In this document: piece by piece, positions 1-64,000 of the stretch | Layout: each line of letters begins with the position of its first letter | Position numbering within the stretch: position 1 is the first letter of the stretch | Assembly (NCBI RefSeq): GCF_011947225.1 | Contig: NZ_JAATVW010000007.1 | Span: 1 to 64,000 of the forward strand | Reading direction: 5' to 3' | Source of the DNA: Planosporangium flavigriseum | GTDB taxonomy: Bacteria; Actinomycetota; Actinomycetes; Mycobacteriales; Micromonosporaceae | Length of the DNA stretch: 64,000 nucleotides | The notes under the pieces: generated by a model | What the model was told of the DNA's origin: nothing | What the model saw: only the letters and a program-made list of their open reading frames with translations | Databases searched by the model: none | Position numbers and translations under genes: made by a program

Positions 1-32
1 CTTCTCGACCCTCGTCAGTAAGGCGTAACCCT

Positions 33-74
33 GCTCGACCCTTCCAGTACGCGTCACCGCTGGAAGGGTCGAGC
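33..74. promoter_or_regulatory. Perfect 15-bp inverted repeat upstream of the alcohol dehydrogenase
   Basis: Arms 33-47 (GCTCGACCCTTCCAG) and 60-74 are exact reverse complements around a 12-nt loop. A related copy of the left arm (CTCGACCCT) lies at 5-13. There is no T-run after the stem, so it may be a terminator of an unseen upstream gene, a leader hairpin, or an operator for the operon starting at 117. The ADH ribosome site AGGAGA follows about 30 nt later. The role is an inference; the repeat itself is plain in the sequence. Confidence 0.6.
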
Positions 75-116
75 GGTGTCTGGCGTCGAACGCCATTTCT
101 TTAGGAGAGCAAGCAC

Positions 117-1121
117 ATGAAGGCAGCCCTACTCGAACAAGCCGGCCCGATCGAGAGCAAGCCGCTGAAGCTGCGCGAGGTGGCCGACCCCACCCCGTCG
201 GCGACCCAGATCGTCATCAAGGTGGGCGCCTGCGGTGTCTGCCGCTCCAACCTCCACATGGTCGAAGGGGACTGGCTGCCCAACACGCCGGCGTCGTTCC
301 CGATCATTCCCGGCCACGAGGTCGCGGGTACGGTCTCGTCGGTCGGCTCGGCCGTCACGCACCTCAAGGTCGGCGACCGCGTCGGCGTCCAGCCGATCTG
401 GAAGACCTGCGGCGTCTGCGAGTACTGCTTCTCCGGCCGCGAGCAGCTGTGCCGCCAGCGGCAGATCACGGGGGAGACCCTCGACGGCGGCTACGCCGAG
501 TACATGCTCGCGGAGTCGGCGTACGCGTACCCGCTGCCGGACAACCTCTCCTTCGAGGAAGCAGCCCCGCTGTTCTGCCCCGGCATCACCGCGTACGGCT
601 CGGTGTCCAAGGCGCACCTGACGCCCGGCCAGAAGGTCGCCGTCCTGGGCGTCGGCGGTGTGGGCCACATGGTCATCCAGATGGCCGCCCTCACCGGCGC
701 CGACGTGTACGCCGTGACCCGTAGCGCGGTGCACCAGGGCGTGGCCGAGGAGCTGGGTGCGATCGCCTCCTACAGCCCCAAGGCCTCCGGCGGCAGGAAC
801 CTGTCCGACAACGCCATGGACGCCGCCATCGTGTTCGCGCCGTCCGACGCCTCGGTGGCCGAAGCCATGCGCGTCGTCAAGCCCGGCGGGCGGATCGTTC
901 TGGGCGTCGCCCAGAACGTCGGCCTGCTCGACATCGGTGACGAGCGGACCGTCGTCGGCTCGGTGCTGGGCAACCGCCAGCAGATGCGTGAGGTCCTCAA
1001 CCTCGCCGCCGCCGGCAAGCTGCGCTCGGTCCACGCCGACTACCCGCTCGCCGAGGCGAACGAGGTGCTCGGGATGCTCAAGGCCGGCGAGATCCGGGCG
1101 CGGGCGGTCCTCGTCCCGTAA
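117..1121 (+). CDS. Zinc-dependent alcohol dehydrogenase (MDR family)
   Basis: A 334-residue cytosolic medium-chain dehydrogenase that would oxidise an alcohol to an aldehyde or ketone with NAD(P). The catalytic zinc ligands are seen as Cys42 (GVCRSNLH) and His67-Glu68 (PGHEVAG). The structural zinc lobe is the four cysteines 98, 101, 104 and 112. A glycine-rich Rossmann motif (LGVGGVGHM) follows near residue 180. The Asp usual after GVCR(T) is Asn here. The ATG follows AGGAGA with 8-nt spacing. It heads a tight operon with the two oxidoreductases downstream (29 and 48 nt gaps), suggesting sequential oxidation of one substrate. The substrate cannot be told from sequence. Confidence 0.88.
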   Translation: MKAALLEQAGPIESKPLKLREVADPTPSATQIVIKVGACGVCRSNLHMVEGDWLPNTPASFPIIPGHEVAGTVSSVGSAVTHLKVGDRVGVQPIWKTCGVCEYCFSGREQLCRQRQITGETLDGGYAEYMLAESAYAYPLPDNLSFEEAAPLFCPGITAYGSVSKAHLTPGQKVAVLGVGGVGHMVIQMAALTGADVYAVTRSAVHQGVAEELGAIASYSPKASGGRNLSDNAMDAAIVFAPSDASVAEAMRVVKPGGRIVLGVAQNVGLLDIGDERTVVGSVLGNRQQMREVLNLAAAGKLRSVHADYPLAEANEVLGMLKAGEIRARAVLVP

Positions 1122-1150
1122 CAGCCCCGACCACAGCAAGGAGTTCCAGC

Positions 1151-2272
1151 GTGCCGCTTGACCAGGGTTCCGAGGCCCCGCGCGGGCCGATCCGTTTCGG
1201 TGTCGTCGGCTACGGCTGGCGGGCGGACTTCTACTTCCGCCTCGCCCGCCTGGTTCCCGACCGCTTTCAGTGTGTCGGCGCCGTGACCCGGAAGGCCGAG
1301 GTAGGCGAGCGGCTGGAGCGCGAGTGGAACATCCCGACCTACCGGCGCCCGGAGGACCTCGTGTCCTCCGGCGCGCCGGAGGTCGTCGTCACCTCGGTAC
1401 CGAGGGAGGCGAACCCCGACGTCATCCGGGCCCTGGTCGGGCTCGACACCGCGGTGCTGTCGGAGACGCCGCCCGCTGAGGACGCCGATGGGATGCGGCG
1501 GCTGTGGGCCGACGTCGGCGCCGCCGACCTGGTACAGGTCGCCGAGCAGCACCCGTACCTGCCGGTCGTCGTCGCCGTGCGGTCCCTGATCGAGCAGGGC
1601 GTGCTGGGCGACGTGACCTCCGCGCAGGTGTCCTGGACGCACGACTACCACGCGACGGCGCTGCTGCGGACCCTGCTCGGGGTACGCGCGGAGCCGGCGC
1701 GGGTGAGCGCTGTGCACACGACCACACCGGTGCTGGAGGGGCCCGACCGCGGCGGATGGCCCGACGTCCAGCGGGTGCAGGACGTCGTGCACACGCTGTC
1801 CATCCTCGACTTCGCCGGTCGCACCGGCGTGTACGACTTCACCGACGGCCAGTGGTTCCACCCCTGGCGTCGCCGGCACCTGATCCTGCGCGGCAGTCGC
1901 GGCGAGATCGTCGGCAATGATGTCATCTGGGCCGGCGAGGACGGCCGGCCGCTGTCCGCGCCGATCGTACGGCGGCACCTGGGGCTGGACGGCAACCTTG
2001 AGGGTGCCGACCTCGACACGCTGAGCTGGGCAGGTCGGGTGCTCTACCGCAACCCGTACCCGGGCGCGCGCCTGTCCGACGAGGAGATCGCCATCGCGAC
2101 CTGCCTGGAGCGCACCGGGCTCTGGCGCCGGGGCGAGGCTGCGGCGCCGTACCCGCTCGCCGACGCCTGCCAGGACCACCTGCTCGGGCTCGCCGTCCAC
2201 GAGGCGGCCGAGCGGGGCGCGCCGGTGACGACCGCCGTCGAGCCGTGGGCGGACGCCGTCCGCCTGCCATAA
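1151..2272 (+). CDS. Gfo/Idh/MocA-family oxidoreductase
   Basis: A 373-residue protein starting at GTG, with AAGGAG seven bases upstream. The N terminus carries the nucleotide-binding motif FGVVGYGWRADF (residues about 15-26), followed by the family's EKP-like segment region (LSETPPAEDADG, about residue 98). The C-terminal part fits the GFO_IDH_MocA substrate domain. Family members are NAD(P)-dependent dehydrogenases or dehydratases acting on sugars, inositols and related polyols. The classical EKP lysine is not present (ETP in that position), so catalysis may be altered. Its place between an ADH and an SDR points to a role in the same oxidation pathway. Confidence 0.82.
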   Translation: MPLDQGSEAPRGPIRFGVVGYGWRADFYFRLARLVPDRFQCVGAVTRKAEVGERLEREWNIPTYRRPEDLVSSGAPEVVVTSVPREANPDVIRALVGLDTAVLSETPPAEDADGMRRLWADVGAADLVQVAEQHPYLPVVVAVRSLIEQGVLGDVTSAQVSWTHDYHATALLRTLLGVRAEPARVSAVHTTTPVLEGPDRGGWPDVQRVQDVVHTLSILDFAGRTGVYDFTDGQWFHPWRRRHLILRGSRGEIVGNDVIWAGEDGRPLSAPIVRRHLGLDGNLEGADLDTLSWAGRVLYRNPYPGARLSDEEIAIATCLERTGLWRRGEAAAPYPLADACQDHLLGLAVHEAAERGAPVTTAVEPWADAVRLP

Positions 2273-2320
2273 CACCAGTTACGCGTGCCATGACCCACCC
2301 AGCGAAAGGGGAGCGTGCCA

Positions 2321-3031
2321 ATGACATCGCTTGCGGGAAAGGTCGCCTTCGTCACCGGAGCGAGCAGCGGAATCGGCGCCGCCGTCGCGCGCGCCCTGGC
2401 CGCTGAGGGCGTCAAAGTCGGATTCACGTCGCGTAAGCCCGTGGACCTCGGACTGGCTGACGGCCTGGGCGTGGCGTGCGACGTCCGGGACCTCGCGCAG
2501 GTGGAGGCGGCCGTCGCGGCGACGGTCGACCGCTTCGGCGGCCTGGACATCGTCGTGGCGAACGCGGGCGTCGGCTCGTGGGGACCGTTCGAGGACACCC
2601 CGGTCGAGGACCTCGACGAGATGGTCGACGTCAACGTCCGCGGCCTCTTCCACACCGTCCGGGCGACGCTGCCGCACCTGAAGGCGCGCGGCGCCGGGGA
2701 CATCATCACGGTGGCCTCCGAAGCCGGCCGGCGGGGGCTGCCGGACGAGGCCGCCTACGTGGCGACCAAGTTCGCCTCGGTCGGGTTCACCCGGTCGCTC
2801 GACCATGAGTTGCGCGGCCTTGGCATCCGCTGTACCAACATCTGCCCCGGCGGCGTCGCCACCAACTTCGGGATGGGGCGCGGGCTGCGCACCCCGGACA
2901 TGCCGCAGTTGGCGGACATGATGAGCTCGGAGGACGTGGCCGAGATGGTGCTCTTCGCACTCACCCGGCCACGCCACTACCGGATGCTCGAGGTCGCGTT
3001 CCGGTCCATGTCGGAGCAGTCCTGGGGCTGA
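2321..3031 (+). CDS. Short-chain dehydrogenase/reductase (SDR)
   Basis: A classical SDR of 236 residues. The cofactor motif TGASSGIG is at about residues 12-19, NAG (VVANAGVG) is at about 80, and the catalytic Ser (TVASEAG) and YVATK lie about 130-150. ATG 2321 is chosen over GTG 2315 because AAGGGGA at 2306-2312 is 8 nt from the ATG but only 2 nt from the GTG. The reaction is NAD(P)-dependent alcohol/ketone interconversion; the substrate is unknown. It is the third gene of the ADH operon, and its stop nearly abuts the convergent aldehyde dehydrogenase stop (1 nt between them), with no room for a terminator. Confidence 0.88.
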   Translation: MTSLAGKVAFVTGASSGIGAAVARALAAEGVKVGFTSRKPVDLGLADGLGVACDVRDLAQVEAAVAATVDRFGGLDIVVANAGVGSWGPFEDTPVEDLDEMVDVNVRGLFHTVRATLPHLKARGAGDIITVASEAGRRGLPDEAAYVATKFASVGFTRSLDHELRGLGIRCTNICPGGVATNFGMGRGLRTPDMPQLADMMSSEDVAEMVLFALTRPRHYRMLEVAFRSMSEQSWG

Positions 3032-3032
3032 C

Positions 3033-4475
3033 CTAGAGGTCGAGCCCGGTCAGGACCAGGACCCGCTCGTACGTGTAGTCCTCCATCGCGTACCGCACGC
3101 CCTCCCGGCCGACGCCGGACTCCTTGACGCCCCCGTACGGCATCTGGTCAGCGCGGAAGCTGGGCACGTCACCGATGACCACGCCGCCCACCTCCAGCTC
3201 CCGGTGGGCGCGGAACGCGACCTGGAGGTCGTGGGTGAAGACGCCGGCCTGCAGCCCGTACCGGGAGGCGTTCACCTTCGCGAACGCCTCGTCGATCCCG
3301 TCGACCGCCTCGATCACCAGAACCGGACCGAAGACCTCCTCGCAGGAGACCTTGGCGTCCGCGGGCACGTCCACGAGGACCGTCGGCGCGACGGTGGCGC
3401 CTTCCCGCGTACCGCCGGTCAGGACCTTGGCGCCGGCGGCCACAGCCTCGTCGATCCACTCCGCGACCCGGCGCGCGGCGGCCTCGTCGATCAGCGGGCC
3501 GACGTCGGTGTTCTCGTCCCACGGGTCACCGGTGCGCTGCGCGGCGACGGCGGCCGCGATCCGCTCGGCCAGCCGGTCGTAGCCGGACCGGTCGGCGAAG
3601 ACGCGCTGCACCGAGATGCAGGACTGCCCGGCCTGGTAGTTGGCGAAGGTGGCGATCCGGTTCGCCGCGAAGTCCAGGTCGGCCTCGCTGGACCAGTCGG
3701 GGCAGACCACCGCGGCGGCGTTGCCGCCGAGTTCCAGCGTGACGTGCTTGTGCGGCACCGCCCGCTGGATTCCCCAGCCCACCGGTCCGGAGCCGGTGAA
3801 CGAGACCACCGGCAGGCGCGGGTCGGCCACCAGCGCGGCGGTCTCCTCGTTGAGCAGGGGGAGTACCGACCACATCCCCGCCGGCAGGTCGCACTCGGCG
3901 AGCAGCTCCCCGAGCAGCAGCGTCGACAGCGGCGTCTTCGGCGCCGGCTTGATGATGACCGGGGCGCCGACCGCGATCGCCGGGGCGACCTTGTGGGCGA
4001 CGAGGTTGAGCGGGAAGTTGAACGGCGCGATCGCCAGCACCGGCCCGCGCGGGAACCGGCGGGTGATCGCCATCCGGCCGCTCGCGCCTGCGTCGGTGTC
4101 CAGCCGCTGGAGCTCACCCGACCAGCGCCGCGCCTCCTCGGCCGCCCAGCGGAAGGTGGAGACGGCCCGGCCGACCTCGCCGCGCGCCCACTTGAGCGGC
4201 TTGCCGTTTTCCGCGGTGATGAGCCGGGCCACCTCCTCGGTCCGCTCGGCGAGGCGGTTCGACACGTGGGCCAGGGCTTCGGCGCGGGAGTGCGCGGGCA
4301 GCGCCGCGGCCTGCGCCGCTACGGCCTGTGCCGACGCGACCGCCTCCTCGACCTGTGCGGCCGTCGGCACCGAGACCGACGCCACCGGTCGGCCGTCGTA
4401 CGGGTGGCGGACCTCGAAGGTCTGCTCACCCGTGGCGGGCCGCCCCGCCACCCAGAACATGCGTGCGTCGCTCAT
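3033..4475 (-). CDS. NAD(P)-dependent aldehyde dehydrogenase
   Basis: A 480-residue ALDH-superfamily enzyme converting an aldehyde to the acid. The catalytic cysteine is about residue 286 (AGQSCISVQ). The general-base glutamate is in VTLELGGNAA, the substrate-binding FNFPLN is present, and the C-terminal EEVFGPVL motif is intact. I take ATG 4475, although GTG 4496 is also in frame. It lies downstream of the module A permease on the same strand but behind a strong terminator. Together with the ADH operon it suggests an alcohol-aldehyde-acid route. Specificity is not inferable beyond the family. Confidence 0.88.
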   Translation of the reverse strand: MSDARMFWVAGRPATGEQTFEVRHPYDGRPVASVSVPTAAQVEEAVASAQAVAAQAAALPAHSRAEALAHVSNRLAERTEEVARLITAENGKPLKWARGEVGRAVSTFRWAAEEARRWSGELQRLDTDAGASGRMAITRRFPRGPVLAIAPFNFPLNLVAHKVAPAIAVGAPVIIKPAPKTPLSTLLLGELLAECDLPAGMWSVLPLLNEETAALVADPRLPVVSFTGSGPVGWGIQRAVPHKHVTLELGGNAAAVVCPDWSSEADLDFAANRIATFANYQAGQSCISVQRVFADRSGYDRLAERIAAAVAAQRTGDPWDENTDVGPLIDEAAARRVAEWIDEAVAAGAKVLTGGTREGATVAPTVLVDVPADAKVSCEEVFGPVLVIEAVDGIDEAFAKVNASRYGLQAGVFTHDLQVAFRAHRELEVGGVVIGDVPSFRADQMPYGGVKESGVGREGVRYAMEDYTYERVLVLTGLDL

Positions 4476-4507
4476 CGCCTCGCCACTACTCCTCACGTTG
4501 GTACACC

Positions 4508-4552
4508 TAAAAAGGCTGACCGGGCCGGTGCGCGCACACCGGCCCGGTCAGC
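4508..4552 (-). terminator. Intrinsic terminator after the module A permease
   Basis: A perfect 16-bp stem (4515-4530 with 4537-4552, starting GCTGACCGGGCCGGTG on either strand) closes a 6-nt loop. Reading leftward it is followed by CTTTTTAGG. It ends the ABC operon, only about 33 nt before the aldehyde dehydrogenase start. Confidence 0.88.
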
Positions 4553-4570
4553 AGCCTCGAACGGATTGGG

Positions 4571-5620
4571 TCAGCGGGTGGTCCGTCGCCGCAGCCGGTC
4601 GATGACGACCGCGCTGACGAGCAGCACGCCGAGGACGACCTGCTGGGTGTAGCTGGACACCCGGATCAGGTTCATGCCGTTGGAGAGCACCACCAGGAAC
4701 AGCGCGCCGATCGCCACCATGCTCAGCCGGCCCTCGCCGCCGAAGAACGACGTGCCGCCGAGCACCGCCGCCGCGATCGAGAGGATCACGTACTGGCCAC
4801 CGAGGTTCGGCTCGCCGGAGGAGACCCGGGCGGTGAGCAGGATGCCGGCGAGCGACGTCAGCGTGCTGCAGAGCACGAACGCCAGGACCTTGCTGCGGAA
4901 GACCGGCACACCGACCAGCCGGGCCGCGTTCTCGCCGCCGCCGACCGCGTAGAAGTAGCGGCCGGCGGTGGTCCAGTTCAGCAGCAGGTACAGCAGGCCG
5001 AACACGACCAGGGCGATCACGAGGGACAGCGGCACGGTGCCGATGCTGGAGTTGCCCAGGGCCGTGGTGAACGTCTTCGGCAGCCCGGTGATGGGGCTAC
5101 CGCTGGACAGGATCAGCGCGAGGCCGAAGGCGACGGCGCCGCTGCCGATGGTGACGATGAAGGACGGCACGCGGAACCGCGCCACGATCACTCCGTTGAT
5201 GAGACCGATCGCGAGGCCGACCGCGAGGCCGGCGAGCACGCCGAAGAGCACCGGCTTGGCCCCGTCGCCGCCGGTCTTCACCATCACGGTGCTTGAAACG
5301 ACACTGGTCAGGGCGATCGTCGAGCCGACCGACATGTCGATCTCGGCGATGACGAGCACCAGCATCTGCGCCATCGTGATGATGAGCAGGAACGACAGTT
5401 GCCGGCCGATGTTCGTGCCGTTGAGCGGGGTCAGGAACCGCGGCTCGATCGACGCGAAGATGACGACGCCGGCGATGAGCAGCACGGGGAGCAGCCCGAC
5501 TCGGAGCAGCGCGCTGACGAGTCGCGACGGACCCGAGGCGGCTGCGTCGGTCTGCTTGCCGAGGACCGGCCCGTCTTCCGGCTTGGACGACCGCTCGTCC
5601 AGATCAAGCGGACTGGTCAC
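4571..5620 (-). CDS. Sugar-type ABC transporter permease (RbsC family), module A
   Basis: A 349-residue BPD_transp_2 inner-membrane permease with about 8-10 hydrophobic segments. It contains the family pattern MAQMLVLVIAEIDMSVGSTI and the conserved GGENAARLVGVPV and VLGGTSFFGGEG segments. The start is GTG 5620, preceded by AGGGAG at 8 nt and overlapping the ATPase gene by 17 nt, which fits translational coupling. With the ATPase and the lipoprotein it forms a CUT2-type importer, a family that usually takes ribose-like sugars, polyols or autoinducer-type molecules. The adjacent monooxygenase and amidohydrolase argue for a non-sugar or modified substrate here; that is inference. Confidence 0.88.
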   Translation of the reverse strand: MTSPLDLDERSSKPEDGPVLGKQTDAAASGPSRLVSALLRVGLLPVLLIAGVVIFASIEPRFLTPLNGTNIGRQLSFLLIITMAQMLVLVIAEIDMSVGSTIALTSVVSSTVMVKTGGDGAKPVLFGVLAGLAVGLAIGLINGVIVARFRVPSFIVTIGSGAVAFGLALILSSGSPITGLPKTFTTALGNSSIGTVPLSLVIALVVFGLLYLLLNWTTAGRYFYAVGGGENAARLVGVPVFRSKVLAFVLCSTLTSLAGILLTARVSSGEPNLGGQYVILSIAAAVLGGTSFFGGEGRLSMVAIGALFLVVLSNGMNLIRVSSYTQQVVLGVLLVSAVVIDRLRRRTTR

Positions 5621-7151
5621 GGTGCACACTCCCTGAAGTAACAGAAGCGTCGCGCGAACCGAAGAACGCGCGGACGACATTTTCCTCGTTCAGTTCGTCG
5701 CCGCGCAGGTCGGCGACGACCCGCCCTTCACGAACCGCGTAGATCCGGTGTGACATGCCGAGGATCTCCTCGGTGTCCGACGAGATGAGCACCACGGCGG
5801 CGCCCTGCTCGCACAGCTTGTTCATGTATGCGTAGACATCCGTCTTGGCGCCGATGTCGATGCCGACGGTCGGCTCGTCGAAGACGTGTACGGGGAAACT
5901 CTTGGCGAAGGACCGGGCGAGCAGCGCCTTCTGCTGGTTACCGCCGGAGAAGCCGAGGATCGACCGCCCCGGGTCGGCGGGCTTGACCGCCAGCGCCTTG
6001 ATGACCTCGCTGGTCAGCGCCGTGCCGGCACGCCGGTTGACGATGCCGAACCGGGATGTGGTGCCGGCGGCGATCGACGGCAGCGTGATGTTCTCGCGCA
6101 GCGTCGCGGTGGTGACGAGCCCTTCGGCGTGCCGGTCGGCAGGGTAGTAGATCATTCCCTGGGCCATGGCCCGCTTCGGGCTGGGCTTGCTCAGTACCTT
6201 GCCGTCGATCTCCACGGTGCCGCCGTCGACCGGTTCCAGGCCGAAGCAGGCGCGGCCGATCTCGGACTTGCCCGAGCCGACCAGGCCGGCCAGCCCGACG
6301 ATCTCGCCGGCCGCCACCTCGAACGACACGTCCTTAAGGAGGGGCCCGCTCAGCCCGGAGACGCGCAGTCGCACCTTGCCGGGGCGGGCGTCGATTCGCG
6401 GGTAGAGCTTCTCCAGCGTGCGGCCGGACATCATCTCGACGAGCTTGTCGTCGGTGACGCCGGCGGCGTCGATCGTGCCGATCTTCTGGCCGTCCCGCAG
6501 CACCGTGACCCGGTCCGCCAGCTCCTTGATCTCAGCGAGCCGGTGGGAGATGTAGATGATGCCGATCCCGCGTTCGCGGAGGTTGGTGATGATCTCGAAG
6601 AGCCGGCGCGTCTCGGCAAGGCTGAGCGACGCCGTGGGCTCGTCCAGGATCAGGATGTCGGACTTGCGGTGCAGGACGCGGGCGATCTCCACGAGCTGCT
6701 TCTGGGCCCGGGACAGGCCAGCGACCTTCGTACGCGGGTCGAGGTCGACGCCGATGCGGGCGAGGGCCTCCTTCGCCCCGGCGAGCATCCGGTTCTTGTC
6801 GAGCAGTCCCGCGCGGCGCTGCTCGTGCGCGAGGTAGATGTTCTCGGCGATCGATAGGGCACCGACCAGGCTCATCTCCTGGAAGACCGTGCCGACCCCG
6901 TGGGCGGCCGCGCTGGTCGGGGTCAGCGCCCCCAGTTCGCGGCCGTTGATGACGATGGTGCCCTCGTCCTGCTGGACTGATCCGGAGATCGCCTTGATCA
7001 GCGTCGACTTTCCGGCGCCGTTCTCACCGAGAAGGGCGTGGATCTCGCCTCGGCGCAGGTCGAAGGAGACCCCGTCGAGTGCCTTGACACCCAGGTACCG
7101 CTTGGTGATCCGTTCGGCGCGGAGAACCACGCCCTCCTCGTGATGGTTCAT
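5604..7151 (-). CDS. Sugar-type ABC transporter ATP-binding protein (RbsA/MglA family), module A
   Basis: A 515-residue duplicated ATPase. The N-terminal half has Walker A GENGAGKST, signature LSRAQKQ and Walker B ILILDEPTASL. The C-terminal half has the degenerate Walker A GLVGSGKSE, signature FSGGNQQKALLARS and VFDEPTVGID. This two-domain architecture is diagnostic of CUT2 importers. ATG 7151 is preceded by GAGAAGGA with short spacing, and a TTG lies just upstream at 7154. It sits 17 nt after the binding-protein gene and overlaps the permease gene, so the three are one operon. Confidence 0.92.
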   Translation of the reverse strand: MNHHEEGVVLRAERITKRYLGVKALDGVSFDLRRGEIHALLGENGAGKSTLIKAISGSVQQDEGTIVINGRELGALTPTSAAAHGVGTVFQEMSLVGALSIAENIYLAHEQRRAGLLDKNRMLAGAKEALARIGVDLDPRTKVAGLSRAQKQLVEIARVLHRKSDILILDEPTASLSLAETRRLFEIITNLRERGIGIIYISHRLAEIKELADRVTVLRDGQKIGTIDAAGVTDDKLVEMMSGRTLEKLYPRIDARPGKVRLRVSGLSGPLLKDVSFEVAAGEIVGLAGLVGSGKSEIGRACFGLEPVDGGTVEIDGKVLSKPSPKRAMAQGMIYYPADRHAEGLVTTATLRENITLPSIAAGTTSRFGIVNRRAGTALTSEVIKALAVKPADPGRSILGFSGGNQQKALLARSFAKSFPVHVFDEPTVGIDIGAKTDVYAYMNKLCEQGAAVVLISSDTEEILGMSHRIYAVREGRVVADLRGDELNEENVVRAFFGSRDASVTSGSVHRDQSA

Positions 7152-7168
7152 CAATCCTTCTCAGGTGC

Positions 7169-8395
7169 TCACTTGCCGTTGACGCGGAAGACCGGCTTGA
7201 AGTCGGCCGGGGCGAACGTCGTCTCCGGGATGAAGGAGTCGAGGTTCGCGTCCGCGCCGGCGCCCGGGCCGCAGACCAGGATAGGCGCGGGGAACGCACG
7301 ACCCTTCTTCTCGTCCAGCGGGATCTTCTCCAGCAGGCGGACGGCCATGTCGACGGCCATGCGGGCCTGGATGACCGGCTGGTCGGAGACGCCGCAGGTG
7401 ACCTTGCCGCTCTTGATCTGGTCGAAGGTCGACGGGATCAGGTAGTCGGCGAAGATCTTGGCCTTGCCGCCACCAACGTTGCCGGCCACGGCCGCGTCGG
7501 CCGTCACGGCGGTGCCCGCGATCACCGAGATGCTCGGGTCGCCCTGGAGGGTGTCCTCCAGCAGCTTGAGCTGCACCTCCTTGGAGGTGTCGCCGTACTT
7601 GGTGACGGCGATGCTCGCCGGGCTGCCACTGATCGCGTCCTTGAAACCGGCCGTGGCGTCCTCGGCCCAGCCAGCCCCGGGCGGGCCGGGGAACCAGGCG
7701 ACCTTCTCGGCCTTGTTCTGCTTCTTCAGGTAATCGCCGACCGCGCCGCCCATCTCCCGCCAGTTCAGCACCGCGCGGCCGCTGACCTTCGGGTTGGAGA
7801 TGCCGTTGAGGCCGTCGATGACGACGATGCCCTGGTCGACGAGCTGCTGCACCTTGGCGTCGAGACCGTTGAAGCTGATCGCGCCGATCACGATCGCGTT
7901 GGCGCCGGACGACACGCAGTCGTCGATCTGGTTGAGCTGCTTGGCCAGCTCGGTGTAGCCGCCGGCCTCGTAGACGTCGAGGTCCACGCCGAGCCGGCGG
8001 GCCTCCTCCACCGCGCCGAAGTCCGCCGCCACCCAGTACGGGTCGGACAGGTGCGGAACCGCGAAGCAGACCTTCCACTTTTTGGAGACGAGGTCCTTCG
8101 GGATCGCGTTGTACACGCCCTCGGTCCGCGAGCCGTTGCAGCCCTCGGCCTTGGTCGCCTTGTCGTTGCAGTCGACGAAGAGCGTCGGGTACCACCAGGC
8201 GTCGCTCTTGAGCGACTCCCGGATCTCGCTGGCGGAAGCCTTGAAGCTGCCCTTGTCCGAACCTGGAATCGGCTTGGAGGGGTCGTACTTGCTCGACCCT
8301 CCGCCGGTGTCCTGCCCACTGCTGCACGCGGTGAGCAGAAGCGCGGTAGCTGTGGCTAACGCCGCCACTACCGCCTTCGCCTTACGCTTCGGCAT
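7169..8395 (-). CDS. Substrate-binding lipoprotein of the module A ABC importer
   Basis: A 408-residue secreted lipoprotein with a basic N terminus, a hydrophobic stretch and the lipobox LLLTAC with Cys24 as the lipid-anchored residue. The rest fits the periplasmic-binding-protein type 1 fold of the TorT/RbsB group (KWKVCFAVPHLSDPYW, GANAIVIGAISF, VAGNV). ATG 8395 is chosen because GGAG lies 6 nt upstream; ATG 8407 is the in-frame alternative. It would capture the imported compound outside the membrane. Its relative in module B (15249) has the same role but looks only moderately similar, so the two importers may differ in ligand. Confidence 0.87.
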   Translation of the reverse strand: MPKRKAKAVVAALATATALLLTACSSGQDTGGGSSKYDPSKPIPGSDKGSFKASASEIRESLKSDAWWYPTLFVDCNDKATKAEGCNGSRTEGVYNAIPKDLVSKKWKVCFAVPHLSDPYWVAADFGAVEEARRLGVDLDVYEAGGYTELAKQLNQIDDCVSSGANAIVIGAISFNGLDAKVQQLVDQGIVVIDGLNGISNPKVSGRAVLNWREMGGAVGDYLKKQNKAEKVAWFPGPPGAGWAEDATAGFKDAISGSPASIAVTKYGDTSKEVQLKLLEDTLQGDPSISVIAGTAVTADAAVAGNVGGGKAKIFADYLIPSTFDQIKSGKVTCGVSDQPVIQARMAVDMAVRLLEKIPLDEKKGRAFPAPILVCGPGAGADANLDSFIPETTFAPADFKPVFRVNGK

Positions 8396-8481
8396 TCTCG
8401 TCTCCATCGTGCGGTCCCGCGATTGCCGCAGGAGTACTCATCGGTCGGTACTGGAAGTTCTGAACAGAAAGTGGTGCCAGA

Positions 8482-9642
8482 TCAGGAACCGGACTTGCGG
8501 GTCGCCTTACCGACCAGTTCCGCGCCCGCGTGCGCGGCGACGTTGACCTTCGCCTGCCACGGCCGCGACTTGCCCGCGGCCCAGACGAGCGCGGAGCGGA
8601 GGTCGGCCAGCGGACGCGGCCAGCGGGTGCCGACCTTGCCGTAGAGGCGCGAGTACTTCTGCGTCGCGTCGGTGACGGGACGCTGCCGCGCCTCCCAGCC
8701 CTTGAGGGCCGACGGGACGTCAGCCGCGCCCTCGAGCATCATCGCCAGCGCGTACCCGTTGGTCATCGCGAGGCAGGCGGCCTGGCCCAGGTTCGGCGAC
8801 ATCGCGCTCGCGGCGTCGCCGATGAGCGCGACGCGGCCCTTGACCCAGCCGTGGCAGCGGACGTCCGAGAAGGAGGCCCAGCGGGAGACGTTCGGGATGC
8901 GGTCGAAGAAGTGGCGCAGGTGCGGGAACGACTCGCTCCACGACTCCACGTTGAACGGACGCTCCCGGCCGGCGAGGTCGGTCGACGGGCAGCAGGTGTA
9001 GATGTACACCTCTTCGTCCGACACGGGCGTGATGCCGACCCGGCGCCCGCCGTTCCAGTACTCCAGCGAGTTGTTGACCGGGTCGTGCGGGAGCCGCGGG
9101 ACCAGGTGCCGGCTGCAGCCGTCCATCAGGTCCTTGACCACGATGTTGAGGCCGACCGAGTTGCGGACCGCCGAGCCGACACCGTCGGCGCCGACGATGA
9201 GGTCGGCCTTCGCGGAGGTGCCGTTCTCGAAGAAGATCTCGCCGTCCTCGGACGCGCCCGCGACCATCGAGCTGGTGACGATCTCGACGCCCGCCCGCTT
9301 CGCGGCGTTGCCGAGCGCCCGGTGCAGGTCGGTGCGCAGCACGGTGAAGAGGCGCACGTCGTCGGACTTCATCCAGTCGTCCTGGATCGGGCGCTGGCGC
9401 TCGTCGAACAGCCGCCAGCTTTCGATCCGCTCAGCGCGGCCGAGCGCCTCGTCGAAGGCACCGATGTGCTCGAGGACGCGGACCGCGTTCTCCCACATGA
9501 AGATGCCCGCGCCGATCTCGCGCAGGTCGCTGCCGCGTTCGTGGACGCGGACGCTCCACCCGCGCTGTGCGAGTGCCGTAGCTACGGTCAACCCGCCAAG
9601 ACCGCCGCCAGCGACCTCTGCATGACGCACCCCAGATGGCAT
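8482..9642 (-). CDS. FAD-dependent monooxygenase (salicylate hydroxylase-like), module A
   Basis: A 386-residue class A flavoprotein monooxygenase. It has the N-terminal Rossmann motif VAGGGLGGLTVATALA, the DG motif (LIVGADGVGSAVR, about residue 155) and the GD motif (ALIGDAASAMSPNLGQA, about residue 280) that contacts FAD ribityl. Such enzymes hydroxylate small, often aromatic, substrates with NAD(P)H and O2. ATG 9642 has AAGGG seven bases upstream. It is the first gene of the leftward importer operon, so the imported molecule is probably its substrate or precursor. It is clearly paralogous to the enzyme at 14056. Confidence 0.87.
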   Translation of the reverse strand: MPSGVRHAEVAGGGLGGLTVATALAQRGWSVRVHERGSDLREIGAGIFMWENAVRVLEHIGAFDEALGRAERIESWRLFDERQRPIQDDWMKSDDVRLFTVLRTDLHRALGNAAKRAGVEIVTSSMVAGASEDGEIFFENGTSAKADLIVGADGVGSAVRNSVGLNIVVKDLMDGCSRHLVPRLPHDPVNNSLEYWNGGRRVGITPVSDEEVYIYTCCPSTDLAGRERPFNVESWSESFPHLRHFFDRIPNVSRWASFSDVRCHGWVKGRVALIGDAASAMSPNLGQAACLAMTNGYALAMMLEGAADVPSALKGWEARQRPVTDATQKYSRLYGKVGTRWPRPLADLRSALVWAAGKSRPWQAKVNVAAHAGAELVGKATRKSGS

Positions 9643-9713
9643 TGAAACGCCCTTCCACTTACCCAGACATGTTGAGAACCGGCGCGACAGCGCCGCGGTT
9701 GGCTTCTGCCGAT

Positions 9714-9745
9714 AACGAGAAGTGAGACCTCGCTCACTTCACGTT
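9714..9745. promoter_or_regulatory. 32-bp inverted repeat, candidate operator at the module A start site
   Basis: The left arm AACGAGAAGTGAG (9714-9726) and right arm CTCACTTCACGTT (9733-9745) are reverse complements at 12 of 13 positions around a 6-nt centre. It lies immediately downstream of the leftward -10 box, so a bound protein would block initiation or elongation. Alternatively it folds as a hairpin in the 5' leader. The binding protein is unknown; the Lrp-type regulators at 11817 and 12847 are nearby candidates. Confidence 0.7.
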
Positions 9746-9753
9746 GGAGCTAG

Positions 9754-9783
9754 ACCGTAAACAGTCAGTTAGGGCCGTGTCAA
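9754..9783 (-). promoter_or_regulatory. Consensus sigma-70-type promoter for the leftward module A operon
   Basis: On the minus strand, TTGACA (9783-9778) and TACGGT (9759-9754) are separated by 18 nt. The predicted start falls at about 9747, just before the inverted repeat, about 100 nt upstream of the monooxygenase ATG. The perfect -35 is striking in such GC-rich DNA. Confidence 0.65.
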
Positions 9784-10078
9784 GGACTGAATCCGTCAAA
9801 ATCTCGGTCGCGTCGGATGGATATCGGATGATCGAGCGTCTACGGCGTCCGATCTCCGGACAGCGCCCGCCGGTTGGGCGGAATTCGGCAAGAATCGGCG
9901 TCCGGATGGCATGTTTCGCCGTTGACGTGACCAAATTGGGCGGTTACCGTCATTCAATCCGCGCTGGTGGTGGCTGAGAGGTCGCGCCATCCGGTGCACA
10001 GACATCGGGCCGGTCGGCTGTGGCGCATCCACTTCGCTGACGGCTCATTTCGCAACAACCTCCGGGAGGGCAGCCGGT

Positions 10079-11752
10079 ATGGAGCGCGCCGCGGAACTCG
10101 TGTTGGTCTCGAACCGGGTCATCTGGATGACCGAGGGGGAGCCGGTGTCGCCCGGCTTCGTCGCCGTGCGCGACGGCAGCATCGTCGCCACCGGGCCGCG
10201 CGAGGAGGTCGACCGCTACGTCGGGCCGGACACCGTCCTGCGCGACGTCGGCGATTCGCCCATCATGCCGGGCTTCGTCGACGTCCACGCCCACATGGAG
10301 GTCGCCGCGCGGACCACGTACCAGACCGTCGACTGCCGCGCGCCGGGCTGCAAGGACATCCCGGCGCTGCTCGACAGGCTGCGCGCCCACCTCGACGACG
10401 CCGTGGACGGCTGGCTCGTCGGCCAGGCCAACCTCTTCTTCGACCAGAAGCTCGCCGAGAAGCGGCTGCCCACGCGGGCCGAGCTGGACTCGGTCAGCAC
10501 GGAGATCGCGATTGTGATCCGGGCTGGCGGGCACGTCAGCGTGCTCAACAGCCGCGCCCTGGAGCGGGCCGGGATCGACCGGAACTACCGGGCGGCCGAC
10601 TACAGCATCACCGGCATGCCCACCGTCGAGCGCGACGCCGACGGGGAGCCGACCGGCGTGGTCAAGGAGATGGACAACCTCCTCCCGCTGCCGAAGCTCG
10701 ACGGTGATGGCCTGCGCAACGCGATCCGCGAGGGCGTCCGCGACCTCTTCACGGCGAACGGCGTCACCACGATCGGCGAGATCTCCGAGACCGTGGACGG
10801 CCTGCGCCAGATGGACGCGCTGCACGCGGCCGGCGAGCTCGGCTCCCGCCTGCGCATCTACCTCTGGGCACCGGGTACGGTCAGCCTGGAAGAGGCCTGT
10901 GCCTACCGCGAGTGGGCGGACTTCACGTCCTCCGAGGACCTCGTCAAGATCCACGGTGTCAAGATGTTCTCGGACGGCGGGTACTCCGCCGCGAGCGCCG
11001 CGGTGAAGAAGCCGTACGTCCACATGGACCACGGCCACTGCGGCGAGGTCGCGCTGTCGGCCGACCAGATCGCCGAGGCGCTGACCAAGACCGCGGCGGC
11101 GGGCCTGCAGCTCGCGATCCACGCGAATGGCGACCAGGCGCAGGAGGAGGTCTGCGAGGCGATCATCGCCGCGGGTGGGCCGAAGCCCGGCGCCCCGGCG
11201 CCGCGCGTCGAACACGCCGGCAATTTCCTGCCCGACCCGTCGCAGACGGCGCTGTGGCGCAAGGCCGGGATCATCCCGGTGCCGCAGCCGGTCTTCGTCT
11301 ACACCTTCGGCGACTTCTTCCCGACGTACCTGGGGGACTACGGCCGGCTCGGCCGCTTCCCGTTCCGGCGTCTCCTCGACGAGGGCTGGGACATCACGGG
11401 CAGCTCCGACGTCTGGATCGGCTCGGAGTCCGGCGCCACCAACCCGTTCTTCAGCGTGTGGAACTGCCTCGCGCGCCGGTCGTTCTTCGGCGAGACCCTC
11501 GACGCCGACCAGACGATCACGCTCGCCGAGGCCCTGCGGATGCACACCATCAACGCCGCGCGCACGTTGGGCGAGGAGGACCTGTACGGCTCGCTCGAGG
11601 TCGGCAAGAAGGCCGACATCATCGTCCTGGACCGCGACCCGTTCGAATGCGCCACCGACGAGCTGCTCGATGTGCGGGTCGACGCGGTGTTCCTCGGCGG
11701 CCGCGTCGTGCACGAGCGGTCGGACGAGGTGACACGCGATTCCGGCGCCTAG
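10079..11752 (+). CDS. YtcJ-like amidohydrolase (amidohydrolase_3), module A
   Basis: A 557-residue metal-dependent hydrolase. The metal-binding HxH pair is in GFVDVHAHMEV (about residue 65). Later metal/catalytic segments are KIHGVKMFSDGGYS (about 290), LAIHANGDQAQ (about 345) and the C-terminal SSDVWIGSESG. The family hydrolyses C-N bonds in amides and cyclic or formamide-type substrates; the exact reaction is unknown. The start has GGGAGG 8 nt upstream. It is transcribed divergently from the importer/monooxygenase operon and probably acts in the same pathway. Its paralogue is at 19065. Confidence 0.85.
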   Translation: MERAAELVLVSNRVIWMTEGEPVSPGFVAVRDGSIVATGPREEVDRYVGPDTVLRDVGDSPIMPGFVDVHAHMEVAARTTYQTVDCRAPGCKDIPALLDRLRAHLDDAVDGWLVGQANLFFDQKLAEKRLPTRAELDSVSTEIAIVIRAGGHVSVLNSRALERAGIDRNYRAADYSITGMPTVERDADGEPTGVVKEMDNLLPLPKLDGDGLRNAIREGVRDLFTANGVTTIGEISETVDGLRQMDALHAAGELGSRLRIYLWAPGTVSLEEACAYREWADFTSSEDLVKIHGVKMFSDGGYSAASAAVKKPYVHMDHGHCGEVALSADQIAEALTKTAAAGLQLAIHANGDQAQEEVCEAIIAAGGPKPGAPAPRVEHAGNFLPDPSQTALWRKAGIIPVPQPVFVYTFGDFFPTYLGDYGRLGRFPFRRLLDEGWDITGSSDVWIGSESGATNPFFSVWNCLARRSFFGETLDADQTITLAEALRMHTINAARTLGEEDLYGSLEVGKKADIIVLDRDPFECATDELLDVRVDAVFLGGRVVHERSDEVTRDSGA

Positions 11753-11816
11753 ACGGGGCGTCGCGCGCGACTACCCAGCCGCTATGTTGGCTGCCATGCA
11801 CGGATCGGAGTATCTG

Positions 11817-12818
11817 GTGTCCGGCTTCCTGGGCGCGACCTTTCCGGTGGCCGGCGACGCTGGGCACCGCGTACAGCTTTCGGAGCTCGACCGGGAACTG
11901 ATCCGGCTGCTGCAGCTGGACGGGCGGCAGTCGTTCGTCGCGATCTCGCGCGAGCTGCGGGTGCCGGAGAAGACGATCCGCCGGCGGGTGAACGAGCTGC
12001 TGGAGAGCCGGATCATCCAGATCACCACGGTGGCTGATCCGGCCGTCCTCGGCTACACCGTCGGGGCCATGGTCGGCGTACGCGTGGACGGCAGGCGGGG
12101 CATCAGGTCGCTGGTGGAGTCGCTGGCGAACCTGCCGTCGGTCGACTACGCCGTGATCACCACCGGCCGGTACGACGCGCTGGTCGAGGTGCTCTGCCGC
12201 GACACGACCGAACTGTTGAACGTCATCGACGAGTCGTTCATCCGGGCGCCCGGGGTCCGCTCGGCCGAGGTCTTTCCGTATCTGCAGCTGCATTACCAGG
12301 ACCCGGTCTGGGACACGGCACATCACCACGGCGAGAACGTCCGCGGCGTCGAGACGCGTGCGCCCCTGGACGCCATGGACCGGCGGATCGTGGCCGAGCT
12401 GAACGCGGATGGGCGACTGCCGTTCGGACTCGTCGGCGAGCGGCTCGGGATCTCGGAGTCGCAGGTGCGCAAGCGCGTCACCCGGATGCTCCAGGAGAAG
12501 ACCATCCGGATCACCGCCATCGTCAACCCGCGCAGCCTGGGCTACACCATGCAGGTCTGGATGGCGATCAAATGCGCGCCGGGGCACAGTATCGCCGACC
12601 TCGCGGACACCCTGACCAAGCTGCCGTCGGTCAAGTACGTCGTCACCTGTGCCGGGCGCTTCGACATCTTCGTCGAGGCGGTGTGTCGCAACGCCCAGGA
12701 CGTGATGCGCCTCGTGGACTCCGAGATCCGCACGCTCACCGGGGTGGCCGACACCGAGGTGCTGCTCTGCCTCGATCTCTACTACCGTGCGGTCCAGCCC
12801 CCGGTGCGGGAGGGCTGA
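11817..12818 (+). CDS. Double Lrp/AsnC-family transcriptional regulator
   Basis: About 333 residues holding two complete Lrp/AsnC units in tandem. Each has an AsnC-type winged helix (LSELDRELIRLLQLDGRQSF and MDRRIVAELNADGRLPFGLV) followed by a ligand-sensing RAM-like domain (VDYAVITTGRYDALVEV and VKYVVTCAGRFDIFVEA). Ordinary members are about 150 residues with one unit. GTG 11817 is preferred because GGAG lies 6 nt before it; ATG 11784 and ATG 11796 are alternatives. It follows the amidohydrolase by 64 nt and converges on a second regulator of the same design. Probably it responds to a catabolic intermediate. Confidence 0.82.
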   Translation: MSGFLGATFPVAGDAGHRVQLSELDRELIRLLQLDGRQSFVAISRELRVPEKTIRRRVNELLESRIIQITTVADPAVLGYTVGAMVGVRVDGRRGIRSLVESLANLPSVDYAVITTGRYDALVEVLCRDTTELLNVIDESFIRAPGVRSAEVFPYLQLHYQDPVWDTAHHHGENVRGVETRAPLDAMDRRIVAELNADGRLPFGLVGERLGISESQVRKRVTRMLQEKTIRITAIVNPRSLGYTMQVWMAIKCAPGHSIADLADTLTKLPSVKYVVTCAGRFDIFVEAVCRNAQDVMRLVDSEIRTLTGVADTEVLLCLDLYYRAVQPPVREG

Positions 12819-12846
12819 CCGCAGCCGGTCCCCGGCATCCACCGGT

Positions 12847-13776
12847 TCATCGCAGGAGCATCGGCTTGTAATACAGGTCGAAGTAGACGTGGGGAAGAAC
12901 CGCCGCGATGCCGTCCATCTGCCGGATCTGATCGAGCGACTCGCGGAGCTCACGTTCGTCGATGCAGACGAGCTCGACCATGAGATCGAACGAGCCCGCG
13001 GTCTCGGCGATGTAGCTGACGGGCTCCATGGCGATCAGTGATTCGACGACGGACGCGGAGCCATGGCCGCTGAGCCGCACGGCCAGCCATGCCATGGTGT
13101 CGAAGCCGAGGAAGACAGGGTCCACAATGGCCATGATGCGCAGCGCGCCCATGCCGGTGAGCTTCTTGACCCGCAGCCGGATCTGTGCCTCGGACACGCC
13201 GAGCTTCGAGGCGAGCTGCAGGTAGGGCACGCGACCGTCCTGCCCGAGCGCGCGAATGATGTCGCGGTCGAGGGAGTCCATTGTGATGCCGTCCGGGGTG
13301 ACGGCCGTTGGCACCGCCGTGGGCAGGCCACTGCGTGACGGGCGCTGATAGCGGAGGCTCAGGTAGGGCGCGACCTCGACGAGGCGCGCGCCCGCCACTT
13401 TGTGGATCTCGTTTTCGATGACGCTGTCGAGCTCGTCCAGGTCTTGGCACACCGCATTGATCATCAAGTCGGTAGGGCCGGTCGTGATGGCGGCGTAGTC
13501 GACCGAGCCGAGGGCGGCGAGCTCGTCCGCGACGTCGTGCCGCGGCCTGGTTCCATCGGTCTGCAGTAGCGCGAAGGCCATGGCCCGGTAGCCCAGCAGG
13601 TGCGGGAACGTCACGGCCGTGATCTCGATGGCTTGGCGCTCGAGCAGCTCACCGATGATCCGCCGCACCGTCTTCTCGGTGACGCCTACCGTCCGGGCGA
13701 TCACCGAGTTGGGTGCGCGCCCGTCTCGCTGTAACTCCTTCACGACTGCGAGTTCGAGCGCGGTGAGTGCTTTCAC
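12847..13776 (-). CDS. Second double Lrp/AsnC-family transcriptional regulator
   Basis: 309 residues, again with two AsnC winged helices (LTALELAVVKELQRDGRAPN and LDRDIIRALGQDGRVPYLQL) and two sensing domains (VDYAAITTGPTDLMINA, VSYIAETAGSFDLMVEL). GTG 13776 is chosen for AGAAGG 8 nt upstream; GTG 13821 has no ribosome site. It is convergent with the regulator at 11817 and divergent from the module B monooxygenase, the classic position for local control. The two proteins are recognisable paralogues, matching the duplicated modules on either side. Confidence 0.82.
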   Translation of the reverse strand: MKALTALELAVVKELQRDGRAPNSVIARTVGVTEKTVRRIIGELLERQAIEITAVTFPHLLGYRAMAFALLQTDGTRPRHDVADELAALGSVDYAAITTGPTDLMINAVCQDLDELDSVIENEIHKVAGARLVEVAPYLSLRYQRPSRSGLPTAVPTAVTPDGITMDSLDRDIIRALGQDGRVPYLQLASKLGVSEAQIRLRVKKLTGMGALRIMAIVDPVFLGFDTMAWLAVRLSGHGSASVVESLIAMEPVSYIAETAGSFDLMVELVCIDERELRESLDQIRQMDGIAAVLPHVYFDLYYKPMLLR

Positions 13777-14055
13777 CGGGTGCCGCCTTCTACCGCGCTG
13801 CGCGAGCAGGTGAATCGTCACGGCATAAAGCTAGCGCACCATCATCCGAATTTGCGAATTCACGCCCTAACCGACGGCATGAACTACGAGAACTGGTCCT
13901 TGTGGTGGCCGTCACTGACGACTATGGTTCCGCGAAACGCATCTGAGAACGCATCTCGGCCGACGCAAGTGGTCAGCGGTGCGCCGATGAACGGTGCTCG
14001 CTGACGGGTGCGTCGCGCTCACAGGGCGCATGGAGGAGAAGGAACGGAGAGCTTC
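13777..14055. other. Divergent regulatory region, regulator 2 / module B monooxygenase
   Basis: 279 nt with no supported gene. It has a 14-bp inverted repeat GAATTTGCGAATTC at 13848-13861, AT-rich relative to its surroundings and about 75 nt from the regulator start. That is a plausible Lrp-type autoregulatory site, but weak. A purine-rich GGAGGAGAAGGAACGGAGA tract at 14032-14050 provides the ribosome site for 14056. Confidence 0.5.
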
Positions 14056-15201
14056 ATGACGAAGGCAAGGCACGCCGAGATCGCGGGCGCGGGGATGGTC
14101 GGCCTGGCTGCCGCCGCAGCCCTGGCCCGGCGGGGGTGGTCGGTACGCGTCCATGAGCGAAACGCCGAGCTGCGTGAAATCGGCGCCGGCATAGCCGTCT
14201 GGAGCAACGGCGTTTACGCGCTGCGCGAGGTCGGCGCGTACGAGGAGGCCGTTGCCGGCACCGACCGCATCGACCACTGGCAACTTCGCGACGAGAAGAA
14301 CCGGCTCGTCCAAGAAGAATGGTTGATGTCCGGGGTGAGCGAGTCGTACGCCATCCTGCGCCCTCGGCTCCACCAGGCGCTGGCCAACGCCGCTCGCCGG
14401 TACGGCGCGGAGATCGTGACCGGTTCACCGGTGGCCGGCGCGACCCCGGATGGCAAGCTGCTCCTGGAGAGTGGGGAGGCCCTGCCGGCCGACCTGGTGG
14501 TCGGTGCCGATGGCGTGGGCTCCCGGGTGCGCGACTCGCTGGGTCTCGCCCGCCGCGTCCGTGACCTGCACGATGGCTGCGGGCGCCACCTCATCCCGCG
14601 GCTGCCGGACGACCCGAACGACATGATGGTGGAGCGCTGGAACGGGGGCCGGCGGATCGGCATCGTGCCCTGCACCAAGGACCAGGTCTACATCTACCTC
14701 TGCTGCCCGGAGGCTGACGTCGCCGGCCGCAACCAGAGTCACGACCTGTCGACCTGGATCGAGACTTTCCCGGAGTTCGCCCGCTACATCAAGCGAATCC
14801 CGCCGGGCGGCGTATGGCGCTCCTTCGCCGACGCCGTCGTCACCAACTGGTCGCGCGGCAAGGTCGCGCTGGTCGGCGACGCGGCCAGCGCGATGTCTCC
14901 GAACCTCGGGCAGGCCGCGTGCGTCGGCATGGTGAACGCCGTCGCGCTCGCTCAGGCACTCGACGCCTACCTGGACGTCGAGACGGCACTGGCCAAGTGG
15001 GAGCAGGCCGAACGGCCGGTCACCGACAGCACCCAGAAGTACTCCCGTTTCTACGGATGGATCGGCACCCACTGGCCGCGTCCGGCGCTCGGCGTCCGGT
15101 CGGCCCTGATCTGGACGCTCGCCCACTCGAAGCACATGCAGCAGCGGATCAACGTCGCGGCGCGACACGTCCCAGCGGTCGGCACGCCCATCGAGGCGTA
15201 G
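14056..15201 (+). CDS. FAD-dependent monooxygenase (salicylate hydroxylase-like), module B
   Basis: A 381-residue class A flavin monooxygenase: IAGAGMVGLAAAAALARRGW at the N terminus, DG motif VVGADGVGSRVRD (about residue 155) and GD motif ALVGDAASAMSPNLGQA (about 275). It shares long identical runs with the module A enzyme (WSVRVHER, REIGAGI, WPRP, TQKYSR), so the pair arose by duplication. ATG 14056 is preferred, with GGAG 6 nt upstream. It leads a rightward module with the binding protein, ATPase, permease and amidohydrolase. Confidence 0.87.
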   Translation: MTKARHAEIAGAGMVGLAAAAALARRGWSVRVHERNAELREIGAGIAVWSNGVYALREVGAYEEAVAGTDRIDHWQLRDEKNRLVQEEWLMSGVSESYAILRPRLHQALANAARRYGAEIVTGSPVAGATPDGKLLLESGEALPADLVVGADGVGSRVRDSLGLARRVRDLHDGCGRHLIPRLPDDPNDMMVERWNGGRRIGIVPCTKDQVYIYLCCPEADVAGRNQSHDLSTWIETFPEFARYIKRIPPGGVWRSFADAVVTNWSRGKVALVGDAASAMSPNLGQAACVGMVNAVALAQALDAYLDVETALAKWEQAERPVTDSTQKYSRFYGWIGTHWPRPALGVRSALIWTLAHSKHMQQRINVAARHVPAVGTPIEA

Positions 15202-15248
15202 CCGAGCACGCTCCGACCTGGAAGACAACACTGTTTGGAGGCACAGGA

Positions 15249-16403
15249 GTGAAGTTACGCAAGACGATTGGGATAACGGTCCTCCCGTTCACCGCCGCAC
15301 TGGCTCTGGCCGGCTGCGCGGCCGAGAAGAAAAGCGCGGGGGCCGATGAGGGTGCCGCGCCCGCGGCGTCCAGCAAGGAGCGGTACGCGACCCTCCTGGA
15401 CGACAAGGTGAAGGCGCTGACCAAGGCGCTGCCCGCCACCGAGGTAAAGCTGGACAGCGGGATCACGGTGCCGTTCAAGGAGGGCGAGAAGCTCCGCGTC
15501 GCCTTCGTCGGGTACGGCAAGGGCTACGACTATTCCAAGCCGGAGTACGCGGCGGCGAAGGAGCAGGCCGCGGCGCTCGGCATGGAGCTGGAGGAGTTCG
15601 ACCCTAGCGGCGATGCCCAGAAGCAGGTCGCCCAGATGCAGGACATCATGGCGTCCGGCAAGTACAACGCCGTCGTCGCGTTCCCGCTCTCACCGGACCT
15701 GACCTGCGACCTGATGACCCGTCAGATGCCGAGGAAGGGGATCATCACGGCCGCCATCGGCAGCCCCGCGTGTACCACCAGCGACACGCCGGGCGTGGTC
15801 ACCACGGTCGCGGACACCGGTTACACCGACTACGTCTACACCGAGTGGGCGAAGGAGATCGCCGCCACTCAGAAGACTGGCGGCAAGGCGATCCTGCTGG
15901 TCGGGCCGCAGCTCGACTACAGCGCGAAGCTCGCCGCGAAGGCCGCCGAGGCCGTCTTCAAGGAGAAGGGCATCGAGCTTCTCGACGTCCTGTACACGGA
16001 CTTCACCCAGCCGGATTCGCTGCAGAAGACGCAGAACGCCCTGCAGCGGCACGCCGACGCCACGCTCATCGCCAGCGCGTTCCCGGAGGGCACCCAGGCT
16101 TCGATCTCCGCGGTTCGCCTCGCGGGTCGCCAGGGCAAGGTCAGCGTCTTCGACTTCGGCGCCAACGAGCAGGCGCTGAAAGCGATCGAAGAAGGCACTG
16201 TCGCGGGAAGCACGCCGTTCTACTCGTACACGAAGGTCAAGACCGCGCTGCAGGCCCTGCACCTGGCACGCCACGGGCAGAAGGTCGACGCCTACTACGG
16301 GTACTCCGGGCACGCGCCCGAGTCGATGAGGCCGGCTGACGCCAAGATCATGTTCGTGAACAAGGACAACGTCAAGGCGTTCAAGGAACAGGTCGCCGAG
16401 TAG
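15249..16403 (+). CDS. Substrate-binding lipoprotein of the module B ABC importer
   Basis: A 384-residue lipoprotein starting at GTG 15249 with GGAGG 7 nt upstream. The signal peptide ends in the lipobox LALAGC with Cys23 as the anchor. The mature part fits the RbsB/Peripla_BP_4 fold (KLRVAFVGYGKGYDY, MQDIMASGKYNAVVAFPLSP, KAILLVGPQLDYS). It would deliver ligand to the ATPase/permease encoded downstream. A stem-loop follows in the gap before the ATPase gene, a common way to keep binding-protein mRNA in excess. Confidence 0.87.
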   Translation: MKLRKTIGITVLPFTAALALAGCAAEKKSAGADEGAAPAASSKERYATLLDDKVKALTKALPATEVKLDSGITVPFKEGEKLRVAFVGYGKGYDYSKPEYAAAKEQAAALGMELEEFDPSGDAQKQVAQMQDIMASGKYNAVVAFPLSPDLTCDLMTRQMPRKGIITAAIGSPACTTSDTPGVVTTVADTGYTDYVYTEWAKEIAATQKTGGKAILLVGPQLDYSAKLAAKAAEAVFKEKGIELLDVLYTDFTQPDSLQKTQNALQRHADATLIASAFPEGTQASISAVRLAGRQGKVSVFDFGANEQALKAIEEGTVAGSTPFYSYTKVKTALQALHLARHGQKVDAYYGYSGHAPESMRPADAKIMFVNKDNVKAFKEQVAE

Positions 16404-16422
16404 CCGAGCGAAGTTATCCCTG

Positions 16423-16459
16423 GTGGGATGCGGATTGCCGGGCGCTGTCCGCATCCCAC
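16423..16459 (+). promoter_or_regulatory. Intergenic stem-loop between binding-protein and ATPase genes
   Basis: GTGGGATGCGGA (16423-16434) pairs perfectly with 16448-16459 across a 13-nt loop. There is no T-run. Within an operon such a hairpin usually stabilises the upstream mRNA or causes partial termination. Confidence 0.6.
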
Positions 16460-16480
16460 GAGCGACCTCAGCCGACGTGG

Positions 16481-17989
16481 GTGGTGAGAGTGACAATCGT
16501 TTTCGATGGAATTTCGAAGTCCTTCGGCGGCACGCGGGCCCTGGACGGTATCGATCTGCGCGTGGAGGCAGGAACGATTCATGCGCTCGTGGGCGAGAAC
16601 GGCGCGGGAAAGTCGACCTGCCTCGGGGTCCTCGCTGGCCGGGTCACGCCCGATTCCGGCACGGTCACCGTCGCGGAACGCCCACATCCGTTCGGCAGCC
16701 CCCGTCAGGCCGCGCGGGCGGGAGTCGCCGCGATCTACCAGGAACTGTCGGTCGTTCCCACGCTGACGGCGCTGGAGAACGTGTTCCTCGGACAGGAGCG
16801 ACGCCGCGCGTCAGTCTTCGAAGACCGTCGCCGCATGCGTGAGCAGTACCGTGCGCTGTGCGCACGCCTGGACGTCGCCATCGCCCCCGCGCAGCCGGTC
16901 GCCGAACTGTCCATTGGCGATCAGCAGATGATCGAGATCATGCGGGCGCTGGTCGGTACCCCGACCGCCATCCTGCTCGACGAACCGACCGCGGCGCTCG
17001 GTCCGCGGGAGCGGTCGGTCCTCTACCGGGTGGTACGGGAACTCAAGGCGGACGGCGTCACCATCATCTTCGTCAGCCACAATCTCGACGAGGTACTCGA
17101 CCTCGCCGATCACGCCACGGTCTTCCGCGACGGCCGGATCAGTGAGTCGCGCCCGACCGCCGAGTGGACCAAGGCTGACCTGACCCGAGCGATGGTCGGT
17201 CACTCGCTGTCTCCGGCAATCCGTACGGAGCAGCGGAATACGCGGCCTCGGGAGCTGCTCGCCGTCGAGAACCTGACCGTCGGCAGCAAGATCCAGAACC
17301 TGTCCCTGAGCCTGGCCGAGGGCGAGGTGGTGGGTATTGCCGGCCTGGTGGGCTCCGGAAGGACGACCCTCCTCCGCGCGCTGGCTGGCGACACGCCACC
17401 CGCCAGTGGGTCGATGAGGCTCCACGGCGATCCGCGCCGATGGCCGAGATCGGTGCGCGAGGCGCGTCGGGCGGGTATCGCGCTGCTGACCGAGGACCGC
17501 AAGCGGTCCGGGTTGTTCGCCGAGGCGACGTCGTCGGACAACCTGTTGATCAGCAATCTCGGCGCGGTGTCCCGGCTCGGAGTGGTCTCCGGCAGTCGCA
17601 GCGTCGCCGCCAGCCGGTCCGCCGCCACCGCGGTGCGCCTGTCCGAGCAGCGCCTGAGCTCGCCGGTCGGCGTCCTGTCCGGTGGCAACCAGCAGAAGGT
17701 ACTGCTCGCGCGGGCGGTCCACTTCCAACCGAAGGTGTTTCTCGCCGACGAACCCAACCGCGGAGTCGACGTGGGAGCCAAGGCGGAGATCGCCGCGAGC
17801 CTGCGCGGGATGGCTGCGCAAGGGTCGGCGATCCTCGTCGTGTCCTCGGAGTTCGAGGACCTGTACGAGCTGTGCGACCGGGTCCTGGTGATGTGGCGAG
17901 GCACGCTCGTCGCCGAGCTGATCGGCCCCGAAATCACCATCGACGCCATGGTTTCAAAGGTCTTCGGCCCCGGAGGTGCCGTCCGATGA
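16481..17989 (+). CDS. Sugar-type ABC transporter ATP-binding protein (RbsA family), module B
   Basis: About 502 residues with two ABC domains. The first has Walker A GENGAGKST, signature LSIGDQQM and Walker B ILLDEPTAALG. The second has GLVGSGRTTL, LSGGNQQKVLLARA and FLADEPNRGVDVGAK. GTG 16481 or GTG 16490 could be the start; neither has a strong ribosome site. The stop overlaps the permease ATG in ATGA. The predicted role is energising the module B importer. Confidence 0.9.
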   Translation: MVRVTIVFDGISKSFGGTRALDGIDLRVEAGTIHALVGENGAGKSTCLGVLAGRVTPDSGTVTVAERPHPFGSPRQAARAGVAAIYQELSVVPTLTALENVFLGQERRRASVFEDRRRMREQYRALCARLDVAIAPAQPVAELSIGDQQMIEIMRALVGTPTAILLDEPTAALGPRERSVLYRVVRELKADGVTIIFVSHNLDEVLDLADHATVFRDGRISESRPTAEWTKADLTRAMVGHSLSPAIRTEQRNTRPRELLAVENLTVGSKIQNLSLSLAEGEVVGIAGLVGSGRTTLLRALAGDTPPASGSMRLHGDPRRWPRSVREARRAGIALLTEDRKRSGLFAEATSSDNLLISNLGAVSRLGVVSGSRSVAASRSAATAVRLSEQRLSSPVGVLSGGNQQKVLLARAVHFQPKVFLADEPNRGVDVGAKAEIAASLRGMAAQGSAILVVSSEFEDLYELCDRVLVMWRGTLVAELIGPEITIDAMVSKVFGPGGAVR

Positions 17990-19011
17990 AGATGAACTCC
18001 AGCGTGTCCGTCTCACCTCGTGACTCCATCGCGGTCGACGACGAGACCCCGACGCCCAGCACGAAGCGTGTCCTGAACGCGGGGTCGGTCGGTCGGGTCC
18101 TGACGAAGTACGCGCCGCTTCTGGTGCTGGCAGCACTGCTCGTCATCGGCACGATCGTCCACCCCGGGCTGTGGGCCGTCGACAACATCCGCAACATCCT
18201 CACTCAGAACGCGGCCGTCGCGCTCGTGTCCTTCGGCATGACCCTGGTCATCATCGCCGGCGTGTTCGATCTGTCGGTGGGGGCGATCTTCGCGGCCGGA
18301 GCGGTCGCGTTCGCCTCCCTGTCGAACGTGTTCGACCTGACGTCCTCGGCGCTCCTCGCGATCGGCATCGGCCTCCTCGCGGGTGCCTTCAACGGCGTCA
18401 TCGTGACCAAATTCCGGGTCAACTCCTTCATCGGCACGATCGCGACCGCCGCCATCATCTCCGGTCTGGTCTACGTCGCCTGTGACTCGGCTCCGGTCCA
18501 ATCGGACGCCGTCGGCTTCGACACGCTCGGACTGGGCGGCATCGCCGGCGTGCCCTGGTCCATCCTGATCATGCTGGCGGTCTTCGTGGTGCTGGCGTCG
18601 GTCCTGAACCGGACGATCCTGGGACGTTACGTCTTCGCCAGCGGCGGGAACGCCGAGGCCGCCCGGCTCACCGGTGTACCGGTGGCGGCGGTGCAGATCT
18701 TCTGCCTTGTGGTGGTGGGTGGCCTGTCGGCACTGGCCGGCGCGCTCACCGCGTCGCAACTCGGCGTCGGGCAGCCCACGCTGGGGGCGAACATCGCTCT
18801 CGATTCGTTCGCCATCGTCGTCATCGGCGGGACGTCGGTCTACGGCGGTCGGGGCGCGCTGTGGCGCACCGCCACCGGCGTGCTGATCCTCGCCGTGCTG
18901 ACCAACATCTTCAACGCGATGGCGTGGGACACGACCCGCCAGTCCGTGGCCAAGGGCGCCGTACTCCTGCTCGCGGTGGCGCTCGACGCCGCCCGCAACG
19001 CCCGGCGGTAG
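17986..19011 (+). CDS. Sugar-type ABC transporter permease (RbsC family), module B
   Basis: A 341-residue BPD_transp_2 permease with about 8-10 hydrophobic helices. Its hallmark segments parallel the module A permease: FGMTLVIIAGVFDLSVGAI, GNAEAARLTGVPV and VIGGTSVYGGRGALW. The ATG overlaps the ATPase stop (ATGA) and has GGAGG 9 nt upstream. A start at 19065 for the amidohydrolase follows after 53 nt, so all five module B genes probably share one transcript. Confidence 0.9.
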   Translation: MKMNSSVSVSPRDSIAVDDETPTPSTKRVLNAGSVGRVLTKYAPLLVLAALLVIGTIVHPGLWAVDNIRNILTQNAAVALVSFGMTLVIIAGVFDLSVGAIFAAGAVAFASLSNVFDLTSSALLAIGIGLLAGAFNGVIVTKFRVNSFIGTIATAAIISGLVYVACDSAPVQSDAVGFDTLGLGGIAGVPWSILIMLAVFVVLASVLNRTILGRYVFASGGNAEAARLTGVPVAAVQIFCLVVVGGLSALAGALTASQLGVGQPTLGANIALDSFAIVVIGGTSVYGGRGALWRTATGVLILAVLTNIFNAMAWDTTRQSVAKGAVLLLAVALDAARNARR

Positions 19012-19064
19012 CCGTTACCGAGGATCCGCACCACAGCAGCGAACACGAGAAGGGAATTCGGCTG

Positions 19065-20726
19065 ATGGACACTGTGATCAAGGGTCAGGTCCGCACGCTC
19101 GCCCGACGGGGGGCGCAGCACGCCGGCGCGGTACGCGTACGGGACGGCGTCATTGTCGAAGTGGCAGACGGCGACGCGGGCGGCGGGCCGCACGAGGTGA
19201 TCGACTTCGGCGACCGGACCACGATGCCGGGATTCATCGACCCGCACGCGCATCTCGAGGTGAGCGCACGCGCCCTGGGAACCATGGTGGACGTCCGGGT
19301 CCCGCACTGCGCGTCCATCGCTGACGTGCTCGATGCCCTGCGGGACGGCATCGCACAGGACAAGCATGACGGCGGCTGGCTGCGCGCGCAGGCGAACCTG
19401 TTCTTCAACCAGAAGTTGGCCGACAAACGGTATCCGACCCGGTCCGAACTCGACTCCGTCAGCAAGACCGTTCCCATCGCGGTGCACGCTGGCGGTCACA
19501 CCACGCTGCTCAACACGGTGGCGATGGAGCTGGCCGATCTCGGCCGGTTCAGCGACCGGAGCAAGGGCGCGATGGGTGGGGCCGTGGTCGAGATGGGCGC
19601 CGACGGCACACCCACCGGCGTGGTCAGCGAGGTCGACAGCCTCCTTCCGATCAAGGATCCCGAATACCTCGACCTGGCCGACGTTCTCGCAGCCGGCGCC
19701 CAGCAACTCTTCACCCGGTTCGGCGTGACGGCCGTCGGTGACATCTCCGGCTCCGCCGAGGGGGTCCGGGAGCTGGTGGGCCTGGTGGCGTCGGGCCGGA
19801 TCCCACAGCGTCTCGAGGTGTTCGTCTGCGCGCCCGGGACCGTCGACTTCGAAGCCGCCTTGCACCCCGAGGACCTCATCCCGGCAGACGCGCAGCGGAT
19901 CTCCGCGCGCGGCATCAAGGTCTTCTCCGACGGCGGCTACTCGGCGAAGAACGCGGCGGTGCACACCGCGTACCGCCGGCCCCATGCGATACGCCCCGGC
20001 TCCAGGGGCAAGGTCAACCTCGACCGGCGACAGTTGTCGAGCATGATCCGACGCGCCGGCGCGGTCGGCCTTCAGCTGGCGGTGCACGCCAACGGTGAGC
20101 GTGCCCAGGAAGTGGTCTGCGCCGCGGCGACCGAGGCACGTCGGCTGGTACCCGATCTGCCGATCACCCGGGTGGAGCATGCCGGCAACCTGCTGACCCG
20201 GCCCGGAGCGCTGCGCTCGTGGCGCACCGCAGGCATTTTGCCGGTACCGCAGCCGGTCTTCCTCTACAACTTCGGTGACTTCTTCCCCACGTACCTCGGT
20301 CCGGTGGCGAGCCGGGGACGGTTCCCCTTCCGCTTGTTGCACGACGAGGGATTCATCGTCTCCGGAAGCTCCGATGTGTACGTGGGTGCCGAAGACCGCC
20401 AGACCAACCCGTTCTTCGGGATCTGGTGCTGCCTGCGCCGCCAGACGTTTCTCGGCGAGATCGTCGAGCCGGAGCAGGCGGTCACCCTGGAGGAGGCGCT
20501 ACGGATGCACACCATCAACGCTGCCGAGGCGCTCGGACTGGCGGAGCGCTACGGCTCGGTCGAGGTGGGCAAGGCGGCCGACCTTATCGTTCTCGATCGC
20601 GACCCGACCACCTGTGGCGTGGACGAGTTGCTGGACGTGAAGGTGGACCACGTGATGGTCGACGGGCGGCTGGTCTACTCGCGGGATGGAGCGGTGCCGC
20701 CCACCCGCCGTACGGTCTCGTCGTGA
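19065..20726 (+). CDS. YtcJ-like amidohydrolase (amidohydrolase_3), module B
   Basis: A 553-residue paralogue of the enzyme at 10079. The HxH metal site is in GFIDPHAHLEVSAR (about residue 65). Matching segments are ARGIKVFSDGGYSAKNAAV (about 285), LQLAVHANGERAQ (about 340) and GSSDVYVGAEDRQTNPFFG. ATG 19065 has GAAGGG about 10 nt upstream. The predicted reaction is hydrolysis of an amide-type C-N bond; the substrate is unknown. It closes the module B operon. Confidence 0.85.
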   Translation: MDTVIKGQVRTLARRGAQHAGAVRVRDGVIVEVADGDAGGGPHEVIDFGDRTTMPGFIDPHAHLEVSARALGTMVDVRVPHCASIADVLDALRDGIAQDKHDGGWLRAQANLFFNQKLADKRYPTRSELDSVSKTVPIAVHAGGHTTLLNTVAMELADLGRFSDRSKGAMGGAVVEMGADGTPTGVVSEVDSLLPIKDPEYLDLADVLAAGAQQLFTRFGVTAVGDISGSAEGVRELVGLVASGRIPQRLEVFVCAPGTVDFEAALHPEDLIPADAQRISARGIKVFSDGGYSAKNAAVHTAYRRPHAIRPGSRGKVNLDRRQLSSMIRRAGAVGLQLAVHANGERAQEVVCAAATEARRLVPDLPITRVEHAGNLLTRPGALRSWRTAGILPVPQPVFLYNFGDFFPTYLGPVASRGRFPFRLLHDEGFIVSGSSDVYVGAEDRQTNPFFGIWCCLRRQTFLGEIVEPEQAVTLEEALRMHTINAAEALGLAERYGSVEVGKAADLIVLDRDPTTCGVDELLDVKVDHVMVDGRLVYSRDGAVPPTRRTVSS

Positions 20727-20910
20727 TCGACGGGGTGGCGCGGGAGGACTGACCGCCAGACGGGCAGCGTCTCGCCCGCGCCGATGCGGCAAGCCCCGGG
20801 CCACGACGAAGCCGACCCGCGCCGGCGGGAACCGCCCGCGGCGGCGCGGCCCGTACGCTGTCGCCTGGGTGCGCGTCGCCGTGGGCGCTCCGCCGTGTGG
20901 GGAGGTGGGC

Positions 20911-21792
20911 TTGCGGATCCGTACGGTCGTGGTGGTGCTGCTCGTCGTGGTCGCCGGTATCGGGATCGGCTGCTACGGCGCCTGGCACGTCCTCATGCCG
21001 GCCGCGTTGAAGCCCGCACCGCCGCAACCGGTGTGCGTGGCGCGGGCCGGCGCGCAGACGAGCCTGGAGCCCGAACAGATGGCCAACGCGGCGACGATCG
21101 CGGCGGTCGGGTTGCGCGCGGGGCTGCCGGTACGAGCCGTACACGTCGCGCTCGCGACGGCACTGCAGGAGTCGAAGCTGCGCAACCTGTCCGGTGGGGA
21201 CCGCGACTCGGTGGGCCTGTTCCAGCAGCGGCCGAGCCAGGGCTGGGGCGAGCCGCAACAGCTCATGGACGCGCGCTTCGCTGCCGCCGCGTTCTACGCG
21301 GCGCTGGTGAAGGTACCCGGCTGGCAGGCGATGGACGTCGGTGCAGCGGCGCAGGCGGTACAGCGCAGCGCCTACCCGGACGCGTACGCCCAGTGGGTCG
21401 ACCGGGCGGACACGCTGGCCCGCGCGCTGTCCGGCGAGGCCGCTGCCGCCGTCGCCTGCACGCTCCCGGCCGACACGAGCGCGGTCGACGTGGCGCCCCG
21501 CGGCGCATCCGCGATCGACGCGCTCACCGAGGGCTTGCGTGCTGACTGGGGGAGCGGGGCCCAGGTCGTGGCGGGGCCCGGCGCGAGCGAGGTCAGCGTA
21601 CGCGCGGCGGACGCGGTGACGGGGCGGCGGTACGCGTACTGGCTGGTCGCGCACGCGCAAGCGGGCGGCGTCGAAGAGGTACGGGCGGGGATGTCGCGGT
21701 GGACGGCCACGGACGGCCGGTGGACCAGCACGTCCGGTGCGGTCTCCGGGGCTGCCGGTTCCGTGGTCGCGCGGGTACGCCGCGGCCAGTGA
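20911..21792 (+). CDS. Secreted or membrane-anchored lysozyme-like protein
   Basis: 293 residues beginning at TTG 20911, which has GGAG exactly 6 nt upstream. The in-frame GTG 20905 abuts that site and is less likely. A single N-terminal hydrophobic segment (VVVVLLVVVAGIGIG) is a signal or anchor. The following domain (ALATALQESKLRNL, VGLFQQRPSQGWGEPQQL) resembles the actinobacterial lysozyme-fold proteins often mislabelled heavy metal transporters. The Glu in LQESKL would be the catalytic acid if it is active. The C-terminal half (about residue 200 on) is an unassigned domain. It probably acts on cell wall or is a wall-associated scaffold. Confidence 0.68.
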   Translation: MRIRTVVVVLLVVVAGIGIGCYGAWHVLMPAALKPAPPQPVCVARAGAQTSLEPEQMANAATIAAVGLRAGLPVRAVHVALATALQESKLRNLSGGDRDSVGLFQQRPSQGWGEPQQLMDARFAAAAFYAALVKVPGWQAMDVGAAAQAVQRSAYPDAYAQWVDRADTLARALSGEAAAAVACTLPADTSAVDVAPRGASAIDALTEGLRADWGSGAQVVAGPGASEVSVRAADAVTGRRYAYWLVAHAQAGGVEEVRAGMSRWTATDGRWTSTSGAVSGAAGSVVARVRRGQ

Positions 21793-21812
21793 CCACGCCC
21801 GGGATGTCGGCC

Positions 21813-22235
21813 TCAATCCGCCGGCCGGCATCCACCGCCCGCCACGTACGCCTCGAGGTTGGCCAACGCCGTCGCCCACGCGCCGTCCGGGTCTGCTTCG
21901 TCGCGGGTGTCGGGCTCGTCGATCGTGACGCTCACCCGGCAGACGGCGATGCCGACCTGCTGTAGCTCCCAGGTGACCCAGCTTGTCGGGTCGCCCGCGC
22001 ACGTGCCGCAGTCGGTGAAGCTGTGGACGAGCAGCCGGCCGGGTTCGATGTGAACGATCTGCCCGCCGACCACCCGACCGCAGGGGCTGCGGTACCTGAT
22101 CGCGCTTCCGGTCGACCATTCGGACTCGACGGCCAGGCCGAAGAGGAACTCCGGCGTCTGTCCCGGATCGGTCAGCGCAATCCACACGTCTTCAGGGACT
22201 GCGGGGAGATAGGCGGTAGCCGTCCGGGTGTTCAT
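21813..22235 (-). CDS. SRPBCC-domain protein (AHSA1-like)
   Basis: A 140-residue single-domain protein with the START-like/Bet v 1 fold pattern: N-terminal strand TATAYLPAVPEDVWIALTDP, a central SEWSTGSAIRYRSP, and a C-terminal helix DGAWATALANLEAYV. Family members bind hydrophobic ligands or modulate chaperones; no specific role is inferable. A cysteine pair at CGTC is unusual for the family. It is transcribed away from the tRNA and converges on the lysozyme-like gene. Confidence 0.72.
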   Translation of the reverse strand: MNTRTATAYLPAVPEDVWIALTDPGQTPEFLFGLAVESEWSTGSAIRYRSPCGRVVGGQIVHIEPGRLLVHSFTDCGTCAGDPTSWVTWELQQVGIAVCRVSVTIDEPDTRDEADPDGAWATALANLEAYVAGGGCRPAD

Positions 22236-22462
22236 CTGTCCTCCGGTATCGCCCTGTTTCGCCGAGTGCGGTGCTGGGGGAGGGGGAGAGGGAGTGTTGA
22301 TCGCGGACGTGCGCGTCAGTGCTCAGCATCACCGCACCTGGACCCCGCGTCCATCGGCCGATGTGGCGGACGATTGACGTTTCGGTCCGCTGCTGATCGG
22401 GCGGGTGGTGGATCCGCTGCCGGCTGGCGCGGCACAGACGGCAACATTCACGGCGAAAGAGA

Positions 22463-22489
22463 CGAGGCTCCGGGGGCGCCGGAGCCTCG
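22463..22489. terminator. Bidirectional terminator downstream of the tRNA
   Basis: An 11-bp perfect stem (GAGGCTCCGG core at 22464-22473 with 22479-22488) and 5-nt loop. On the plus strand TTTTT follows about 7 nt later. On the minus strand the stem comes just after the tRNA 3' end and is followed by TCTCTTTCG. Confidence 0.75.
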
Positions 22490-22511
22490 GTGCGCTTTTT
22501 CGTTCGAGATG

Positions 22512-22585
22512 TGCCCCCGGTGGGATTCGAACCCACACTGTCGGAGGTTTGAGCTCCGTTCCTCTGCCGGTTGGGATACGGGGAC
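22512..22585 (-). tRNA. tRNA-Leu(CAA)-like, class I body with short variable loop
   Basis: 74 nt. The acceptor stem GTCCCCG/CGGGGGC has discriminator A and no encoded CCA. The D arm has 3 bp with GG in the loop. The anticodon stem CGGAG/CTCCG encloses loop CTCAAAC, giving anticodon CAA (leucine, codon UUG). The variable loop is only 5 nt (ACAGT), and the T arm is GTGGG/CCCAC with TTCGAAT. Bacterial leucine tRNAs normally have a long variable arm, so the charging identity is uncertain. A terminator follows at 22463-22489. Confidence 0.8.
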
Positions 22586-22668
22586 CAGCACGCGGTCATA
22601 GGGTACCGACTACTCTGATCGGGGCGGTAATCGCCGTCGGAGTTTCGAGGTCGATCGGAGTGTCGCGG

Positions 22669-23274
22669 GTGACTGAGGTGCCGAGCCGTCGGGTGCTCAT
22701 CGCGGAGGACGAGGCGCTGATCCGGCTGGACCTGCGGGAGATGCTGATCGAGGAGGGCTACGACGTCGTCGGCGAGGCGGCCGACGGCGAGACCGCCGTG
22801 CGGCTCGCGGAGGACCTCCGCCCGGACCTCGTCATTCTCGACATCAAGATGCCGATCATGGACGGTTTGGCCGCCGCTGAGAAGATCGCGGGAGCCAAGA
22901 TTGCGCCGGTCGTCATTCTGACCGCCTTCAGCCAGCGGGAGCTGGTGGAGCGGGCGCGGGCGGCCGGGGCCATGGCCTACCTGGTCAAGCCCTTCCAGAA
23001 GAGCGACCTCGTGCCGGCGATCGAAATCGCCCTGTCACGATTCGCCGAGGTGGCCGCGCTCGAGGCCGAGGTCGCTTCGCTGCAGGACCGGCTGGAGACG
23101 CGCAAGGCGATCGAGCGGGCGAAGGGCATGCTCATGGCGGCGTACGACATGAGCGAGCCGGAAGCCTTCAAATGGATCCAGCGCACGGCCATGGACCACC
23201 GGATGTCGATGCGCGAGGTAGCCGATCGGATTCTCGCAGAATCCCCGTCAAATCCCTCCGCGAAGCCGGCATAG
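22669..23274 (+). CDS. ANTAR-domain response regulator (PdtaR-like)
   Basis: A 201-residue cytosolic regulator. The receiver domain covers about residues 7-120, with acidic pair Glu13-Asp14, phospho-acceptor Asp58 (VILDIKMP), Thr (ILTAFS) and Lys in YLVKPF. A short coiled coil leads to a C-terminal ANTAR RNA-binding domain (about 133-190: KAIERAKGMLMA, AFKWIQRTAMDHR). ANTAR proteins bind paired hexaloop hairpins in mRNA leaders and act by antitermination. GTG 22669 has GGAG 8 nt upstream. The genus-level location upstream of polA matches Rv1626/PdtaR. No partner kinase gene is visible here. Confidence 0.85.
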   Translation: MTEVPSRRVLIAEDEALIRLDLREMLIEEGYDVVGEAADGETAVRLAEDLRPDLVILDIKMPIMDGLAAAEKIAGAKIAPVVILTAFSQRELVERARAAGAMAYLVKPFQKSDLVPAIEIALSRFAEVAALEAEVASLQDRLETRKAIERAKGMLMAAYDMSEPEAFKWIQRTAMDHRMSMREVADRILAESPSNPSAKPA

Positions 23275-23349
23275 AAACCTGTTTGTTACACCGATCAAGC
23301 ATCGGCTGCGGTCGCACGTAACGGTTCAGACAACCCGTCACTCAGACAC

Positions 23350-23379
23350 TTACGGCGCGCTAGTTCCGTGCAATAGAGT
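23350..23379 (+). promoter_or_regulatory. Possible promoter of the branched-chain amino acid importer operon
   Basis: TTACGG (23350-23355) and TAGAGT (23374-23379) are separated by 18 nt, placing a start about 100 nt before the TTG at 23480. The match to consensus is moderate. Confidence 0.35.
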
Positions 23380-23479
23380 CCCCGCCCAGACCGGACCACG
23401 GTTTTGGGATCTCTGTCACATCCCAGCAGATCAACGTGGGGTTGGTGGAGATCCTCCGAATGGAGGAGGGTTCGAAGCG

Positions 23480-24637
23480 TTGAGGCAACGATTCGTGCGC
23501 GTGGCGGGCGGCGCCGCCCTCGCCGCGGCAATGGTCGCCAGTGCCGCCGCGTGCGCCAGCTCGAACGGTGGGGAAACGGCGGCGGCCAACAAGTGTGGCT
23601 ACAAAATCGCCTTTTTCGGCGCGCTCACCGGGGGCAACGCCATCCTGGGTATCAATATTCGTGACGGCGCGAAGCTGGCTCTGAAGCAGTACAACGACAA
23701 GCACAAGGACTGCACGGTCGACCTGGTGGAGAAGGACTCCGAGGGATCGGCCGAGAAGGCGCCGCCGCTGGCGACCGCCGTCGCCGGCGATTCGAAGATC
23801 CTCGGCGTGGTCGGACCCGCGTTCTCCGGCGAGTCCAAGGTCGCCAACCCGATCCTCAGCTCCGCAGGGGTGGTGATCCTCACCGCGTCGGCCACGAACC
23901 CGGCGCTGGCCACCTCGGGTTGGAAGACCTTCCACCGCGGCCTCGGTAACGACGCCTCGCAGGGGCCGGCGGCGGCCCGGTACATCAAGAACACGCTGAA
24001 GGCGCAGAAGGTGTTCGTCATCGACGACGCCTCCGAGTACGGCAAGGGCCTCGCCGACCAGGTCAAGCAGACCCTGGGCACCGCCGTCATCGGCAGCGAC
24101 GTCATCCAGGAGAAGCAGACCGACTTCTCGGCGCTGGTCGCCAAGATCCAGGCCGCCAACCCCGACGCGATCTTCCACGGCGGGTACGTGCGTGAGGGTG
24201 CGCCGTTCCTCAAGCAGCTGCGCGGCGCGGGTGTGAAGGCCACGTACGTGGCGGGCGATGGCGCCAAGACCGACGACCTCATCAGTGGCGCCGGCAAGGA
24301 TTCGGCCGAGGGCTCCATCCTCACCTGCCCGTGTGTGCCGGGTGACAAGGTGGAGGGTTCGTTCCCGGCCGACTACAAAGCCCTGAGCGGGCGGGACCCC
24401 GGCACCTACAGCGCTGAGGCCTACGACGCGGCCAACATCCTGTTGAAGGGCATCGAGGCTGGCAACACCACCCGGGCCAAGCTCAACGACTTCGTCAGCA
24501 AATACGAGGGCCAGGGCATCACCACGAAGTTCAAGTTCCAGGACAACGGTGAGCTGGACCCGAACTCCGTCGCGGTGTGGGCGTACATCGTCAAAAACGG
24601 CCAGATCGTGCCCGACAAGGAGATTCCGAAGGCGTAA
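23480..24637 (+). CDS. Branched-chain amino acid ABC transporter substrate-binding lipoprotein (LivJ/K type)
   Basis: A 385-residue lipoprotein with lipobox SAAAC (Cys25), starting at TTG 23480 behind a strong GGAGGAGGG 9 nt away. The mature domain has the type 1 ligand-binding pattern IAFFGALTGGNAILG, VGPAFSGES, FHRGLGNDASQGPAAARY and STYD-like SAEAYDAANILL. It captures leucine/isoleucine/valine or related amides. It heads a five-gene operon with two permeases and two ATPases. A perfect hairpin separates it from the first permease. Confidence 0.9.
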   Translation: MRQRFVRVAGGAALAAAMVASAAACASSNGGETAAANKCGYKIAFFGALTGGNAILGINIRDGAKLALKQYNDKHKDCTVDLVEKDSEGSAEKAPPLATAVAGDSKILGVVGPAFSGESKVANPILSSAGVVILTASATNPALATSGWKTFHRGLGNDASQGPAAARYIKNTLKAQKVFVIDDASEYGKGLADQVKQTLGTAVIGSDVIQEKQTDFSALVAKIQAANPDAIFHGGYVREGAPFLKQLRGAGVKATYVAGDGAKTDDLISGAGKDSAEGSILTCPCVPGDKVEGSFPADYKALSGRDPGTYSAEAYDAANILLKGIEAGNTTRAKLNDFVSKYEGQGITTKFKFQDNGELDPNSVAVWAYIVKNGQIVPDKEIPKA

Positions 24638-24672
24638 CCGGGCCCGTCCGAGGCTCGTACGACACCGATCAG

Positions 24673-24702
24673 GGTGCGGCCGGAGCGTGCTCCGGCCGCA
24701 CC
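24673..24702 (+). promoter_or_regulatory. Stem-loop between binding-protein and first permease genes
   Basis: GGTGCGGCCGGAGC (24673-24686) pairs perfectly with 24689-24702 and only 2 nt lie between. It is followed by GGCCTTCCCC, not a T-run. It likely trims or partly terminates the transcript so that the binding protein is made in excess. Confidence 0.65.
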
Positions 24703-24735
24703 GGCCTTCCCCATATCTCCGTGGAGCGCCCACCC

Positions 24736-25686
24736 GTGAACATCGACTTCGTCGTCAACAACGTTTGGGAACTGATCGTCACCGGCCTGACACAGGGTTC
24801 GATCTACGCCCTGGTGGCGCTCGGCTACACGCTGGTGTACGGCGTCCTCAAGCTGATCAATTTCGCGCATTCGGAAGTCTTCATGGTGGGGACGTTCGCG
24901 AGCTGGCTCACCTGGAACTGGCTCGGGCTCGGCGTCGACACCAAGGTCCCGCCGATGGTCCAGGTGCTCGGGTACGTCGTCATCGCCATGGCGGTGGCGG
25001 CCGTCGCCGCCGGCGCCACGGCGCTGGTGATCGAGCGGGTGGCCTACCGGCCGCTACGAAAACGCAACGCCCCGAGCCTGATCTTCCTGATCACCGCGAT
25101 CGGCGCGTCGCTGGTGCTGATGGAGGCGGTCGGCATCATCGTCGATCGGCAACCGCGCGGAATGCCGCGGCTGGTCCAGCCGGCGGCGCAGTTCGACTTC
25201 TTCGACGCCACCGTATACAACGTGCAGATCGTGATCGTCGTGAGCGCGCTGGCCATGATGGCCGCGCTGGACTTCTTCATCAAACGGACCAAGTGGGGTC
25301 GCGGGGTCAGGGCGGTCGCGCAGAACCCGGAGACGGCGTCGCTGATGGGCGTCAACCGGGACCGGATCATCATGCTGATCTTCGCGCTGGGTGGCATCCT
25401 CGCCGGCTTCGCGGCGGTGCTCTACTGCCTGAAGGTCGGCAGCACCACCTACGACGTCGGGTTCAACCTCGGTATCGCCGCCTTCGCCGCCGCCGTTCTC
25501 GGTGGCATCGGCAATCTGCGCGGCGCACTGCTGGGCGGGCTCCTGCTGGGCGTCGTCGAAAATTTCGGCGCGGGTCTGTTCGGCAACCCGTGGCGTCAGG
25601 TCGTCAGCTTCCTGGTGCTGGTGCTAGTGCTGCTCTTCCGGCCGAACGGCATCCTCGGTGAGTCACTCGGGAGGGCGCGGGTATGA
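24736..25686 (+). CDS. Branched-chain amino acid ABC transporter permease LivH
   Basis: A 316-residue inner-membrane permease with about eight helices. Family segments seen are TQGSIYALVALGYTLVYGVL, INFAHSEVFMVG, GRGVRAVAQNPETASLMGVN and AAVLGGIGNLRGALLGGLLL. GTG 24736 has GGAG 9 nt upstream; GTG 24721 is an alternative. Its stop overlaps the next ATG (ATGA), coupling the two permeases. Confidence 0.92.
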   Translation: MNIDFVVNNVWELIVTGLTQGSIYALVALGYTLVYGVLKLINFAHSEVFMVGTFASWLTWNWLGLGVDTKVPPMVQVLGYVVIAMAVAAVAAGATALVIERVAYRPLRKRNAPSLIFLITAIGASLVLMEAVGIIVDRQPRGMPRLVQPAAQFDFFDATVYNVQIVIVVSALAMMAALDFFIKRTKWGRGVRAVAQNPETASLMGVNRDRIIMLIFALGGILAGFAAVLYCLKVGSTTYDVGFNLGIAAFAAAVLGGIGNLRGALLGGLLLGVVENFGAGLFGNPWRQVVSFLVLVLVLLFRPNGILGESLGRARV

Positions 25687-26843
25687 CCCAGACCAACGAC
25701 AAGCCCCGCGCCGGCGTGACCGATAGGCTGCGGCGTTTCGACGACCGGCGGGTCGAGGCGGTGAGCGGCCTCCGACGGCGCTGGAGCGACCTGCCACGCG
25801 GCTGGCGAGTCGGCGCGATGGCTGCGTTCCTCGTGGTGCTCTACGCGCTGCCCAACCTGCAGATCCCCTTCATCCGCACCACCGAGACGGACTTCACCGG
25901 GATCTTGTTCCTGGTGGCGGTGTACGTCCTGATCGCTGTCGGTCTCAACGTCGTCGTCGGCCTGGCCGGTCTGCTTGACCTGGGCTACATCGGCTTCTTC
26001 GCGGTAGGGGCCTATACCGTCGCGATCTTCGGATCGCCGCAATCCCCGGTGGTCATCAAGTACCCCTGGATCGTCTGCATCCCGCTCGCGATCGCCCTGA
26101 CCATGATCTCGGGTGTCCTGCTCGGCTGGCCGACACTGCGGCTGCGGGGCGACTATCTGGCGATCGTTACGCTCGGTTTCGGTGAGATCATCCGCCTCTT
26201 CGCGGTCAATTCGTCGATCACCGCCGGCAACCGTGGCATCACTGGCGTGCCGGTCCCGCCGGGCAACTGGCCGTCCTTCGTCCAGACCCTCGGCGTCGAC
26301 GGCGAGCCGCTCGGCGGTCGGTCGCTGTTCAGCATCAACGACACCCGCCCGTTCTACTGGCTGGCCCTCACCGCGGTGCTGATCTGCATGTATGCGGTGC
26401 GGCGGCTGGAGAACAGCCGGGTCGGCCGGTCCTGGCTGGCGATCCGTGAGGACGAGGACGCGGCCGAGATCATGGGCGTTCCGTCGTTTCGGTTCAAGCT
26501 GTGGGCCTTCGCGATCGGGGCGGCACTCGGCGGCCTGTCCGGGGCGCTGTTCGCCACCAAGCAGACCTTCTTCAACGCCGAGACCGTTCTGCTGCAGACG
26601 TCGATCCTGTACGTCGCCGCGGTCGTCGTCGGGGGCGCGGGCAACCTCCTGGGGGTGACCATCGGCGCCGTCATCATCGCGTACCTACCCGAACGGTTCC
26701 GCGAGTTCGCGGACTACCGATACCTGATCTTCGGCCTCGCGCTGATCGCGGTGATGATCTTCCGCCCGCAGGGCATCCTGCCCAGTCGCCGCCGTGCGGT
26801 CGAACTGGCTGACCGGGCCAAGGAGGCGCCTGTCAATGGCTGA
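25683..26843 (+). CDS. Branched-chain amino acid ABC transporter permease LivM
   Basis: A 386-residue partner permease with a charged cytoplasmic N-terminal extension of about 45 residues before the first helix. Hallmarks include YVLIAVGLNVVVGLAGLLDL, GYIGFFAVGAYT, LRLRGDYLAIVTLGFGEIIR and SWLAIREDEDAAEIMGV. The start overlaps livH and the stop overlaps livG by 8 nt. Confidence 0.92.
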   Translation: MTQTNDKPRAGVTDRLRRFDDRRVEAVSGLRRRWSDLPRGWRVGAMAAFLVVLYALPNLQIPFIRTTETDFTGILFLVAVYVLIAVGLNVVVGLAGLLDLGYIGFFAVGAYTVAIFGSPQSPVVIKYPWIVCIPLAIALTMISGVLLGWPTLRLRGDYLAIVTLGFGEIIRLFAVNSSITAGNRGITGVPVPPGNWPSFVQTLGVDGEPLGGRSLFSINDTRPFYWLALTAVLICMYAVRRLENSRVGRSWLAIREDEDAAEIMGVPSFRFKLWAFAIGAALGGLSGALFATKQTFFNAETVLLQTSILYVAAVVVGGAGNLLGVTIGAVIIAYLPERFREFADYRYLIFGLALIAVMIFRPQGILPSRRRAVELADRAKEAPVNG

Positions 26844-27747
26844 GCTGAACACGACGACGCGGGCGACCGGGGAACCGCTTCTGGAGGTCGACAACGTCAC
26901 GCTGCGCTTCGGCGGCGTGGTGGCGCTCGACTCGGTCAACTTCACGCTGTACCGCGGGGAGATCCTCGGTCTGATCGGGCCCAACGGCGCCGGCAAGACG
27001 ACCTGCTTCAACGCCATGACCGGGGTCTTCCGTCCGACCAGCGGTGAGATCCGGTTCGACGGCGAGCGGGTGTCGGGTCGCAAGCGCTACGAGATCACTC
27101 GGATGGGCATCGCTCGCACCTTCCAGAACATCCGGCTCTTTCCCGAGATGACCGCTCTGGAGAACGTCCTCGTCGGTGCCGACGCCCGGCACCGGACCAG
27201 TGTGGTGGGCGCCCTGTTCCGCCTGTACCGGGTCGCCGCCAAGCCGCACGAGCTGACCGAGGTCACCGCGGGCGGTCTCCCCGGTATGGTGCAGCGCCTG
27301 CGCCGCGCCGGCCAGCGGATCTTCGGCCTGTCCCGGCACGTGCTCGAGGAGCGGGCGGCCCGCGAGAAGGCCGAGGGGCTGCTCCGGTTCGTCGGGGTCG
27401 AGAGGCGCCGCAATGAGCTCGCGCGCAACCTCTCCTATGGCGAGCAGCGCCGGTTGGAGATCGCGCGAGCGCTCGCGACCGAGCCGAAACTGCTGTGCCT
27501 GGATGAGCCGGCGGCCGGGTTCAACCCGGCCGAGAAGGGGCAGTTGCTCCAGCTCATCCGACAGATCCGGGACACCGGGGTGACCGTGCTGCTCATCGAG
27601 CACGACATGCGGTTGGTCATGGGCGTCACCGACCGCATCGTGGTGCTGGAGTTCGGCAAGAAGATCGCGGAAGGCTCGCCGGCAGAGGTCCGGGACGACC
27701 CCAAGGTGATCGCCGCTTACCTGGGGGTGCCGGCAGATGCTGCTTGA
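26836..27747 (+). CDS. Branched-chain amino acid ABC transporter ATP-binding protein LivG
   Basis: 303 residues: Walker A GPNGAGKTT, Q-loop ARTFQNIRLF, signature LSYGEQRRLEIARAL, Walker B LLCLDEPAAGFN and His switch EHDM. It is about 45 residues longer than typical LivG because of an insert at about residues 115-160 before the signature helix, rich in Arg and Leu. AAGGAGG lies 10 nt before ATG 26836. It overlaps livM and livF, so the operon is translated as a coupled unit. Confidence 0.92.
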   Translation: MAELNTTTRATGEPLLEVDNVTLRFGGVVALDSVNFTLYRGEILGLIGPNGAGKTTCFNAMTGVFRPTSGEIRFDGERVSGRKRYEITRMGIARTFQNIRLFPEMTALENVLVGADARHRTSVVGALFRLYRVAAKPHELTEVTAGGLPGMVQRLRRAGQRIFGLSRHVLEERAAREKAEGLLRFVGVERRRNELARNLSYGEQRRLEIARALATEPKLLCLDEPAAGFNPAEKGQLLQLIRQIRDTGVTVLLIEHDMRLVMGVTDRIVVLEFGKKIAEGSPAEVRDDPKVIAAYLGVPADAA

Positions 27748-28447
27748 GCTTGAGAACATCACGCTGCTGTACGGGCGGATCCAGGCCCTGCACGGCATCA
27801 GCCTGACCGTCGACGAGGGCGAGATCGTGGCGCTCATCGGGGCCAACGGCGCGGGAAAGTCCACCACCATGCGGGCCATCTCCGGTCTTCGTCCGGTCGC
27901 CTCGGGTTCGATCCGCTTCGACGGTGAGGACATCACCCGGCTGCGCGCCGACCTGAGAGTGGTGCGGGGGCTGTGCCAGGCACCCGAGGGCCGGGGGATC
28001 TTCCCCGGCATGACCGTGCTGGAAAACCTCGACATGGGCGCCTACACCCGTAAGGACCGCGCCGGGATCGCGGCCGACCTCGAACGGGTGCTGGCCCTCT
28101 TCCCGCGCCTGGCGGAGCGGGCGAAACAGCCGGGCGGCACGCTGTCCGGCGGGGAGCAGCAGATGCTCGCGGTGGGGCGCGCCCTGATGAGCCGGCCCAG
28201 GTTGCTGCTCCTCGACGAGCCGTCGATGGGCTTGGCGCCGATGCTCATCCAGCAGATCTTCGACATCATCACCGAGATCAACCAGCAGGGCACGACGATC
28301 CTCCTGGTGGAGCAGAACGCCCAGCAGGCGCTGTCCCGTGCGCACCGGGGGTACGTGTTGGAGACCGGAAACATCGTGCGCTCCGGCACCGGCGCGGAGC
28401 TGCTGCATGACCCAGCCGTCAAGGAGGCGTACCTGGGCGTGGCGTAG
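27737..28447 (+). CDS. Branched-chain amino acid ABC transporter ATP-binding protein LivF
   Basis: A 236-residue ATPase of standard length: Walker A GANGAGKST, Q-loop CQAPEGRGIFPGMTVLENL, signature LSGGEQQMLAVGRAL, Walker B LLLLDEPSMGLAP and His switch VEQN. It pairs with LivG on the two permeases. A further importer operon begins 64 nt downstream without a terminator, so the two systems may be co-expressed. Confidence 0.92.
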   Translation: MLLELENITLLYGRIQALHGISLTVDEGEIVALIGANGAGKSTTMRAISGLRPVASGSIRFDGEDITRLRADLRVVRGLCQAPEGRGIFPGMTVLENLDMGAYTRKDRAGIAADLERVLALFPRLAERAKQPGGTLSGGEQQMLAVGRALMSRPRLLLLDEPSMGLAPMLIQQIFDIITEINQQGTTILLVEQNAQQALSRAHRGYVLETGNIVRSGTGAELLHDPAVKEAYLGVA

Positions 28448-28511
28448 GGTGTCCGGCAATCCGGCGCGCTACCCACGCGAGTCACATCAGTACAGAAGGG
28501 TTTCGCACACG

Positions 28512-29462
28512 ATGTTTCTCCCCACTCGCGGCAAGGGTGCCGCTCTGGCGCTGACGGCCGTGGCCGTCACGCTGTCCATGGCGGCGTGCGGCGGTACCAA
28601 CAGCGACGGTGGCACCAGCGGCAACAACGGCGCGTCGGACACGACCGTGGACAAGGCGCTCGCCGACAAGGTGCCCGCCGCGATCAAGGCCGACGGCAAG
28701 ATCCTGGTCGGCAGCGACACCACGTACGCGCCGAGCGAGTTCCTGGACACCGACGGCAAGACCGCGATCGGGTTCGACGTCGACCTGTTCAAGGCCGTCG
28801 CGGCCAAGCTCGGCCTCAAGGCGGAGTTCCAGACGGCGACGTTCGGCGACATCATTCCCGGCGTCACCACCTCCGGGAAGTACGAGATCGGGGTGTCATC
28901 CTTCACCGTGAACCCCGAGCGGCTCGCCCAGGCCAACATGGTGACCTACTACTCGGCCGGTACCCACTGGCTGACCAAGAAGGGCAACCCAGCGGGGATC
29001 AAGCCGGACGAGGCGTGCGGCAAGAAGATCGCCGTCCAGAAGGACACCGTGCAGGTCGACGACATCACCGCGCGCTCCAAGAAGTGCACCGACGCGGGCA
29101 AGGCGGCGATCACGATCGACCCGTACCCGGCCCAGAGCGACGCGACCAACGCCGTGGTCAGCGGCAAGGACGACGCCATGCTGGCGGACTCGCCGGTCAT
29201 CGCGTACGCGGTGAAGCAGACCAACGGCCAGCTCGAGACGCTGGGACAGATCTACGACTCGGCACCGTACGGGTACGCCATCTCCAAGGACCAGACGGCC
29301 TTCGCCGAGGCGGTCCGGGACGCGGTCAAGGCGCTCATCGCCGACGGCACCTACCAGAAGATCCTGGAGAAGTGGAACGTCCAGGCCGGTGCCATCGCCA
29401 ACCCCGAGCTGAACCCCAAGCTTGACGGCGCCGCCACCCCGAGTGCCAGCCCCAGCTCCTGA
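28512..29462 (+). CDS. Polar amino acid ABC transporter substrate-binding lipoprotein
   Basis: A 316-residue lipoprotein with lipobox SMAAC (Cys26) and a Gly/Ser/Asn-rich linker. The SBP family 3 domain follows: ILVGSDTTYAPSEF, IGFDVDLFKAVAAKLG, MLADSPVIAYAV and YGYAISKDQ. Such proteins bind glutamate, glutamine, arginine or other polar amino acids; the ligand is undecided. AGAAGGG lies about 11 nt before ATG 28512. The C terminus ends in a Pro/Ser-rich tail. The permease starts 2 nt after the stop. Confidence 0.88.
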   Translation: MFLPTRGKGAALALTAVAVTLSMAACGGTNSDGGTSGNNGASDTTVDKALADKVPAAIKADGKILVGSDTTYAPSEFLDTDGKTAIGFDVDLFKAVAAKLGLKAEFQTATFGDIIPGVTTSGKYEIGVSSFTVNPERLAQANMVTYYSAGTHWLTKKGNPAGIKPDEACGKKIAVQKDTVQVDDITARSKKCTDAGKAAITIDPYPAQSDATNAVVSGKDDAMLADSPVIAYAVKQTNGQLETLGQIYDSAPYGYAISKDQTAFAEAVRDAVKALIADGTYQKILEKWNVQAGAIANPELNPKLDGAATPSASPSS

Positions 29463-29464
29463 TC

Positions 29465-30442
29465 ATGGCTACAGACGTCACCGACGTGCGGGCACGGCCT
29501 GAACCGATCAAGGCCGTGCCCGTGCGGCACCCCGGACGCTGGGCCGCGGTCGCCGTCCTCGCGGTGCTGACCGCGATGTTCGTGCACGTGATCGTGACGA
29601 ACAAGGCGTTCAAATGGGGCTTCATCTTCGAGAACCTGTTCAACCAACCGGTCGTCGACGGCCTGCTGCGCGGCACGCTGCTGATGACCATCTGCGCCAT
29701 GGCGGTCGGCATCGCCCTCGGCGTGATCATCGCGGTGATGCGGTTGTCCGACAATCCGATCCTGCGGTCGGTCGCCTGGGTCTACACCTGGTTCTTCCGG
29801 GCGGTTCCCCGACTGGTGCTCCTGGCCGTCTTCGGCAACCTCGGCATCCTGTGGAGTCGGGTCGAGTTCGGCGTGCCGTTCGACACCCAGTTGGGCGCCC
29901 TGTTCGGGATCCCGGACCTGCACCTGCGCGTCGGCGGCTTCACCTCCCGGGACGTGTTCGCCGGTTTCTTCGCCGGCCTGCTCGGCCTGGCGCTGTCCGA
30001 GGCGGCGTACATGGCCGAGATCGTGCGCGCGGGCATCCAGTCGGTGGACCCCGGGCAGGCCGAGGCGGCCGAGGCGCTCGGCCTCAGCCGGGGGCAGGCG
30101 CTGCGGCGGATCATCCTCCCGCAGGCGATGCGGGTGATCGTGCCGCCGACCGGGAACGAGACGATCGCGATGCTCAAGGACACCTCATTGCTGATCATGG
30201 TGCCCGTCACCTACGAGCTGTTCTTCCAGCTCGACGCGATCGGCAAGCGCACCTTCGATCCGTTCCCGATGTACACGGCCGCCTGTCTGTGGTACCTCGC
30301 TCTGACCAGCCTCTTGCTGGTCGGCCAGTACTTCATCGAGCGGCACTTCTCCCGGGGCTACGGCAAGCAGGACCGGGCGAAGCTGAAACTGCGAGGGCTC
30401 GCCGCCGAGCAGGGTGGCGGCGGAGGCGGGGTGGCGGCATGA
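29465..30442 (+). CDS. Polar amino acid ABC transporter permease
   Basis: A 325-residue HisM/GlnP-type membrane protein. The EAA-loop segment is [26 protein letters not shown] with [13 protein letters not shown] after it, and the N-terminal helix region [20 protein letters not shown] is typical. The length exceeds the usual 220-260 owing to N- and C-terminal cytoplasmic extensions, the latter a Gly-rich tail. Only one permease gene is present, so a homodimer is likely. The stop overlaps the ATPase start (ATGA). Confidence 0.9.
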
Positions 30443-31206
30443 CCGACCAGCCGATGGTGCGGGCCGAGAACGTCCACAAGTCGTTCGGCCGGCTCGAGGT
30501 TCTCAAAGGCATCGACCTGGAGGTGCGCCAGGGCGAGGTGTGCTGCGTGATCGGGCCGTCCGGGTCCGGCAAGTCGACCTTCCTGCGCTGCATCAACCAC
30601 CTGGAGAAGATCAACGCCGGCCGCATCTGGGTGGACGGCGACCTGATCGGTTACCGGGAGCGCGGCGGCAAACTGCACGAGATGCGGGAGAAGGAGGTCG
30701 CCGAGCAGCGTCGCGCCATCGGCATGGTGTTCCAGCGGTTCAACCTGTTCCCGCACCTGACCGTGCTGGAGAACGTGATGGAGGCGCCGCTGCGGGTCCG
30801 TCGGGAGCCGAAGGCCCAGGTCCGGGAGCGCGCGGTCGAACTGCTCAGCCGGGTCGGGCTCGCCGACAAGGTCGACGCGTACCCGGGACAGTGCTCCGGC
30901 GGTCAGCAGCAGCGGGTCGCGATCGCGCGGGCGCTGGCGATGCGACCCAAACTGATGCTGTTCGACGAGCCGACGAGCGCGCTCGACCCGGAACTGGTCG
31001 GCGAGGTGCTCGACGTGATGAAGAGCCTGGCCAGCGAGGGCATGACGATGATCGTCGTGACGCATGAGATCGGGTTCGCCCGGGAGGTCGGCGACTCTCT
31101 GGTGTTCATGGATGGCGGCGTGGTCGTCGAGGCGGGTGCGCCCCGGGAAGTCATCGCGAACCCGCAGCATGAACGTACCCGGGCGTTTCTGGCAAAGGTG
31201 CTCTGA
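30439..31206 (+). CDS. Polar amino acid ABC transporter ATP-binding protein (GlnQ type)
   Basis: A 255-residue ATPase: Walker [11 protein letters not shown]-loop [18 protein letters not shown], signature [15 protein letters not shown], Walker [15 protein letters not shown] and His switch [11 protein letters not shown]. There is an insert after strand 4 ([19 protein letters not shown]) of about 10 residues. It completes the binding-protein/permease/ATPase operon. Confidence 0.93.
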
Positions 31207-31407
31207 ACGACCCGGTCGTACCCACTCCTGATATCACCGCCTGAGGGGGTCGCCGGCGCCGACGGTCGTGCCGGCGGTCCGCTTGGCCGGTCAGGGCGGT
31301 ACCCACGGGGGTATCGCTGCCCCCGGGGCACCGCCGTACCCTCGACCCCGGGCGACAGCGTTCGCCGGTTGTCACCGCGATAGTGGTGGTGGCGACCATC
31401 GAAGCCG

Positions 31408-31446
31408 CCGTCGGCGGGACCGAGGTAGGGGAGGTCCCGCCGACGG
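31408..31446 (+). terminator. Stem-loop in the gap after the amino acid importer operon
   Basis: CCGTCGGCGGGACC (31408-31421) pairs perfectly with 31433-31446 across an 11-nt loop. It lies 200 nt after the importer stop and about 120 nt before the next gene, in a 356-nt gap (31207-31562) that otherwise shows only GC-rich short repeats. CATTTCCC rather than a T-run follows, so it could also be a leader structure. Confidence 0.5.
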
Positions 31447-31562
31447 TGCGACATTTCCCGTTACCAGCCGTTCACCTTGTCGTTTACCGGGGTTTTGATC
31501 CAATCCTGCCTGGGCACTTAATGACGACCAGCGTTATGGGCATCGACGGGGAGGTCGCGGCC

Positions 31563-32096
31563 GTGATCCAGGATCGGGTGGGCGGGGACGCGGCGGTCGA
31601 CGGTCGTCGGGAGACGCGTGCCGAGCGCGCCGACCGCAACTTCAACGAACTGCTCCAGGAGCTACGGGTCGCCCAGACCGGCGTACAGATCCTGTTCGCG
31701 TTCCTGCTCACGCTCCCGTTCACCGATGGCTTCGGGAAGATCAACTCGGAGCAGCGGGTGGTGTACCTGGTCACCCTGATCGCCACCGCGCTTGCCACCT
31801 CGTGCCTCATCGCTCCGGTCAGCCAGCACCGCATCCTGTTCCGGCGCCGGCAGAAGCCGGAGATCGTCAATCGAGCGGGTCGGCTGGCCCTCGCCGGCCT
31901 GGCGTTTCTGCTCGTTGCGGTGATCGGTTCGGTATATCTGATCTTCGACGTGGTCGTAGGCGTACGTGCGGCCGGCGTGGTCGCGGGCATGATCGCAGCC
32001 TGGTTCGTCCTCATCTGGTACGTGCAGCCGCTCCTGCAACGGCGGGCGCTGCCGCGGACGGGCGTCCCGCGGGTCTCCGGCGGATCGGATCGGTGA
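31563..32096 (+). CDS. DUF6328-like integral membrane protein
   Basis: 177 residues with four predicted membrane helices: VQILFAFLLTLPF, VVYLVTLIATALATSCLI, LALAGLAFLLVAVIGSVYLI and AGVVAGMIAAWFVLIWYV. The N-terminal helix ERADRNFNELLQELRVAQTG is the recognisable family signature. Function is unknown. GTG 31563 is preferred because GGGGAGG sits 8 nt upstream; ATG 31521 and ATG 31536 would add residues but lack a ribosome site. It stands just before polA. Confidence 0.72.
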   Translation: MIQDRVGGDAAVDGRRETRAERADRNFNELLQELRVAQTGVQILFAFLLTLPFTDGFGKINSEQRVVYLVTLIATALATSCLIAPVSQHRILFRRRQKPEIVNRAGRLALAGLAFLLVAVIGSVYLIFDVVVGVRAAGVVAGMIAAWFVLIWYVQPLLQRRALPRTGVPRVSGGSDR

Positions 32097-32125
32097 TGTC
32101 CTTAACGCCGTGCCGATCTCATACC

Positions 32126-32148
32126 TTGTCGGAGGTGCGGACTAGAGT
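32126..32148 (+). promoter_or_regulatory. RecA-independent DNA damage type promoter of polA
   Basis: TTGTCG (32126-32131), 11 nt, then TAGAGT (32143-32148). The spacing equals the mycobacterial RecA-NDp motif TTGTCRGTG-N8-TANNNT. The GTG start is only 8 nt after the -10, so the mRNA is probably leaderless. The same arrangement precedes uvrB and uvrA. Confidence 0.7.
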
Positions 32149-32156
32149 CGCAGGGC

Positions 32157-34856
32157 GTGACACCTTCGTCGGCTGACGCCACTCCGCGACTGCTCCTTCT
32201 GGACGGCCACTCGTTGGCATACCGGGCGTTCTACGCATTGCCGGCGGAGAACTTCGCGACCAAGACCGGTCAGACGACCAACGCGGTCTTCGGCTTCACC
32301 TCCATGCTCATCAACATGCTCCGCGACGAGAAGCCGACCCACATCGGGGTCGCCTTCGACGTCTCGCGGCAGTCGTTCCGCACCGAGCAGTACGCGGAGT
32401 ACAAGGCTGGCCGGGCCAAGACGCCGGACGAATTCGCCGGCCAGGTGAGCCTGATCCGCGAGGTCCTCGACGCGCTGGGCATCACCTATGTCGAGAAGCC
32501 CGGGTACGAGGCCGACGACGTGATCGCGACGCTCGCCCGTCGCGGCCGGGACGCCGGCATGCGGGTCGGGGTGGTCACCGGTGACCGCGACGCGTTCCAA
32601 CTCGTCGATGACGACATCACCGTGCTCTACCTCAAGCGGGGCGTCTCCGAGATGGACCGGATGACCGACGAGAAGGTCACCGAGAAGTACGGTGTGGGCG
32701 CCGGGTGCTACCGCGACCTCGCCGCCCTCGTCGGGGAGGCCAGCGACAACCTGATCGGCGTACCGGGCGTCGGCCCGAAGACCGCCGCGAAGTGGATCGG
32801 GCAGTACGGCGGGCTCGAGGGCCTGATCGCCAACATCGACCAGATCAAGGGCAAGGCGGGCGAGAACGTGCGCGCCCACCTGGCCGACGTCATGCGCAAC
32901 TACGAGCTCAACCGGCTGGTCGACGATCTGGAACTGCCGGTCGCGCCGGGCGACCTGGAGTGGCAGGGCTGGGATCGGGAGGCTGTGCACCAGCTGTTCG
33001 ACACGCTGGAGTTCCGGATCCTGCGCGACCGGCTCTACCAGTACCTGGAGGCGGTCGAGCCGGAGGCGGAGGCGGGCTTCGACCTGACCTGCACCATGCT
33101 CGAGCCCGGCACGGTGCAGGCGTGGCTGGACGAGCACGCCCCCGTCGGCGCGCGCATCGGCGCCGCCTTCACCGGCACGTTCGGCCGCGGCACGGGTGAC
33201 CTCACCGGCGTCGCCCTCGCGACAGCCGAGGGGCCGGCCGCCTGGTTCGACCCGACCCGCCTCGACGACGCCGACGAGGCGGCCGTGGCGCTGTGGCTCG
33301 CCGACCCGCAGCGGCCGAAGGTGGTGCACGAGGTCAAGCCCGCGCTGCTGGCGTGCGCGGCCCGGGGCTGGCAGCTGAGCGGCGTCGCCACCGACACCGC
33401 CCTCGCGGCCTACCTCGCCATGCCCGACCAGCGCTCGTACGACCTGACCGACCTGGCCCTGCGCTACCTGCAGCGCGAACTGCGCGTCGAGGAGCCCGAC
33501 GACGGCCAGCTCACCCTCGACGGCCTCGGCAACGACGGCGAGGTCGAGCGCAACCTGATGCTGCGGGCGCGCGCCACGCTCGACCTGGCCGACGCGATCG
33601 CCGCCGACCCGATCCGGGGCGGTGAGCACAACCAGCGGCTGCTCGCCGAGGTTGAGCTGCCGCTGTCGGAGGTCCTGGCCCGGATGGAGCAGGCCGGCAT
33701 CGCGGCCGACACCGAGTACCTGTCGGAGCTGGAGGCCCAGTTCGCCGCCGGGGTCAAGGAGGCGGCGCACGCCGCCTACGAGGTGGTCGGCCGGGAGTTC
33801 AATCTCGGCTCACCCAAGCAGTTGCAGGAGATCCTCTTCAACGAGCTCGGGCTACCCAAGACCAAGAAGATCAAGACCGGCTACACGACGGACGCCGACG
33901 CCCTGCAGTGGCTGTACGCGCAGACCCAGCACCCGCTGCTGGAGCACCTGCTGCGGCATCGGGACGTGGCGCGGTTGAAGTCCACCGTCGACGGCCTGCT
34001 CAAGTCCGTCAGCACCGACGGGCGTATCCACACCACGTTCAACCAGACGGTCGCGGCGACCGGCCGGCTGTCGAGCACCGACCCCAACCTCCAGAACATC
34101 CCGATCCGTACGCAGGAGGGGCGGCGCATCCGGCGCGCCTTCGTCGTCGGTCCTGGCTTCGAGTCCCTGCTGTCGGCCGACTACAGCCAGATCGAGATGC
34201 GCATCATGGCGCACCTGTCCAAGGACGAGGCGCTCATCGACGCCTTCAACTCCGGGTTCGACTTCCACGCCGCCACCGCGTCGTCGGTCTTCTCGGTCCC
34301 CGTGGACGAGGTGACCCCCGACCAGCGGCGCAAGATCAAGGCGATGAACTACGGCCTGGCGTACGGGCTGTCGCCGTACGGCCTGTCCCAGCAGCTCGGC
34401 ATCAGCCCGGCCGAGGCGAGCGTGCTGATGGAGGAGTACTTCGAGCGTTTCGGCGGGGTGCGCGACTACCTGCACGCCGTCGTCGACCAGGCCCGCCGCG
34501 AGGGGTACACCGAGACGGTGCTCGGGCGGCGGCGCTACCTGCCCGACCTCAACAGCGACAACCGGCAGCGGCGCGAGATGGCCGAGCGGATGGCGCTCAA
34601 CGCTCCGATCCAGGGCTCGGCAGCCGACATCATCAAGGTGGCGATGCTGCGCGTCGACGCCGCTCTTCGCGAGTCCGGGCTGCGGTCGCGGATGCTGCTG
34701 CAGGTGCACGACGAGCTGGTTTTCGAGGTGGCCCCGGGGGAGCGCGAGGCGCTCGAGGACCTCGTACGCACCCAGATGGGCGCGGCCTACCCGCTGGACG
34801 TGCCGCTGGAGGTCTCGGTCGGCGTGGGTCGCGACTGGGACGACGCCGAGCACTGA
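32157..34856 (+). CDS. polA: DNA polymerase I
   Basis: 899 residues. The 5'-3' exonuclease (FEN) domain is residues 1-300 (DGHSLAYRAFYAL, YEADDVIATLA, VTGDRDAFQLV, and GVPGVGPKTAAKWI as the helix-hairpin-helix). The middle domain lacks the DxE proofreading motif, so it is probably an inactive 3'-5' exonuclease, as in many actinobacteria. The polymerase domain has motif A DYSQIEMR (Asp675), motif B RRKIKAMNYGLAYG and motif C VHDE (Asp852), all intact. It acts in gap filling during repair and Okazaki fragment processing. The short distance from the -10 to GTG 32157 suggests leaderless translation. Confidence 0.97.
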   Translation: MTPSSADATPRLLLLDGHSLAYRAFYALPAENFATKTGQTTNAVFGFTSMLINMLRDEKPTHIGVAFDVSRQSFRTEQYAEYKAGRAKTPDEFAGQVSLIREVLDALGITYVEKPGYEADDVIATLARRGRDAGMRVGVVTGDRDAFQLVDDDITVLYLKRGVSEMDRMTDEKVTEKYGVGAGCYRDLAALVGEASDNLIGVPGVGPKTAAKWIGQYGGLEGLIANIDQIKGKAGENVRAHLADVMRNYELNRLVDDLELPVAPGDLEWQGWDREAVHQLFDTLEFRILRDRLYQYLEAVEPEAEAGFDLTCTMLEPGTVQAWLDEHAPVGARIGAAFTGTFGRGTGDLTGVALATAEGPAAWFDPTRLDDADEAAVALWLADPQRPKVVHEVKPALLACAARGWQLSGVATDTALAAYLAMPDQRSYDLTDLALRYLQRELRVEEPDDGQLTLDGLGNDGEVERNLMLRARATLDLADAIAADPIRGGEHNQRLLAEVELPLSEVLARMEQAGIAADTEYLSELEAQFAAGVKEAAHAAYEVVGREFNLGSPKQLQEILFNELGLPKTKKIKTGYTTDADALQWLYAQTQHPLLEHLLRHRDVARLKSTVDGLLKSVSTDGRIHTTFNQTVAATGRLSSTDPNLQNIPIRTQEGRRIRRAFVVGPGFESLLSADYSQIEMRIMAHLSKDEALIDAFNSGFDFHAATASSVFSVPVDEVTPDQRRKIKAMNYGLAYGLSPYGLSQQLGISPAEASVLMEEYFERFGGVRDYLHAVVDQARREGYTETVLGRRRYLPDLNSDNRQRREMAERMALNAPIQGSAADIIKVAMLRVDAALRESGLRSRMLLQVHDELVFEVAPGEREALEDLVRTQMGAAYPLDVPLEVSVGVGRDWDDAEH

Positions 34857-34866
34857 GGCCGGCTGC

Positions 34867-35448
34867 CTACGGGGTGATCTCCCGGATCGGCAGCCGGATG
34901 GGGAACGGCTCGTCGACGACGAGCTCGTCCGCGCTGTTCGCCAGTTCCACGTAGGCACCGTCCTTGAGCGTGTAGGCGTAGACGTGGACCGGGTCCTGCT
35001 CGATCCGCCAGAAGTTCGGGATGCCAGCCTCGGCGTAGACGGCCGGCTTCTCGAGCCGGTCGCGACGTCTGGTGCCCGGCGAGACGACTTCGACGACCAG
35101 CAGGACTTCGTGCGGCATGAGGAAGTGGCGGGTCCGCTTGATCTCAGCCCAGTGCAGCAGGACGTCGGGCTCGCAGGTGTTGTTCAGTGACACGGCGACG
35201 CCGACTGCTGTTGCGGCGTCGAGAGGATGCGGGCGGTGCTTCCGCAGCCATGCCCATAGCAGGTTGCTGATGGCCTGATGGTCGAGCGAAGGGGAGGGGA
35301 CCACGGCCATCACTCCATCGACGAGTTCGACGCGGGGGGCGTCGTCCGGGATGGCGAGCACGTCTTCGATGGTGAAATCGGCCATTCGCTGCCGAACCGG
35401 GTCTGGAGACCATGGTCGGGCGCCGCGGTCGATCGGCTCTGCGCTCAT
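34867..35448 (-). CDS. Uma2-family (DUF820) putative endonuclease
   Basis: 193 residues with the PD-(D/E)XK-like fold pattern of Uma2 proteins: FTIEDVLAIPDDAPRVELVDG at the N terminus, CEPDVLLHW, then VVEVVSPGTRRRDRLEKPAVYAEAGIPNFW cut here as its core VVEVVSPGTRRRDR plus EAGIPNFW. Putative catalytic residues are Asp in PDVLL and Glu in VEVVSP, with Lys/Arg after. Cellular role is unknown; such genes are numerous in actinobacteria and cyanobacteria. ATG 35448 or GTG 35457 may be the start. Its stop is 10 nt from the convergent polA stop. Confidence 0.75.
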   Translation of the reverse strand: MSAEPIDRGARPWSPDPVRQRMADFTIEDVLAIPDDAPRVELVDGVMAVVPSPSLDHQAISNLLWAWLRKHRPHPLDAATAVGVAVSLNNTCEPDVLLHWAEIKRTRHFLMPHEVLLVVEVVSPGTRRRDRLEKPAVYAEAGIPNFWRIEQDPVHVYAYTLKDGAYVELANSADELVVDEPFPIRLPIREITP

Positions 35449-35458
35449 GCCGGTCACG

Positions 35459-36298
35459 CTACTCGGAAACCGACGCCGGGGGAGGGGCCAGAACCGACGG
35501 CTTCTCGGCGACGAAGATCGCCGTACCGGGGAAGATCCGGCCGCGCAGTGGGCTCCACTGGCCCCAGATCTGCTCGTGCCCCTCAGGCCACTCCGGCTCG
35601 ATCAGGTCGGCCAGGACGAAGCCGGCCGCGACCAGTTCCCGGATCCGGTCGCCCAGGGTGCGGTGGTGCTCGACGTACGTCGCCGCGCCGGTTTCGTCGT
35701 ACTCCACGTAGGGGGTGCGTTCGAAGTAGGAGTGGGCCGCGACCAGGCCGCGTTCGGTCGGGTCGTCGAGGAAGACCCAGCGCATGGGGTGGGTCACCGA
35801 GAAGACCCATCGCCCGCCGGGGCGCAGCACCCGGAACACCTCGCGCATCAGCCGGGCCGAGTCGTCCACGAACGGAACCGCGCCGAAAGCAGTGCATACC
35901 GTGTCAAAAGCCTCGGCGGCGAACGGGATGGCGAGGGCGTCGCACTGCACCAGCGGTACCCGTACGCCTGATCTCTCAGCGGCCTCGCGCGCGTGCCGCA
36001 GCATCCCGCCGGACAGGTCCGCGGCCACGACCCGCGCTCCCTGGGTGGCCAGCCACCGTGCGGAGGCCGCCGCGCCGCACCCGATCTCCAGCACCCGCTG
36101 GCCGGCGACGTCGCCCAGCAGGCGCGCGTCGGCCTCGCGTAGCCCCTCCGGGCACCAGACGAAGTCGACGTCACCCAGGAAGTCGCCGTGCTCGGCCTGG
36201 TACGCGTCCGCATCAGCGTCCCACCAGCCACGACTGGCCCGACGGTTCTCGCCGGAGGTCACCCACCGACGTGTCACACCCGCGTCACTCACGGCCAT
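35459..36298 (-). CDS. Class I SAM-dependent methyltransferase
   Basis: 279 residues with SAM motif I VLEIGCGAAASARWL, an acidic residue after strand 2 (VVAADLSGGML), motif II-like FDTVCTAFGAVPF, and motif III LRPGGRWVFSVTHP. It resembles small-molecule methyltransferases of the UbiE/MenG-like group; the substrate is unknown. ATG 36298 gives a protein starting MAVSDAGVTRR. It is divergent from rpsA and lies 10 nt before the Uma2 gene on the same strand. Confidence 0.85.
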   Translation of the reverse strand: MAVSDAGVTRRWVTSGENRRASRGWWDADADAYQAEHGDFLGDVDFVWCPEGLREADARLLGDVAGQRVLEIGCGAAASARWLATQGARVVAADLSGGMLRHAREAAERSGVRVPLVQCDALAIPFAAEAFDTVCTAFGAVPFVDDSARLMREVFRVLRPGGRWVFSVTHPMRWVFLDDPTERGLVAAHSYFERTPYVEYDETGAATYVEHHRTLGDRIRELVAAGFVLADLIEPEWPEGHEQIWGQWSPLRGRIFPGTAIFVAEKPSVLAPPPASVSE

Positions 36299-36364
36299 AA
36301 CGGTACGGGTAGTCACCCTGAGCAAAAAGATCAGGAAGATAATGGCGACGGTTGCCGGGGATGG

Positions 36365-36395
36365 TTGGACCGTGTGGTATTGCGCACGGTAGGCT
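36365..36395 (+). promoter_or_regulatory. Possible rpsA promoter
   Basis: TTGGAC (36365-36370) and TAGGCT (36390-36395) with a 19-nt spacer, leaving about 155 nt of 5' leader before rpsA. Such long leaders are common for ribosomal protein S1 and allow translational autocontrol, but I see no defined structure. Confidence 0.4.
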
Positions 36396-36556
36396 GTTCG
36401 ATGCACTCGTGGGCCGCGTGTCTCGGCAGGGAGCAGGCCCGCTGGTCGTCAACACAACCCCATCACCGTCTGGGTGGCGGGTCGTGCTTGGCGCCGGGTC
36501 CTCGAGGGCACCACAGGTCACCGCCTGACACCCATCCGACCGGAGCAACAACCCAC

Positions 36557-38062
36557 ATGACGAGCAGCATCGAGGCCACCTCGAGCGCACCCGCCGCGAT
36601 CACCACCACCAGCGGCAGCAAGGTCACCGTCGACGACCTCGGCAGCGAGGAAGCGTTCCTCGCCGCGATTGACGAGACCATCAAGTACTTCAATGACGGC
36701 GACATTGTCGAGGGCACCGTCGTCAAGGTCGATCGGGACGAGGTCCTGCTCGACATCGGCTACAAGACCGAGGGTGTCATCCCCTCGCGCGAGTTGTCGA
36801 TCAAGCACGACGTCGACCCCGCTGAAGTTGTGACGGTGGGTGACCAGATCGAGGCTCTGGTTCTCCAGAAGGAGGACAAGGAGGGCCGCCTGATCCTCTC
36901 GAAGAAGCGTGCGCAGTACGAGCGCGCGTGGGGCACGATCGAGAAGATCAAGGAAGAGGACGGCGTCGTCCGCGGCTCGGTCATCGAGGTGGTCAAGGGC
37001 GGCCTCATTCTCGACATCGGGCTGCGCGGCTTCCTGCCCGCGTCGCTGGTCGAGATGCGGCGCGTCCGCGACCTTCAGCCGTACGTGGGTCGTGAGCTCG
37101 AGGCCAAGATCATCGAGCTGGACAAGAACCGCAACAACGTGGTGCTGTCCCGCCGCGCCTACCTTGAGCAGACTCAGTCCGAGGTGCGCACGGAGTTCCT
37201 GCACAAGCTGCAGAAGGGCCAGGTCCGCAAGGGCGTCGTCTCCTCGATCGTCAACTTCGGCGCGTTCGTGGACCTCGGCGGCGTCGACGGTCTGGTGCAC
37301 GTCTCCGAGCTGTCCTGGAAGCACATCGACCACCCGTCCGAGGTTGTCGAGGTCGGCCAGGAGGTTGAGGTCGAGGTGCTCGACGTCGACCTCGACCGCG
37401 AGCGGGTCTCGCTGTCGCTGAAGGCGACGCAGGAGGACCCGTGGCGGCAGTTCGCCCGGACCCACGCGATCCAGCAGATCGTCCCGGGTAAGGTCACCAA
37501 GCTGGTGCCGTTCGGTGCGTTCGTGCGCGTCGACGACGGTATCGAGGGCCTGGTGCACATCTCCGAGCTGGCCGAGCGCCACGTGGAGATCCCGGAGCAG
37601 GTCGTGCAGGTCGGCTCCGAGGTCATGGTCAAGGTCATCGACATCGACCTGGAGCGCCGGCGGATCTCGCTGTCGCTCAAGCAGGCTAACGAGGGCTTCG
37701 TCGAGGGCGAGGAGCACTTCGACCCCACCCTCTACGGCATGGCCGCGACCTACGACCAGCAGGGCAACTACATTTACCCCGAGGGCTTCGACCCGGAGAC
37801 GGGCGAGTGGCTCGAGGGCTTCGACAAGCAGCGCGAGGAGTGGGAGCGGCAGTACGCCGAGGCCCGCCAGCGCTGGGAGGCGCACACCAAGCAGGTGCAG
37901 ACGGCCCGCGCGGCCGAGGCGACCGCCGAGGCGGCTCCCGCTGGCCCGACGTCCTCGACGACCCCGGCGCCCGCCCGGGCCACCGAGGAGCCCAGCGGCA
38001 CCCTGGCCACCGACGAGGCGCTCGCGGCTCTGCGCGAGAAGCTCGCTGGCGGCAAGAGCTGA
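36557..38062 (+). CDS. rpsA: 30S ribosomal protein S1
   Basis: 501 residues with four S1 RNA-binding domains. The repeats begin at GDIVEGTVVKVDRDEVLLDI (about residue 52), VVRGSVIEVVKGGLILDIGL (about 138), GQVRKGVVSSIVNFGAFVDL (about 222) and GKVTKLVPFGAFVRVDDG (about 310). A Pro/Ala/Thr-rich tail follows, the usual actinobacterial shape (E. coli has six domains). It binds mRNA on the small subunit to help initiation. ATG 36557 has GGAG 11 nt upstream. A strong terminator follows. Confidence 0.96.
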   Translation: MTSSIEATSSAPAAITTTSGSKVTVDDLGSEEAFLAAIDETIKYFNDGDIVEGTVVKVDRDEVLLDIGYKTEGVIPSRELSIKHDVDPAEVVTVGDQIEALVLQKEDKEGRLILSKKRAQYERAWGTIEKIKEEDGVVRGSVIEVVKGGLILDIGLRGFLPASLVEMRRVRDLQPYVGRELEAKIIELDKNRNNVVLSRRAYLEQTQSEVRTEFLHKLQKGQVRKGVVSSIVNFGAFVDLGGVDGLVHVSELSWKHIDHPSEVVEVGQEVEVEVLDVDLDRERVSLSLKATQEDPWRQFARTHAIQQIVPGKVTKLVPFGAFVRVDDGIEGLVHISELAERHVEIPEQVVQVGSEVMVKVIDIDLERRRISLSLKQANEGFVEGEEHFDPTLYGMAATYDQQGNYIYPEGFDPETGEWLEGFDKQREEWERQYAEARQRWEAHTKQVQTARAAEATAEAAPAGPTSSTTPAPARATEEPSGTLATDEALAALREKLAGGKS

Positions 38063-38087
38063 CCTCCGTCAGCAACTAGGTACATCT

Positions 38088-38122
38088 GCGGCCCCGCACC
38101 GGTTCTGCCGGTGCGGGGCCGC
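38088..38122 (+). terminator. rpsA terminator stem-loop
   Basis: Perfect 15-bp stem GCGGCCCCGCACCGG (38088-38102) with 38108-38122, 5-nt loop, 25 nt after the rpsA stop. No T-run follows, as is common in high-GC actinobacteria. Confidence 0.8.
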
Positions 38123-38133
38123 GGCACGTTCAT

Positions 38134-38159
38134 CGGTAGAACGCACCTGCGGTAGAACG
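38134..38159 (+). repeat. Direct repeat upstream of coaE
   Basis: CGGTAGAACG occurs at 38134-38143 and 38150-38159, 16 nt apart start to start, between the rpsA terminator and coaE. Possibly an activator site or tandem -10-like elements. Confidence 0.6.
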
Positions 38160-38204
38160 GAGCCCGGTTGATCGGCTCGTTCGCCGGTGCGGTTGACTTT
38201 GCCC

Positions 38205-38798
38205 GTGCTGATGGTGGGATTGACCGGCGGGATCGGCGCGGGCAAGAGCGCCGTCGCCACCCGGCTCGCGGAACTTGGCGCGATCGTCATCGACGCCGAC
38301 CGGCTCGCGCGGGAGGCCGTGGCCACGGGTTCGGACGGGCTCGCCGAGGTCGTGGCCGAGTTTGGGCCCGAGGTGCTGGCTGCGGACGGCGCACTGGACA
38401 GGGCGGCGCTCGCGAGCCGCGTGTTCGGCGACGACCCAGCGCGCCGCCGGCTGGAGGGCATCATCCACCCGCGGGTACGCGCCCGGACCGCGGAACTGGT
38501 TGCAGCGGCGCCGCCGGACGCGGTCGTCGTCAACGATGTGCCGCTGCTCGTCGAGTCGGGACTCAACGGAGCGTACGAGCTCGTCATCGTCGTACTCGCC
38601 GATGAAGACGCCCGGGTGGCCCGACTCATCCGTGATCGCGGGATGACCCCTGACGAGGCCGCCGCGCGGATCCGTGCCCAGGCGACCGACGAGCAGCGCC
38701 GAGCTGTCGCCGACATCGTGATCGTCAACGACGGTAGCCTTGAGGATCTGAGCCGCAAGGTCGACGAGGTGTGGCGCGAGCGCCTCGCGTCCGCGTGA
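38205..38798 (+). CDS. coaE: Dephospho-CoA kinase
   Basis: About 197 residues. The P-loop is GLTGGIGAGKSAV (residues about 5-17), then the substrate segment VIDADRLAREAV, lid region and VVVNDVPLLVESG. The C-terminal segment is RIRAQATDEQRRAVADIVIVNDG. It phosphorylates the 3' hydroxyl of dephospho-CoA ribose, the last step of CoA synthesis. The start is taken as GTG 38205, one of several possible (GTG 38187 and ATG 38211 also in frame); none has a clear ribosome site. Gene order rpsA-coaE-uvrB is typical of actinobacteria. Confidence 0.92.
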   Translation: MLMVGLTGGIGAGKSAVATRLAELGAIVIDADRLAREAVATGSDGLAEVVAEFGPEVLAADGALDRAALASRVFGDDPARRRLEGIIHPRVRARTAELVAAAPPDAVVVNDVPLLVESGLNGAYELVIVVLADEDARVARLIRDRGMTPDEAAARIRAQATDEQRRAVADIVIVNDGSLEDLSRKVDEVWRERLASA

Positions 38799-39059
38799 CG
38801 CGAGGCACTGTAAACGAGAGGTTCACATACGTTACGGCGCTCGCGGCGGCCGGTCAGCGCTCTCCAGCGCGACCGCAGCGGTGCGCCTCACCGGCCATGC
38901 CGGGGCTGCAGACCCTGCGTCGGGGGACGGATCGGTATGGACGATCCGTCAGCTTCCCGATCGGCCGCCGCGAGCGGCCTACGTATCGACGGTAACCTGG
39001 TGATCTTTGGCGCACAATCGCAATGCCGGAATGAATCGTGTCCACGCACCCGCGCGGGG
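38799..39059. other. Gap between coaE and the uvrB promoter
   Basis: No supported gene. There is a short perfect inverted repeat, GGCCGC-CGCGA-GCGGCC at 38963-38979, which may end the coaE transcript. No LexA-type GAAC-N4-GTTC box is seen. Confidence 0.5.
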
Positions 39060-39093
39060 GACGCCGGCCCAGAAGTGACGCCGGCCCAGAAGT
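39060..39093 (+). repeat. Exact 17-bp tandem duplication just upstream of the uvrB promoter
   Basis: GACGCCGGCCCAGAAGT is present twice without interruption (39060-39076, 39077-39093). The second copy ends 1 nt before the TTGTCG element at 39095, exactly where an activator would sit. Confidence 0.85.
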
Positions 39094-39094
39094 C

Positions 39095-39117
39095 TTGTCG
39101 GACCCACGACGTACCGT
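39095..39117 (+). promoter_or_regulatory. RecA-independent DNA damage type promoter of uvrB
   Basis: TTGTCG (39095-39100), 11 nt, TACCGT (39112-39117), then 7 nt to ATG 39125, so the transcript is predicted to be leaderless. Same geometry as polA and uvrA. Confidence 0.7.
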
Positions 39118-39124
39118 TGGTGCC

Positions 39125-41257
39125 ATGACGCTCGCCATTCCCCGCTTGGATCGCCGCTTCGAGGTCGTGAGTGAATATCAGCCCTCCGGTGACCAGCCGA
39201 CCGCGATCGAAGGGCTGGAGAAGTGGGTCCGCCGCGGCGACCGGCACGTGGTGCTGCTCGGCGCGACGGGCACCGGTAAGAGCGCCACGACGGCATGGCT
39301 GATCGAGCGGCTGCAGCGCCCGACGCTGATCCTCGCGCCGAACAAGACGCTCTGCGCCCAGCTGGCCAAGGAGTTCCGCGAACTGATGCCGCACAACGCG
39401 GTGGAGTACTTCGTCAGCTACTACGACTACTACCAGCCCGAGGCGTACATCCCGCAGACCGACACCTACATCGAGAAGGACTCCTCGATCAACGAGGAGG
39501 TCGAGCGGCTGCGCCACTCCGCGACGATGAGCCTGTTGACCCGTCGCGACGTCGTCGTGGTCGCCACCGTGTCGGCGATCTACGGCCTCGGCACCCCGCA
39601 GGAGTACTTGGAACGCGCGGTGAAGGTGCGCGTCGGCGACGAGATGGAGCGCGACAAACTGCTTCGCCGCCTCGTCGACGTGCAGTACGCCCGCAACGAC
39701 ATCGCGTTCAACCGCGGCACGTTCCGGGTCCGGGGCGACACGCTGGAGATCATCCCGGCGTACGAGGAGCTCGCGATCCGCATCGAGTTCTTCGGCGACG
39801 AGATCGAGCAGCTGTCCTACCTGCACCCGCTCACCGGCGAGAAGTTGCGGGAGACCGACGAACTGCTGATCTTCCCGGCGACCCACTACGCGGCCGGTCC
39901 GGAGCGGATGGAGCGGGCGATCCGTGACATCGAGGCCGAGCTGGCCGAGCGGCTGGAGGAGCTGGAGCGGCAGGGCAACCTCCTGGAGGCCCAGCGGCTG
40001 CGCATGCGCACCACCTACGACATCGAGATGATGCGCCAGGTCGGGTTCTGCTCCGGCATCGAGAACTACTCGCGTCACATCGACGGGCGGGCGCCCGGCA
40101 GCGCGCCGCACTGCCTGCTCGACTACTTCCCGGACGACTTCCTGACCGTCATCGACGAGTCGCACAACACGGTGCCGCAGATCGGCGGGATGTACGAGGG
40201 GGATGCCTCCCGCAAGCGGACGCTCGTCGAGCACGGGTTCCGGTTGCCGAGCGCGATGGACAACCGGCCGCTGCGCTTCGACGAGTTCACCGACCGTGTG
40301 GGACAGGTCGTCTACCTGTCGGCGACCCCGGGCCCGTACGAGCTGGGCAAGGCCCAGGGGGAGTACGTCGAGCAGGTGATCCGGCCGACCGGACTGGTCG
40401 ACCCCGAGGTGATCGTGAAGCCCACCAAGGGCCAGATCGACGACCTGATACACGAGATCGGCGTCCGCACCGAGCGCGACGAGCGGGTCCTGGTCACCAC
40501 GCTCACCAAGAAGATGGCCGAGGACCTCACCGACTACCTGCTCGAGCACGGCATCCGGGTGCGATACCTGCACTCGGAGGTTGACACGCTGCGCCGCGTG
40601 GAGCTGCTCAAGGAGCTGCGCCTCGGCGACTACGACGTCCTGGTCGGCATCAACCTGCTGCGCGAGGGTCTCGACCTGCCCGAGGTGAGCCTGGTCGCGA
40701 TCCTCGATGCCGACAAGGAAGGCTTCCTGCGCTCCGGCACCAGCCTCGTGCAGACGATCGGTCGCGCCGCGCGTAACGTCTCCGGCCAAGTGATCATGTA
40801 CGCCGACAAGGTGACTCCCTCCATGGCGCACGCGATCGACGAGACCAACCGGCGGCGGGCCAAGCAGGTCGCGTACAACAAGGCCAACGGGATCGACCCG
40901 CAGCCGCTGCGCAAGAAGATCCATGACATCCTCGACGACATCTACCGCGAGTCGGAGGACACCGAGGGCGTGCTGGCCGGCCACGACGCGGGCGGTGCGA
41001 TGGTCGGCGGCTCCGGCCGGCAGATGTCGCGGGGCAAGGCGCCGGTGCCCGAGACCCGATCGCGCCGCAAGGCCGCTGCGACGCCGTCGCGCGAGGGCAT
41101 GGCCCGTGCCGACCTGGCGCAGCTCATCCAGGATCTCAACGAGCAGATGCTGACGGCGGCGCGCGAGCTTCAGTTCGAGTTGGCCGCCCGGATCCGCGAC
41201 GAGATCAGCGAGCTGAAGAAGGAGCTCCGGGGCATGGACGTGGCGGGCGTGCGCTGA
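39125..41257 (+). CDS. uvrB: Excinuclease ABC subunit UvrB
   Basis: 710 residues. Walker A GATGTGKS is at 46-53, and the beta-hairpin that probes damaged DNA is [12 protein letters not shown] (about 100). Helicase motifs include [16 protein letters not shown] and TIGRAARN. The C-terminal UVR domain ([20 protein letters not shown]) contacts UvrC. It acts in nucleotide excision repair, loading at lesions delivered by UvrA (encoded at 63206). There is no ribosome site before the ATG, consistent with the leaderless promoter found there. Confidence 0.97.
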
Positions 41258-41328
41258 CCGGACCGGGCGCGCCTGCACTGGCTGCGCCATCCGCACCTGC
41301 TCGCCACCGAGGTGCGCGTCACCCGGAA

Positions 41329-41350
41329 CGTGGCGACGATCATCGCCACG
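41329..41350. terminator. Possible terminator between uvrB and the ABM gene
   Basis: CGTGGCGA (41329-41336) pairs with 41343-41350 around a 6-nt loop between convergent genes. Modest stem, no T-run. Confidence 0.35.
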
Positions 41351-41371
41351 TACCCGGGGAAGACGCGAGGC

Positions 41372-41665
41372 TCAGGCCGGCACGTCCACGAAGTGCTCCA
41401 CCCGGGGCGCTCCGTCGAAGTAAGGCCCGATAAGCCCGCGCCACTGGGTGAAGCGGTCGGTGGCGCGGAAGTTCTCGATGTGGGCCTCGACCGAGTCCCA
41501 CTCGACGAACAGCACGAACCGGGTCGGCGTCTCCACGCCCCGGGTCATCCGCACCGAGCGGCAGCCGGGGGTGTCCGCCACCAAGGTCCTGGCCTTGGCG
41601 TACGCCGCGGCGAACTCGTCCTCACGGCCTTCTTGTACGTCGATCAACGCGACTTCGAGCACCAT
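41372..41665 (-). CDS. Antibiotic biosynthesis monooxygenase (ABM)-domain protein
   Basis: 97 residues with the dimeric ferredoxin-like ABM pattern: VALIDVQEGREDEFAAAYAK, GCRSVRMTRGVETPTRFVLF, EWDSVEAHIENFRATDRF. Members include quinol monooxygenases and heme-degrading enzymes, but many are of unknown function, and key residues do not single out one. It is a monocistronic gene convergent with uvrB. Confidence 0.78.
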   Translation of the reverse strand: MVLEVALIDVQEGREDEFAAAYAKARTLVADTPGCRSVRMTRGVETPTRFVLFVEWDSVEAHIENFRATDRFTQWRGLIGPYFDGAPRVEHFVDVPA

Positions 41666-41847
41666 GCCGGCAAGCCTGCCATGTAGGGCCGTGGATACGG
41701 GCGGCGGGGCGGGCGTCGACGAAAGCCGGGCGCCGGCCGCGTGCGGGCGCTGACCGAATGCGGTGACGTAGGTCTAATCCGACACGCCGATCCGATCTTT
41801 TGCGACCCTGCTCGCCCCCGTCGGGGTCCGTAGGGGAGAATGGCGGA

Positions 41848-41968
41848 ACAAGGAGGGGAGTATTCCCTCGCGACGACGTCGTCAACACGGCGGCCACGAC
41901 CTTCGGGTCATCGGTTGCCCGGCGTCGCCGGTCGCCGGTTAAGGCGGCGGGAGAGACCTCCGGAGTCA
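41848..41968 (+). promoter_or_regulatory. yybP-ykoY manganese riboswitch
   Basis: The leader before the TerC gene has the 5' hallmark GGAGGGGAGTA (41852-41862), the central GCCGGTCGCCGGTTAAGGC region (41927-41945) and the 3' hallmark GGCGGGAGAGACCTCC (41946-41961). The 5' GGAGG can pair with 3' CCTCC to close P1. This class senses Mn2+ and commonly controls TerC/YkoY and MntP-type exporters, so the gene is expected to be switched on by manganese. Confidence 0.85.
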
Positions 41969-42043
41969 CTAATTGCACACGTGGTGCGCCGGGAAGCCCC
42001 GGCGTTCTGTTGGCGTGCATGTGTCTACCGGAGGGGCACCCAT

Positions 42044-43090
42044 ATGAACGTCTCGACCTCGGTTTGGGCTATCACTCTCGTCGTTCTCGGCGCGTTACTG
42101 CTGTTTGATCTGGTGATCGTCGGCCGTCGCCCGCACGAACCGTCCGTTCGCGAGTGCGCGCTCTGGATCACCTTCTACGTGGGCCTGGCGGTCCTGTTCG
42201 GCATCGGTGTCTGGGCGGCACACGGCGGGGACTATGCCGGGCAGTTCTTCGCCGGCTGGATCACCGAGTACAGCCTCTCGGTCGACAACCTCTTCGTCTT
42301 CGTGATCATCATGGCCCGCTTCGCCGTGCCGCGGAGCGCCCAGCAGAAGGTGCTGCTGGTCGGCATCGTGCTGGCGCTGCTCATGCGCGGCGCGTTCATC
42401 GCGGTCGGCGCGGCCGCGATCAGCCGCTTCGAGTGGGTGTTCTACCTGTTCGGCGCGTTCCTCGTGTACACCGCGGTCAAGCTCGCCAGCGGCGGGGAGG
42501 ACGAGGGCGAGGAGTTCAAGGAGAACGTGATGATCCGGTGGGCGCGCCGGATGCTCCCGATGTCCGACCGGTACAACAACGCGCGCATGACGATCCAGGT
42601 GAATGGGAGCCGGCTGCTCACGCCGCTGTTGATCGTGATGATCGCCATCGGCACGACCGACCTGATCTTCGCCCTCGACTCGATTCCGGCGATCTTCGGT
42701 CTGACCCAGGAGCCCTACCTCGTCTTCACGGCGAACGTGTTCGCGCTGATGGGGCTGCGGCAGCTGTACTTCCTGCTCGGCGACCTGCTCAACCGCCTGG
42801 TCTACCTGTCGGTGGGGCTGTCGCTGGTGCTGGGGTTCATCGGCGTGAAACTGGTCTTCCACGCGCTGCACAACAACAACGTCCCCTTCATCAACGGCGG
42901 TGAGCACGTCGGTTGGGCGCCGGAGATCTCGACCCAGATTTCGCTCGCGGTCATTCTTGGTACGCTCGCGATCACGGCAGTCGCCAGCCTCATCAAGTCC
43001 CGCTCGGTTGCCCGCCGCGAGTTGATCGGCCCAGCCGCGACGATGGAATCGGCCCAGGAGGCGCGCGACCGGGACCGCGTCACGGACTGA
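42044..43090 (+). CDS. TerC-family membrane protein, probable manganese exporter
   Basis: 348 residues, about eight or nine helices. The TerC hallmarks are EYSLSVDNLFVFVIIMARF and TDLIFALDSIPAIFGLTQEP, each with acidic residues inside the membrane (DN and DS pairs) that bind the metal. In this family the Alx/YkoY branch exports Mn2+, sometimes to metallate exoenzymes. ATG 42044 has GGAGGGG upstream. The preceding Mn riboswitch strongly supports manganese as substrate rather than tellurite. Confidence 0.9.
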   Translation: MNVSTSVWAITLVVLGALLLFDLVIVGRRPHEPSVRECALWITFYVGLAVLFGIGVWAAHGGDYAGQFFAGWITEYSLSVDNLFVFVIIMARFAVPRSAQQKVLLVGIVLALLMRGAFIAVGAAAISRFEWVFYLFGAFLVYTAVKLASGGEDEGEEFKENVMIRWARRMLPMSDRYNNARMTIQVNGSRLLTPLLIVMIAIGTTDLIFALDSIPAIFGLTQEPYLVFTANVFALMGLRQLYFLLGDLLNRLVYLSVGLSLVLGFIGVKLVFHALHNNNVPFINGGEHVGWAPEISTQISLAVILGTLAITAVASLIKSRSVARRELIGPAATMESAQEARDRDRVTD

Positions 43091-43100
43091 TTCCGCCGAC

Positions 43101-43153
43101 CCGGGATCCCGCCGCACGAACAGGCCGAGGGTCGGTGTCGGCGGCGATCCCGG
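43101..43153 (+). terminator. Terminator after the TerC gene
   Basis: CCGGGATCCCGCCG (43101-43114) pairs with 43139-43153 over 14 bp with one bulged C, 24-nt loop, 10 nt after the stop. Confidence 0.6.
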
Positions 43154-43231
43154 TGTGGGTACCCACCCGGTCGTGTGCCGAAGGCGCATAAGGCAGGCTG
43201 TCTCTCGCGGAAACGACATAACGGAGGCGGC

Positions 43232-44041
43232 ATGCTCGAGCGCGGTCTGGGTCTGGTCGGTGCGCCCAACACCCGTGACTTAGGTGGCATCGTCACCGTC
43301 GACGGCCGGCGCCTGCGCTCCGGCGTGCTGATGCGCGCCAGCGCGCTGGGGCGCCTGACCGACGGTGACGTGGCGGTACTGGCCGAACGGAAGCTGGCCC
43401 ACGTCGTGGACCTGCGCGACACGAGCGAGATCGAGACCGCCCCGCCGGACCGGTTACCCACCGACCCCGCACCGCGGGTACGCCACATCCCGGTGTTCGA
43501 TCCCGAGCACCCGGTCTTCACGTACGTGTCGGCGGTGCTGATGGGGCACGACGTCGCGGCGACGCCCGTCGCCGGGGTCGACGGCTCGCCGGGCGCGATG
43601 GTCGAGCTGTACCGCTGGATGGTGGGTGACGAGGGTGCCACCGCCGGGTTCGCCGTCGCGATCCGGGCGGTCGCCGATGCCGCCGGCGAGCCGCTGCTGT
43701 TCCACTGCAGCGCCGGCAAGGATCGTACTGGCTGGCTGGCGGCGGTCCTGCTCAGCATCGTCGGGGTGGACCGGGACACGATCACGGCTGACTATCTGGC
43801 CACGAACGGCTACTCCCGGGCCACCCATGTAGCGATCATGGATGCGATGCGGGCGAAGGGGCGCCTGGTGCAGCCGGAGGTGCTGCTGCCGCTGTTTGAG
43901 GTACGCCCGGAGTACCTGGCAGCCGCGTACGGCGAGGTGGAGCAGCGGTACGGCGGCATGGAGCGGTACGTGCGCGATGCGCTCGGCGTGGACGCCGACA
44001 CCGCCGACGCCCTCCGCGACCTGTTACTCGATCGGCCCTGA
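43232..44041 (+). CDS. Tyrosine/serine protein phosphatase (PtpB-like)
   Basis: 269 residues. The N-terminal NTRDLGG segment is diagnostic of the Y_phosphatase3/PtpB group. The catalytic loop HCSAGKDRTG supplies nucleophile Cys159 and Arg165, and the acidic DLRDTSE segment is about residue 60. It is cytosolic or secreted (no signal peptide seen). The substrate may be a phosphoprotein or phosphoinositide. ATG 43232 has GGAGG only 4 nt upstream. The next gene starts directly after its stop. Confidence 0.88.
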   Translation: MLERGLGLVGAPNTRDLGGIVTVDGRRLRSGVLMRASALGRLTDGDVAVLAERKLAHVVDLRDTSEIETAPPDRLPTDPAPRVRHIPVFDPEHPVFTYVSAVLMGHDVAATPVAGVDGSPGAMVELYRWMVGDEGATAGFAVAIRAVADAAGEPLLFHCSAGKDRTGWLAAVLLSIVGVDRDTITADYLATNGYSRATHVAIMDAMRAKGRLVQPEVLLPLFEVRPEYLAAAYGEVEQRYGGMERYVRDALGVDADTADALRDLLLDRP

Positions 44042-45601
44042 GTGCCCGGGCGCATGCCGATCCAGCCGAACGCCGAATCGCACTGCCGGGAGGACGACCC
44101 GGCGGGGCAGCCCGCGAGGAGAAGCGCCCGATCCGCCGTTGTGGCGCGGTACGCCGGCCTGGCCGCCACGACGCTCATGGCGCTGCTGTCGTGGTCCGTC
44201 GGTGCGCTGCCGTGGCAGCAGCCCCACCAACTGGCAGCAGGGGCGCCGATGCTGCCCGGGCTGGTCTGGCACCGGGTCGGCCTCGGGCTGTGGCTGGTGG
44301 CGATGGCGGTGCTGGTGGCCGCGTGGTGGGTGCTGGGCAGGGAGGTGCGCCACCGCCGGGTGACCCCCCGAGCGGTCATCGTCACCGCGGCGCTGTGGGC
44401 GGTGCCGCTGCTGGTGGCTGCGCCGCTCGCCAGCCATGATGTCTACTCGTACGCCTGCCAGGGGCAGGCCTACCTGGCCGGGGCCGACCCGTACCGGGTG
44501 GGGCCGTCCGCCCTGCCGTGCCGGTGGCTGACGGCCGTGCCGCCGATCTGGCGCGGCCAGCCCGCACCGTACGGTCCGGTCGCCGTCCTGGTGGCTGCTG
44601 CCGCCGCGCACGGCTCGCTGTTGGGTGCTGTGGCAATGCTGCGGTTCGCCGCGGTCGCCGGCCTGGTGCTGCTCGCGATCGGACTGCCGGCCCTCGCCGC
44701 CCGCTGCGGTGCCCGCCCGGCCACCGCGCTCTGGCTGGGGCTGGCCAACCCGGTGGTGCTGGTCCATCTGGTCGGCGGTGCGCACCACGACGCGCTCACC
44801 GCCGGCCTCGTCGTCGCCGGGCTGGCGCTCGTCGCCGGCGGGCGCGCCGTCCCTGGCGCTGCGGTGGTCGGCGTCGCCGTCGCGGTGAAGGCGACCGCCG
44901 TCGTCGTGCTGCCCTTCGCCGTCCTGCTCGCGGTCGTGGCGTCGCGAAGCGCGTCGACGCGCACGGTCGGGCACAGGTGGGTGCGGGCAATGCTGGCCGT
45001 CGGCGCGGCCGCCGCTGCCGCCTTCACCGCGCTGACGCTCGCCGCCGGCCTGGACCTGGGCTGGACGGCTGCCTTGCCCGTCTCCCACCAGCCGGTGTCC
45101 TGGATGTCACCGCCCAGCGCGGTGGGCGCGGTCGTGGGTGCTGTGGTGGGCGGATTCTCGCTGTCCGGTGTCCCCGCCTCAGTCGAGGTGGCGCGCGCCG
45201 TCGCGCTGTACGGCGCGCTGCCGGCGGTCCTGCTGGCGCTGTGGTGGTGGGCCGCCCGATCCGGGAACCTCCGGGCCGTCACCGCGGCGGCCGGTGCGGC
45301 TCTCGCGGCGACCGTGGTTCTCGCGCCGGTGGTCTACCCCTGGTATGTGGTGACCCCGGCGGCCGTGCTCGCCGCCGCGGCGAGCGGCCGGGTCGTACGC
45401 GCCGTCGCCGTGGTGGTCGGTGTGCTCAGCTTTGTCGTCCTGCCCAACAGCCTGAACCTCGCGATCGTCACCCGCTGGCCGGGCGTGATCGCCGAGGTCG
45501 TCGCCCTGCTCGCGCTCGCGGTGTGGGCGATCAGCCGCAGCCGCGCAGCATCGATGGGGCGCACCCGACAAGAGGCCGGGGCCAGCGCCGTGAAGCGCTG
45601 A
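44042..45601 (+). CDS. mptB: Polyprenol-phosphate-mannose alpha-1,6-mannosyltransferase, MptB-like
   Basis: 519 residues with about 12-13 hydrophobic segments, a GT-C fold membrane glycosyltransferase. The acidic loop after the second helices, LASHDVYSYACQGQAYLAG, holds the expected catalytic Asp, followed by DPYRVGPSALPC. Family members extend the mannan core of lipomannan and lipoarabinomannan on the outer face of the membrane using polyprenol-phosphate mannose. GTG 44042 immediately follows the phosphatase stop (ATG 44054 is an alternative). Assignment to MptB rather than MptA or a relative rests on the DVYSYACQG pattern. Confidence 0.75.
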   Translation: MPGRMPIQPNAESHCREDDPAGQPARRSARSAVVARYAGLAATTLMALLSWSVGALPWQQPHQLAAGAPMLPGLVWHRVGLGLWLVAMAVLVAAWWVLGREVRHRRVTPRAVIVTAALWAVPLLVAAPLASHDVYSYACQGQAYLAGADPYRVGPSALPCRWLTAVPPIWRGQPAPYGPVAVLVAAAAAHGSLLGAVAMLRFAAVAGLVLLAIGLPALAARCGARPATALWLGLANPVVLVHLVGGAHHDALTAGLVVAGLALVAGGRAVPGAAVVGVAVAVKATAVVVLPFAVLLAVVASRSASTRTVGHRWVRAMLAVGAAAAAAFTALTLAAGLDLGWTAALPVSHQPVSWMSPPSAVGAVVGAVVGGFSLSGVPASVEVARAVALYGALPAVLLALWWWAARSGNLRAVTAAAGAALAATVVLAPVVYPWYVVTPAAVLAAAASGRVVRAVAVVVGVLSFVVLPNSLNLAIVTRWPGVIAEVVALLALAVWAISRSRAASMGRTRQEAGASAVKR

Positions 45602-45614
45602 CCCCGGCCTCTTT
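45572..45614. terminator. Shared terminator, mannosyltransferase and typA
   Basis: GAGGCCGGGG (45572-45581) pairs with 45602-45611, and CAGCGC (45583-45588) with GCGCTG (45595-45600), one C/A mismatch between, loop CGTGAA. TTT follows on the plus strand. It overlaps the mannosyltransferase stop codon. Confidence 0.8.
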
Positions 45615-45625
45615 GTGGCGTCGGA

Positions 45626-47488
45626 TCAGTTGGAGTGAGCCCGGCGGCGGAAGATCCGCTCGCGCTCCTTGTGGTCCAGGTGCACCTTGCGGATCCGTAC
45701 CGTCTCCGGCGTGACCTCCACGCACTCGTCCTCGCGGCAGAACTCCAGGGCCTGCTCCAGCGACAGCTTCCGCGGCGGGATCAGCTTCTCGGTTTCGTCG
45801 CTGGTGGACGCGCGCATGTTGGTGAGCTTCTTCTCCTTGGTGATGTTGACGTCCATGTCGTCGGCGCGGGAGTTCTCGCCGATGATCATTCCCTCGTACA
45901 CCTCGGTGGTCGGCTCGACGAACATCGTGCCGCGCTCCTGGAGGTTCATCATGGCGAACGGGGTGGCCACCCCGGCGCGGTCGGCGACCAGCGATCCGGT
46001 CGCCCGGGTGCGCAGCTCGCCGAACCACGGCTCGTAGCCCTCGAAGACGTGGTGCAGGATGCCGGTGCCCCGGGTGTCGGTGAGGAACTCGGTGCGGAAG
46101 CCGATCAGGCCGCGCGCCGGGACCAGCCACTCCATCCGGACCCAGCCGGTGCCGTGGTTGATCAGCTGCTCCATGCGGCCCTTGCGGGTGGCGAGCAGCT
46201 GGGTGATCGCGCCGAGGTACTCCTCGGGCGCGTCGATGGTCAGCCGCTCGACCGGCTCGTGTACCTTGCCGTCGATCTCGCGGGTGACGACCTGCGGCTT
46301 GCCGACGGTCAGTTCGTAGCCTTCGCGGCGCATCTGCTCGACCAGGATGGCCAGCGCCAGCTCGCCGCGGCCCTGTACCTCCCAGGCGTCGGGGCGCTCG
46401 GTCGGCAGGATGCGCAGCGAGACGTTACCGATGAGCTCCCGTTCGAGACGGTCCTTGACCAGCCGGGCCGTCACCTTCGCGCCCTTGACCCGGCCGGCGA
46501 GCGGCGACGTGTTGGTGCCGATGGTCATGGAGATGGCCGGCTCGTCGACGGTGATCCGCGGCAGCGGCTGCGGGTTCTCCGGGTCGGCGAGGGTGTCACC
46601 GATCATGATCTCGGGGATACCGGCGACCGCGATGATGTCGCCCGGCCCCGCCTCCTCGGCCGGCTTGCGCTCCAGCGCCTCCGTGATGAGCAGTTCGGAG
46701 ATGCGTACCCGCTCGGTCGAGCCGTCCTCGCGCAGCCAGGCCACGGTCTCGCCCTTGCGGATGGTGCCCTCGTGGACGCGGCACAGCGCCAGCCGCCCGA
46801 GGAACGGCGAGGCGTCGAGGTTGGTCACGTGGGCCTGCAGCGGGGCGCCCTCGGTGTAGGACGGCGCCGGGATGGTGTCGAGCAGGGTCTGGAACAGCGG
46901 CTGCAGGTTGTCGGAGTCGGGCTGGCCGCCGTCGTCGGGCTGGTTGAGCGAGGCGCGGCCGTCGCGGGCGCAGGCGTACACGATCGGGAAGTCGATCTGC
47001 GCCTCGTCGGCGTCCAGATCGAGGAAGAGCTCGTACGTGTCGTCGACGACCTCCTTGATCCGCGCGTCGGGGCGGTCCACCTTGTTGATCACCAGGATGA
47101 TCGGCAGCCGGGCCTTGAGCGCCTTGCGCAGCACGAACCGGGTCTGGGGGAGGGGACCCTCACTCGCGTCGACGAGCAGGACGACGCCGTCGACCATGGT
47201 CAGCCCACGCTCGACCTCGCCGCCGAAGTCGGCGTGGCCCGGGGTGTCGATGATGTTGATGGTGACGTCCTCGCCGTCGGGTCCGTGGTAACGGACCGCG
47301 GTGTTCTTGGCGAGGATCGTGATGCCCTTCTCCCGTTCGAGGTCCATGGAGTCCATGACCCGGTCGGCCATCTCGGCCCGGGAGTGCCATGCGCCGGACT
47401 GCCGGAGCATGGCATCGACCAGGGTGGTCTTGCCGTGGTCGACGTGGGCGACGATTGCGACGTTACGAAGATCGGAGCGGGTCTGCAT
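45626..47488 (-). CDS. typA: Ribosome-associated GTPase TypA/BipA
   Basis: 620 residues: G1 AHVDHGKTT, G2 region REKGITILAKN, G3 DTPGHADF, G4 NKVDRPDAR, then EF-G-like domains and the TypA-specific C-terminal domain (RGLIGFRTEFLTDTRG). It binds the ribosome like EF-G and helps 50S assembly and stress growth. The start is ATG 47488, which gives the family length; the upstream in-frame extension is Pro/Ala-rich and unlike TypA. Confidence 0.95.
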   Translation of the reverse strand: MQTRSDLRNVAIVAHVDHGKTTLVDAMLRQSGAWHSRAEMADRVMDSMDLEREKGITILAKNTAVRYHGPDGEDVTINIIDTPGHADFGGEVERGLTMVDGVVLLVDASEGPLPQTRFVLRKALKARLPIILVINKVDRPDARIKEVVDDTYELFLDLDADEAQIDFPIVYACARDGRASLNQPDDGGQPDSDNLQPLFQTLLDTIPAPSYTEGAPLQAHVTNLDASPFLGRLALCRVHEGTIRKGETVAWLREDGSTERVRISELLITEALERKPAEEAGPGDIIAVAGIPEIMIGDTLADPENPQPLPRITVDEPAISMTIGTNTSPLAGRVKGAKVTARLVKDRLERELIGNVSLRILPTERPDAWEVQGRGELALAILVEQMRREGYELTVGKPQVVTREIDGKVHEPVERLTIDAPEEYLGAITQLLATRKGRMEQLINHGTGWVRMEWLVPARGLIGFRTEFLTDTRGTGILHHVFEGYEPWFGELRTRATGSLVADRAGVATPFAMMNLQERGTMFVEPTTEVYEGMIIGENSRADDMDVNITKEKKLTNMRASTSDETEKLIPPRKLSLEQALEFCREDECVEVTPETVRIRKVHLDHKERERIFRRRAHSN

Positions 47489-47639
47489 ATGCGTTATTGT
47501 CCTGGATGTGATCATCGGCTGATGCCGGGGTGGATAGCGCCGCCGGGGACCGGCGGCGGGGACAGCTGAACTCGGTGCGGGTAGCGCGCTGACGGCGTCA
47601 ACGGTAACGTGCCCGCGCGCCGGGGAAGAGGTATCGGGG

Positions 47640-48530
47640 ATGGGCTCCGGCAGACGGGTGAAAATCATGGGTGCGGCGGCGGTGCTCGCCGGACTGCTCG
47701 TGGTGGCCGGCTGTGCCCGCGACACTCGAGGTGGCGCAGTCGATCTCCACGGCCGGTCCGCTGGAGAGCCCTACGGGGAGGCGAGCGCCACTCCAACTCC
47801 GGCCGCCAGCCCCACGGCCGCGCCGGCCGCGCCGATCGCACCGACCGCATCGGCCCGCCCGTCCGTGACGCCGAAGCCGACCCGGACGGCCAAGCCCGCG
47901 GCCGTGACGCCCTCGCGGGATCCGGTCAAGGCGGCGCAGCCGCTGCCACCGCCCCCGCACCAGCCGGGACCGCGGCCCACGTCGCCGCCGCCCGGCGCGA
48001 AGTGCCCGAGCTATACCGGTACGAACGCCCCGAAATCCGACGTCCGTGCCGCGCTGGACACCGTCGCCGGCACGAGCTTCTGGTACAACAGCGCCCCGCA
48101 GATCAGGATTCCCGAGAACCTCATGTACGCCGTGGCGTGGCAGGAGAGTGGCTGGCAGTCGGCGATCCTGGCCTGTGACGGCGGCATCGGCACGATGCAG
48201 ATCATGCCAGACACGGCGACCTGGTTGAACGACCGGTTCGCCCCCAAGAACTACGACGTCCACACGGTCACGGGCAACATCATGCTCGGCGGCGAGTACC
48301 TGTCCTGGCTGGTCAAGTACTTCGGGGACGCGTACTACGAGAGCAACTACGACCTGTCGGTCCCGGCGCCGGCGGGGAGCGTCTCGCTGCTGGACAGCGT
48401 GGTCTCCGCGTACAACTACGGGCCCGGCGCGGTCCATCCGGACCAGGGTGAGGCCGGCATCCCCAACTGGCAGTACGTCAACAACGTGGAGGCGTTGATG
48501 ACCAACTGCCCGTGCCTCGCCGCTTCTTAG
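47640..48530 (+). CDS. Lytic transglycosylase-like lipoprotein
   Basis: 296 residues. The signal ends at lipobox VVAGC (Cys25). A Pro/Ala/Thr-rich linker (residues about 50-120) reaches through the wall to an SLT-like domain: AVAWQESGWQSAI with the catalytic Glu, GGIGTMQIMPDTATWL and VVSAYNYGPGAV. Predicted to cleave peptidoglycan glycan strands outside the membrane. It is divergent from typA (151 nt between starts). A very strong hairpin ends it. Confidence 0.82.
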   Translation: MGSGRRVKIMGAAAVLAGLLVVAGCARDTRGGAVDLHGRSAGEPYGEASATPTPAASPTAAPAAPIAPTASARPSVTPKPTRTAKPAAVTPSRDPVKAAQPLPPPPHQPGPRPTSPPPGAKCPSYTGTNAPKSDVRAALDTVAGTSFWYNSAPQIRIPENLMYAVAWQESGWQSAILACDGGIGTMQIMPDTATWLNDRFAPKNYDVHTVTGNIMLGGEYLSWLVKYFGDAYYESNYDLSVPAPAGSVSLLDSVVSAYNYGPGAVHPDQGEAGIPNWQYVNNVEALMTNCPCLAAS

Positions 48531-48543
48531 CCGACCCCGCGTA

Positions 48544-48590
48544 CGTGATCGGGGTGGTGAACCGGACTCCGGTTCACCACCCCGATCACG
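48544..48590. terminator. 22-bp perfect stem terminator
   Basis: Arms 48544-48565 (beginning CGTGATCGGGGTGGTGAACC) and 48569-48590 are perfect complements around loop ACT. It sits 14 nt after one stop and 16 nt before the convergent stop at 48606, so it serves both directions. Confidence 0.85.
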
Positions 48591-48605
48591 GCGTCGAGTG
48601 GGCGA

Positions 48606-48908
48606 TCAGTCAGGCCACGTGCCGGTCAGCTTTCGGAAGCCCGCCGCGCCGCTCCGGTCGACCGCGGCCTTCACCAGGCCGAAGATCGCACCCTGGAGCG
48701 CGGCCGCGGTCAGCACCTCGGCCCAGGTGTAATCCTCAGACCTGGCGTGCGGAGCCTCCTCCTCGCCACTGATCTTCTTCCACACCTGCTTGAACACGAC
48801 GCTGGCCAGGACACCCCCGGCGACCCCGACGGCGAGGCTGAGCGGTTTGTAGAGCGCCTTGGCCATGGGGTCGCCGTCCCGGTCGCCCGTAGTGCGCTTG
48901 TTGCTCAC
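48606..48908 (-). CDS. DUF4235 protein
   Basis: 100 residues. Two hydrophobic stretches (LSLAVGVAGGVLASVVFKQVW and VLTAAALQGAIFGLVKAAV) flank an acidic linker, matching DUF4235 membrane proteins. Function is unknown. It overlaps the upstream gene by 4 nt (GTGA) and is last in a three-gene operon usual for actinobacteria. Confidence 0.82.
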   Translation of the reverse strand: MSNKRTTGDRDGDPMAKALYKPLSLAVGVAGGVLASVVFKQVWKKISGEEEAPHARSEDYTWAEVLTAAALQGAIFGLVKAAVDRSGAAGFRKLTGTWPD

Positions 48909-49294
48909 CTACTCCTCCTCCACCGCATGAACCACACGACCAGCGCGGCGGCGCCCACCACCACGACGAGGGGGACCGGGTTCCGGCGCACCCGGGACGC
49001 CAGCTCCTGGGCCTTCTCGGGCGCCTCGACCGCCGCCGTCCTGGCCTCGACGGCCGCGCTCTGGATCCCCTCCCGTACCCGCGCTTTGGCCTCGTCGGCG
49101 GTCTCCTGCAGCCGGGCCTTGAGGTCCACCTTGGCCGCCAGCGCCTGTACGGTCTCGCCGAGTTCGGCGCGGGTGTGTTCGATGTCCGCTCGTAGCTCGT
49201 CGACATCGCTCGGCGGCGCGGAGCGCTCCGGCCGGTCCGGAGACGGCCGGTCAGGCGACCTCGCCGCACCGTCCGAGGCGTCTGGCGTCGTCAT
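48905..49294 (-). CDS. DUF3618 protein
   Basis: 129 residues. The DUF3618 core is VDELRADIEHTRAELGETVQ (residues about 30-50), followed by an amphipathic Ala/Glu-rich helix and one C-terminal transmembrane segment (VPLVVVVGAAALVVWFM) ending in Arg. The coiled-coil-like middle suggests a membrane-tethered scaffold. It overlaps both operon neighbours by 4 nt. Confidence 0.85.
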   Translation of the reverse strand: MTTPDASDGAARSPDRPSPDRPERSAPPSDVDELRADIEHTRAELGETVQALAAKVDLKARLQETADEAKARVREGIQSAAVEARTAAVEAPEKAQELASRVRRNPVPLVVVVGAAALVVWFMRWRRSR

Positions 49295-49728
49295 CGAACT
49301 CCCCTCTCCTTGACCGCCTCCGAGACGGTCTCGATGTCCTCCTTCAGGCTGTCCACTGTCCGCCTGGGTACCGGTGGGGTCGCCTTCTTGACCTGTGCGC
49401 GGCCGAGCATCGCCATCACCCCCGCGATGGCCATCAGCACGACCCCGACGATCAGGGTGGCCAGCCAGGCGGGCATGACCAGCGCGAGGAGCAGCACGAC
49501 AGTCGCCAGCAGACCGGCTCCGCCGTAGAACGCCACGATACCGGCGGCGCCCAACATGCCGGCCCCGACGCCGGCCTGCTTGCCCTTGCGGCTGAGCTCG
49601 AGCTGCGCCAGCCGCAGCTCGTCGCGGACCAGGTGCGTGACCTGCTCGGACGCGAGCTTCACCAGCTCGGCGGTGGACCGGCCGTCGACTCGTTCGGCGG
49701 TCCGTTCTTGGTTCATCAGGTTCGTCAT
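49291..49728 (-). CDS. Phage holin-like (Phage_holin_3_6/DUF1469) membrane protein
   Basis: 145 residues. An N-terminal amphipathic helix (STAELVKLASEQVTHLVRDE) is followed by two strong transmembrane hairpin helices (GMLGAAGIVAFYGGAGLLAT, ATLIVGVVLMAIAGVMAM) and a charged tail. ATG 49728 has AAAGGAG 5 nt upstream. Despite the family name it is a chromosomal protein that accompanies DUF3618 and DUF4235 and is often linked with envelope stress. Confidence 0.82.
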   Translation of the reverse strand: MTNLMNQERTAERVDGRSTAELVKLASEQVTHLVRDELRLAQLELSRKGKQAGVGAGMLGAAGIVAFYGGAGLLATVVLLLALVMPAWLATLIVGVVLMAIAGVMAMLGRAQVKKATPPVPRRTVDSLKEDIETVSEAVKERGVR

Positions 49729-49847
49729 CGTGGCTCCTTTCGGGCCCTTACCGGTTGGTTCCCCAGGGCGGCAGGTGCTAATCACCGAATGTCAGCGGCT
49801 CCCACGGGGTATGCGTTGTGGTGAGTTGCCGCTACAGGAGGACAGTG

Positions 49848-50102
49848 ATGGATGTGACCTACCACGAAACGCCCGACGATGTGGCCAGGCCCGGCCTTGG
49901 CGTCGAGCCCGGGGCATTGAGCACCGACGACCTGCTCCGCGAGCTGCGTGTCCTGCACGATCGGCGGCACCTCACGTTCCGCCACGGCTCTGATGACGCG
50001 CTGGCCCACCACGACCGGCGCACCGCCGAATTGGAGCGGGAGTACCTGCGACGCTTTCCGGACCGCGAGGTCGATCCGCATCGGCTGCGGCAAGATGACT
50101 GA
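49848..50102 (+). CDS. DUF6158-like small protein
   Basis: 84 residues starting at ATG 49848 with AGGAGG 6 nt upstream. It is highly charged, with no membrane segment; the core LSTDDLLRELRVLHDRRHLT and HHDRRTAELEREYLRRFPDR form helices that match the small DUF6158 family common in actinobacteria. Function unknown. It is divergent from the holin-like operon (119 nt). Confidence 0.7.
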   Translation: MDVTYHETPDDVARPGLGVEPGALSTDDLLRELRVLHDRRHLTFRHGSDDALAHHDRRTAELEREYLRRFPDREVDPHRLRQDD

Positions 50103-50174
50103 ACCATCGCCGTGACGCTCGACGTATCGGCGCGGTAAGCGGGCGACGGTAGGGACCATCGCCCGCTTACCGTC

Positions 50175-51599
50175 TCAGGCCGGCGGCGCTCCGAGATGGA
50201 CCACCTTCGTCTGGGTCATCTCGTCGAGCAGTTCGGGCCCGTACCCGTACCCCTGACCGCTTGCCCGGCGGGGATGGGCGGCGCCACCGGGCGCCCCGCC
50301 GAACACGTTGTTGACTTTCACAGTGCCGGCGGGAAGTTCCCGCGACGCGCGGATGGCATGAGCGAGGTCACGGGTGAGCACCGTCGCCGCCAGCCCGTAC
50401 TCGCCCTGGCCGGCGCGCGCAAGCGCCTCGTCGAACGTGCCCACCACCGCGACGGGCGCGACCGGTCCGAAGGTCTCCTCTCGCATCACCGCCATGTCGT
50501 CGGTGCAGCCCGCGAGCACCGTCGCCGGGTAGTAGGCACCAGGCCCCTCCGGAACGTCGCCGCCGGCCAGCAGCTTGGCGCCACCGGCGACCGCCTGCTC
50601 CACGTGGCCGTGAACGTGCTCGCGCAGCCGGCGGTCGACGAGCGGTGCGAGTTCGGTGCCCGCCTCCAGCCCCGGCCCCATCCGCAGCGCCTCCGCCCGC
50701 GCAGCGAGGGCGGCGAGAAACGGGTCGGCGATCGCCTCGTGTACGTAGATCCGCTCCACTGACACGCAGATCTGCCCGGCGTTGGCGAAGGCGCCCAGCG
50801 CCGCTTGGGCGGCCGCCCACTCCGGGTCGACATCGGCATCGATGATGAGGGGGTCGTTGCCGCCGTTCTCCAACAGCACCTTGGTACGCGTACCGGCGGC
50901 CGCGCGGGCGATCGCCCGCCCGGTCGCGCATGCGCCGACGTGCGCGACGACGTCGACCGGCTGTTCCACCAGCCGCGCGCCGACTGCTCCGTCGCCGAGG
51001 AGCAGGTTGAGGACGCCGGCGGGCAGGTGCTCGGACAGGATCCGCGCGAGCAGCCAGCCGGTCGCCGGGGTGCGCTCGCTCGGCTTGTACACCACGGTGT
51101 TGCCGGTGACCAGGGCCGCGCCGATCAGCCCACAGGAGACGGCGACCGGGTCGTTCCAGGGGGTGATCGCCGCGACCACGCCCCGCGGCTCGTACACCAT
51201 CAGGTCGGTGGCACCGAAACCGCCGTTGAGCGACCGGCCACGGTGCACCGGGCCCAATTCGGCGTACTGGCGCAGGGTCCCCACGCCCGCGTCCACCCCG
51301 CCACGGGCATCGCCCAGCGGCTTGCCCATCTCCAGCGTCGTCAGCCGGGCCAGGTCGTCCGCGCGCGCCGCCACGGCGTCAGCGGCACGGTGGACCGCGG
51401 CGGCGCGCTCGGCCGCGGCAGTGCGTGCCCACTCGGCCGCGGCAGACCGCGCCGCGCCGACCGCCGTGTCCACCTCGGCGGGAGAGGCTACCGGCGCGGC
51501 GAAGAGCTCTTGGCCGTCGGCCGGATTGGTGATGGTGATGCGCCGGGTGCTCTCGGCGGCGGACCACTCCCGATGGACAAGCTTTTCGGTGTCGGTCAT
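50175..51599 (-). CDS. Aldehyde dehydrogenase (succinate-semialdehyde dehydrogenase-like)
   Basis: 474 residues. The catalytic cysteine is in FANAGQICVSVERIY, and the base Glu is in VLLENGGNDP, where Asn replaces the usual Leu of ELGG. ITPWNDPVAV and EETFGPVAPVAVV are as expected. The N-terminal ITNPADGQELF is typical. It is distinct from the enzyme at 3033. ATG 51599 lacks a clear ribosome site; GTG-type upstream starts are possible. Monocistronic. Confidence 0.86.
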   Translation of the reverse strand: MTDTEKLVHREWSAAESTRRITITNPADGQELFAAPVASPAEVDTAVGAARSAAAEWARTAAAERAAAVHRAADAVAARADDLARLTTLEMGKPLGDARGGVDAGVGTLRQYAELGPVHRGRSLNGGFGATDLMVYEPRGVVAAITPWNDPVAVSCGLIGAALVTGNTVVYKPSERTPATGWLLARILSEHLPAGVLNLLLGDGAVGARLVEQPVDVVAHVGACATGRAIARAAAGTRTKVLLENGGNDPLIIDADVDPEWAAAQAALGAFANAGQICVSVERIYVHEAIADPFLAALAARAEALRMGPGLEAGTELAPLVDRRLREHVHGHVEQAVAGGAKLLAGGDVPEGPGAYYPATVLAGCTDDMAVMREETFGPVAPVAVVGTFDEALARAGQGEYGLAATVLTRDLAHAIRASRELPAGTVKVNNVFGGAPGGAAHPRRASGQGYGYGPELLDEMTQTKVVHLGAPPA

Positions 51600-51933
51600 G
51601 GCGGGTACATGTCCCGATTCGATGGAATGCAAACGCCGAGCCGACCGGATCACCATTCGGCGCGGTCCGCCATCTCCACCCGTCTGCGCGCCCTATCCAC
51701 AGCGGACTGGAGGGCTGACCCTAACGGCCACCCCTGACAGTCCGGTCGTACTCGCTTGGTCGGGTGGTGCGGAACAGCCTTCCGTGCGGACTCCGTCCAC
51801 AGTGGCCGGATTGGACAGTGCGAAAACGGGAAGTGTCAATTCTTTCACTGTCCGTACGCTCCCTCCCCGGGACAAACGAGCCGGGAGGTAGGTATGTGGA
51901 AGAAGGCGTTCGTCGTTTTCGGCTGTGACCTCG
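51600..51933. other. Intergenic gap between ankyrin and aldehyde dehydrogenase genes
   Basis: 334 nt. It holds an inverted repeat GGACAGTG (51813-51820) / CACTGTCC (51846-51853) and the start of a possible 22-codon peptide (see 51894). Nothing else is recognised. Confidence 0.5.
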
Positions 51934-51962
51934 TCATGAGGAGGTGCCACGCAGCAGCGTGA
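51894..51962 (+). CDS. Possible 22-residue peptide
   Basis: ATG 51894 follows GGAGG with 5-nt spacing. The reading frame encodes a basic, Cys-containing peptide beginning MWKKAFVVFGCD and stops at 51960. It overlaps the 3' end of the ankyrin gene antisense. No homologue is recognised. The strong ribosome site is the only support. Confidence 0.25.
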   Translation: MWKKAFVVFGCDLVMRRCHAAA

Positions 51963-52332
51963 GCATCTCGGGCAGATCGAAGAACGTGGCCGTGGCGATC
52001 GCCGACTGGCCGCCGACGGTCGGGTCGGCCCCGGCCGCCAGTAGCGTCGTCACGATCTCCCGCGACTGGCGGAACACTCCGGCGCCCAGTGCCGTCTGTC
52101 CCCGGTCGTTGACGCGGTTCACGTCGGCTCCCCGCTCCACCAGGGCCGCGACGGTGTCGGGGTGCGCGTGGTAGGCGGCGAGGATCAGCAGGGTGTCGCC
52201 GGAGTCGTTGGTGAGGTTGACCGGCAGACCGGCGTCGACCTGTGCGGCGAGCTCCTCGGTGAGCCCGGAGCGGGCCAGGTCGAACATGCGGTGCGCGAAT
52301 GCGAGGGTCTCTTCGTCCAACTGGTCAGCCAC
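51934..52332 (-). CDS. Ankyrin-repeat protein
   Basis: 132 residues with about three ankyrin repeats: LPVNLTNDSGDTLLILAAYH, ADVNRVNDRGQTALGAGVFR and ADPTVGGQSAIATATFFDLP. No signal peptide, so a cytosolic protein-protein adaptor. Small ankyrin genes of this kind are sometimes next to catalase in bacteria and help protect it; here catalase is two genes away (52992). Role is inference. Confidence 0.85.
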   Translation of the reverse strand: MADQLDEETLAFAHRMFDLARSGLTEELAAQVDAGLPVNLTNDSGDTLLILAAYHAHPDTVAALVERGADVNRVNDRGQTALGAGVFRQSREIVTTLLAAGADPTVGGQSAIATATFFDLPEMLTLLRGTSS

Positions 52333-52375
52333 GTGCCTAGCCTATGACGGAGCCTGCCTCGATCGCTCGCGCGGC

Positions 52376-52924
52376 CTATCGCTCGACCGCCTCCCGCAGC
52401 GCCGCGAACTCCGCCGCGAGCCGGTTGAGGGTGTAGTGGGCGTTGAGCCCGCTCGGGTTCGGCAGCACCCAGACCGGGGTGGCGCCGATCCGCTCCGGCT
52501 GCGCACCCACCTTCGCCGTACGCTGCCCGAACGCCGTCCGGTACGCGCCGACCCCCAGTACGGCCAGCCAGCGCGGCCGGTATTCGTGGACCTTCGCGGC
52601 CAGCACCGCGCCGCCGTCGACCAGTTCGTCGCGGGTCAGCTCGTCGGCGCGGGCCGAACCGCGCTCCACGAAGTTGGTGATGCCCAGCCCGTACGCGAGG
52701 AGTTCGTCCTGCTCGTCGGGGCGAAACTGACGCGGGGTGAAGCCGCCCCGGTGCAGCGCCGGCCAGAACCGGTTGCCGGGGCGCGCGAAGTGGTGCCCGG
52801 TGGCCGCCGACCACAGGCCCGGGTTGATGCCGCAGAACAGCACGGCGAGGTCGGGGGCGATGACGTCGGGGATGACCCGACCGGCCGCGGCGTCGAGGTC
52901 GGCGGGGGAGGGGCGGGCTGACAC
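52376..52924 (-). CDS. mug: Mismatch-specific uracil-DNA glycosylase (Mug/TDG family)
   Basis: 182 residues. The active-site motif is LFCGINPGLWSAATGHHFA, with the catalytic Asn in GINPG, and the second motif NPSGLNAHY inserts into the helix. It removes uracil or ethenocytosine opposite G for base excision repair. The start at 52924 is GTG without a strong ribosome site. Same strand as the ankyrin gene, 43 nt apart. No RecA-NDp motif was found upstream. Confidence 0.9.
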   Translation of the reverse strand: MSARPSPADLDAAAGRVIPDVIAPDLAVLFCGINPGLWSAATGHHFARPGNRFWPALHRGGFTPRQFRPDEQDELLAYGLGITNFVERGSARADELTRDELVDGGAVLAAKVHEYRPRWLAVLGVGAYRTAFGQRTAKVGAQPERIGATPVWVLPNPSGLNAHYTLNRLAAEFAALREAVER

Positions 52925-52948
52925 GCGGCAACCCTAGCCACGCCGCAG

Positions 52949-52980
52949 AGATCTTGGGCACCGACCGGTGCCCCAGATCT
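52949..52980. terminator. Stem-loop terminator after catalase
   Basis: AGATCTTGGGCACC (52949-52962) pairs with 52967-52980 with one mismatch, loop GACC, 12 nt beyond the catalase stop. The AGATCTTG edge resembles the GATCTTG core of the repeats at 62886. Confidence 0.65.
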
Positions 52981-52991
52981 TGCGCCACGGG

Positions 52992-55109
52992 TCAGGCGAC
53001 GACCGTCTCCACCGGGCGCTCGTAGAACCGGTGCGCTGCGAGGGCCTTCACGAACGCCGTCACGAACTCGTCGTTCGGCGCTCCCGAGTCTCCGTGGGCC
53101 ACGACCCCCGCGGCCGCCTGCTTGCCGTTGAATCCGTTCACGAACGGCGGCAGGTGGACGGTCTCCAGCAGCGACGCGCCCGTGCCGAGCACGCCGAGCG
53201 GCTTGGCGTGCTTGTACGCCTCGGCGAGGAAGTGCAGCGCGAGCGCGTTCGACCGCAGTTTCGCGGCGGCGTCCGCCCCGTCTGGCACCACGACGGCGTC
53301 GTAGAGCACCGAGGCGACGGTCGAGAGCGCCCGGTCCACCGGGAGCTTCGTGCCGTCCGAGCCGGCCACCTCACCGTCGACCGGCGCCAGGAGTTCGACC
53401 ACCGCGTCCTCCCGGCCCAGCGCCTCGCGCAGCGCCGTCACGCTCTGCGGGTTGACGCCGTCGGCGACCAGGAAGGCGACCTTGCGCCCCTTGACCCCGT
53501 TGACGCCCCGCTTGCTGGTCTGGCTGAGCGCCGGCGAACTGCGGCCATGGTTGTCTACCGCCTTGGTCGGCTCGGTGATGCCGAGGCCGACGGCGACGGC
53601 GACGGCGAGGTCGTTGTCGACGTGGTTGAGGTGGTCGACGACGCGCTCCCGGATGTACCGGCGGCTGACCTTGCCGAGCTCGAACCGGTACGCCTCGATG
53701 ATGTGCTTCTTCTCCCACGGCGACATGCTGTTCCAGAACAGGGTCGCCTGGCTGTAGTGGTCGGCGAAGCTCTCCGGCCGCTTGCGCAGCTTGGGCCCCT
53801 CCTCCCACTCCGGGTAGTGCACGTACCCGTTCGGCGCCCGGTCCTTCGGGTAGCCCTCGCTGATCGAGTTCGGGTGGTAGTTGGCCCCGCGGGCAGGTAC
53901 CTCGTCGAAGTGGAACCCGTCCTGCTGGTGGTTGACCACGGGCACGATCGGCCGGTTGATGGGGATCGAGGCGAAGTTCGGGCCGCCCAGCCGGGTCAGC
54001 TGGGTGTCAAGGTACGAGAACAGGCGCGCCTGCATCAGGGGATCGTCGGTGAAGCCGATGCCCGGCACGACGTTCTGTACGCAGAACGCGACCTGCTCGG
54101 TCTCCGCGAAGAAGTTGTCGGGGTTGCGGTTGAGCACCATGCGGCCGACCGGCCGGACCGGCACCAGCTCCTCCGGCACGATCTTGGTGGGGTCGAGCAG
54201 GTCGAAGTCGAACCGGTCCGCCTCGTTCTCGGGGATCAACTGCACCCCGAACTCGTACTCGGGGAACTGGCCGGCCTCGATCAGCTCCCACAGGTCGCGG
54301 CGGTTGAAGTCGGGGTCGTGCCCGGCTATCTCCTGGGCCTCGCTCCAGACCAGGGAGTTGACGCCCGACTTGGGGGTCCAGTGGAACTTGACGAAGGTCG
54401 AGTGGCCCTCGGCGTTGACGAGCCGGAACGTGTGGACGCCGAAGCCCTGCATCATGGCGAAGCTGCGCGGGATCGCCCGGTCGGACATCAGCCACATGAC
54501 GGTGTGCATGGTCTCCGGCTGCAGCGAAACGAAGTCCCAGAACGAGTCATGCGCCGACGCGCCGGTGGGGATCTCGTTGTGTGGCTCCGGCTTGACCGCG
54601 TGGATCACGTCGGGAAACTTGATGCCGTCCTGGATGAAGAAGACCGGGAAGTTGTTGGCGACCAGGTCGAAGTTTCCCTGCGAGGTGTAGAACTTCGTGG
54701 CGAAGCCGCGTACGTCGCGAACCGTGTCCGGAGAGCCCCGCGACCCCTGGACCGTCGAGAACCGGACGAAGATCGGCGTCTCCATCAGCGGGTCGGTCAG
54801 GAACTCCGCGGTCGTGTACTCGGCGAGCGAATCGTCGTACGGCTGAAAGTAGCCGTGCGCCCCGGATCCCCGGGCGTGGACGACCCGCTCGGGGATGCGT
54901 TCATGGTCGAACCGGGTGATCTTTTCGCGGAGATGGAAGTCTTCCAGAAGGGTCGCCCCGCGTTCCCCGACCTTCACGGAGTTGTCCGTGTTGTCGATTG
55001 GAATGCCCTGATCGGTCGTCAGGTGCGCCCGCATGTTGACCTGATGCGCGCGGAGCTGTTCGTCCTTGATCGACGCGGGTGGGGTGTCGGTGCGGCGCTG
55101 GGCAGTCAT
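52992..55109 (-). CDS. katE: Large-subunit (clade 2) monofunctional catalase
   Basis: 705 residues. The catalytic His is in RVVHARGSGAHGYF (about residue 77), Asn is in NNFPVFFIQDG, and the proximal heme Tyr is in ARLFSYLDTQLTRLG. A C-terminal class I glutamine-amidotransferase/DJ-1-like domain (RKVAFLVADGVNPQSV onward, about residue 560) marks the HPII type. It breaks down hydrogen peroxide in the cytosol. ATG 55109 has AAGGAGG 5 nt upstream. It is divergent from the AI-2E permease gene. A stem-loop ends it. Confidence 0.95.
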   Translation of the reverse strand: MTAQRRTDTPPASIKDEQLRAHQVNMRAHLTTDQGIPIDNTDNSVKVGERGATLLEDFHLREKITRFDHERIPERVVHARGSGAHGYFQPYDDSLAEYTTAEFLTDPLMETPIFVRFSTVQGSRGSPDTVRDVRGFATKFYTSQGNFDLVANNFPVFFIQDGIKFPDVIHAVKPEPHNEIPTGASAHDSFWDFVSLQPETMHTVMWLMSDRAIPRSFAMMQGFGVHTFRLVNAEGHSTFVKFHWTPKSGVNSLVWSEAQEIAGHDPDFNRRDLWELIEAGQFPEYEFGVQLIPENEADRFDFDLLDPTKIVPEELVPVRPVGRMVLNRNPDNFFAETEQVAFCVQNVVPGIGFTDDPLMQARLFSYLDTQLTRLGGPNFASIPINRPIVPVVNHQQDGFHFDEVPARGANYHPNSISEGYPKDRAPNGYVHYPEWEEGPKLRKRPESFADHYSQATLFWNSMSPWEKKHIIEAYRFELGKVSRRYIRERVVDHLNHVDNDLAVAVAVGLGITEPTKAVDNHGRSSPALSQTSKRGVNGVKGRKVAFLVADGVNPQSVTALREALGREDAVVELLAPVDGEVAGSDGTKLPVDRALSTVASVLYDAVVVPDGADAAAKLRSNALALHFLAEAYKHAKPLGVLGTGASLLETVHLPPFVNGFNGKQAAAGVVAHGDSGAPNDEFVTAFVKALAAHRFYERPVETVVA

Positions 55110-55284
55110 GACCGCCTCCTTGGGGTGGTACGGAGAAGCGTCACCGCCTACTACCGCAATTGGAACGGTTCAACCCTGCGCGTACGCACCCCGTCACCTG
55201 CGCAAGGGTGTCGAGGCCGGGTGGGTGGGTAGCTACGCGTCATCGCCCGCGGCTGTCACGCGGGCAGTGACGGAGGTGGACCCC

Positions 55285-56499
55285 GTGCCGGAACGGGGCA
55301 GTGCGGCGGCATCGCGGGACGAGAACAGCGACCCGGTCCGGGCCTTCGAGACGACCCTGCCGGTGGGGGTGCCCGACGCGGACTCCGACGACCTACGGAC
55401 GGCCGCCGAGGCCAGGGCGCGGGTGCTGGGTCGCGCCCAGCCCGAGCCCGAGCTGGGCGAACCCGGGCCGCCGATCAACCGCCGCTCGCCGTACATCGTG
55501 GGGATGCTCGGCGCCGCCGGCGTGGCCACCACGTACATCCTTCTCCAGATCCTGCTGCGGGCCGGCGGGGTGATCGCCCTGATCGCGCTCGCGCTGTTCC
55601 TGGCCGCCGGGCTCGACCCCGCCGTGCAGTGGTTGATCCGCCGCGGGCTGCCCCGCTGGGCGGCCGTGACCGCGGTGAGTCTGGTCCTGATCGGCATTGT
55701 CATCGGTTTCTTCGCCGTGGCGATCCCGCCACTGGCCGCCCAGGCCGGCCAGTTCGCTCGGGAGTTCCCCGGCTATCTCCGGCACCTGAACGACCCCCAC
55801 TCAGCGCTGGGGCGGCTGGAGACCCAGTACCACATACGCGAACGCGCGACAGAAGCGCTGCAAACGGCCGGAGGCAGCAAACTGTTCGGCGGGTTGCTCG
55901 GTGCCGGCGTGATTGTGCTGGACGCCCTCGCGTCCACGCTCACCGTCCTGGTATTGACCGTCTACCTGCTGGCCGACATGCCCAGGATCCGGGCGCTGAT
56001 CTACCGGCTCGTCCCACGGCGGCGGCGCCCCCGGGCGATCCTGCTCGGGGACGAGATCTTCGCCAAGATCGGCGGGTACGTGATGGGAAACCTGATCACC
56101 TCGTTGGTCGCGGGTGTCCTCACGTTCGGGTGGCTGATCACCTGGGGCGTACCGTACGCGCTGCTGCTGTCGCTCATGGTCGCGCTGTTCGATCTGATCC
56201 CGGTGGTCGGCGCGATCCTTGGGGGGCTCATCGTCACCCTTGTTTCGCTGACGGTCTCGCTGCCGGTCGCGATCGCCACCGCCGTCTACTTCGTCGTGTA
56301 CAAGCACCTCGAGGACTGGCTGCTCGTGCCGCGGGTCATGGGACGCGCCGTCGACGTACCCGCGACCGTCACCCTCGTCGCGGTCCTGCTCGGCGGCGCC
56401 GCGCTCGGCATCATCGGTGCACTGATCGCCATTCCGGTGGCGGCGGCCGTCCGGCTGGTGCTGCGCGAGGTCGTCTTCCCCCGCCTCGACCGGATGTGA
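55285..56499 (+). CDS. AI-2E family transporter
   Basis: 404 residues with a charged N-terminal tail of about 70 residues, then about eight helices. Conserved parts are LFLAAGLDPAVQWLIRRGLP, LVPRRRRPRAILLGDEIFAKIGGYVMGN cut as ILLGDEIFAKIGGYVMGN, MVALFDLIPVVGAILGGLIV and LIAIPVAAAVRLVLREVVFP. Members export small molecules, peptides or ions, and TqsA exports autoinducer-2; the substrate here is unknown. GTG 55285 is favoured by GGAGG at 8 nt; GTG 55267 is the alternative. Confidence 0.87.
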   Translation: MPERGSAAASRDENSDPVRAFETTLPVGVPDADSDDLRTAAEARARVLGRAQPEPELGEPGPPINRRSPYIVGMLGAAGVATTYILLQILLRAGGVIALIALALFLAAGLDPAVQWLIRRGLPRWAAVTAVSLVLIGIVIGFFAVAIPPLAAQAGQFAREFPGYLRHLNDPHSALGRLETQYHIRERATEALQTAGGSKLFGGLLGAGVIVLDALASTLTVLVLTVYLLADMPRIRALIYRLVPRRRRPRAILLGDEIFAKIGGYVMGNLITSLVAGVLTFGWLITWGVPYALLLSLMVALFDLIPVVGAILGGLIVTLVSLTVSLPVAIATAVYFVVYKHLEDWLLVPRVMGRAVDVPATVTLVAVLLGGAALGIIGALIAIPVAAAVRLVLREVVFPRLDRM

Positions 56500-56630
56500 C
56501 CCGCCGGCGGTGGCGGTTTGGCCCGCCGAAGCGGGGGGTAGGCCGGCCGGAACGGCGAGTGATTGTCCGGCAAGACTCCATCTCCGTGCGACCTGTGGCC
56601 CGCGAGGGCTCCGGGCTGGAGGGTGAAGCG

Positions 56631-58307
56631 ATGAGTGACGATCCCACCGTCATCGGAATCAACCGCACCCAGGACGCGTCCATCGCCGTCGCCGCCGGTC
56701 CCTCCACTGTGTACAGCATCCAGAAGGAGCGGATCACCCGCCGCAAGCACCACTGGGGGCGACTGGGCGACCTGGCGAACCTGTACCTGCCGGCCCTGCC
56801 CGCCCTACGCGAACCGGTCGACCTCGTTGTCGAGTGCTACTCCTCCGACAGCGAGGTCGAGCGGCTGCCGGCCTACCGCGACGAGCTCACGCAGAGCCTG
56901 ACGTTCCGCGACGGCGTACGGGTGGCCATGCTGTCCCATCACCTCGCGCACCTGTACAGCGCCTTCTACCCGTCGCCGTTCGAGCGCGCCGCCGTGATGG
57001 TGGTGGACGCGCAGGGCAGCCGGGTAAAGGACGTCACGGAGACCTTCCCAGCTCCGGACGCCGGCCCGGACCTGCTGGAGGTCGCGTCGTTCTACTCCTG
57101 CGAGCGGGGGCGCGTCGAGTGTCTGGGCAAGCACCTGTGGCACGGCAACTGGGCCGAGCCGGCGGGCCTCGGCTGCTTCTACTACCTGCTGACCCGCACC
57201 ATCTTTCCGGGTGAGGGGAACGAAGGGAAGGTGATGGGCCTCGCGCCGTTCGGCCGGCCGTACGCGTTTGCCCTGCCCGAGTTGGGGGTCGACGAGTACC
57301 GGGTCTCCATCCCCGCGGAGTGGCTGGAGATCTTCGCCGACCGCGCCCGGTTCGCGTTCTTCTCCGACGGCAGCGGCTCCTTCTCCGACTGCGCCAACCT
57401 GGCCGCCGTTGGCCAGCGGGTGTTCGAGACCGCGCTGATGCGGGTGGCCGACTGGCTGTACGACCAGACCGGCGCGGCCAACCTCTGCTTCGCCGGCGGG
57501 ACCGCGCTGAACTGCACGGCCAACGGCAGGCTGCTGCACGACAGCGGCTTCGACGCCGTCTTCATCCCGCCCAGCCCCCACGACGGCGGTACCGCGCTCG
57601 GCTGCGCGCTCTACGGGATGATCGACTGTCTCGGGGAGCCGAGCGAGTTCCGCTGGGTCAACGATTTCCTCGGGCCCGATCTCGACGCGCGGACGGTCGA
57701 GGAGGCCCTGCGCGCCGCTCCGTCGGACCTGGTCGTCGAGGAGCCGGTCGACCTCGTCGACGAGGTGGCGCGGCTGCTGGAGTCCGGCCGGGTGGTCGGG
57801 CTGCACCAGGGCCGGAGCGAGTCCGGGCCGCGCGCGCTGGGCAACCGCAGCATCATCGCCGACGCCCGCCGGCCCGGCATGCAGCGGTTCATCAACTCAC
57901 ACGTCAAGGGGCGCGAATGGTTCCGACCGCTCGCGCCGATCGTCTTGGCCAACGCGGCGGCCACCATCTTCGACGTCGACCGGCCGGCGCCGTTCATGCA
58001 GTACGCGGCCGACGTCCGGCCGGCGTACCGCGCGGCGCTCCCCGCGATCACGCACGTCGACGGTTCGGCGCGGCTGCAGACCGTGGAAGACGAGAACACC
58101 CCGTTCCTGTACGAGCTGCTGCACGCCTTCGCCGCGCGCACCGGTGTGCCCGTACTGCTGAACACCTCCCTCAACCGCAAGGGCGACCCCCTCGTCGAGA
58201 CCCCTCAGGAAGCGCTCACATGCCTGCAACAGACGTCGATGCACGCCCTCGCCATGCCGCCGTACCTGGTACGCAAGCAAATCGAGCCGCCGCTGCCGAA
58301 CAGATGA
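56631..58307 (+). CDS. NodU/CmcH/TobZ-family carbamoyltransferase
   Basis: 558 residues. The Kae1-like N-terminal domain has the metal-binding HxxxH segment MLSHHLAHLYSAFYPS, GCFYYLLT and FAGGTALNCTANGRLL. The C-terminal domain has the family's GRSESGPRALGNRSI and LLNTSLNRKGDPLVETP. Such enzymes move a carbamoyl group from carbamoyl phosphate, via carbamoyl-AMP, to a hydroxyl on a small molecule such as an antibiotic or Nod factor. The His-Asp pair usual near the N terminus is Gln-Asp here (NRTQDASIAVA). ATG 56631 has GGAGGG at 7 nt. The stop overlaps the next ATG. Confidence 0.88.
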   Translation: MSDDPTVIGINRTQDASIAVAAGPSTVYSIQKERITRRKHHWGRLGDLANLYLPALPALREPVDLVVECYSSDSEVERLPAYRDELTQSLTFRDGVRVAMLSHHLAHLYSAFYPSPFERAAVMVVDAQGSRVKDVTETFPAPDAGPDLLEVASFYSCERGRVECLGKHLWHGNWAEPAGLGCFYYLLTRTIFPGEGNEGKVMGLAPFGRPYAFALPELGVDEYRVSIPAEWLEIFADRARFAFFSDGSGSFSDCANLAAVGQRVFETALMRVADWLYDQTGAANLCFAGGTALNCTANGRLLHDSGFDAVFIPPSPHDGGTALGCALYGMIDCLGEPSEFRWVNDFLGPDLDARTVEEALRAAPSDLVVEEPVDLVDEVARLLESGRVVGLHQGRSESGPRALGNRSIIADARRPGMQRFINSHVKGREWFRPLAPIVLANAAATIFDVDRPAPFMQYAADVRPAYRAALPAITHVDGSARLQTVEDENTPFLYELLHAFAARTGVPVLLNTSLNRKGDPLVETPQEALTCLQQTSMHALAMPPYLVRKQIEPPLPNR

Positions 58308-59059
58308 CGACCGGGCGGCCGGTGCGGGGCGAGGTGATCGGCAAGCCCGTCGAGATCACCTGCCTGGGCCACGCCACATTCAGGTTCACCACCCCGGAGT
58401 CGAAGGTGGTGCTGGTCGACCCGTGGACCTACGGCAACCCCCTGTGTCCACAGGAGGCCAAGGACGTCGGCGAGGTCGACCTGATCCTGATCACGCACGG
58501 CCACCACGATCACCTCGGCGACGTGTTCACCATCGCCAGGCGCGGCGCCCCGAAGATCATTGCCGTGGCGGAACTGGGGAACTGGCTACGGTCGCGCGGG
58601 CTCAAGGGGCTGCGGACGATGAACGTCGGCGGAATCGTGAACATCGAAGGCGTGCGGATAACAATGACGCCGGCCGAGCACAGTTCGAGCGTCGACGACG
58701 ACCCGGGGGCGTACGTCGGAGTCGCGGCAGGCTACGTCCTCCAGTTCTCCAACGGCAGTCGGATCTACCACGCCGGGGACACAGCGGCGTTCCCGGGCAT
58801 GGAGCTCATCCACGAGGTGTACCAGCCGGACCTGGCCCTGTTGCCGATGGGCGACCAGCACACGATGGGGCCGGCCGAGGCGGCCGTGGCGACCCGCCTG
58901 CTCAAGGTCGGCCAGGTCGTTCCCATGCACTACGGGATCACGCCCGGGTCCCGGGGCGCGCCGGCGGCGTTCCGCCAGGCCCTGGACGCCATCGGGCTGC
59001 GCGACGTCGAGATGATCGAGATGAGCCCGGGGCAGAGCCTCGCGTGGGGCGGTGCCTAG
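58304..59059 (+). CDS. UPF0173-type metal-dependent hydrolase (MBL fold)
   Basis: 251 residues. The metallo-beta-lactamase motif is LITHGHHDHLGD, with further metal ligands in TPAEHSSS, HAGDTAAF and VPMHYGITPG, so two metals should bind. The N-terminal EITCLGHATFRF and LVDPW are typical of the UPF0173/UlaG-like group, often hydrolases of unknown substrate. It overlaps the carbamoyltransferase by ATGA, so the two are translationally coupled and presumably work on one pathway. Confidence 0.86.
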   Translation: MTTGRPVRGEVIGKPVEITCLGHATFRFTTPESKVVLVDPWTYGNPLCPQEAKDVGEVDLILITHGHHDHLGDVFTIARRGAPKIIAVAELGNWLRSRGLKGLRTMNVGGIVNIEGVRITMTPAEHSSSVDDDPGAYVGVAAGYVLQFSNGSRIYHAGDTAAFPGMELIHEVYQPDLALLPMGDQHTMGPAEAAVATRLLKVGQVVPMHYGITPGSRGAPAAFRQALDAIGLRDVEMIEMSPGQSLAWGGA

Positions 59060-60453
59060 CTGGCGAGCCGGTCCAGCACGTTACGGGTGATCCGCTCGAC
59101 CACGGGCTCCCCTCGTGCGAGGAGGCGGGGCCAGTCGGTCGTGGCGGCGGTGAAGACGTTGCCGTGGTTGGTGAGCAGCCCCATCGTCGCGGCCCGGTTT
59201 CCCCGTCCCCACCCGCTGCCGGTGAGGTCACCGACGCCGAGGATCGTGAAGCTCTCCGGCGTGCCGTCGTCGCCGGTCGGCCGTGCCGGCAGCCCGCGTG
59301 CGAGCCGCCCGCGGTCGAAGTGCGCGCCGTCGCACTCGTACCCGACGAGGTACTCGTCCGGCCGGTCGCCGAACCTGTCCCCGTCGCGCAGGCCGGTCCC
59401 CGCGTACACCCAGTGGTCGGTGTGCTGGGCTCGGTAGCCCACCGGGAGCGGGCTCCGGTCGACATCCCGTTCTCCGCCGTTTTTGAAGCTGACGCCGGTC
59501 AGCGAGTTCTCCGGCTGGGAGGTGTCCGACCAGTTGTGTACCCGGCGGAAGCTGAACCGGTCGTCGAACGTGACCCGCCACCAGCAGGTGTTGCCGCCGA
59601 AGAAGGCGACGTTGCCACCATCGTGGACGAAGCGTTCCAGGTTCGTCCGCATCGCGTCGCTGTAGTACTCGTCGTGCCCGGCGCTCAGCAGCAGGCGGTA
59701 CCCGCGCAGCGACCCCGGTCCGGCGCTGTCGTGGAGATCGAGGTCCGTGCAGTAGTCGACCCGGTAACCGGCGCGCTCCAGCCAGGCGATGAAGGGCGCA
59801 TCCCAGTGGGCGAACGTCTGGCGTGGTGTCGCCGGGTCGAACGGGTCGAAGTTGCCGATGTCCCATGGGGTTCCGCCGGTGCCGCCGCCGGGCCGGCGCA
59901 CCGAGACCGTCGCCGGCACCGGCACCGGCAACGCCTGGGGACTGGGCAGCGTGTACAGGCACCAGCCGCCCCGGTGGGTGGTGCGGTCGTACCGGTGCGG
60001 CGTGACCTGGTTGTACGCGTGGTAGGTCAGCAGCGGAACCTTGTACAGGATCGCCGCTGCGGGGGCCGGGCGGCGGACGACGAAGAGCGCGCGCGCATCG
60101 CGTGCGTCACCGGCGCGGCGGTCGGGCGGCGCCACGGGGTTGCCGCTGCCGTCGCCCTCGACCAGGACGGCGATGTAGACGCCCGGCGGCCAGTCGCGCG
60201 GTACAGCGAACGGATAGGCCGGCCAGCCCGGTAACTCTTCGCCGTGCAGGCCGGGGCCGGGCCGGCCCCAGTCCTGGTAGGGCAGGTGGGCCGGCAGGTT
60301 GTGCCCACGGTGCCACGGTGAGCGTCCGTGCGGCGCGACCCTGGCACCCCACCGGTAGAAGTCGACGCGGAACTCGGGTGCGTCCGTCGACACGCGCAGC
60401 GTGAGCTCGCTGCCCGCCGACACGGTGGGGTACTCGGGGTAGCCGTAGATCAT
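59056..60453 (-). CDS. N,N-dimethylformamidase large-subunit-like protein
   Basis: 465 residues. The N-terminal part (residues 1-170) looks like a beta-sandwich (PTVSAGSELTLRVSTDAPEF). The C-terminal part matches the DMFase-like catalytic fold: LLTYHAYNQVTPHRYDRTTH, YCTDLDLHD, LLLSAGHDEYYSDAMR and FFGGNTCWWRVTF, with the His-Asp-Glu-Tyr-Tyr cluster possibly binding iron. DMFase hydrolyses dimethylformamide; the natural substrate here is unknown. ATG 60453 is used. Its stop overlaps the MBL stop by 4 nt in convergent orientation. Confidence 0.72.
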   Translation of the reverse strand: MIYGYPEYPTVSAGSELTLRVSTDAPEFRVDFYRWGARVAPHGRSPWHRGHNLPAHLPYQDWGRPGPGLHGEELPGWPAYPFAVPRDWPPGVYIAVLVEGDGSGNPVAPPDRRAGDARDARALFVVRRPAPAAAILYKVPLLTYHAYNQVTPHRYDRTTHRGGWCLYTLPSPQALPVPVPATVSVRRPGGGTGGTPWDIGNFDPFDPATPRQTFAHWDAPFIAWLERAGYRVDYCTDLDLHDSAGPGSLRGYRLLLSAGHDEYYSDAMRTNLERFVHDGGNVAFFGGNTCWWRVTFDDRFSFRRVHNWSDTSQPENSLTGVSFKNGGERDVDRSPLPVGYRAQHTDHWVYAGTGLRDGDRFGDRPDEYLVGYECDGAHFDRGRLARGLPARPTGDDGTPESFTILGVGDLTGSGWGRGNRAATMGLLTNHGNVFTAATTDWPRLLARGEPVVERITRNVLDRLAS

Positions 60454-60481
60454 GGCCGATTCGTGGTCACATCTCCCGGTG

Positions 60482-61126
60482 TCACCACCCCCGGGCGCGC
60501 CACTCCGGGATCGACGGCCGCTCGGCGCCCAGGGTGCTGTCGTTGCCGTGGCCCGGGTAGAACCAGGTCTCGTCCGGCAGCCGCCCGAAGATCTTGTTCT
60601 CCAGGTCGTCCATGAGACTCGTGAAGTCTTCCGGTGACGTCGTCCGCCCGGGGCCGCCGGGGAACAGCGAGTCGCCGGTGAACAGGTGCGGATGACCGGC
60701 CGGGTCGCGGTAGAGCAGCGCGATCGCACCAGGGGTGTGCCCGACGAGGTGGATGACCTCCAGTTCGGCGTCTCCGACCCGTACCCGGTCGCCGTCCTTC
60801 AGGGTCTGGGTCACGATCGGGATCTCCGGCGCGTCGGCCTCGTGCGCCAGCGACTCGGCGCCGGTGAGGCCGACGACGTCGTGCAGCCCCTGCCAGTGGT
60901 CGAAGTGCTGGTGTGTGGTGACCACCGTTTGCAGGCCGCCCTCGCCGAGCAGCGACAGCAGCCGGTTCGGCTCGTTCGCCGCGTCGATGAGGAGTTGCTC
61001 GCCGGCGCTGCGCAGCAGGTAGGCATTGTTATCCATGGGGCCTACCGAGATCTTGATGATGGTCAGCTCGGCGAGTTCACGAACGTCCGGCGCGCCGCCG
61101 GGGGAGACCTGTCCGGTATAGGTCAC
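60482..61126 (-). CDS. MBL-fold hydrolase (glyoxalase II-like)
   Basis: 214 residues: NAYLLRSAGEQLLIDA, metal motif VTTHQHFDHWQGL, VGHTPGAIALLY and YPGHGNDSTL, plus FTGDSLFPGG. This is the pattern of glyoxalase II-like thioesterases or related enzymes using two metals. In mycothiol-using bacteria these may hydrolyse mycothiol esters; the neighbouring mycothiol-type isomerase is 10 nt upstream on the same strand, supporting that idea. Confidence 0.85.
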   Translation of the reverse strand: MTYTGQVSPGGAPDVRELAELTIIKISVGPMDNNAYLLRSAGEQLLIDAANEPNRLLSLLGEGGLQTVVTTHQHFDHWQGLHDVVGLTGAESLAHEADAPEIPIVTQTLKDGDRVRVGDAELEVIHLVGHTPGAIALLYRDPAGHPHLFTGDSLFPGGPGRTTSPEDFTSLMDDLENKIFGRLPDETWFYPGHGNDSTLGAERPSIPEWRARGW

Positions 61127-61136
61127 AGCAACACTC

Positions 61137-61847
61137 TCACTTCCAGATCGGTACGGTCGGCAGCGGCCCCTCGGGCGTCACCGTCAGGTCGGCGCCATCG
61201 GCGCGGCCGCTGAGCCACGCGGCGATCCCGTGCCCGCTCCCGCTCACGGTCACGGCCGGGTCGGTGCCGATGGTCAGTTCGTGTTCGAGGTCGGTGGCGT
61301 GCAACCGCACCGGCGCCATCGATTCGGCGAGGTCGGCGACCAGGTCGTGCAGCAGTCGGTGCACGAACGCGTCGGGCCAGTCGGCTGGCCGATATCCGGC
61401 GTCCAGGTCGACGTGGTGAAGCTCGACCTCCGACAGCCGCGCCCACGGAATGTAGGCGGCCAGCCGGGTGTGACCGCCGCGCCAGCGCACGGTGGCGGTC
61501 CAGGCCGCCGGCGGCAGCTGCGCGACCGCGGCGTCGAAGCGCTCGGCCGCTGCCGCCAGGTCGCTGGCCTGCTCGGCGACCGGTCGCCGAGCGCCCGCCT
61601 CGATGTCGGCGGTGCGGTGCTCGTCGCTGGGGTAGGCCGGCGTATCCGCCCCGGTCCGAGCGCCGGTCAGCAGGTTGACGCAGGCGTCGGCGTTGCGCGC
61701 GAGATGGGTCAGGAGATGCCCGCGGGTCCAGCCGGGCAGCAGCGACCCTCCGGTGACCGCGGCGTCGTCGAGCCTGCGCGTCGTCTCGAGCAGCCGGGCC
61801 GTTGCCCGGTCGATCTCAGGAAGGAGCACGAGCGGGTCGGCGGTCAT
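61137..61847 (-). CDS. Maleylpyruvate isomerase-family (mycothiol-dependent) protein
   Basis: 236 residues with the DinB-like MDMPI N-terminal helix bundle: LPGWTRGHLLTHLARNADAC and ARLSEVELHHVDLDAGY, where the His in GHLLTH and HH supply the three metal ligands expected of the fold. The C-terminal SCP2-like domain includes GSGHGIAAWLSGRADG. Family members are mycothiol-dependent isomerases or transferases. ATG 61847 is preceded by GGTGG. It forms a unit with the MBL hydrolase. Confidence 0.84.
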   Translation of the reverse strand: MTADPLVLLPEIDRATARLLETTRRLDDAAVTGGSLLPGWTRGHLLTHLARNADACVNLLTGARTGADTPAYPSDEHRTADIEAGARRPVAEQASDLAAAAERFDAAVAQLPPAAWTATVRWRGGHTRLAAYIPWARLSEVELHHVDLDAGYRPADWPDAFVHRLLHDLVADLAESMAPVRLHATDLEHELTIGTDPAVTVSGSGHGIAAWLSGRADGADLTVTPEGPLPTVPIWK

Positions 61848-62055
61848 GTCCACCACTCTAAGCCCGGCCCGGATCACCGCGCTCGGCCGCCGGAGGGTCG
61901 CGATATTCGGTTTCGTTTCCCCTGGTGGAGCCCTACCGTCGAGGTCGAACGCGTTCATCGTCAGACCGGTCATCAAGGGAGGTGGCTCGCGCATGGCATG
62001 CCTGAACCACCTCGTTCGCCAACCGTCGTAGACGCCGTCACAGACAAGGAAGACG

Positions 62056-62907
62056 ATGACGTTCGACCTGGGGTCCCTCGGCTGGGACCCGTACTTCGCG
62101 GGCGCCTACGCCGCCTACGACCGCCCCACCCGCCGGCCCGGCAGGGTCACCCGGGTCGACCGGGGTGTCTGCACGGTACTGGGGGAGTCCGGCCCGGTAC
62201 GGGCGAGCCTCGCGGGCTCGGTCCTCGCTGCCGCCGCGAGCGATCCGGGCGCGCTTCCGTGCACGGGCGACTGGGTCGTCGTCCACACCTGGCCGGACCG
62301 GCGGGTGACCGTCGAAGCAGTCCTGCCGCGGCGCAGCGCTGTCGTACGGGCCAGCGCCGGCACCGCCTCCCACCGTCAGGTGCTCGCCGCCAACCTGGAC
62401 GTGGCGGCCGTGGTCGAACCCCTCGATCCCGCCCCGGACACCGGGCGCATCGAGCGGCTGCTCGCCCTCGCCTTCGAGTCGGGAGCCCGGCCTGTACTCG
62501 TCCTCACCAAGGCCGACCTGGTGCCGCGGCCTGACGCGGTCGCCGCCCAGCTTGCGGCGGCAGCCCCCGATGTACCGGTACACCTGGTCAGTACGCGTAC
62601 CGGCGACGGCGTGGCCGACCTGCGGCGTCATGTCGAGTACGGGCGGACCCTCGGTCTGCTCGGCCCCTCGGGCGCGGGCAAGTCCAGCCTGGTCAACGCG
62701 CTTTCCGGGGCGGCTGTCATGACGACACAAGCGCTGCGCGCGGACGGGCGGGGCCGGCACACCACCACGTACCGTGCCCTGGTCCCGGTGCCGGGAGGTG
62801 GGGTGGTGATCGACACCCCGGGGGTACGGGCAATCGGCCTGATCGGCGGTGTCGAGGGGCTGAACACCGCGTTCGCCGACGTGCCGACCACAGCGATCTT
62901 GAGCTGA
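62056..62907 (+). CDS. rsgA: Truncated ribosome-assembly GTPase RsgA (zinc domain missing)
   Basis: 283 residues. OB-fold N terminus, then the circularly permuted GTPase: G4 LTKADL (about 154), G5 STRTGDG, G1 GPSGAGKSS (203 on), G2 TTTYRAL and G3 DTPG (about 257). RsgA is normally about 340-360 residues, ending in a Cys/His zinc domain needed for 30S binding. Here the frame stops right after NTAFADVPTTAILS, inside the 20-bp tandem repeats at 62886, and no CxxxxCxH segment follows in the next 300 nt. It is probably non-functional or altered. Confidence 0.85.
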   Translation: MTFDLGSLGWDPYFAGAYAAYDRPTRRPGRVTRVDRGVCTVLGESGPVRASLAGSVLAAAASDPGALPCTGDWVVVHTWPDRRVTVEAVLPRRSAVVRASAGTASHRQVLAANLDVAAVVEPLDPAPDTGRIERLLALAFESGARPVLVLTKADLVPRPDAVAAQLAAAAPDVPVHLVSTRTGDGVADLRRHVEYGRTLGLLGPSGAGKSSLVNALSGAAVMTTQALRADGRGRHTTTYRALVPVPGGGVVIDTPGVRAIGLIGGVEGLNTAFADVPTTAILS

Positions 62908-62945
62908 CCACAGCGATCTTGAGCTGACCACAGCGACCTTGAGCT
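62886..62945 (+). repeat. Three tandem 20-bp repeats at the rsgA 3' end
   Basis: GACCACAGCGATCTTGAGCT is present at 62886-62905 and 62906-62925 exactly, and at 62926-62945 with one change (T to C). A degenerate fourth copy may follow (GGCCCCAGCGG). The rsgA stop falls in the second unit. Confidence 0.9.
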
Positions 62946-63126
62946 GGCCCCAGCGGACCACGGGTGTGAGCAGCCGGACGATCTTGAGGGCGTGACGCTG
63001 GCCGGAACCTCTCGTTGCTCCTATAGATGGACGAGCGCAGCGACTCTCATGGGCCGGCCGCAGGTGCTACGTACGCTGGGGTCGGCGGCCGTCTGTGGGT
63101 GGCGGCTGACCTGCGCGAGACGAGAA
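62946..63126. other. Gap between the rsgA repeats and the uvrA promoter
   Basis: No supported gene. A GATCTTGAG string at 62980-62988 echoes the repeat. A 60-codon frame at 62992-63174 lacks a ribosome site and family features, so it is not called. Confidence 0.5.
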
Positions 63127-63149
63127 TTGTCAGACCCCCCGGCTACAGT
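63127..63149 (+). promoter_or_regulatory. RecA-independent DNA damage type promoter of uvrA
   Basis: TTGTCA (63127-63132), 11 nt, TACAGT (63144-63149). The predicted start is near 63156, leaving a leader of about 50 nt before GTG 63206. Confidence 0.7.
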
Positions 63150-63205
63150 TGCTGCGGCACCGGGACGGGTGTGAATCCGGACAGATCAACTACTGAGGGC
63201 GGGCT

Positions 63206-64000
63206 GTGGCCGACCGACTGATCATTCGCGGAGCGCGGGAGCACAACCTGCGCGACGTCAACCTCGAGCTTCCCCGGGACGCGCTGATCGTCTTCACCGG
63301 GCTGTCCGGTTCGGGCAAGTCCAGCCTCGCCTTCGACACGATCTTCGCCGAGGGGCAGCGGCGCTACGTGGAGTCGCTCTCGTCGTACGCCCGGCAGTTC
63401 CTCGGGCAGATGGACAAGCCCGACGTCGACTTCATCGAGGGCCTGAGCCCCGCGGTCTCGATCGACCAGAAGTCGACCTCCCGCAACCCGCGGTCGACGG
63501 TCGGCACCATCACCGAGGTCTACGACTACCTGCGACTGCTCTACGCCCGGGTGGGTGAGCCGCACTGCCCGGTGTGCGGCGAGGCGATCGCCAAGCAGAC
63601 CCCGCAGCAGATCGTCGACCGGGTCCTCGCGATGGAGCCGGGCACCCGGTTCCAGGTCCTCGCGCCGGTCGTGCGCGAGCGCAAGGGTGAGTACGTCGAC
63701 CTCTTTGCCGAGTTGCAGTCCAAGGGCTTCGCGCGGGCGCGCGTCGACGGCGTGGTGCACCCGCTGACCGAGCCGCCCAAGCTCAAGAAGCAGGAAAAGC
63801 ACACGATCGAGGTCGTCGTCGACCGGCTCGCGGTCAAGCCCAGCGCCAAGCAGCGGCTGACCGACTCGATCGAGACCGCCCTCAAGCTGGCCGCCGGTGT
63901 CGTCATCCTGGAGTTCGTCGACCGTGCCGAGGATGACGAGCACCGCGAGCGGCGCTTCTCCGAGCACCTCGCGTGCCCCAACGAGCACCCGCTCGCCATC
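63206..64000 (+). CDS. uvrA: Excinuclease ABC subunit UvrA (5' part, runs off the window)
   Basis: The first 265 codons, open to the window edge. The N-terminal [20 protein letters not shown] and Walker [10 protein letters not shown] (residues 32-40) start the first ABC ATPase. The [20 protein letters not shown] and [20 protein letters not shown] segments are UvrA-specific. The first cysteines of the zinc/UvrB-binding region (HCPVCGEAI) follow. It finds DNA lesions and loads UvrB. GTG 63206 has GAGGG 6-7 nt upstream. Its promoter resembles those of polA and uvrB. Confidence 0.96.

What the first reader, a model, noticed from the sequence alone, without database searches (positions are those of the whole stretch)
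3033..20726. Duplicated importer / flavin monooxygenase / amidohydrolase catabolic system
Two paralogous sets, each with a CUT2 ABC importer, an FAD monooxygenase and a YtcJ-like amidohydrolase, flank a pair of paralogous double-Lrp regulators. Gene order differs (module A split divergently, module B collinear), suggesting duplication plus rearrangement and divergence. I know of no described pathway with exactly this trio; the pairing of a sugar-type importer with oxidation and C-N hydrolysis suggests uptake of an N-acyl or amide-bearing (perhaps aromatic) compound.
Basis: partly seen in the sequence, partly recalled or inferred. Interest (0 to 1): 0.7.

Follow-up and report, generated by a model that had tools for sequence, protein, structure and literature searches.

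The report
Paired ring-opening nitrogen-heterocycle catabolic modules
Two side-by-side gene blocks each appear to import a nitrogen-containing ring compound, break the ring open with oxygen and clip the resulting amide, a two-enzyme recipe that this bacterium seems to carry in several versions with different importers.

Summary
The gene content is as described: two blocks, each with a CUT2-type ABC importer, a FAD monooxygenase (FMO) and an Amidohydro_3 hydrolase (AH), meeting tail to tail at two double-Lrp regulators. Only the enzymes are close paralogues (FMO 54.5%, AH 49%). The importers are not a copied pair, and FMO-A and FMO-B lie in separate clades with members from other genera, so recent local duplication is not supported.

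Both FMOs match MHPCO best in the PDB (226 bits for FMO-A, next family 84). MHPCO opens a 3-hydroxypyridine ring to an N-acyl enamide in vitamin B6 breakdown. FMO and AH co-vary (r 0.96, 28 pairs). AHs lacking such an FMO mostly sit near a luciferase-like monooxygenase. Orthologous enzyme pairs have an NCS1 nucleobase-type permease instead of the CUT2 importer in Streptomyces and a Mycobacterium MAG.

Best reading: import an azaarene, open the ring oxidatively, hydrolyse the enamide, oxidise the aldehyde. The host carries seven FMO/AH pairs with at least three importer classes. Substrates are unknown and no activity was tested. New variant of a known kind.

The parts
3033..4496 (-). Aldehyde dehydrogenase, last gene of block A
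   Evidence: Pfam Aldedh 4e-137; best NCBIfam models are small-aldehyde and semialdehyde dehydrogenases, all below their cut-offs; beside the permease in L019-L021 at 84-91% identity
4571..5620 (-). CUT2-type permease A
   Evidence: BPD_transp_2; GTG start inferred by reading
5604..7151 (-). CUT2-type double ATPase A
   Evidence: ABC_tran, two stretches; clade with importers of other FMO/AH modules
7169..8407 (-). Substrate-binding lipoprotein A, TorT-like
   Evidence: Peripla_BP_4; NF008185 285 bits, cut-off 200; TIGR02955 219 bits, cut-off 310; best PDB 4yhs 263 bits
8482..9642 (-). FMO-A, MHPCO-like FAD monooxygenase
   Evidence: Best PDB MHPCO, 226 bits; R178, R201, Y213 equal MHPCO R181, R211, Y223
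9643..10078 (.). Divergent control region of block A: TTGACA element shared with orthologues, and an inverted repeat at 9714-9745
   Evidence: function inferred
10079..11752 (+). AH-A, Amidohydro_3 hydrolase
   Evidence: Pfam 2e-70; metal-ligand candidates H70, H72, K295, H348, H379, D444 invariant in 22 of 22
11784..12818 (+). Double-Lrp regulator 1, partner of block A
   Evidence: AsnC domains in two stretches; next to the AH in 9 other A-type loci, L019-L021, L023-L027, L036
12847..13821 (-). Double-Lrp regulator 2, divergent from block B
   Evidence: AsnC domains in two stretches; assignment to block B by position only
14056..15201 (+). FMO-B, MHPCO-like FAD monooxygenase
   Evidence: Best PDB MHPCO, 224 bits; ATG at 14056 inferred
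15249..16403 (+). Substrate-binding lipoprotein B, not TorT-like
   Evidence: Peripla_BP_4; weak PDB matches only; GTG start inferred
16481..17989 (+). CUT2-type double ATPase B
   Evidence: ABC_tran; outside the ATPase-A clade
17986..19011 (+). CUT2-type permease B
   Evidence: BPD_transp_2
19065..20726 (+). AH-B, Amidohydro_3 hydrolase
   Evidence: Pfam 6e-64; metal-ligand candidates as in AH-A

Best explanation
Each block is a pathway for an N-heteroaromatic compound. The importer brings in a small azaarene, most likely a 3-hydroxypyridine-like compound, different for A and B. The FAD monooxygenase, like MHPCO, adds oxygen and opens the ring next to the nitrogen, giving an N-acyl or N-formyl enamide. 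The metal-dependent amidohydrolase hydrolyses that amide, leaving an enamine that falls apart to an aldehyde and ammonia; the aldehyde dehydrogenase (in block A) oxidises the aldehyde. A double-Lrp regulator senses substrate or product. Shown: gene families, MHPCO kinship, conserved residues, FMO/AH co-variation, conserved neighbourhoods. Inferred: every reaction, the substrate class and the regulation.
For: Best PDB match of both FMOs is MHPCO, 226 and 224 bits; the next family for FMO-A is 84. Foldseek with the FMO-A model (pLDDT 88) ranks MHPCO chains 1-8, E 3e-38 to 3e-36, next family 1e-26. R181, R211, Y223 of MHPCO are kept in 96, 95 and 96 of 96 relatives. Precedent: in vitamin B6 degradation the ring-opened enamide is hydrolysed to succinic semialdehyde, ammonia, acetate and CO2 (PMC3538738, passages). 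FMO and AH distances co-vary: r 0.96 over 28 pairs, 0 of 5000 permutations as high; 0.94 over 23 close pairs. Of 20 AH places tallied, 13 have an MHPCO-like FMO, 6 a luciferase-like monooxygenase within 6 kb, 1 neither found. Same enzymes with a nucleobase-type permease: three A-type loci (L023-L025, FMO and AH 76-78% identical) and three C-type loci (L028, L034, and L040 with its AH 8 kb off) carry NCS1 in place of the CUT2 importer. Three Rhodococcus plasmid clusters carry FMO, torT-annotated SBP, AH, ATPase, permease and a gene annotated succinate-semialdehyde dehydrogenase. AH metal-ligand candidates invariant in 22 of 22.
Against: No activity or substrate is known. MHPCO pocket residues Y82, Y270 and C294 are kept in only 8, 7 and 3 of 96 relatives and Y54 in 42; in FMO-A and FMO-B the four read FWFS and AWFS. 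MHPCO relatives include plain hydroxylases (KnmB1 45%, CaeB6; PMC9838390 passages), so kinship does not prove ring opening. R211 and Y223 may be shared with the urate hydroxylase HpxO (recalled, not aligned here), so they argue for N-heterocycles rather than for ring opening. Nine of 27 loci with a close FMO lack an AH within 5 kb: 2 meet contig ends (L031, L047), 2 have an AH 8-9 kb away (L029, L040), 5 show none (L022, L039, L041, L042, L044). Four of nine more distant FMOs of the order survey have no AH listed near by. One own-genome AH (C4) has no such oxygenase. CUT2 importers are mostly sugar importers. Block B has no ALDH of its own.
Confidence: 0.6

Rival explanations
1. The FMO only hydroxylates a hydroxypyridine and the amidohydrolase-fold enzyme opens the ring, as KpiC does as a dioxygenase in 4-hydroxypyridine catabolism.
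For: kpi cluster of Arthrobacter IN13: FAD monooxygenase KpiA, amidohydrolase-superfamily ring opener KpiC, cytosine/purine-type permease KpiP (PMC7356986: passages, section 17).
Against: KpiA's nearest characterised relative there is a quinolone hydroxylase, not MHPCO; KpiC is PF01979 whereas these AHs score best with PF07969, though they also hit PF01979, and keep all six binuclear metal-ligand candidates; the AHs also sit near luciferase-like oxygenases.
Confidence: 0.15
2. The FMO oxidises an imidazole, purine or pyrimidine and the AH opens the resulting lactam, like imidazolonepropionase.
For: 3rp6/3rp8, named HpxO urate oxidase in a passage of PMC6315137, is the second PDB family for FMO-A; imidazolonepropionases are among the AH fold matches; the Pfam family of the NCS1 permeases covers cytosine, purines, uracil and allantoin.
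Against: MHPCO outscores HpxO 226 to 84 bits; imidazolonepropionase matches are far weaker than 3igh/3icj (3e-16 against 6e-34).
Confidence: 0.12
3. One reading: import of an N-acyl or amide-bearing aromatic, AH removes the acyl group, FMO hydroxylates the freed ring.
For: Amidohydro_3 members include deacylases and deformylases (recalled); NCBIfam relatives of the FMOs include aromatic hydroxylases.
Against: MHPCO kinship; the same AH family near luciferase-like oxygenases; NCS1 replacement of the importer.
Confidence: 0.1

Closest known systems
Vitamin B6 degradation, MHPCO step and E-2AMS hydrolase (Mesorhizobium loti)
   Same: Same FMO family; predicted ring opening to an N-acyl enamide followed by amide hydrolysis and a semialdehyde
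   Different: FMO-A and FMO-B are 39% and 40% identical to MHPCO with a changed pocket; the hydrolase there is an alpha/beta hydrolase (PDB 3kxp seen; fold recalled), here a metal amidohydrolase
kpi cluster, 4-hydroxypyridine catabolism, Arthrobacter sp. IN13 (PMC7356986, passages and section 17)
   Same: PF01494 monooxygenase, amidohydrolase-superfamily enzyme, NCS1-type permease (the permease only in relatives of the window blocks)
   Different: KpiC is PF01979 and reported as the ring opener; extra KpiB and KpiD hydrolases; no CUT2 importer or double-Lrp mentioned in what I read
Pyridine degradation, Arthrobacter sp. 68b (Casaite 2020; only its reference seen, gene content recalled)
   Same: Recalled: two-component flavin monooxygenase opens pyridine, amidohydrolase removes formyl, semialdehyde dehydrogenase follows; gene make-up like L108, L126, L127
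   Different: Oxygenase is luciferase-like (recalled), not MHPCO-like; homology of its amidohydrolase not tested
CUT2 sugar ABC importers
   Same: SBP, double ATPase, single permease families
   Different: Exchanged for NCS1, and in the distant pairs for polyamine-like or amino-acid-like ABC importers, beside the same enzyme families; SBP-A is TorT-like

Membership tests
MHPCO (2-methyl-3-hydroxypyridine-5-carboxylate oxygenase) | Best sequence and fold match is MHPCO | tested here: met
   sequence, both FMOs; fold, FMO-A
MHPCO (2-methyl-3-hydroxypyridine-5-carboxylate oxygenase) | R181, R211, Y223 (roles recalled) | tested here: met
MHPCO (2-methyl-3-hydroxypyridine-5-carboxylate oxygenase) | Pocket residues Y54, Y82, Y270, C294 (roles recalled; 270 and 294 are mutated in PDB entries) | tested here: not met
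   FWFS in FMO-A, AWFS in FMO-B. Also in a separate clade from MHPCO. Hence MHPCO-like, not MHPCO
MHPCO (2-methyl-3-hydroxypyridine-5-carboxylate oxygenase) | Oxidative ring opening | not testable with these tools
   needs enzyme assay
Amidohydro_3 metal-dependent hydrolase | PF07969 above cut-off and conserved metal-ligand candidates | tested here: met
   closest fold 3igh/3icj
HpxO urate hydroxylase | NF033623 cut-off 500 bits | tested here: not met
   138.5 (FMO-A) and 132.1 bits (FMO-B)
TorT (TMAO reductase system periplasmic protein) | NCBIfam TorT equivalog cut-offs | tested here: inconclusive
   SBP-A passes NF008185 (285 of 200), fails TIGR02955 (219 of 310); sits with an ABC importer
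CUT2 importer | Peripla_BP_4 SBP, two ABC_tran stretches, BPD_transp_2 permease | tested here: met
Recent local duplication of one module | A and B are each other's nearest relatives for all parts | tested here: not met
Vitamin B6 degradation pathway II (5-pyridoxate) | Acts on 5-pyridoxate | not testable with these tools
   needs substrate assay
kpi-type 4-hydroxypyridine cluster | KpiC-type PF01979 ring opener with KpiB and KpiD | tested here: inconclusive
   AH scores best with PF07969 but also hits PF01979; no alpha/beta hydrolase or fumarylacetoacetate-hydrolase match among the block genes scanned

The most novel reading that the evidence does not exclude
A general azaarene ring-opening kit: one amidohydrolase family that hydrolyses ring-opened enamides, combined with either MHPCO-like or luciferase-like oxygenases and with interchangeable importers. 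This genome runs seven FMO/AH pairs in parallel for different natural azaarenes, and one of them may be the unassigned 5-pyridoxate branch of vitamin B6 breakdown (that no gene is assigned is recalled).
Probability: 0.3. Interest if true: 0.75.

Novelty: new variant of a known kind. Interest (0 to 1): 0.55.

Why it matters
If right, a recurrent two-gene signature (MHPCO-like FMO plus Amidohydro_3) would mark N-heterocycle ring-opening pathways that are now annotated as generic FAD oxidoreductase, amidohydrolase and sugar ABC transporter. It would turn some CUT2 'sugar' importers into candidate azaarene importers and give an entry point to soil turnover of vitamin B6-like compounds, alkaloids and pyridine pollutants (related clusters sit on Rhodococcus and Arthrobacter plasmids).

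Tried and rejected
Recent local tandem duplication: rejected. Genomic island bounded by tRNA-Leu at 22511: blastn-short finds no repeat of the tRNA region longer than 11 bases elsewhere in the window. ADH, Gfo/Idh and SDR genes at 117-3031 as part of the system: no such genes detected near the ALDH in L019-L021, so left out. L103, the own-genome MHPCO-orthologue locus, as a full vitamin B6 cluster: its alpha/beta hydrolase matches E-2AMS hydrolase only weakly (6.6e-9, 26th of 30), so not claimed. AHs of about 30% identity on Sinorhizobium, Shinella, Methylobacterium and Streptomyces plasmids: no FMO annotated in the four regions read; treated as another subfamily. Cupriavidus H8 has no annotation there and shows no FMO by tblastn. 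Operator search: the inverted repeat at 9714-9745 is partly kept in close relatives only; not pursued. PMC6515984, listed with four of the terms, holds them in unrelated table rows, and 'tort' there is a surname (passages). Loci dropped before counts: L111 and L112 (same contigs as L027 and L026). Of the 80 loci, 53 have an FMO under 50.5% identity and none of those has an AH within 5 kb. The 20-place AH tally: 13 places from the order survey (identity 44% or more, the window's two included), 1 from the phylum survey (40%), 6 from plasmids (37% or more; H6 was listed but not fetched, and the Rhodococcus records H4, H5, H7 are close to each other). Surveys score only a few candidates per genome, so they undercount: one search missed this genome's own FMO at C1:181673 that one search lists.
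Full report
What is there. The window holds two complete blocks. Block A reads ALDH, permease, ATPase, SBP, FMO on the minus strand and AH, double-Lrp on the plus strand, split at a 436-base divergent region (9643-10078). Block B has a double-Lrp on minus and FMO, SBP, ATPase, permease, AH on plus. The two Lrp genes meet tail to tail, 28 bases apart (12819-12846). The pairs differ in kinship: FMO 54.5%, AH 49.0%, Lrp 36.4%, ATPase 35.2%, permease 34.8%, SBP no real match.

Not a recent local duplication. FMO-A belongs to a 100/100 clade of 10 rows with Planosporangium, Micromonospora, Streptomyces, Mycobacterium, Frankiales and Blastococcus sequences; FMO-B to a 95/90 clade with Cryobacterium and Solirubrobacterales sequences. 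How these clades join is unresolved there, so an ancient paralogy stays open. ATPase-A falls in a 98/99 clade of 19 rows, 16 of them from FMO/AH modules; ATPase-B pairs with L030 only (module content). In its own genome ATPase-B is closer to four other CUT2 ATPases than to ATPase-A. I infer that two older modules came to lie side by side.

Genome-wide. The genome (G000, 5.7 Mb, 85 contigs) has eight strong FMO hits and eight strong AH hits; seven of each are neighbours: the two window blocks and C85, C2, C1, C21, C3. Importers beside them are CUT2 (A, B, C85, C2), an ABC set with an SBP_bac_8 binding protein, polyamine-like by eye (C21 by Pfam, C3 by 61% identity), and one with SBP_bac_3, amino-acid-like (C1). 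The unpaired AH (C4) sits with a Peripla_BP_6 importer; the unpaired FMO (C1:181673) is 63% identical to MHPCO itself. The families are rare: FMO at E 1e-60 in 10 of 249 genomes of the order, AH at 1e-75 in 2 of 396 of the phylum, this one included. Those searches score only a few candidates per genome, so copy numbers there are lower bounds.

Linkage. In the order survey 9 of 9 listed FMOs at 54% or more have an AH within 5 kb; of 9 at 39-44%, 5 do and 4 have none listed near by (with AH places). In the 80 loci, which were found through the FMO, 18 of 27 with FMO over 50.5% have an AH within 5 kb and 0 of 53 below that. The nine misses are L022, L029, L031, L039, L040, L041, L042, L044, L047; L031 and L047 meet contig ends, L029 and L040 have an AH 8-9 kb away. 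FMO and AH distance matrices correlate at 0.96 over 28 pairs, highest of 5000 permutations 0.41, and at 0.94 over 23 close pairs; shared species history contributes to such a figure.

What the FMO is. Both FMOs match MHPCO first in the PDB by sequence, and FMO-A by fold (AlphaFold model, pLDDT 88). R181, R211 and Y223 of MHPCO are kept in 96, 95 and 96 of 96 relatives; 28 of 335 columns are that conserved, so this alone is modest evidence. Residues at 54, 82, 270 and 294 differ from MHPCO; position 54 is F in A and A in B, and position 82 is W in both but P in the C85/C2 type, which suggests different substrates. That these positions line the substrate site is recalled. KnmB1 and CaeB6, pyridine hydroxylases, are also MHPCO relatives (PMC9838390, passages).

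What the AH is. Amidohydro_3, fold closest to 3igh and 3icj of unknown function (pLDDT 91.7). Six metal-ligand candidates are invariant in 22 of 22; that they are ligands is inferred from the superfamily. In 20 places found through the AH, the neighbouring oxygenase is MHPCO-like in 13, luciferase-like in 6 and not found in 1: order survey 9, 3, 1; phylum survey 1 luciferase-like, G362; plasmids 4 and 2. Distances run up to 6 kb. In L107 and L126 the luciferase-like proteins are only 23-25% identical to that of L108; one of L107 is confirmed by Pfam and that of L126 by the record annotation. A flavin reductase gene lies in L107 and L108 (Pfam), L126 and L127 (annotation) and, by eye, L138; in L106 only a 34% tblastn match. 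These clusters also hold ALDH in L040, L107, L108, L126, L127 and L138, and in several cases double-Lrp, NCS1 and RibBA genes (RibBA from the record, recognised by eye in L106 and L108).

Transport. A-type enzyme pairs use the TorT-like CUT2 importer in L019-L021, L026, L027, L036 and an NCS1 permease in L023, L024, L025; C-type pairs use CUT2 in most loci and NCS1 in L028, L034 and, with the AH 8 kb off, L040. Pfam and NCBIfam were run on the L024 protein (PF02133 2.8e-47; NCS1 and CytX models below their cut-offs); the other five are 64-97% identical to it. Orthologous enzymes served by a nucleobase-type permease point to a small N-heterocycle.

Mechanism. Import, oxidative ring opening by the FMO, enamide hydrolysis by the AH, aldehyde oxidation. 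Precedents: vitamin B6 pathway I (PMC3538738, passages), 4-hydroxypyridine kpi cluster (PMC7356986, passages and section 17), and, recalled only, pyridine in Arthrobacter 68b. A Sinorhizobium fredii plasmid carries AH, TorT-like CUT2 importer, FMO (63%) and double-Lrp in a row, so the cluster crosses phyla. Rhodococcus plasmid clusters of the C type carry a gene annotated as succinate-semialdehyde dehydrogenase. Against: no assay, hydroxylating relatives, AH-less loci, sugar-type importer class.

Novelty. Eight of the ten literature searches bear on this, and no paper that they listed describes this trio as far as titles, abstracts and the passages I opened show; one search listed 15 of 355 papers and 20 of 23. 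The other two looked for one strain and one plasmid. Only open-access papers are held, and two key papers could not be read. The chemistry is of a known kind; the partner enzyme, the exchangeable importers and oxygenases and the sevenfold set in one genome make it a new variant.

Noticed in passing
L103:9670 (G000 C1:181673): An FMO 63% identical to MHPCO that keeps six of the seven checked MHPCO residues (not 54) and its two-residue insertion, next to an Amidohydro_2 protein; a likely vitamin B6-type ring opener in the same genome.
   Followed up: partly
L052:11062 (Brucella tritici record); same-sized ORF in L066 and L088: MHPCO-like FMO followed by an alpha/beta hydrolase that by eye resembles cofactor-free 3-hydroxy-4-quinolone dioxygenases (recalled), suggesting another ring-opening route.
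   Followed up: no
L045, L048, L049, L071, L077 (Modestobacter, Marmoricola, Actinomycetospora, Pseudonocardia): MHPCO-like FMO (44-46%) beside an amino-acid-permease-like transporter (by eye; no NCBIfam match); in L071 also a large molybdenum-hydroxylase-like protein (by eye).
   Followed up: no
L022:8484-11146 (Planosporangium thailandense): Lrp and FMO of the A type are kept but no AH is found between them or elsewhere in the locus.
   Followed up: no
L040:485-12600 (Mycobacterium palustre): A luciferase-type cluster with AH and an MHPCO-like FMO with NCS1 lie side by side, perhaps sharing one AH.
   Followed up: no
window 9714-9745: Inverted repeat (13-base arms, 92%) just downstream of a conserved TTGACA element before FMO-A; a candidate operator, partly kept in L019-L021.
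   Followed up: partly
window 23480-28447: A further ABC importer set with a Peripla_BP_6 binding protein starts just beyond tRNA-Leu (22511-22585).
   Followed up: no
window 44001-46000: Strong AT skew (-0.318) and the highest GC (0.739) of the 2-kb steps of the window.
   Followed up: no
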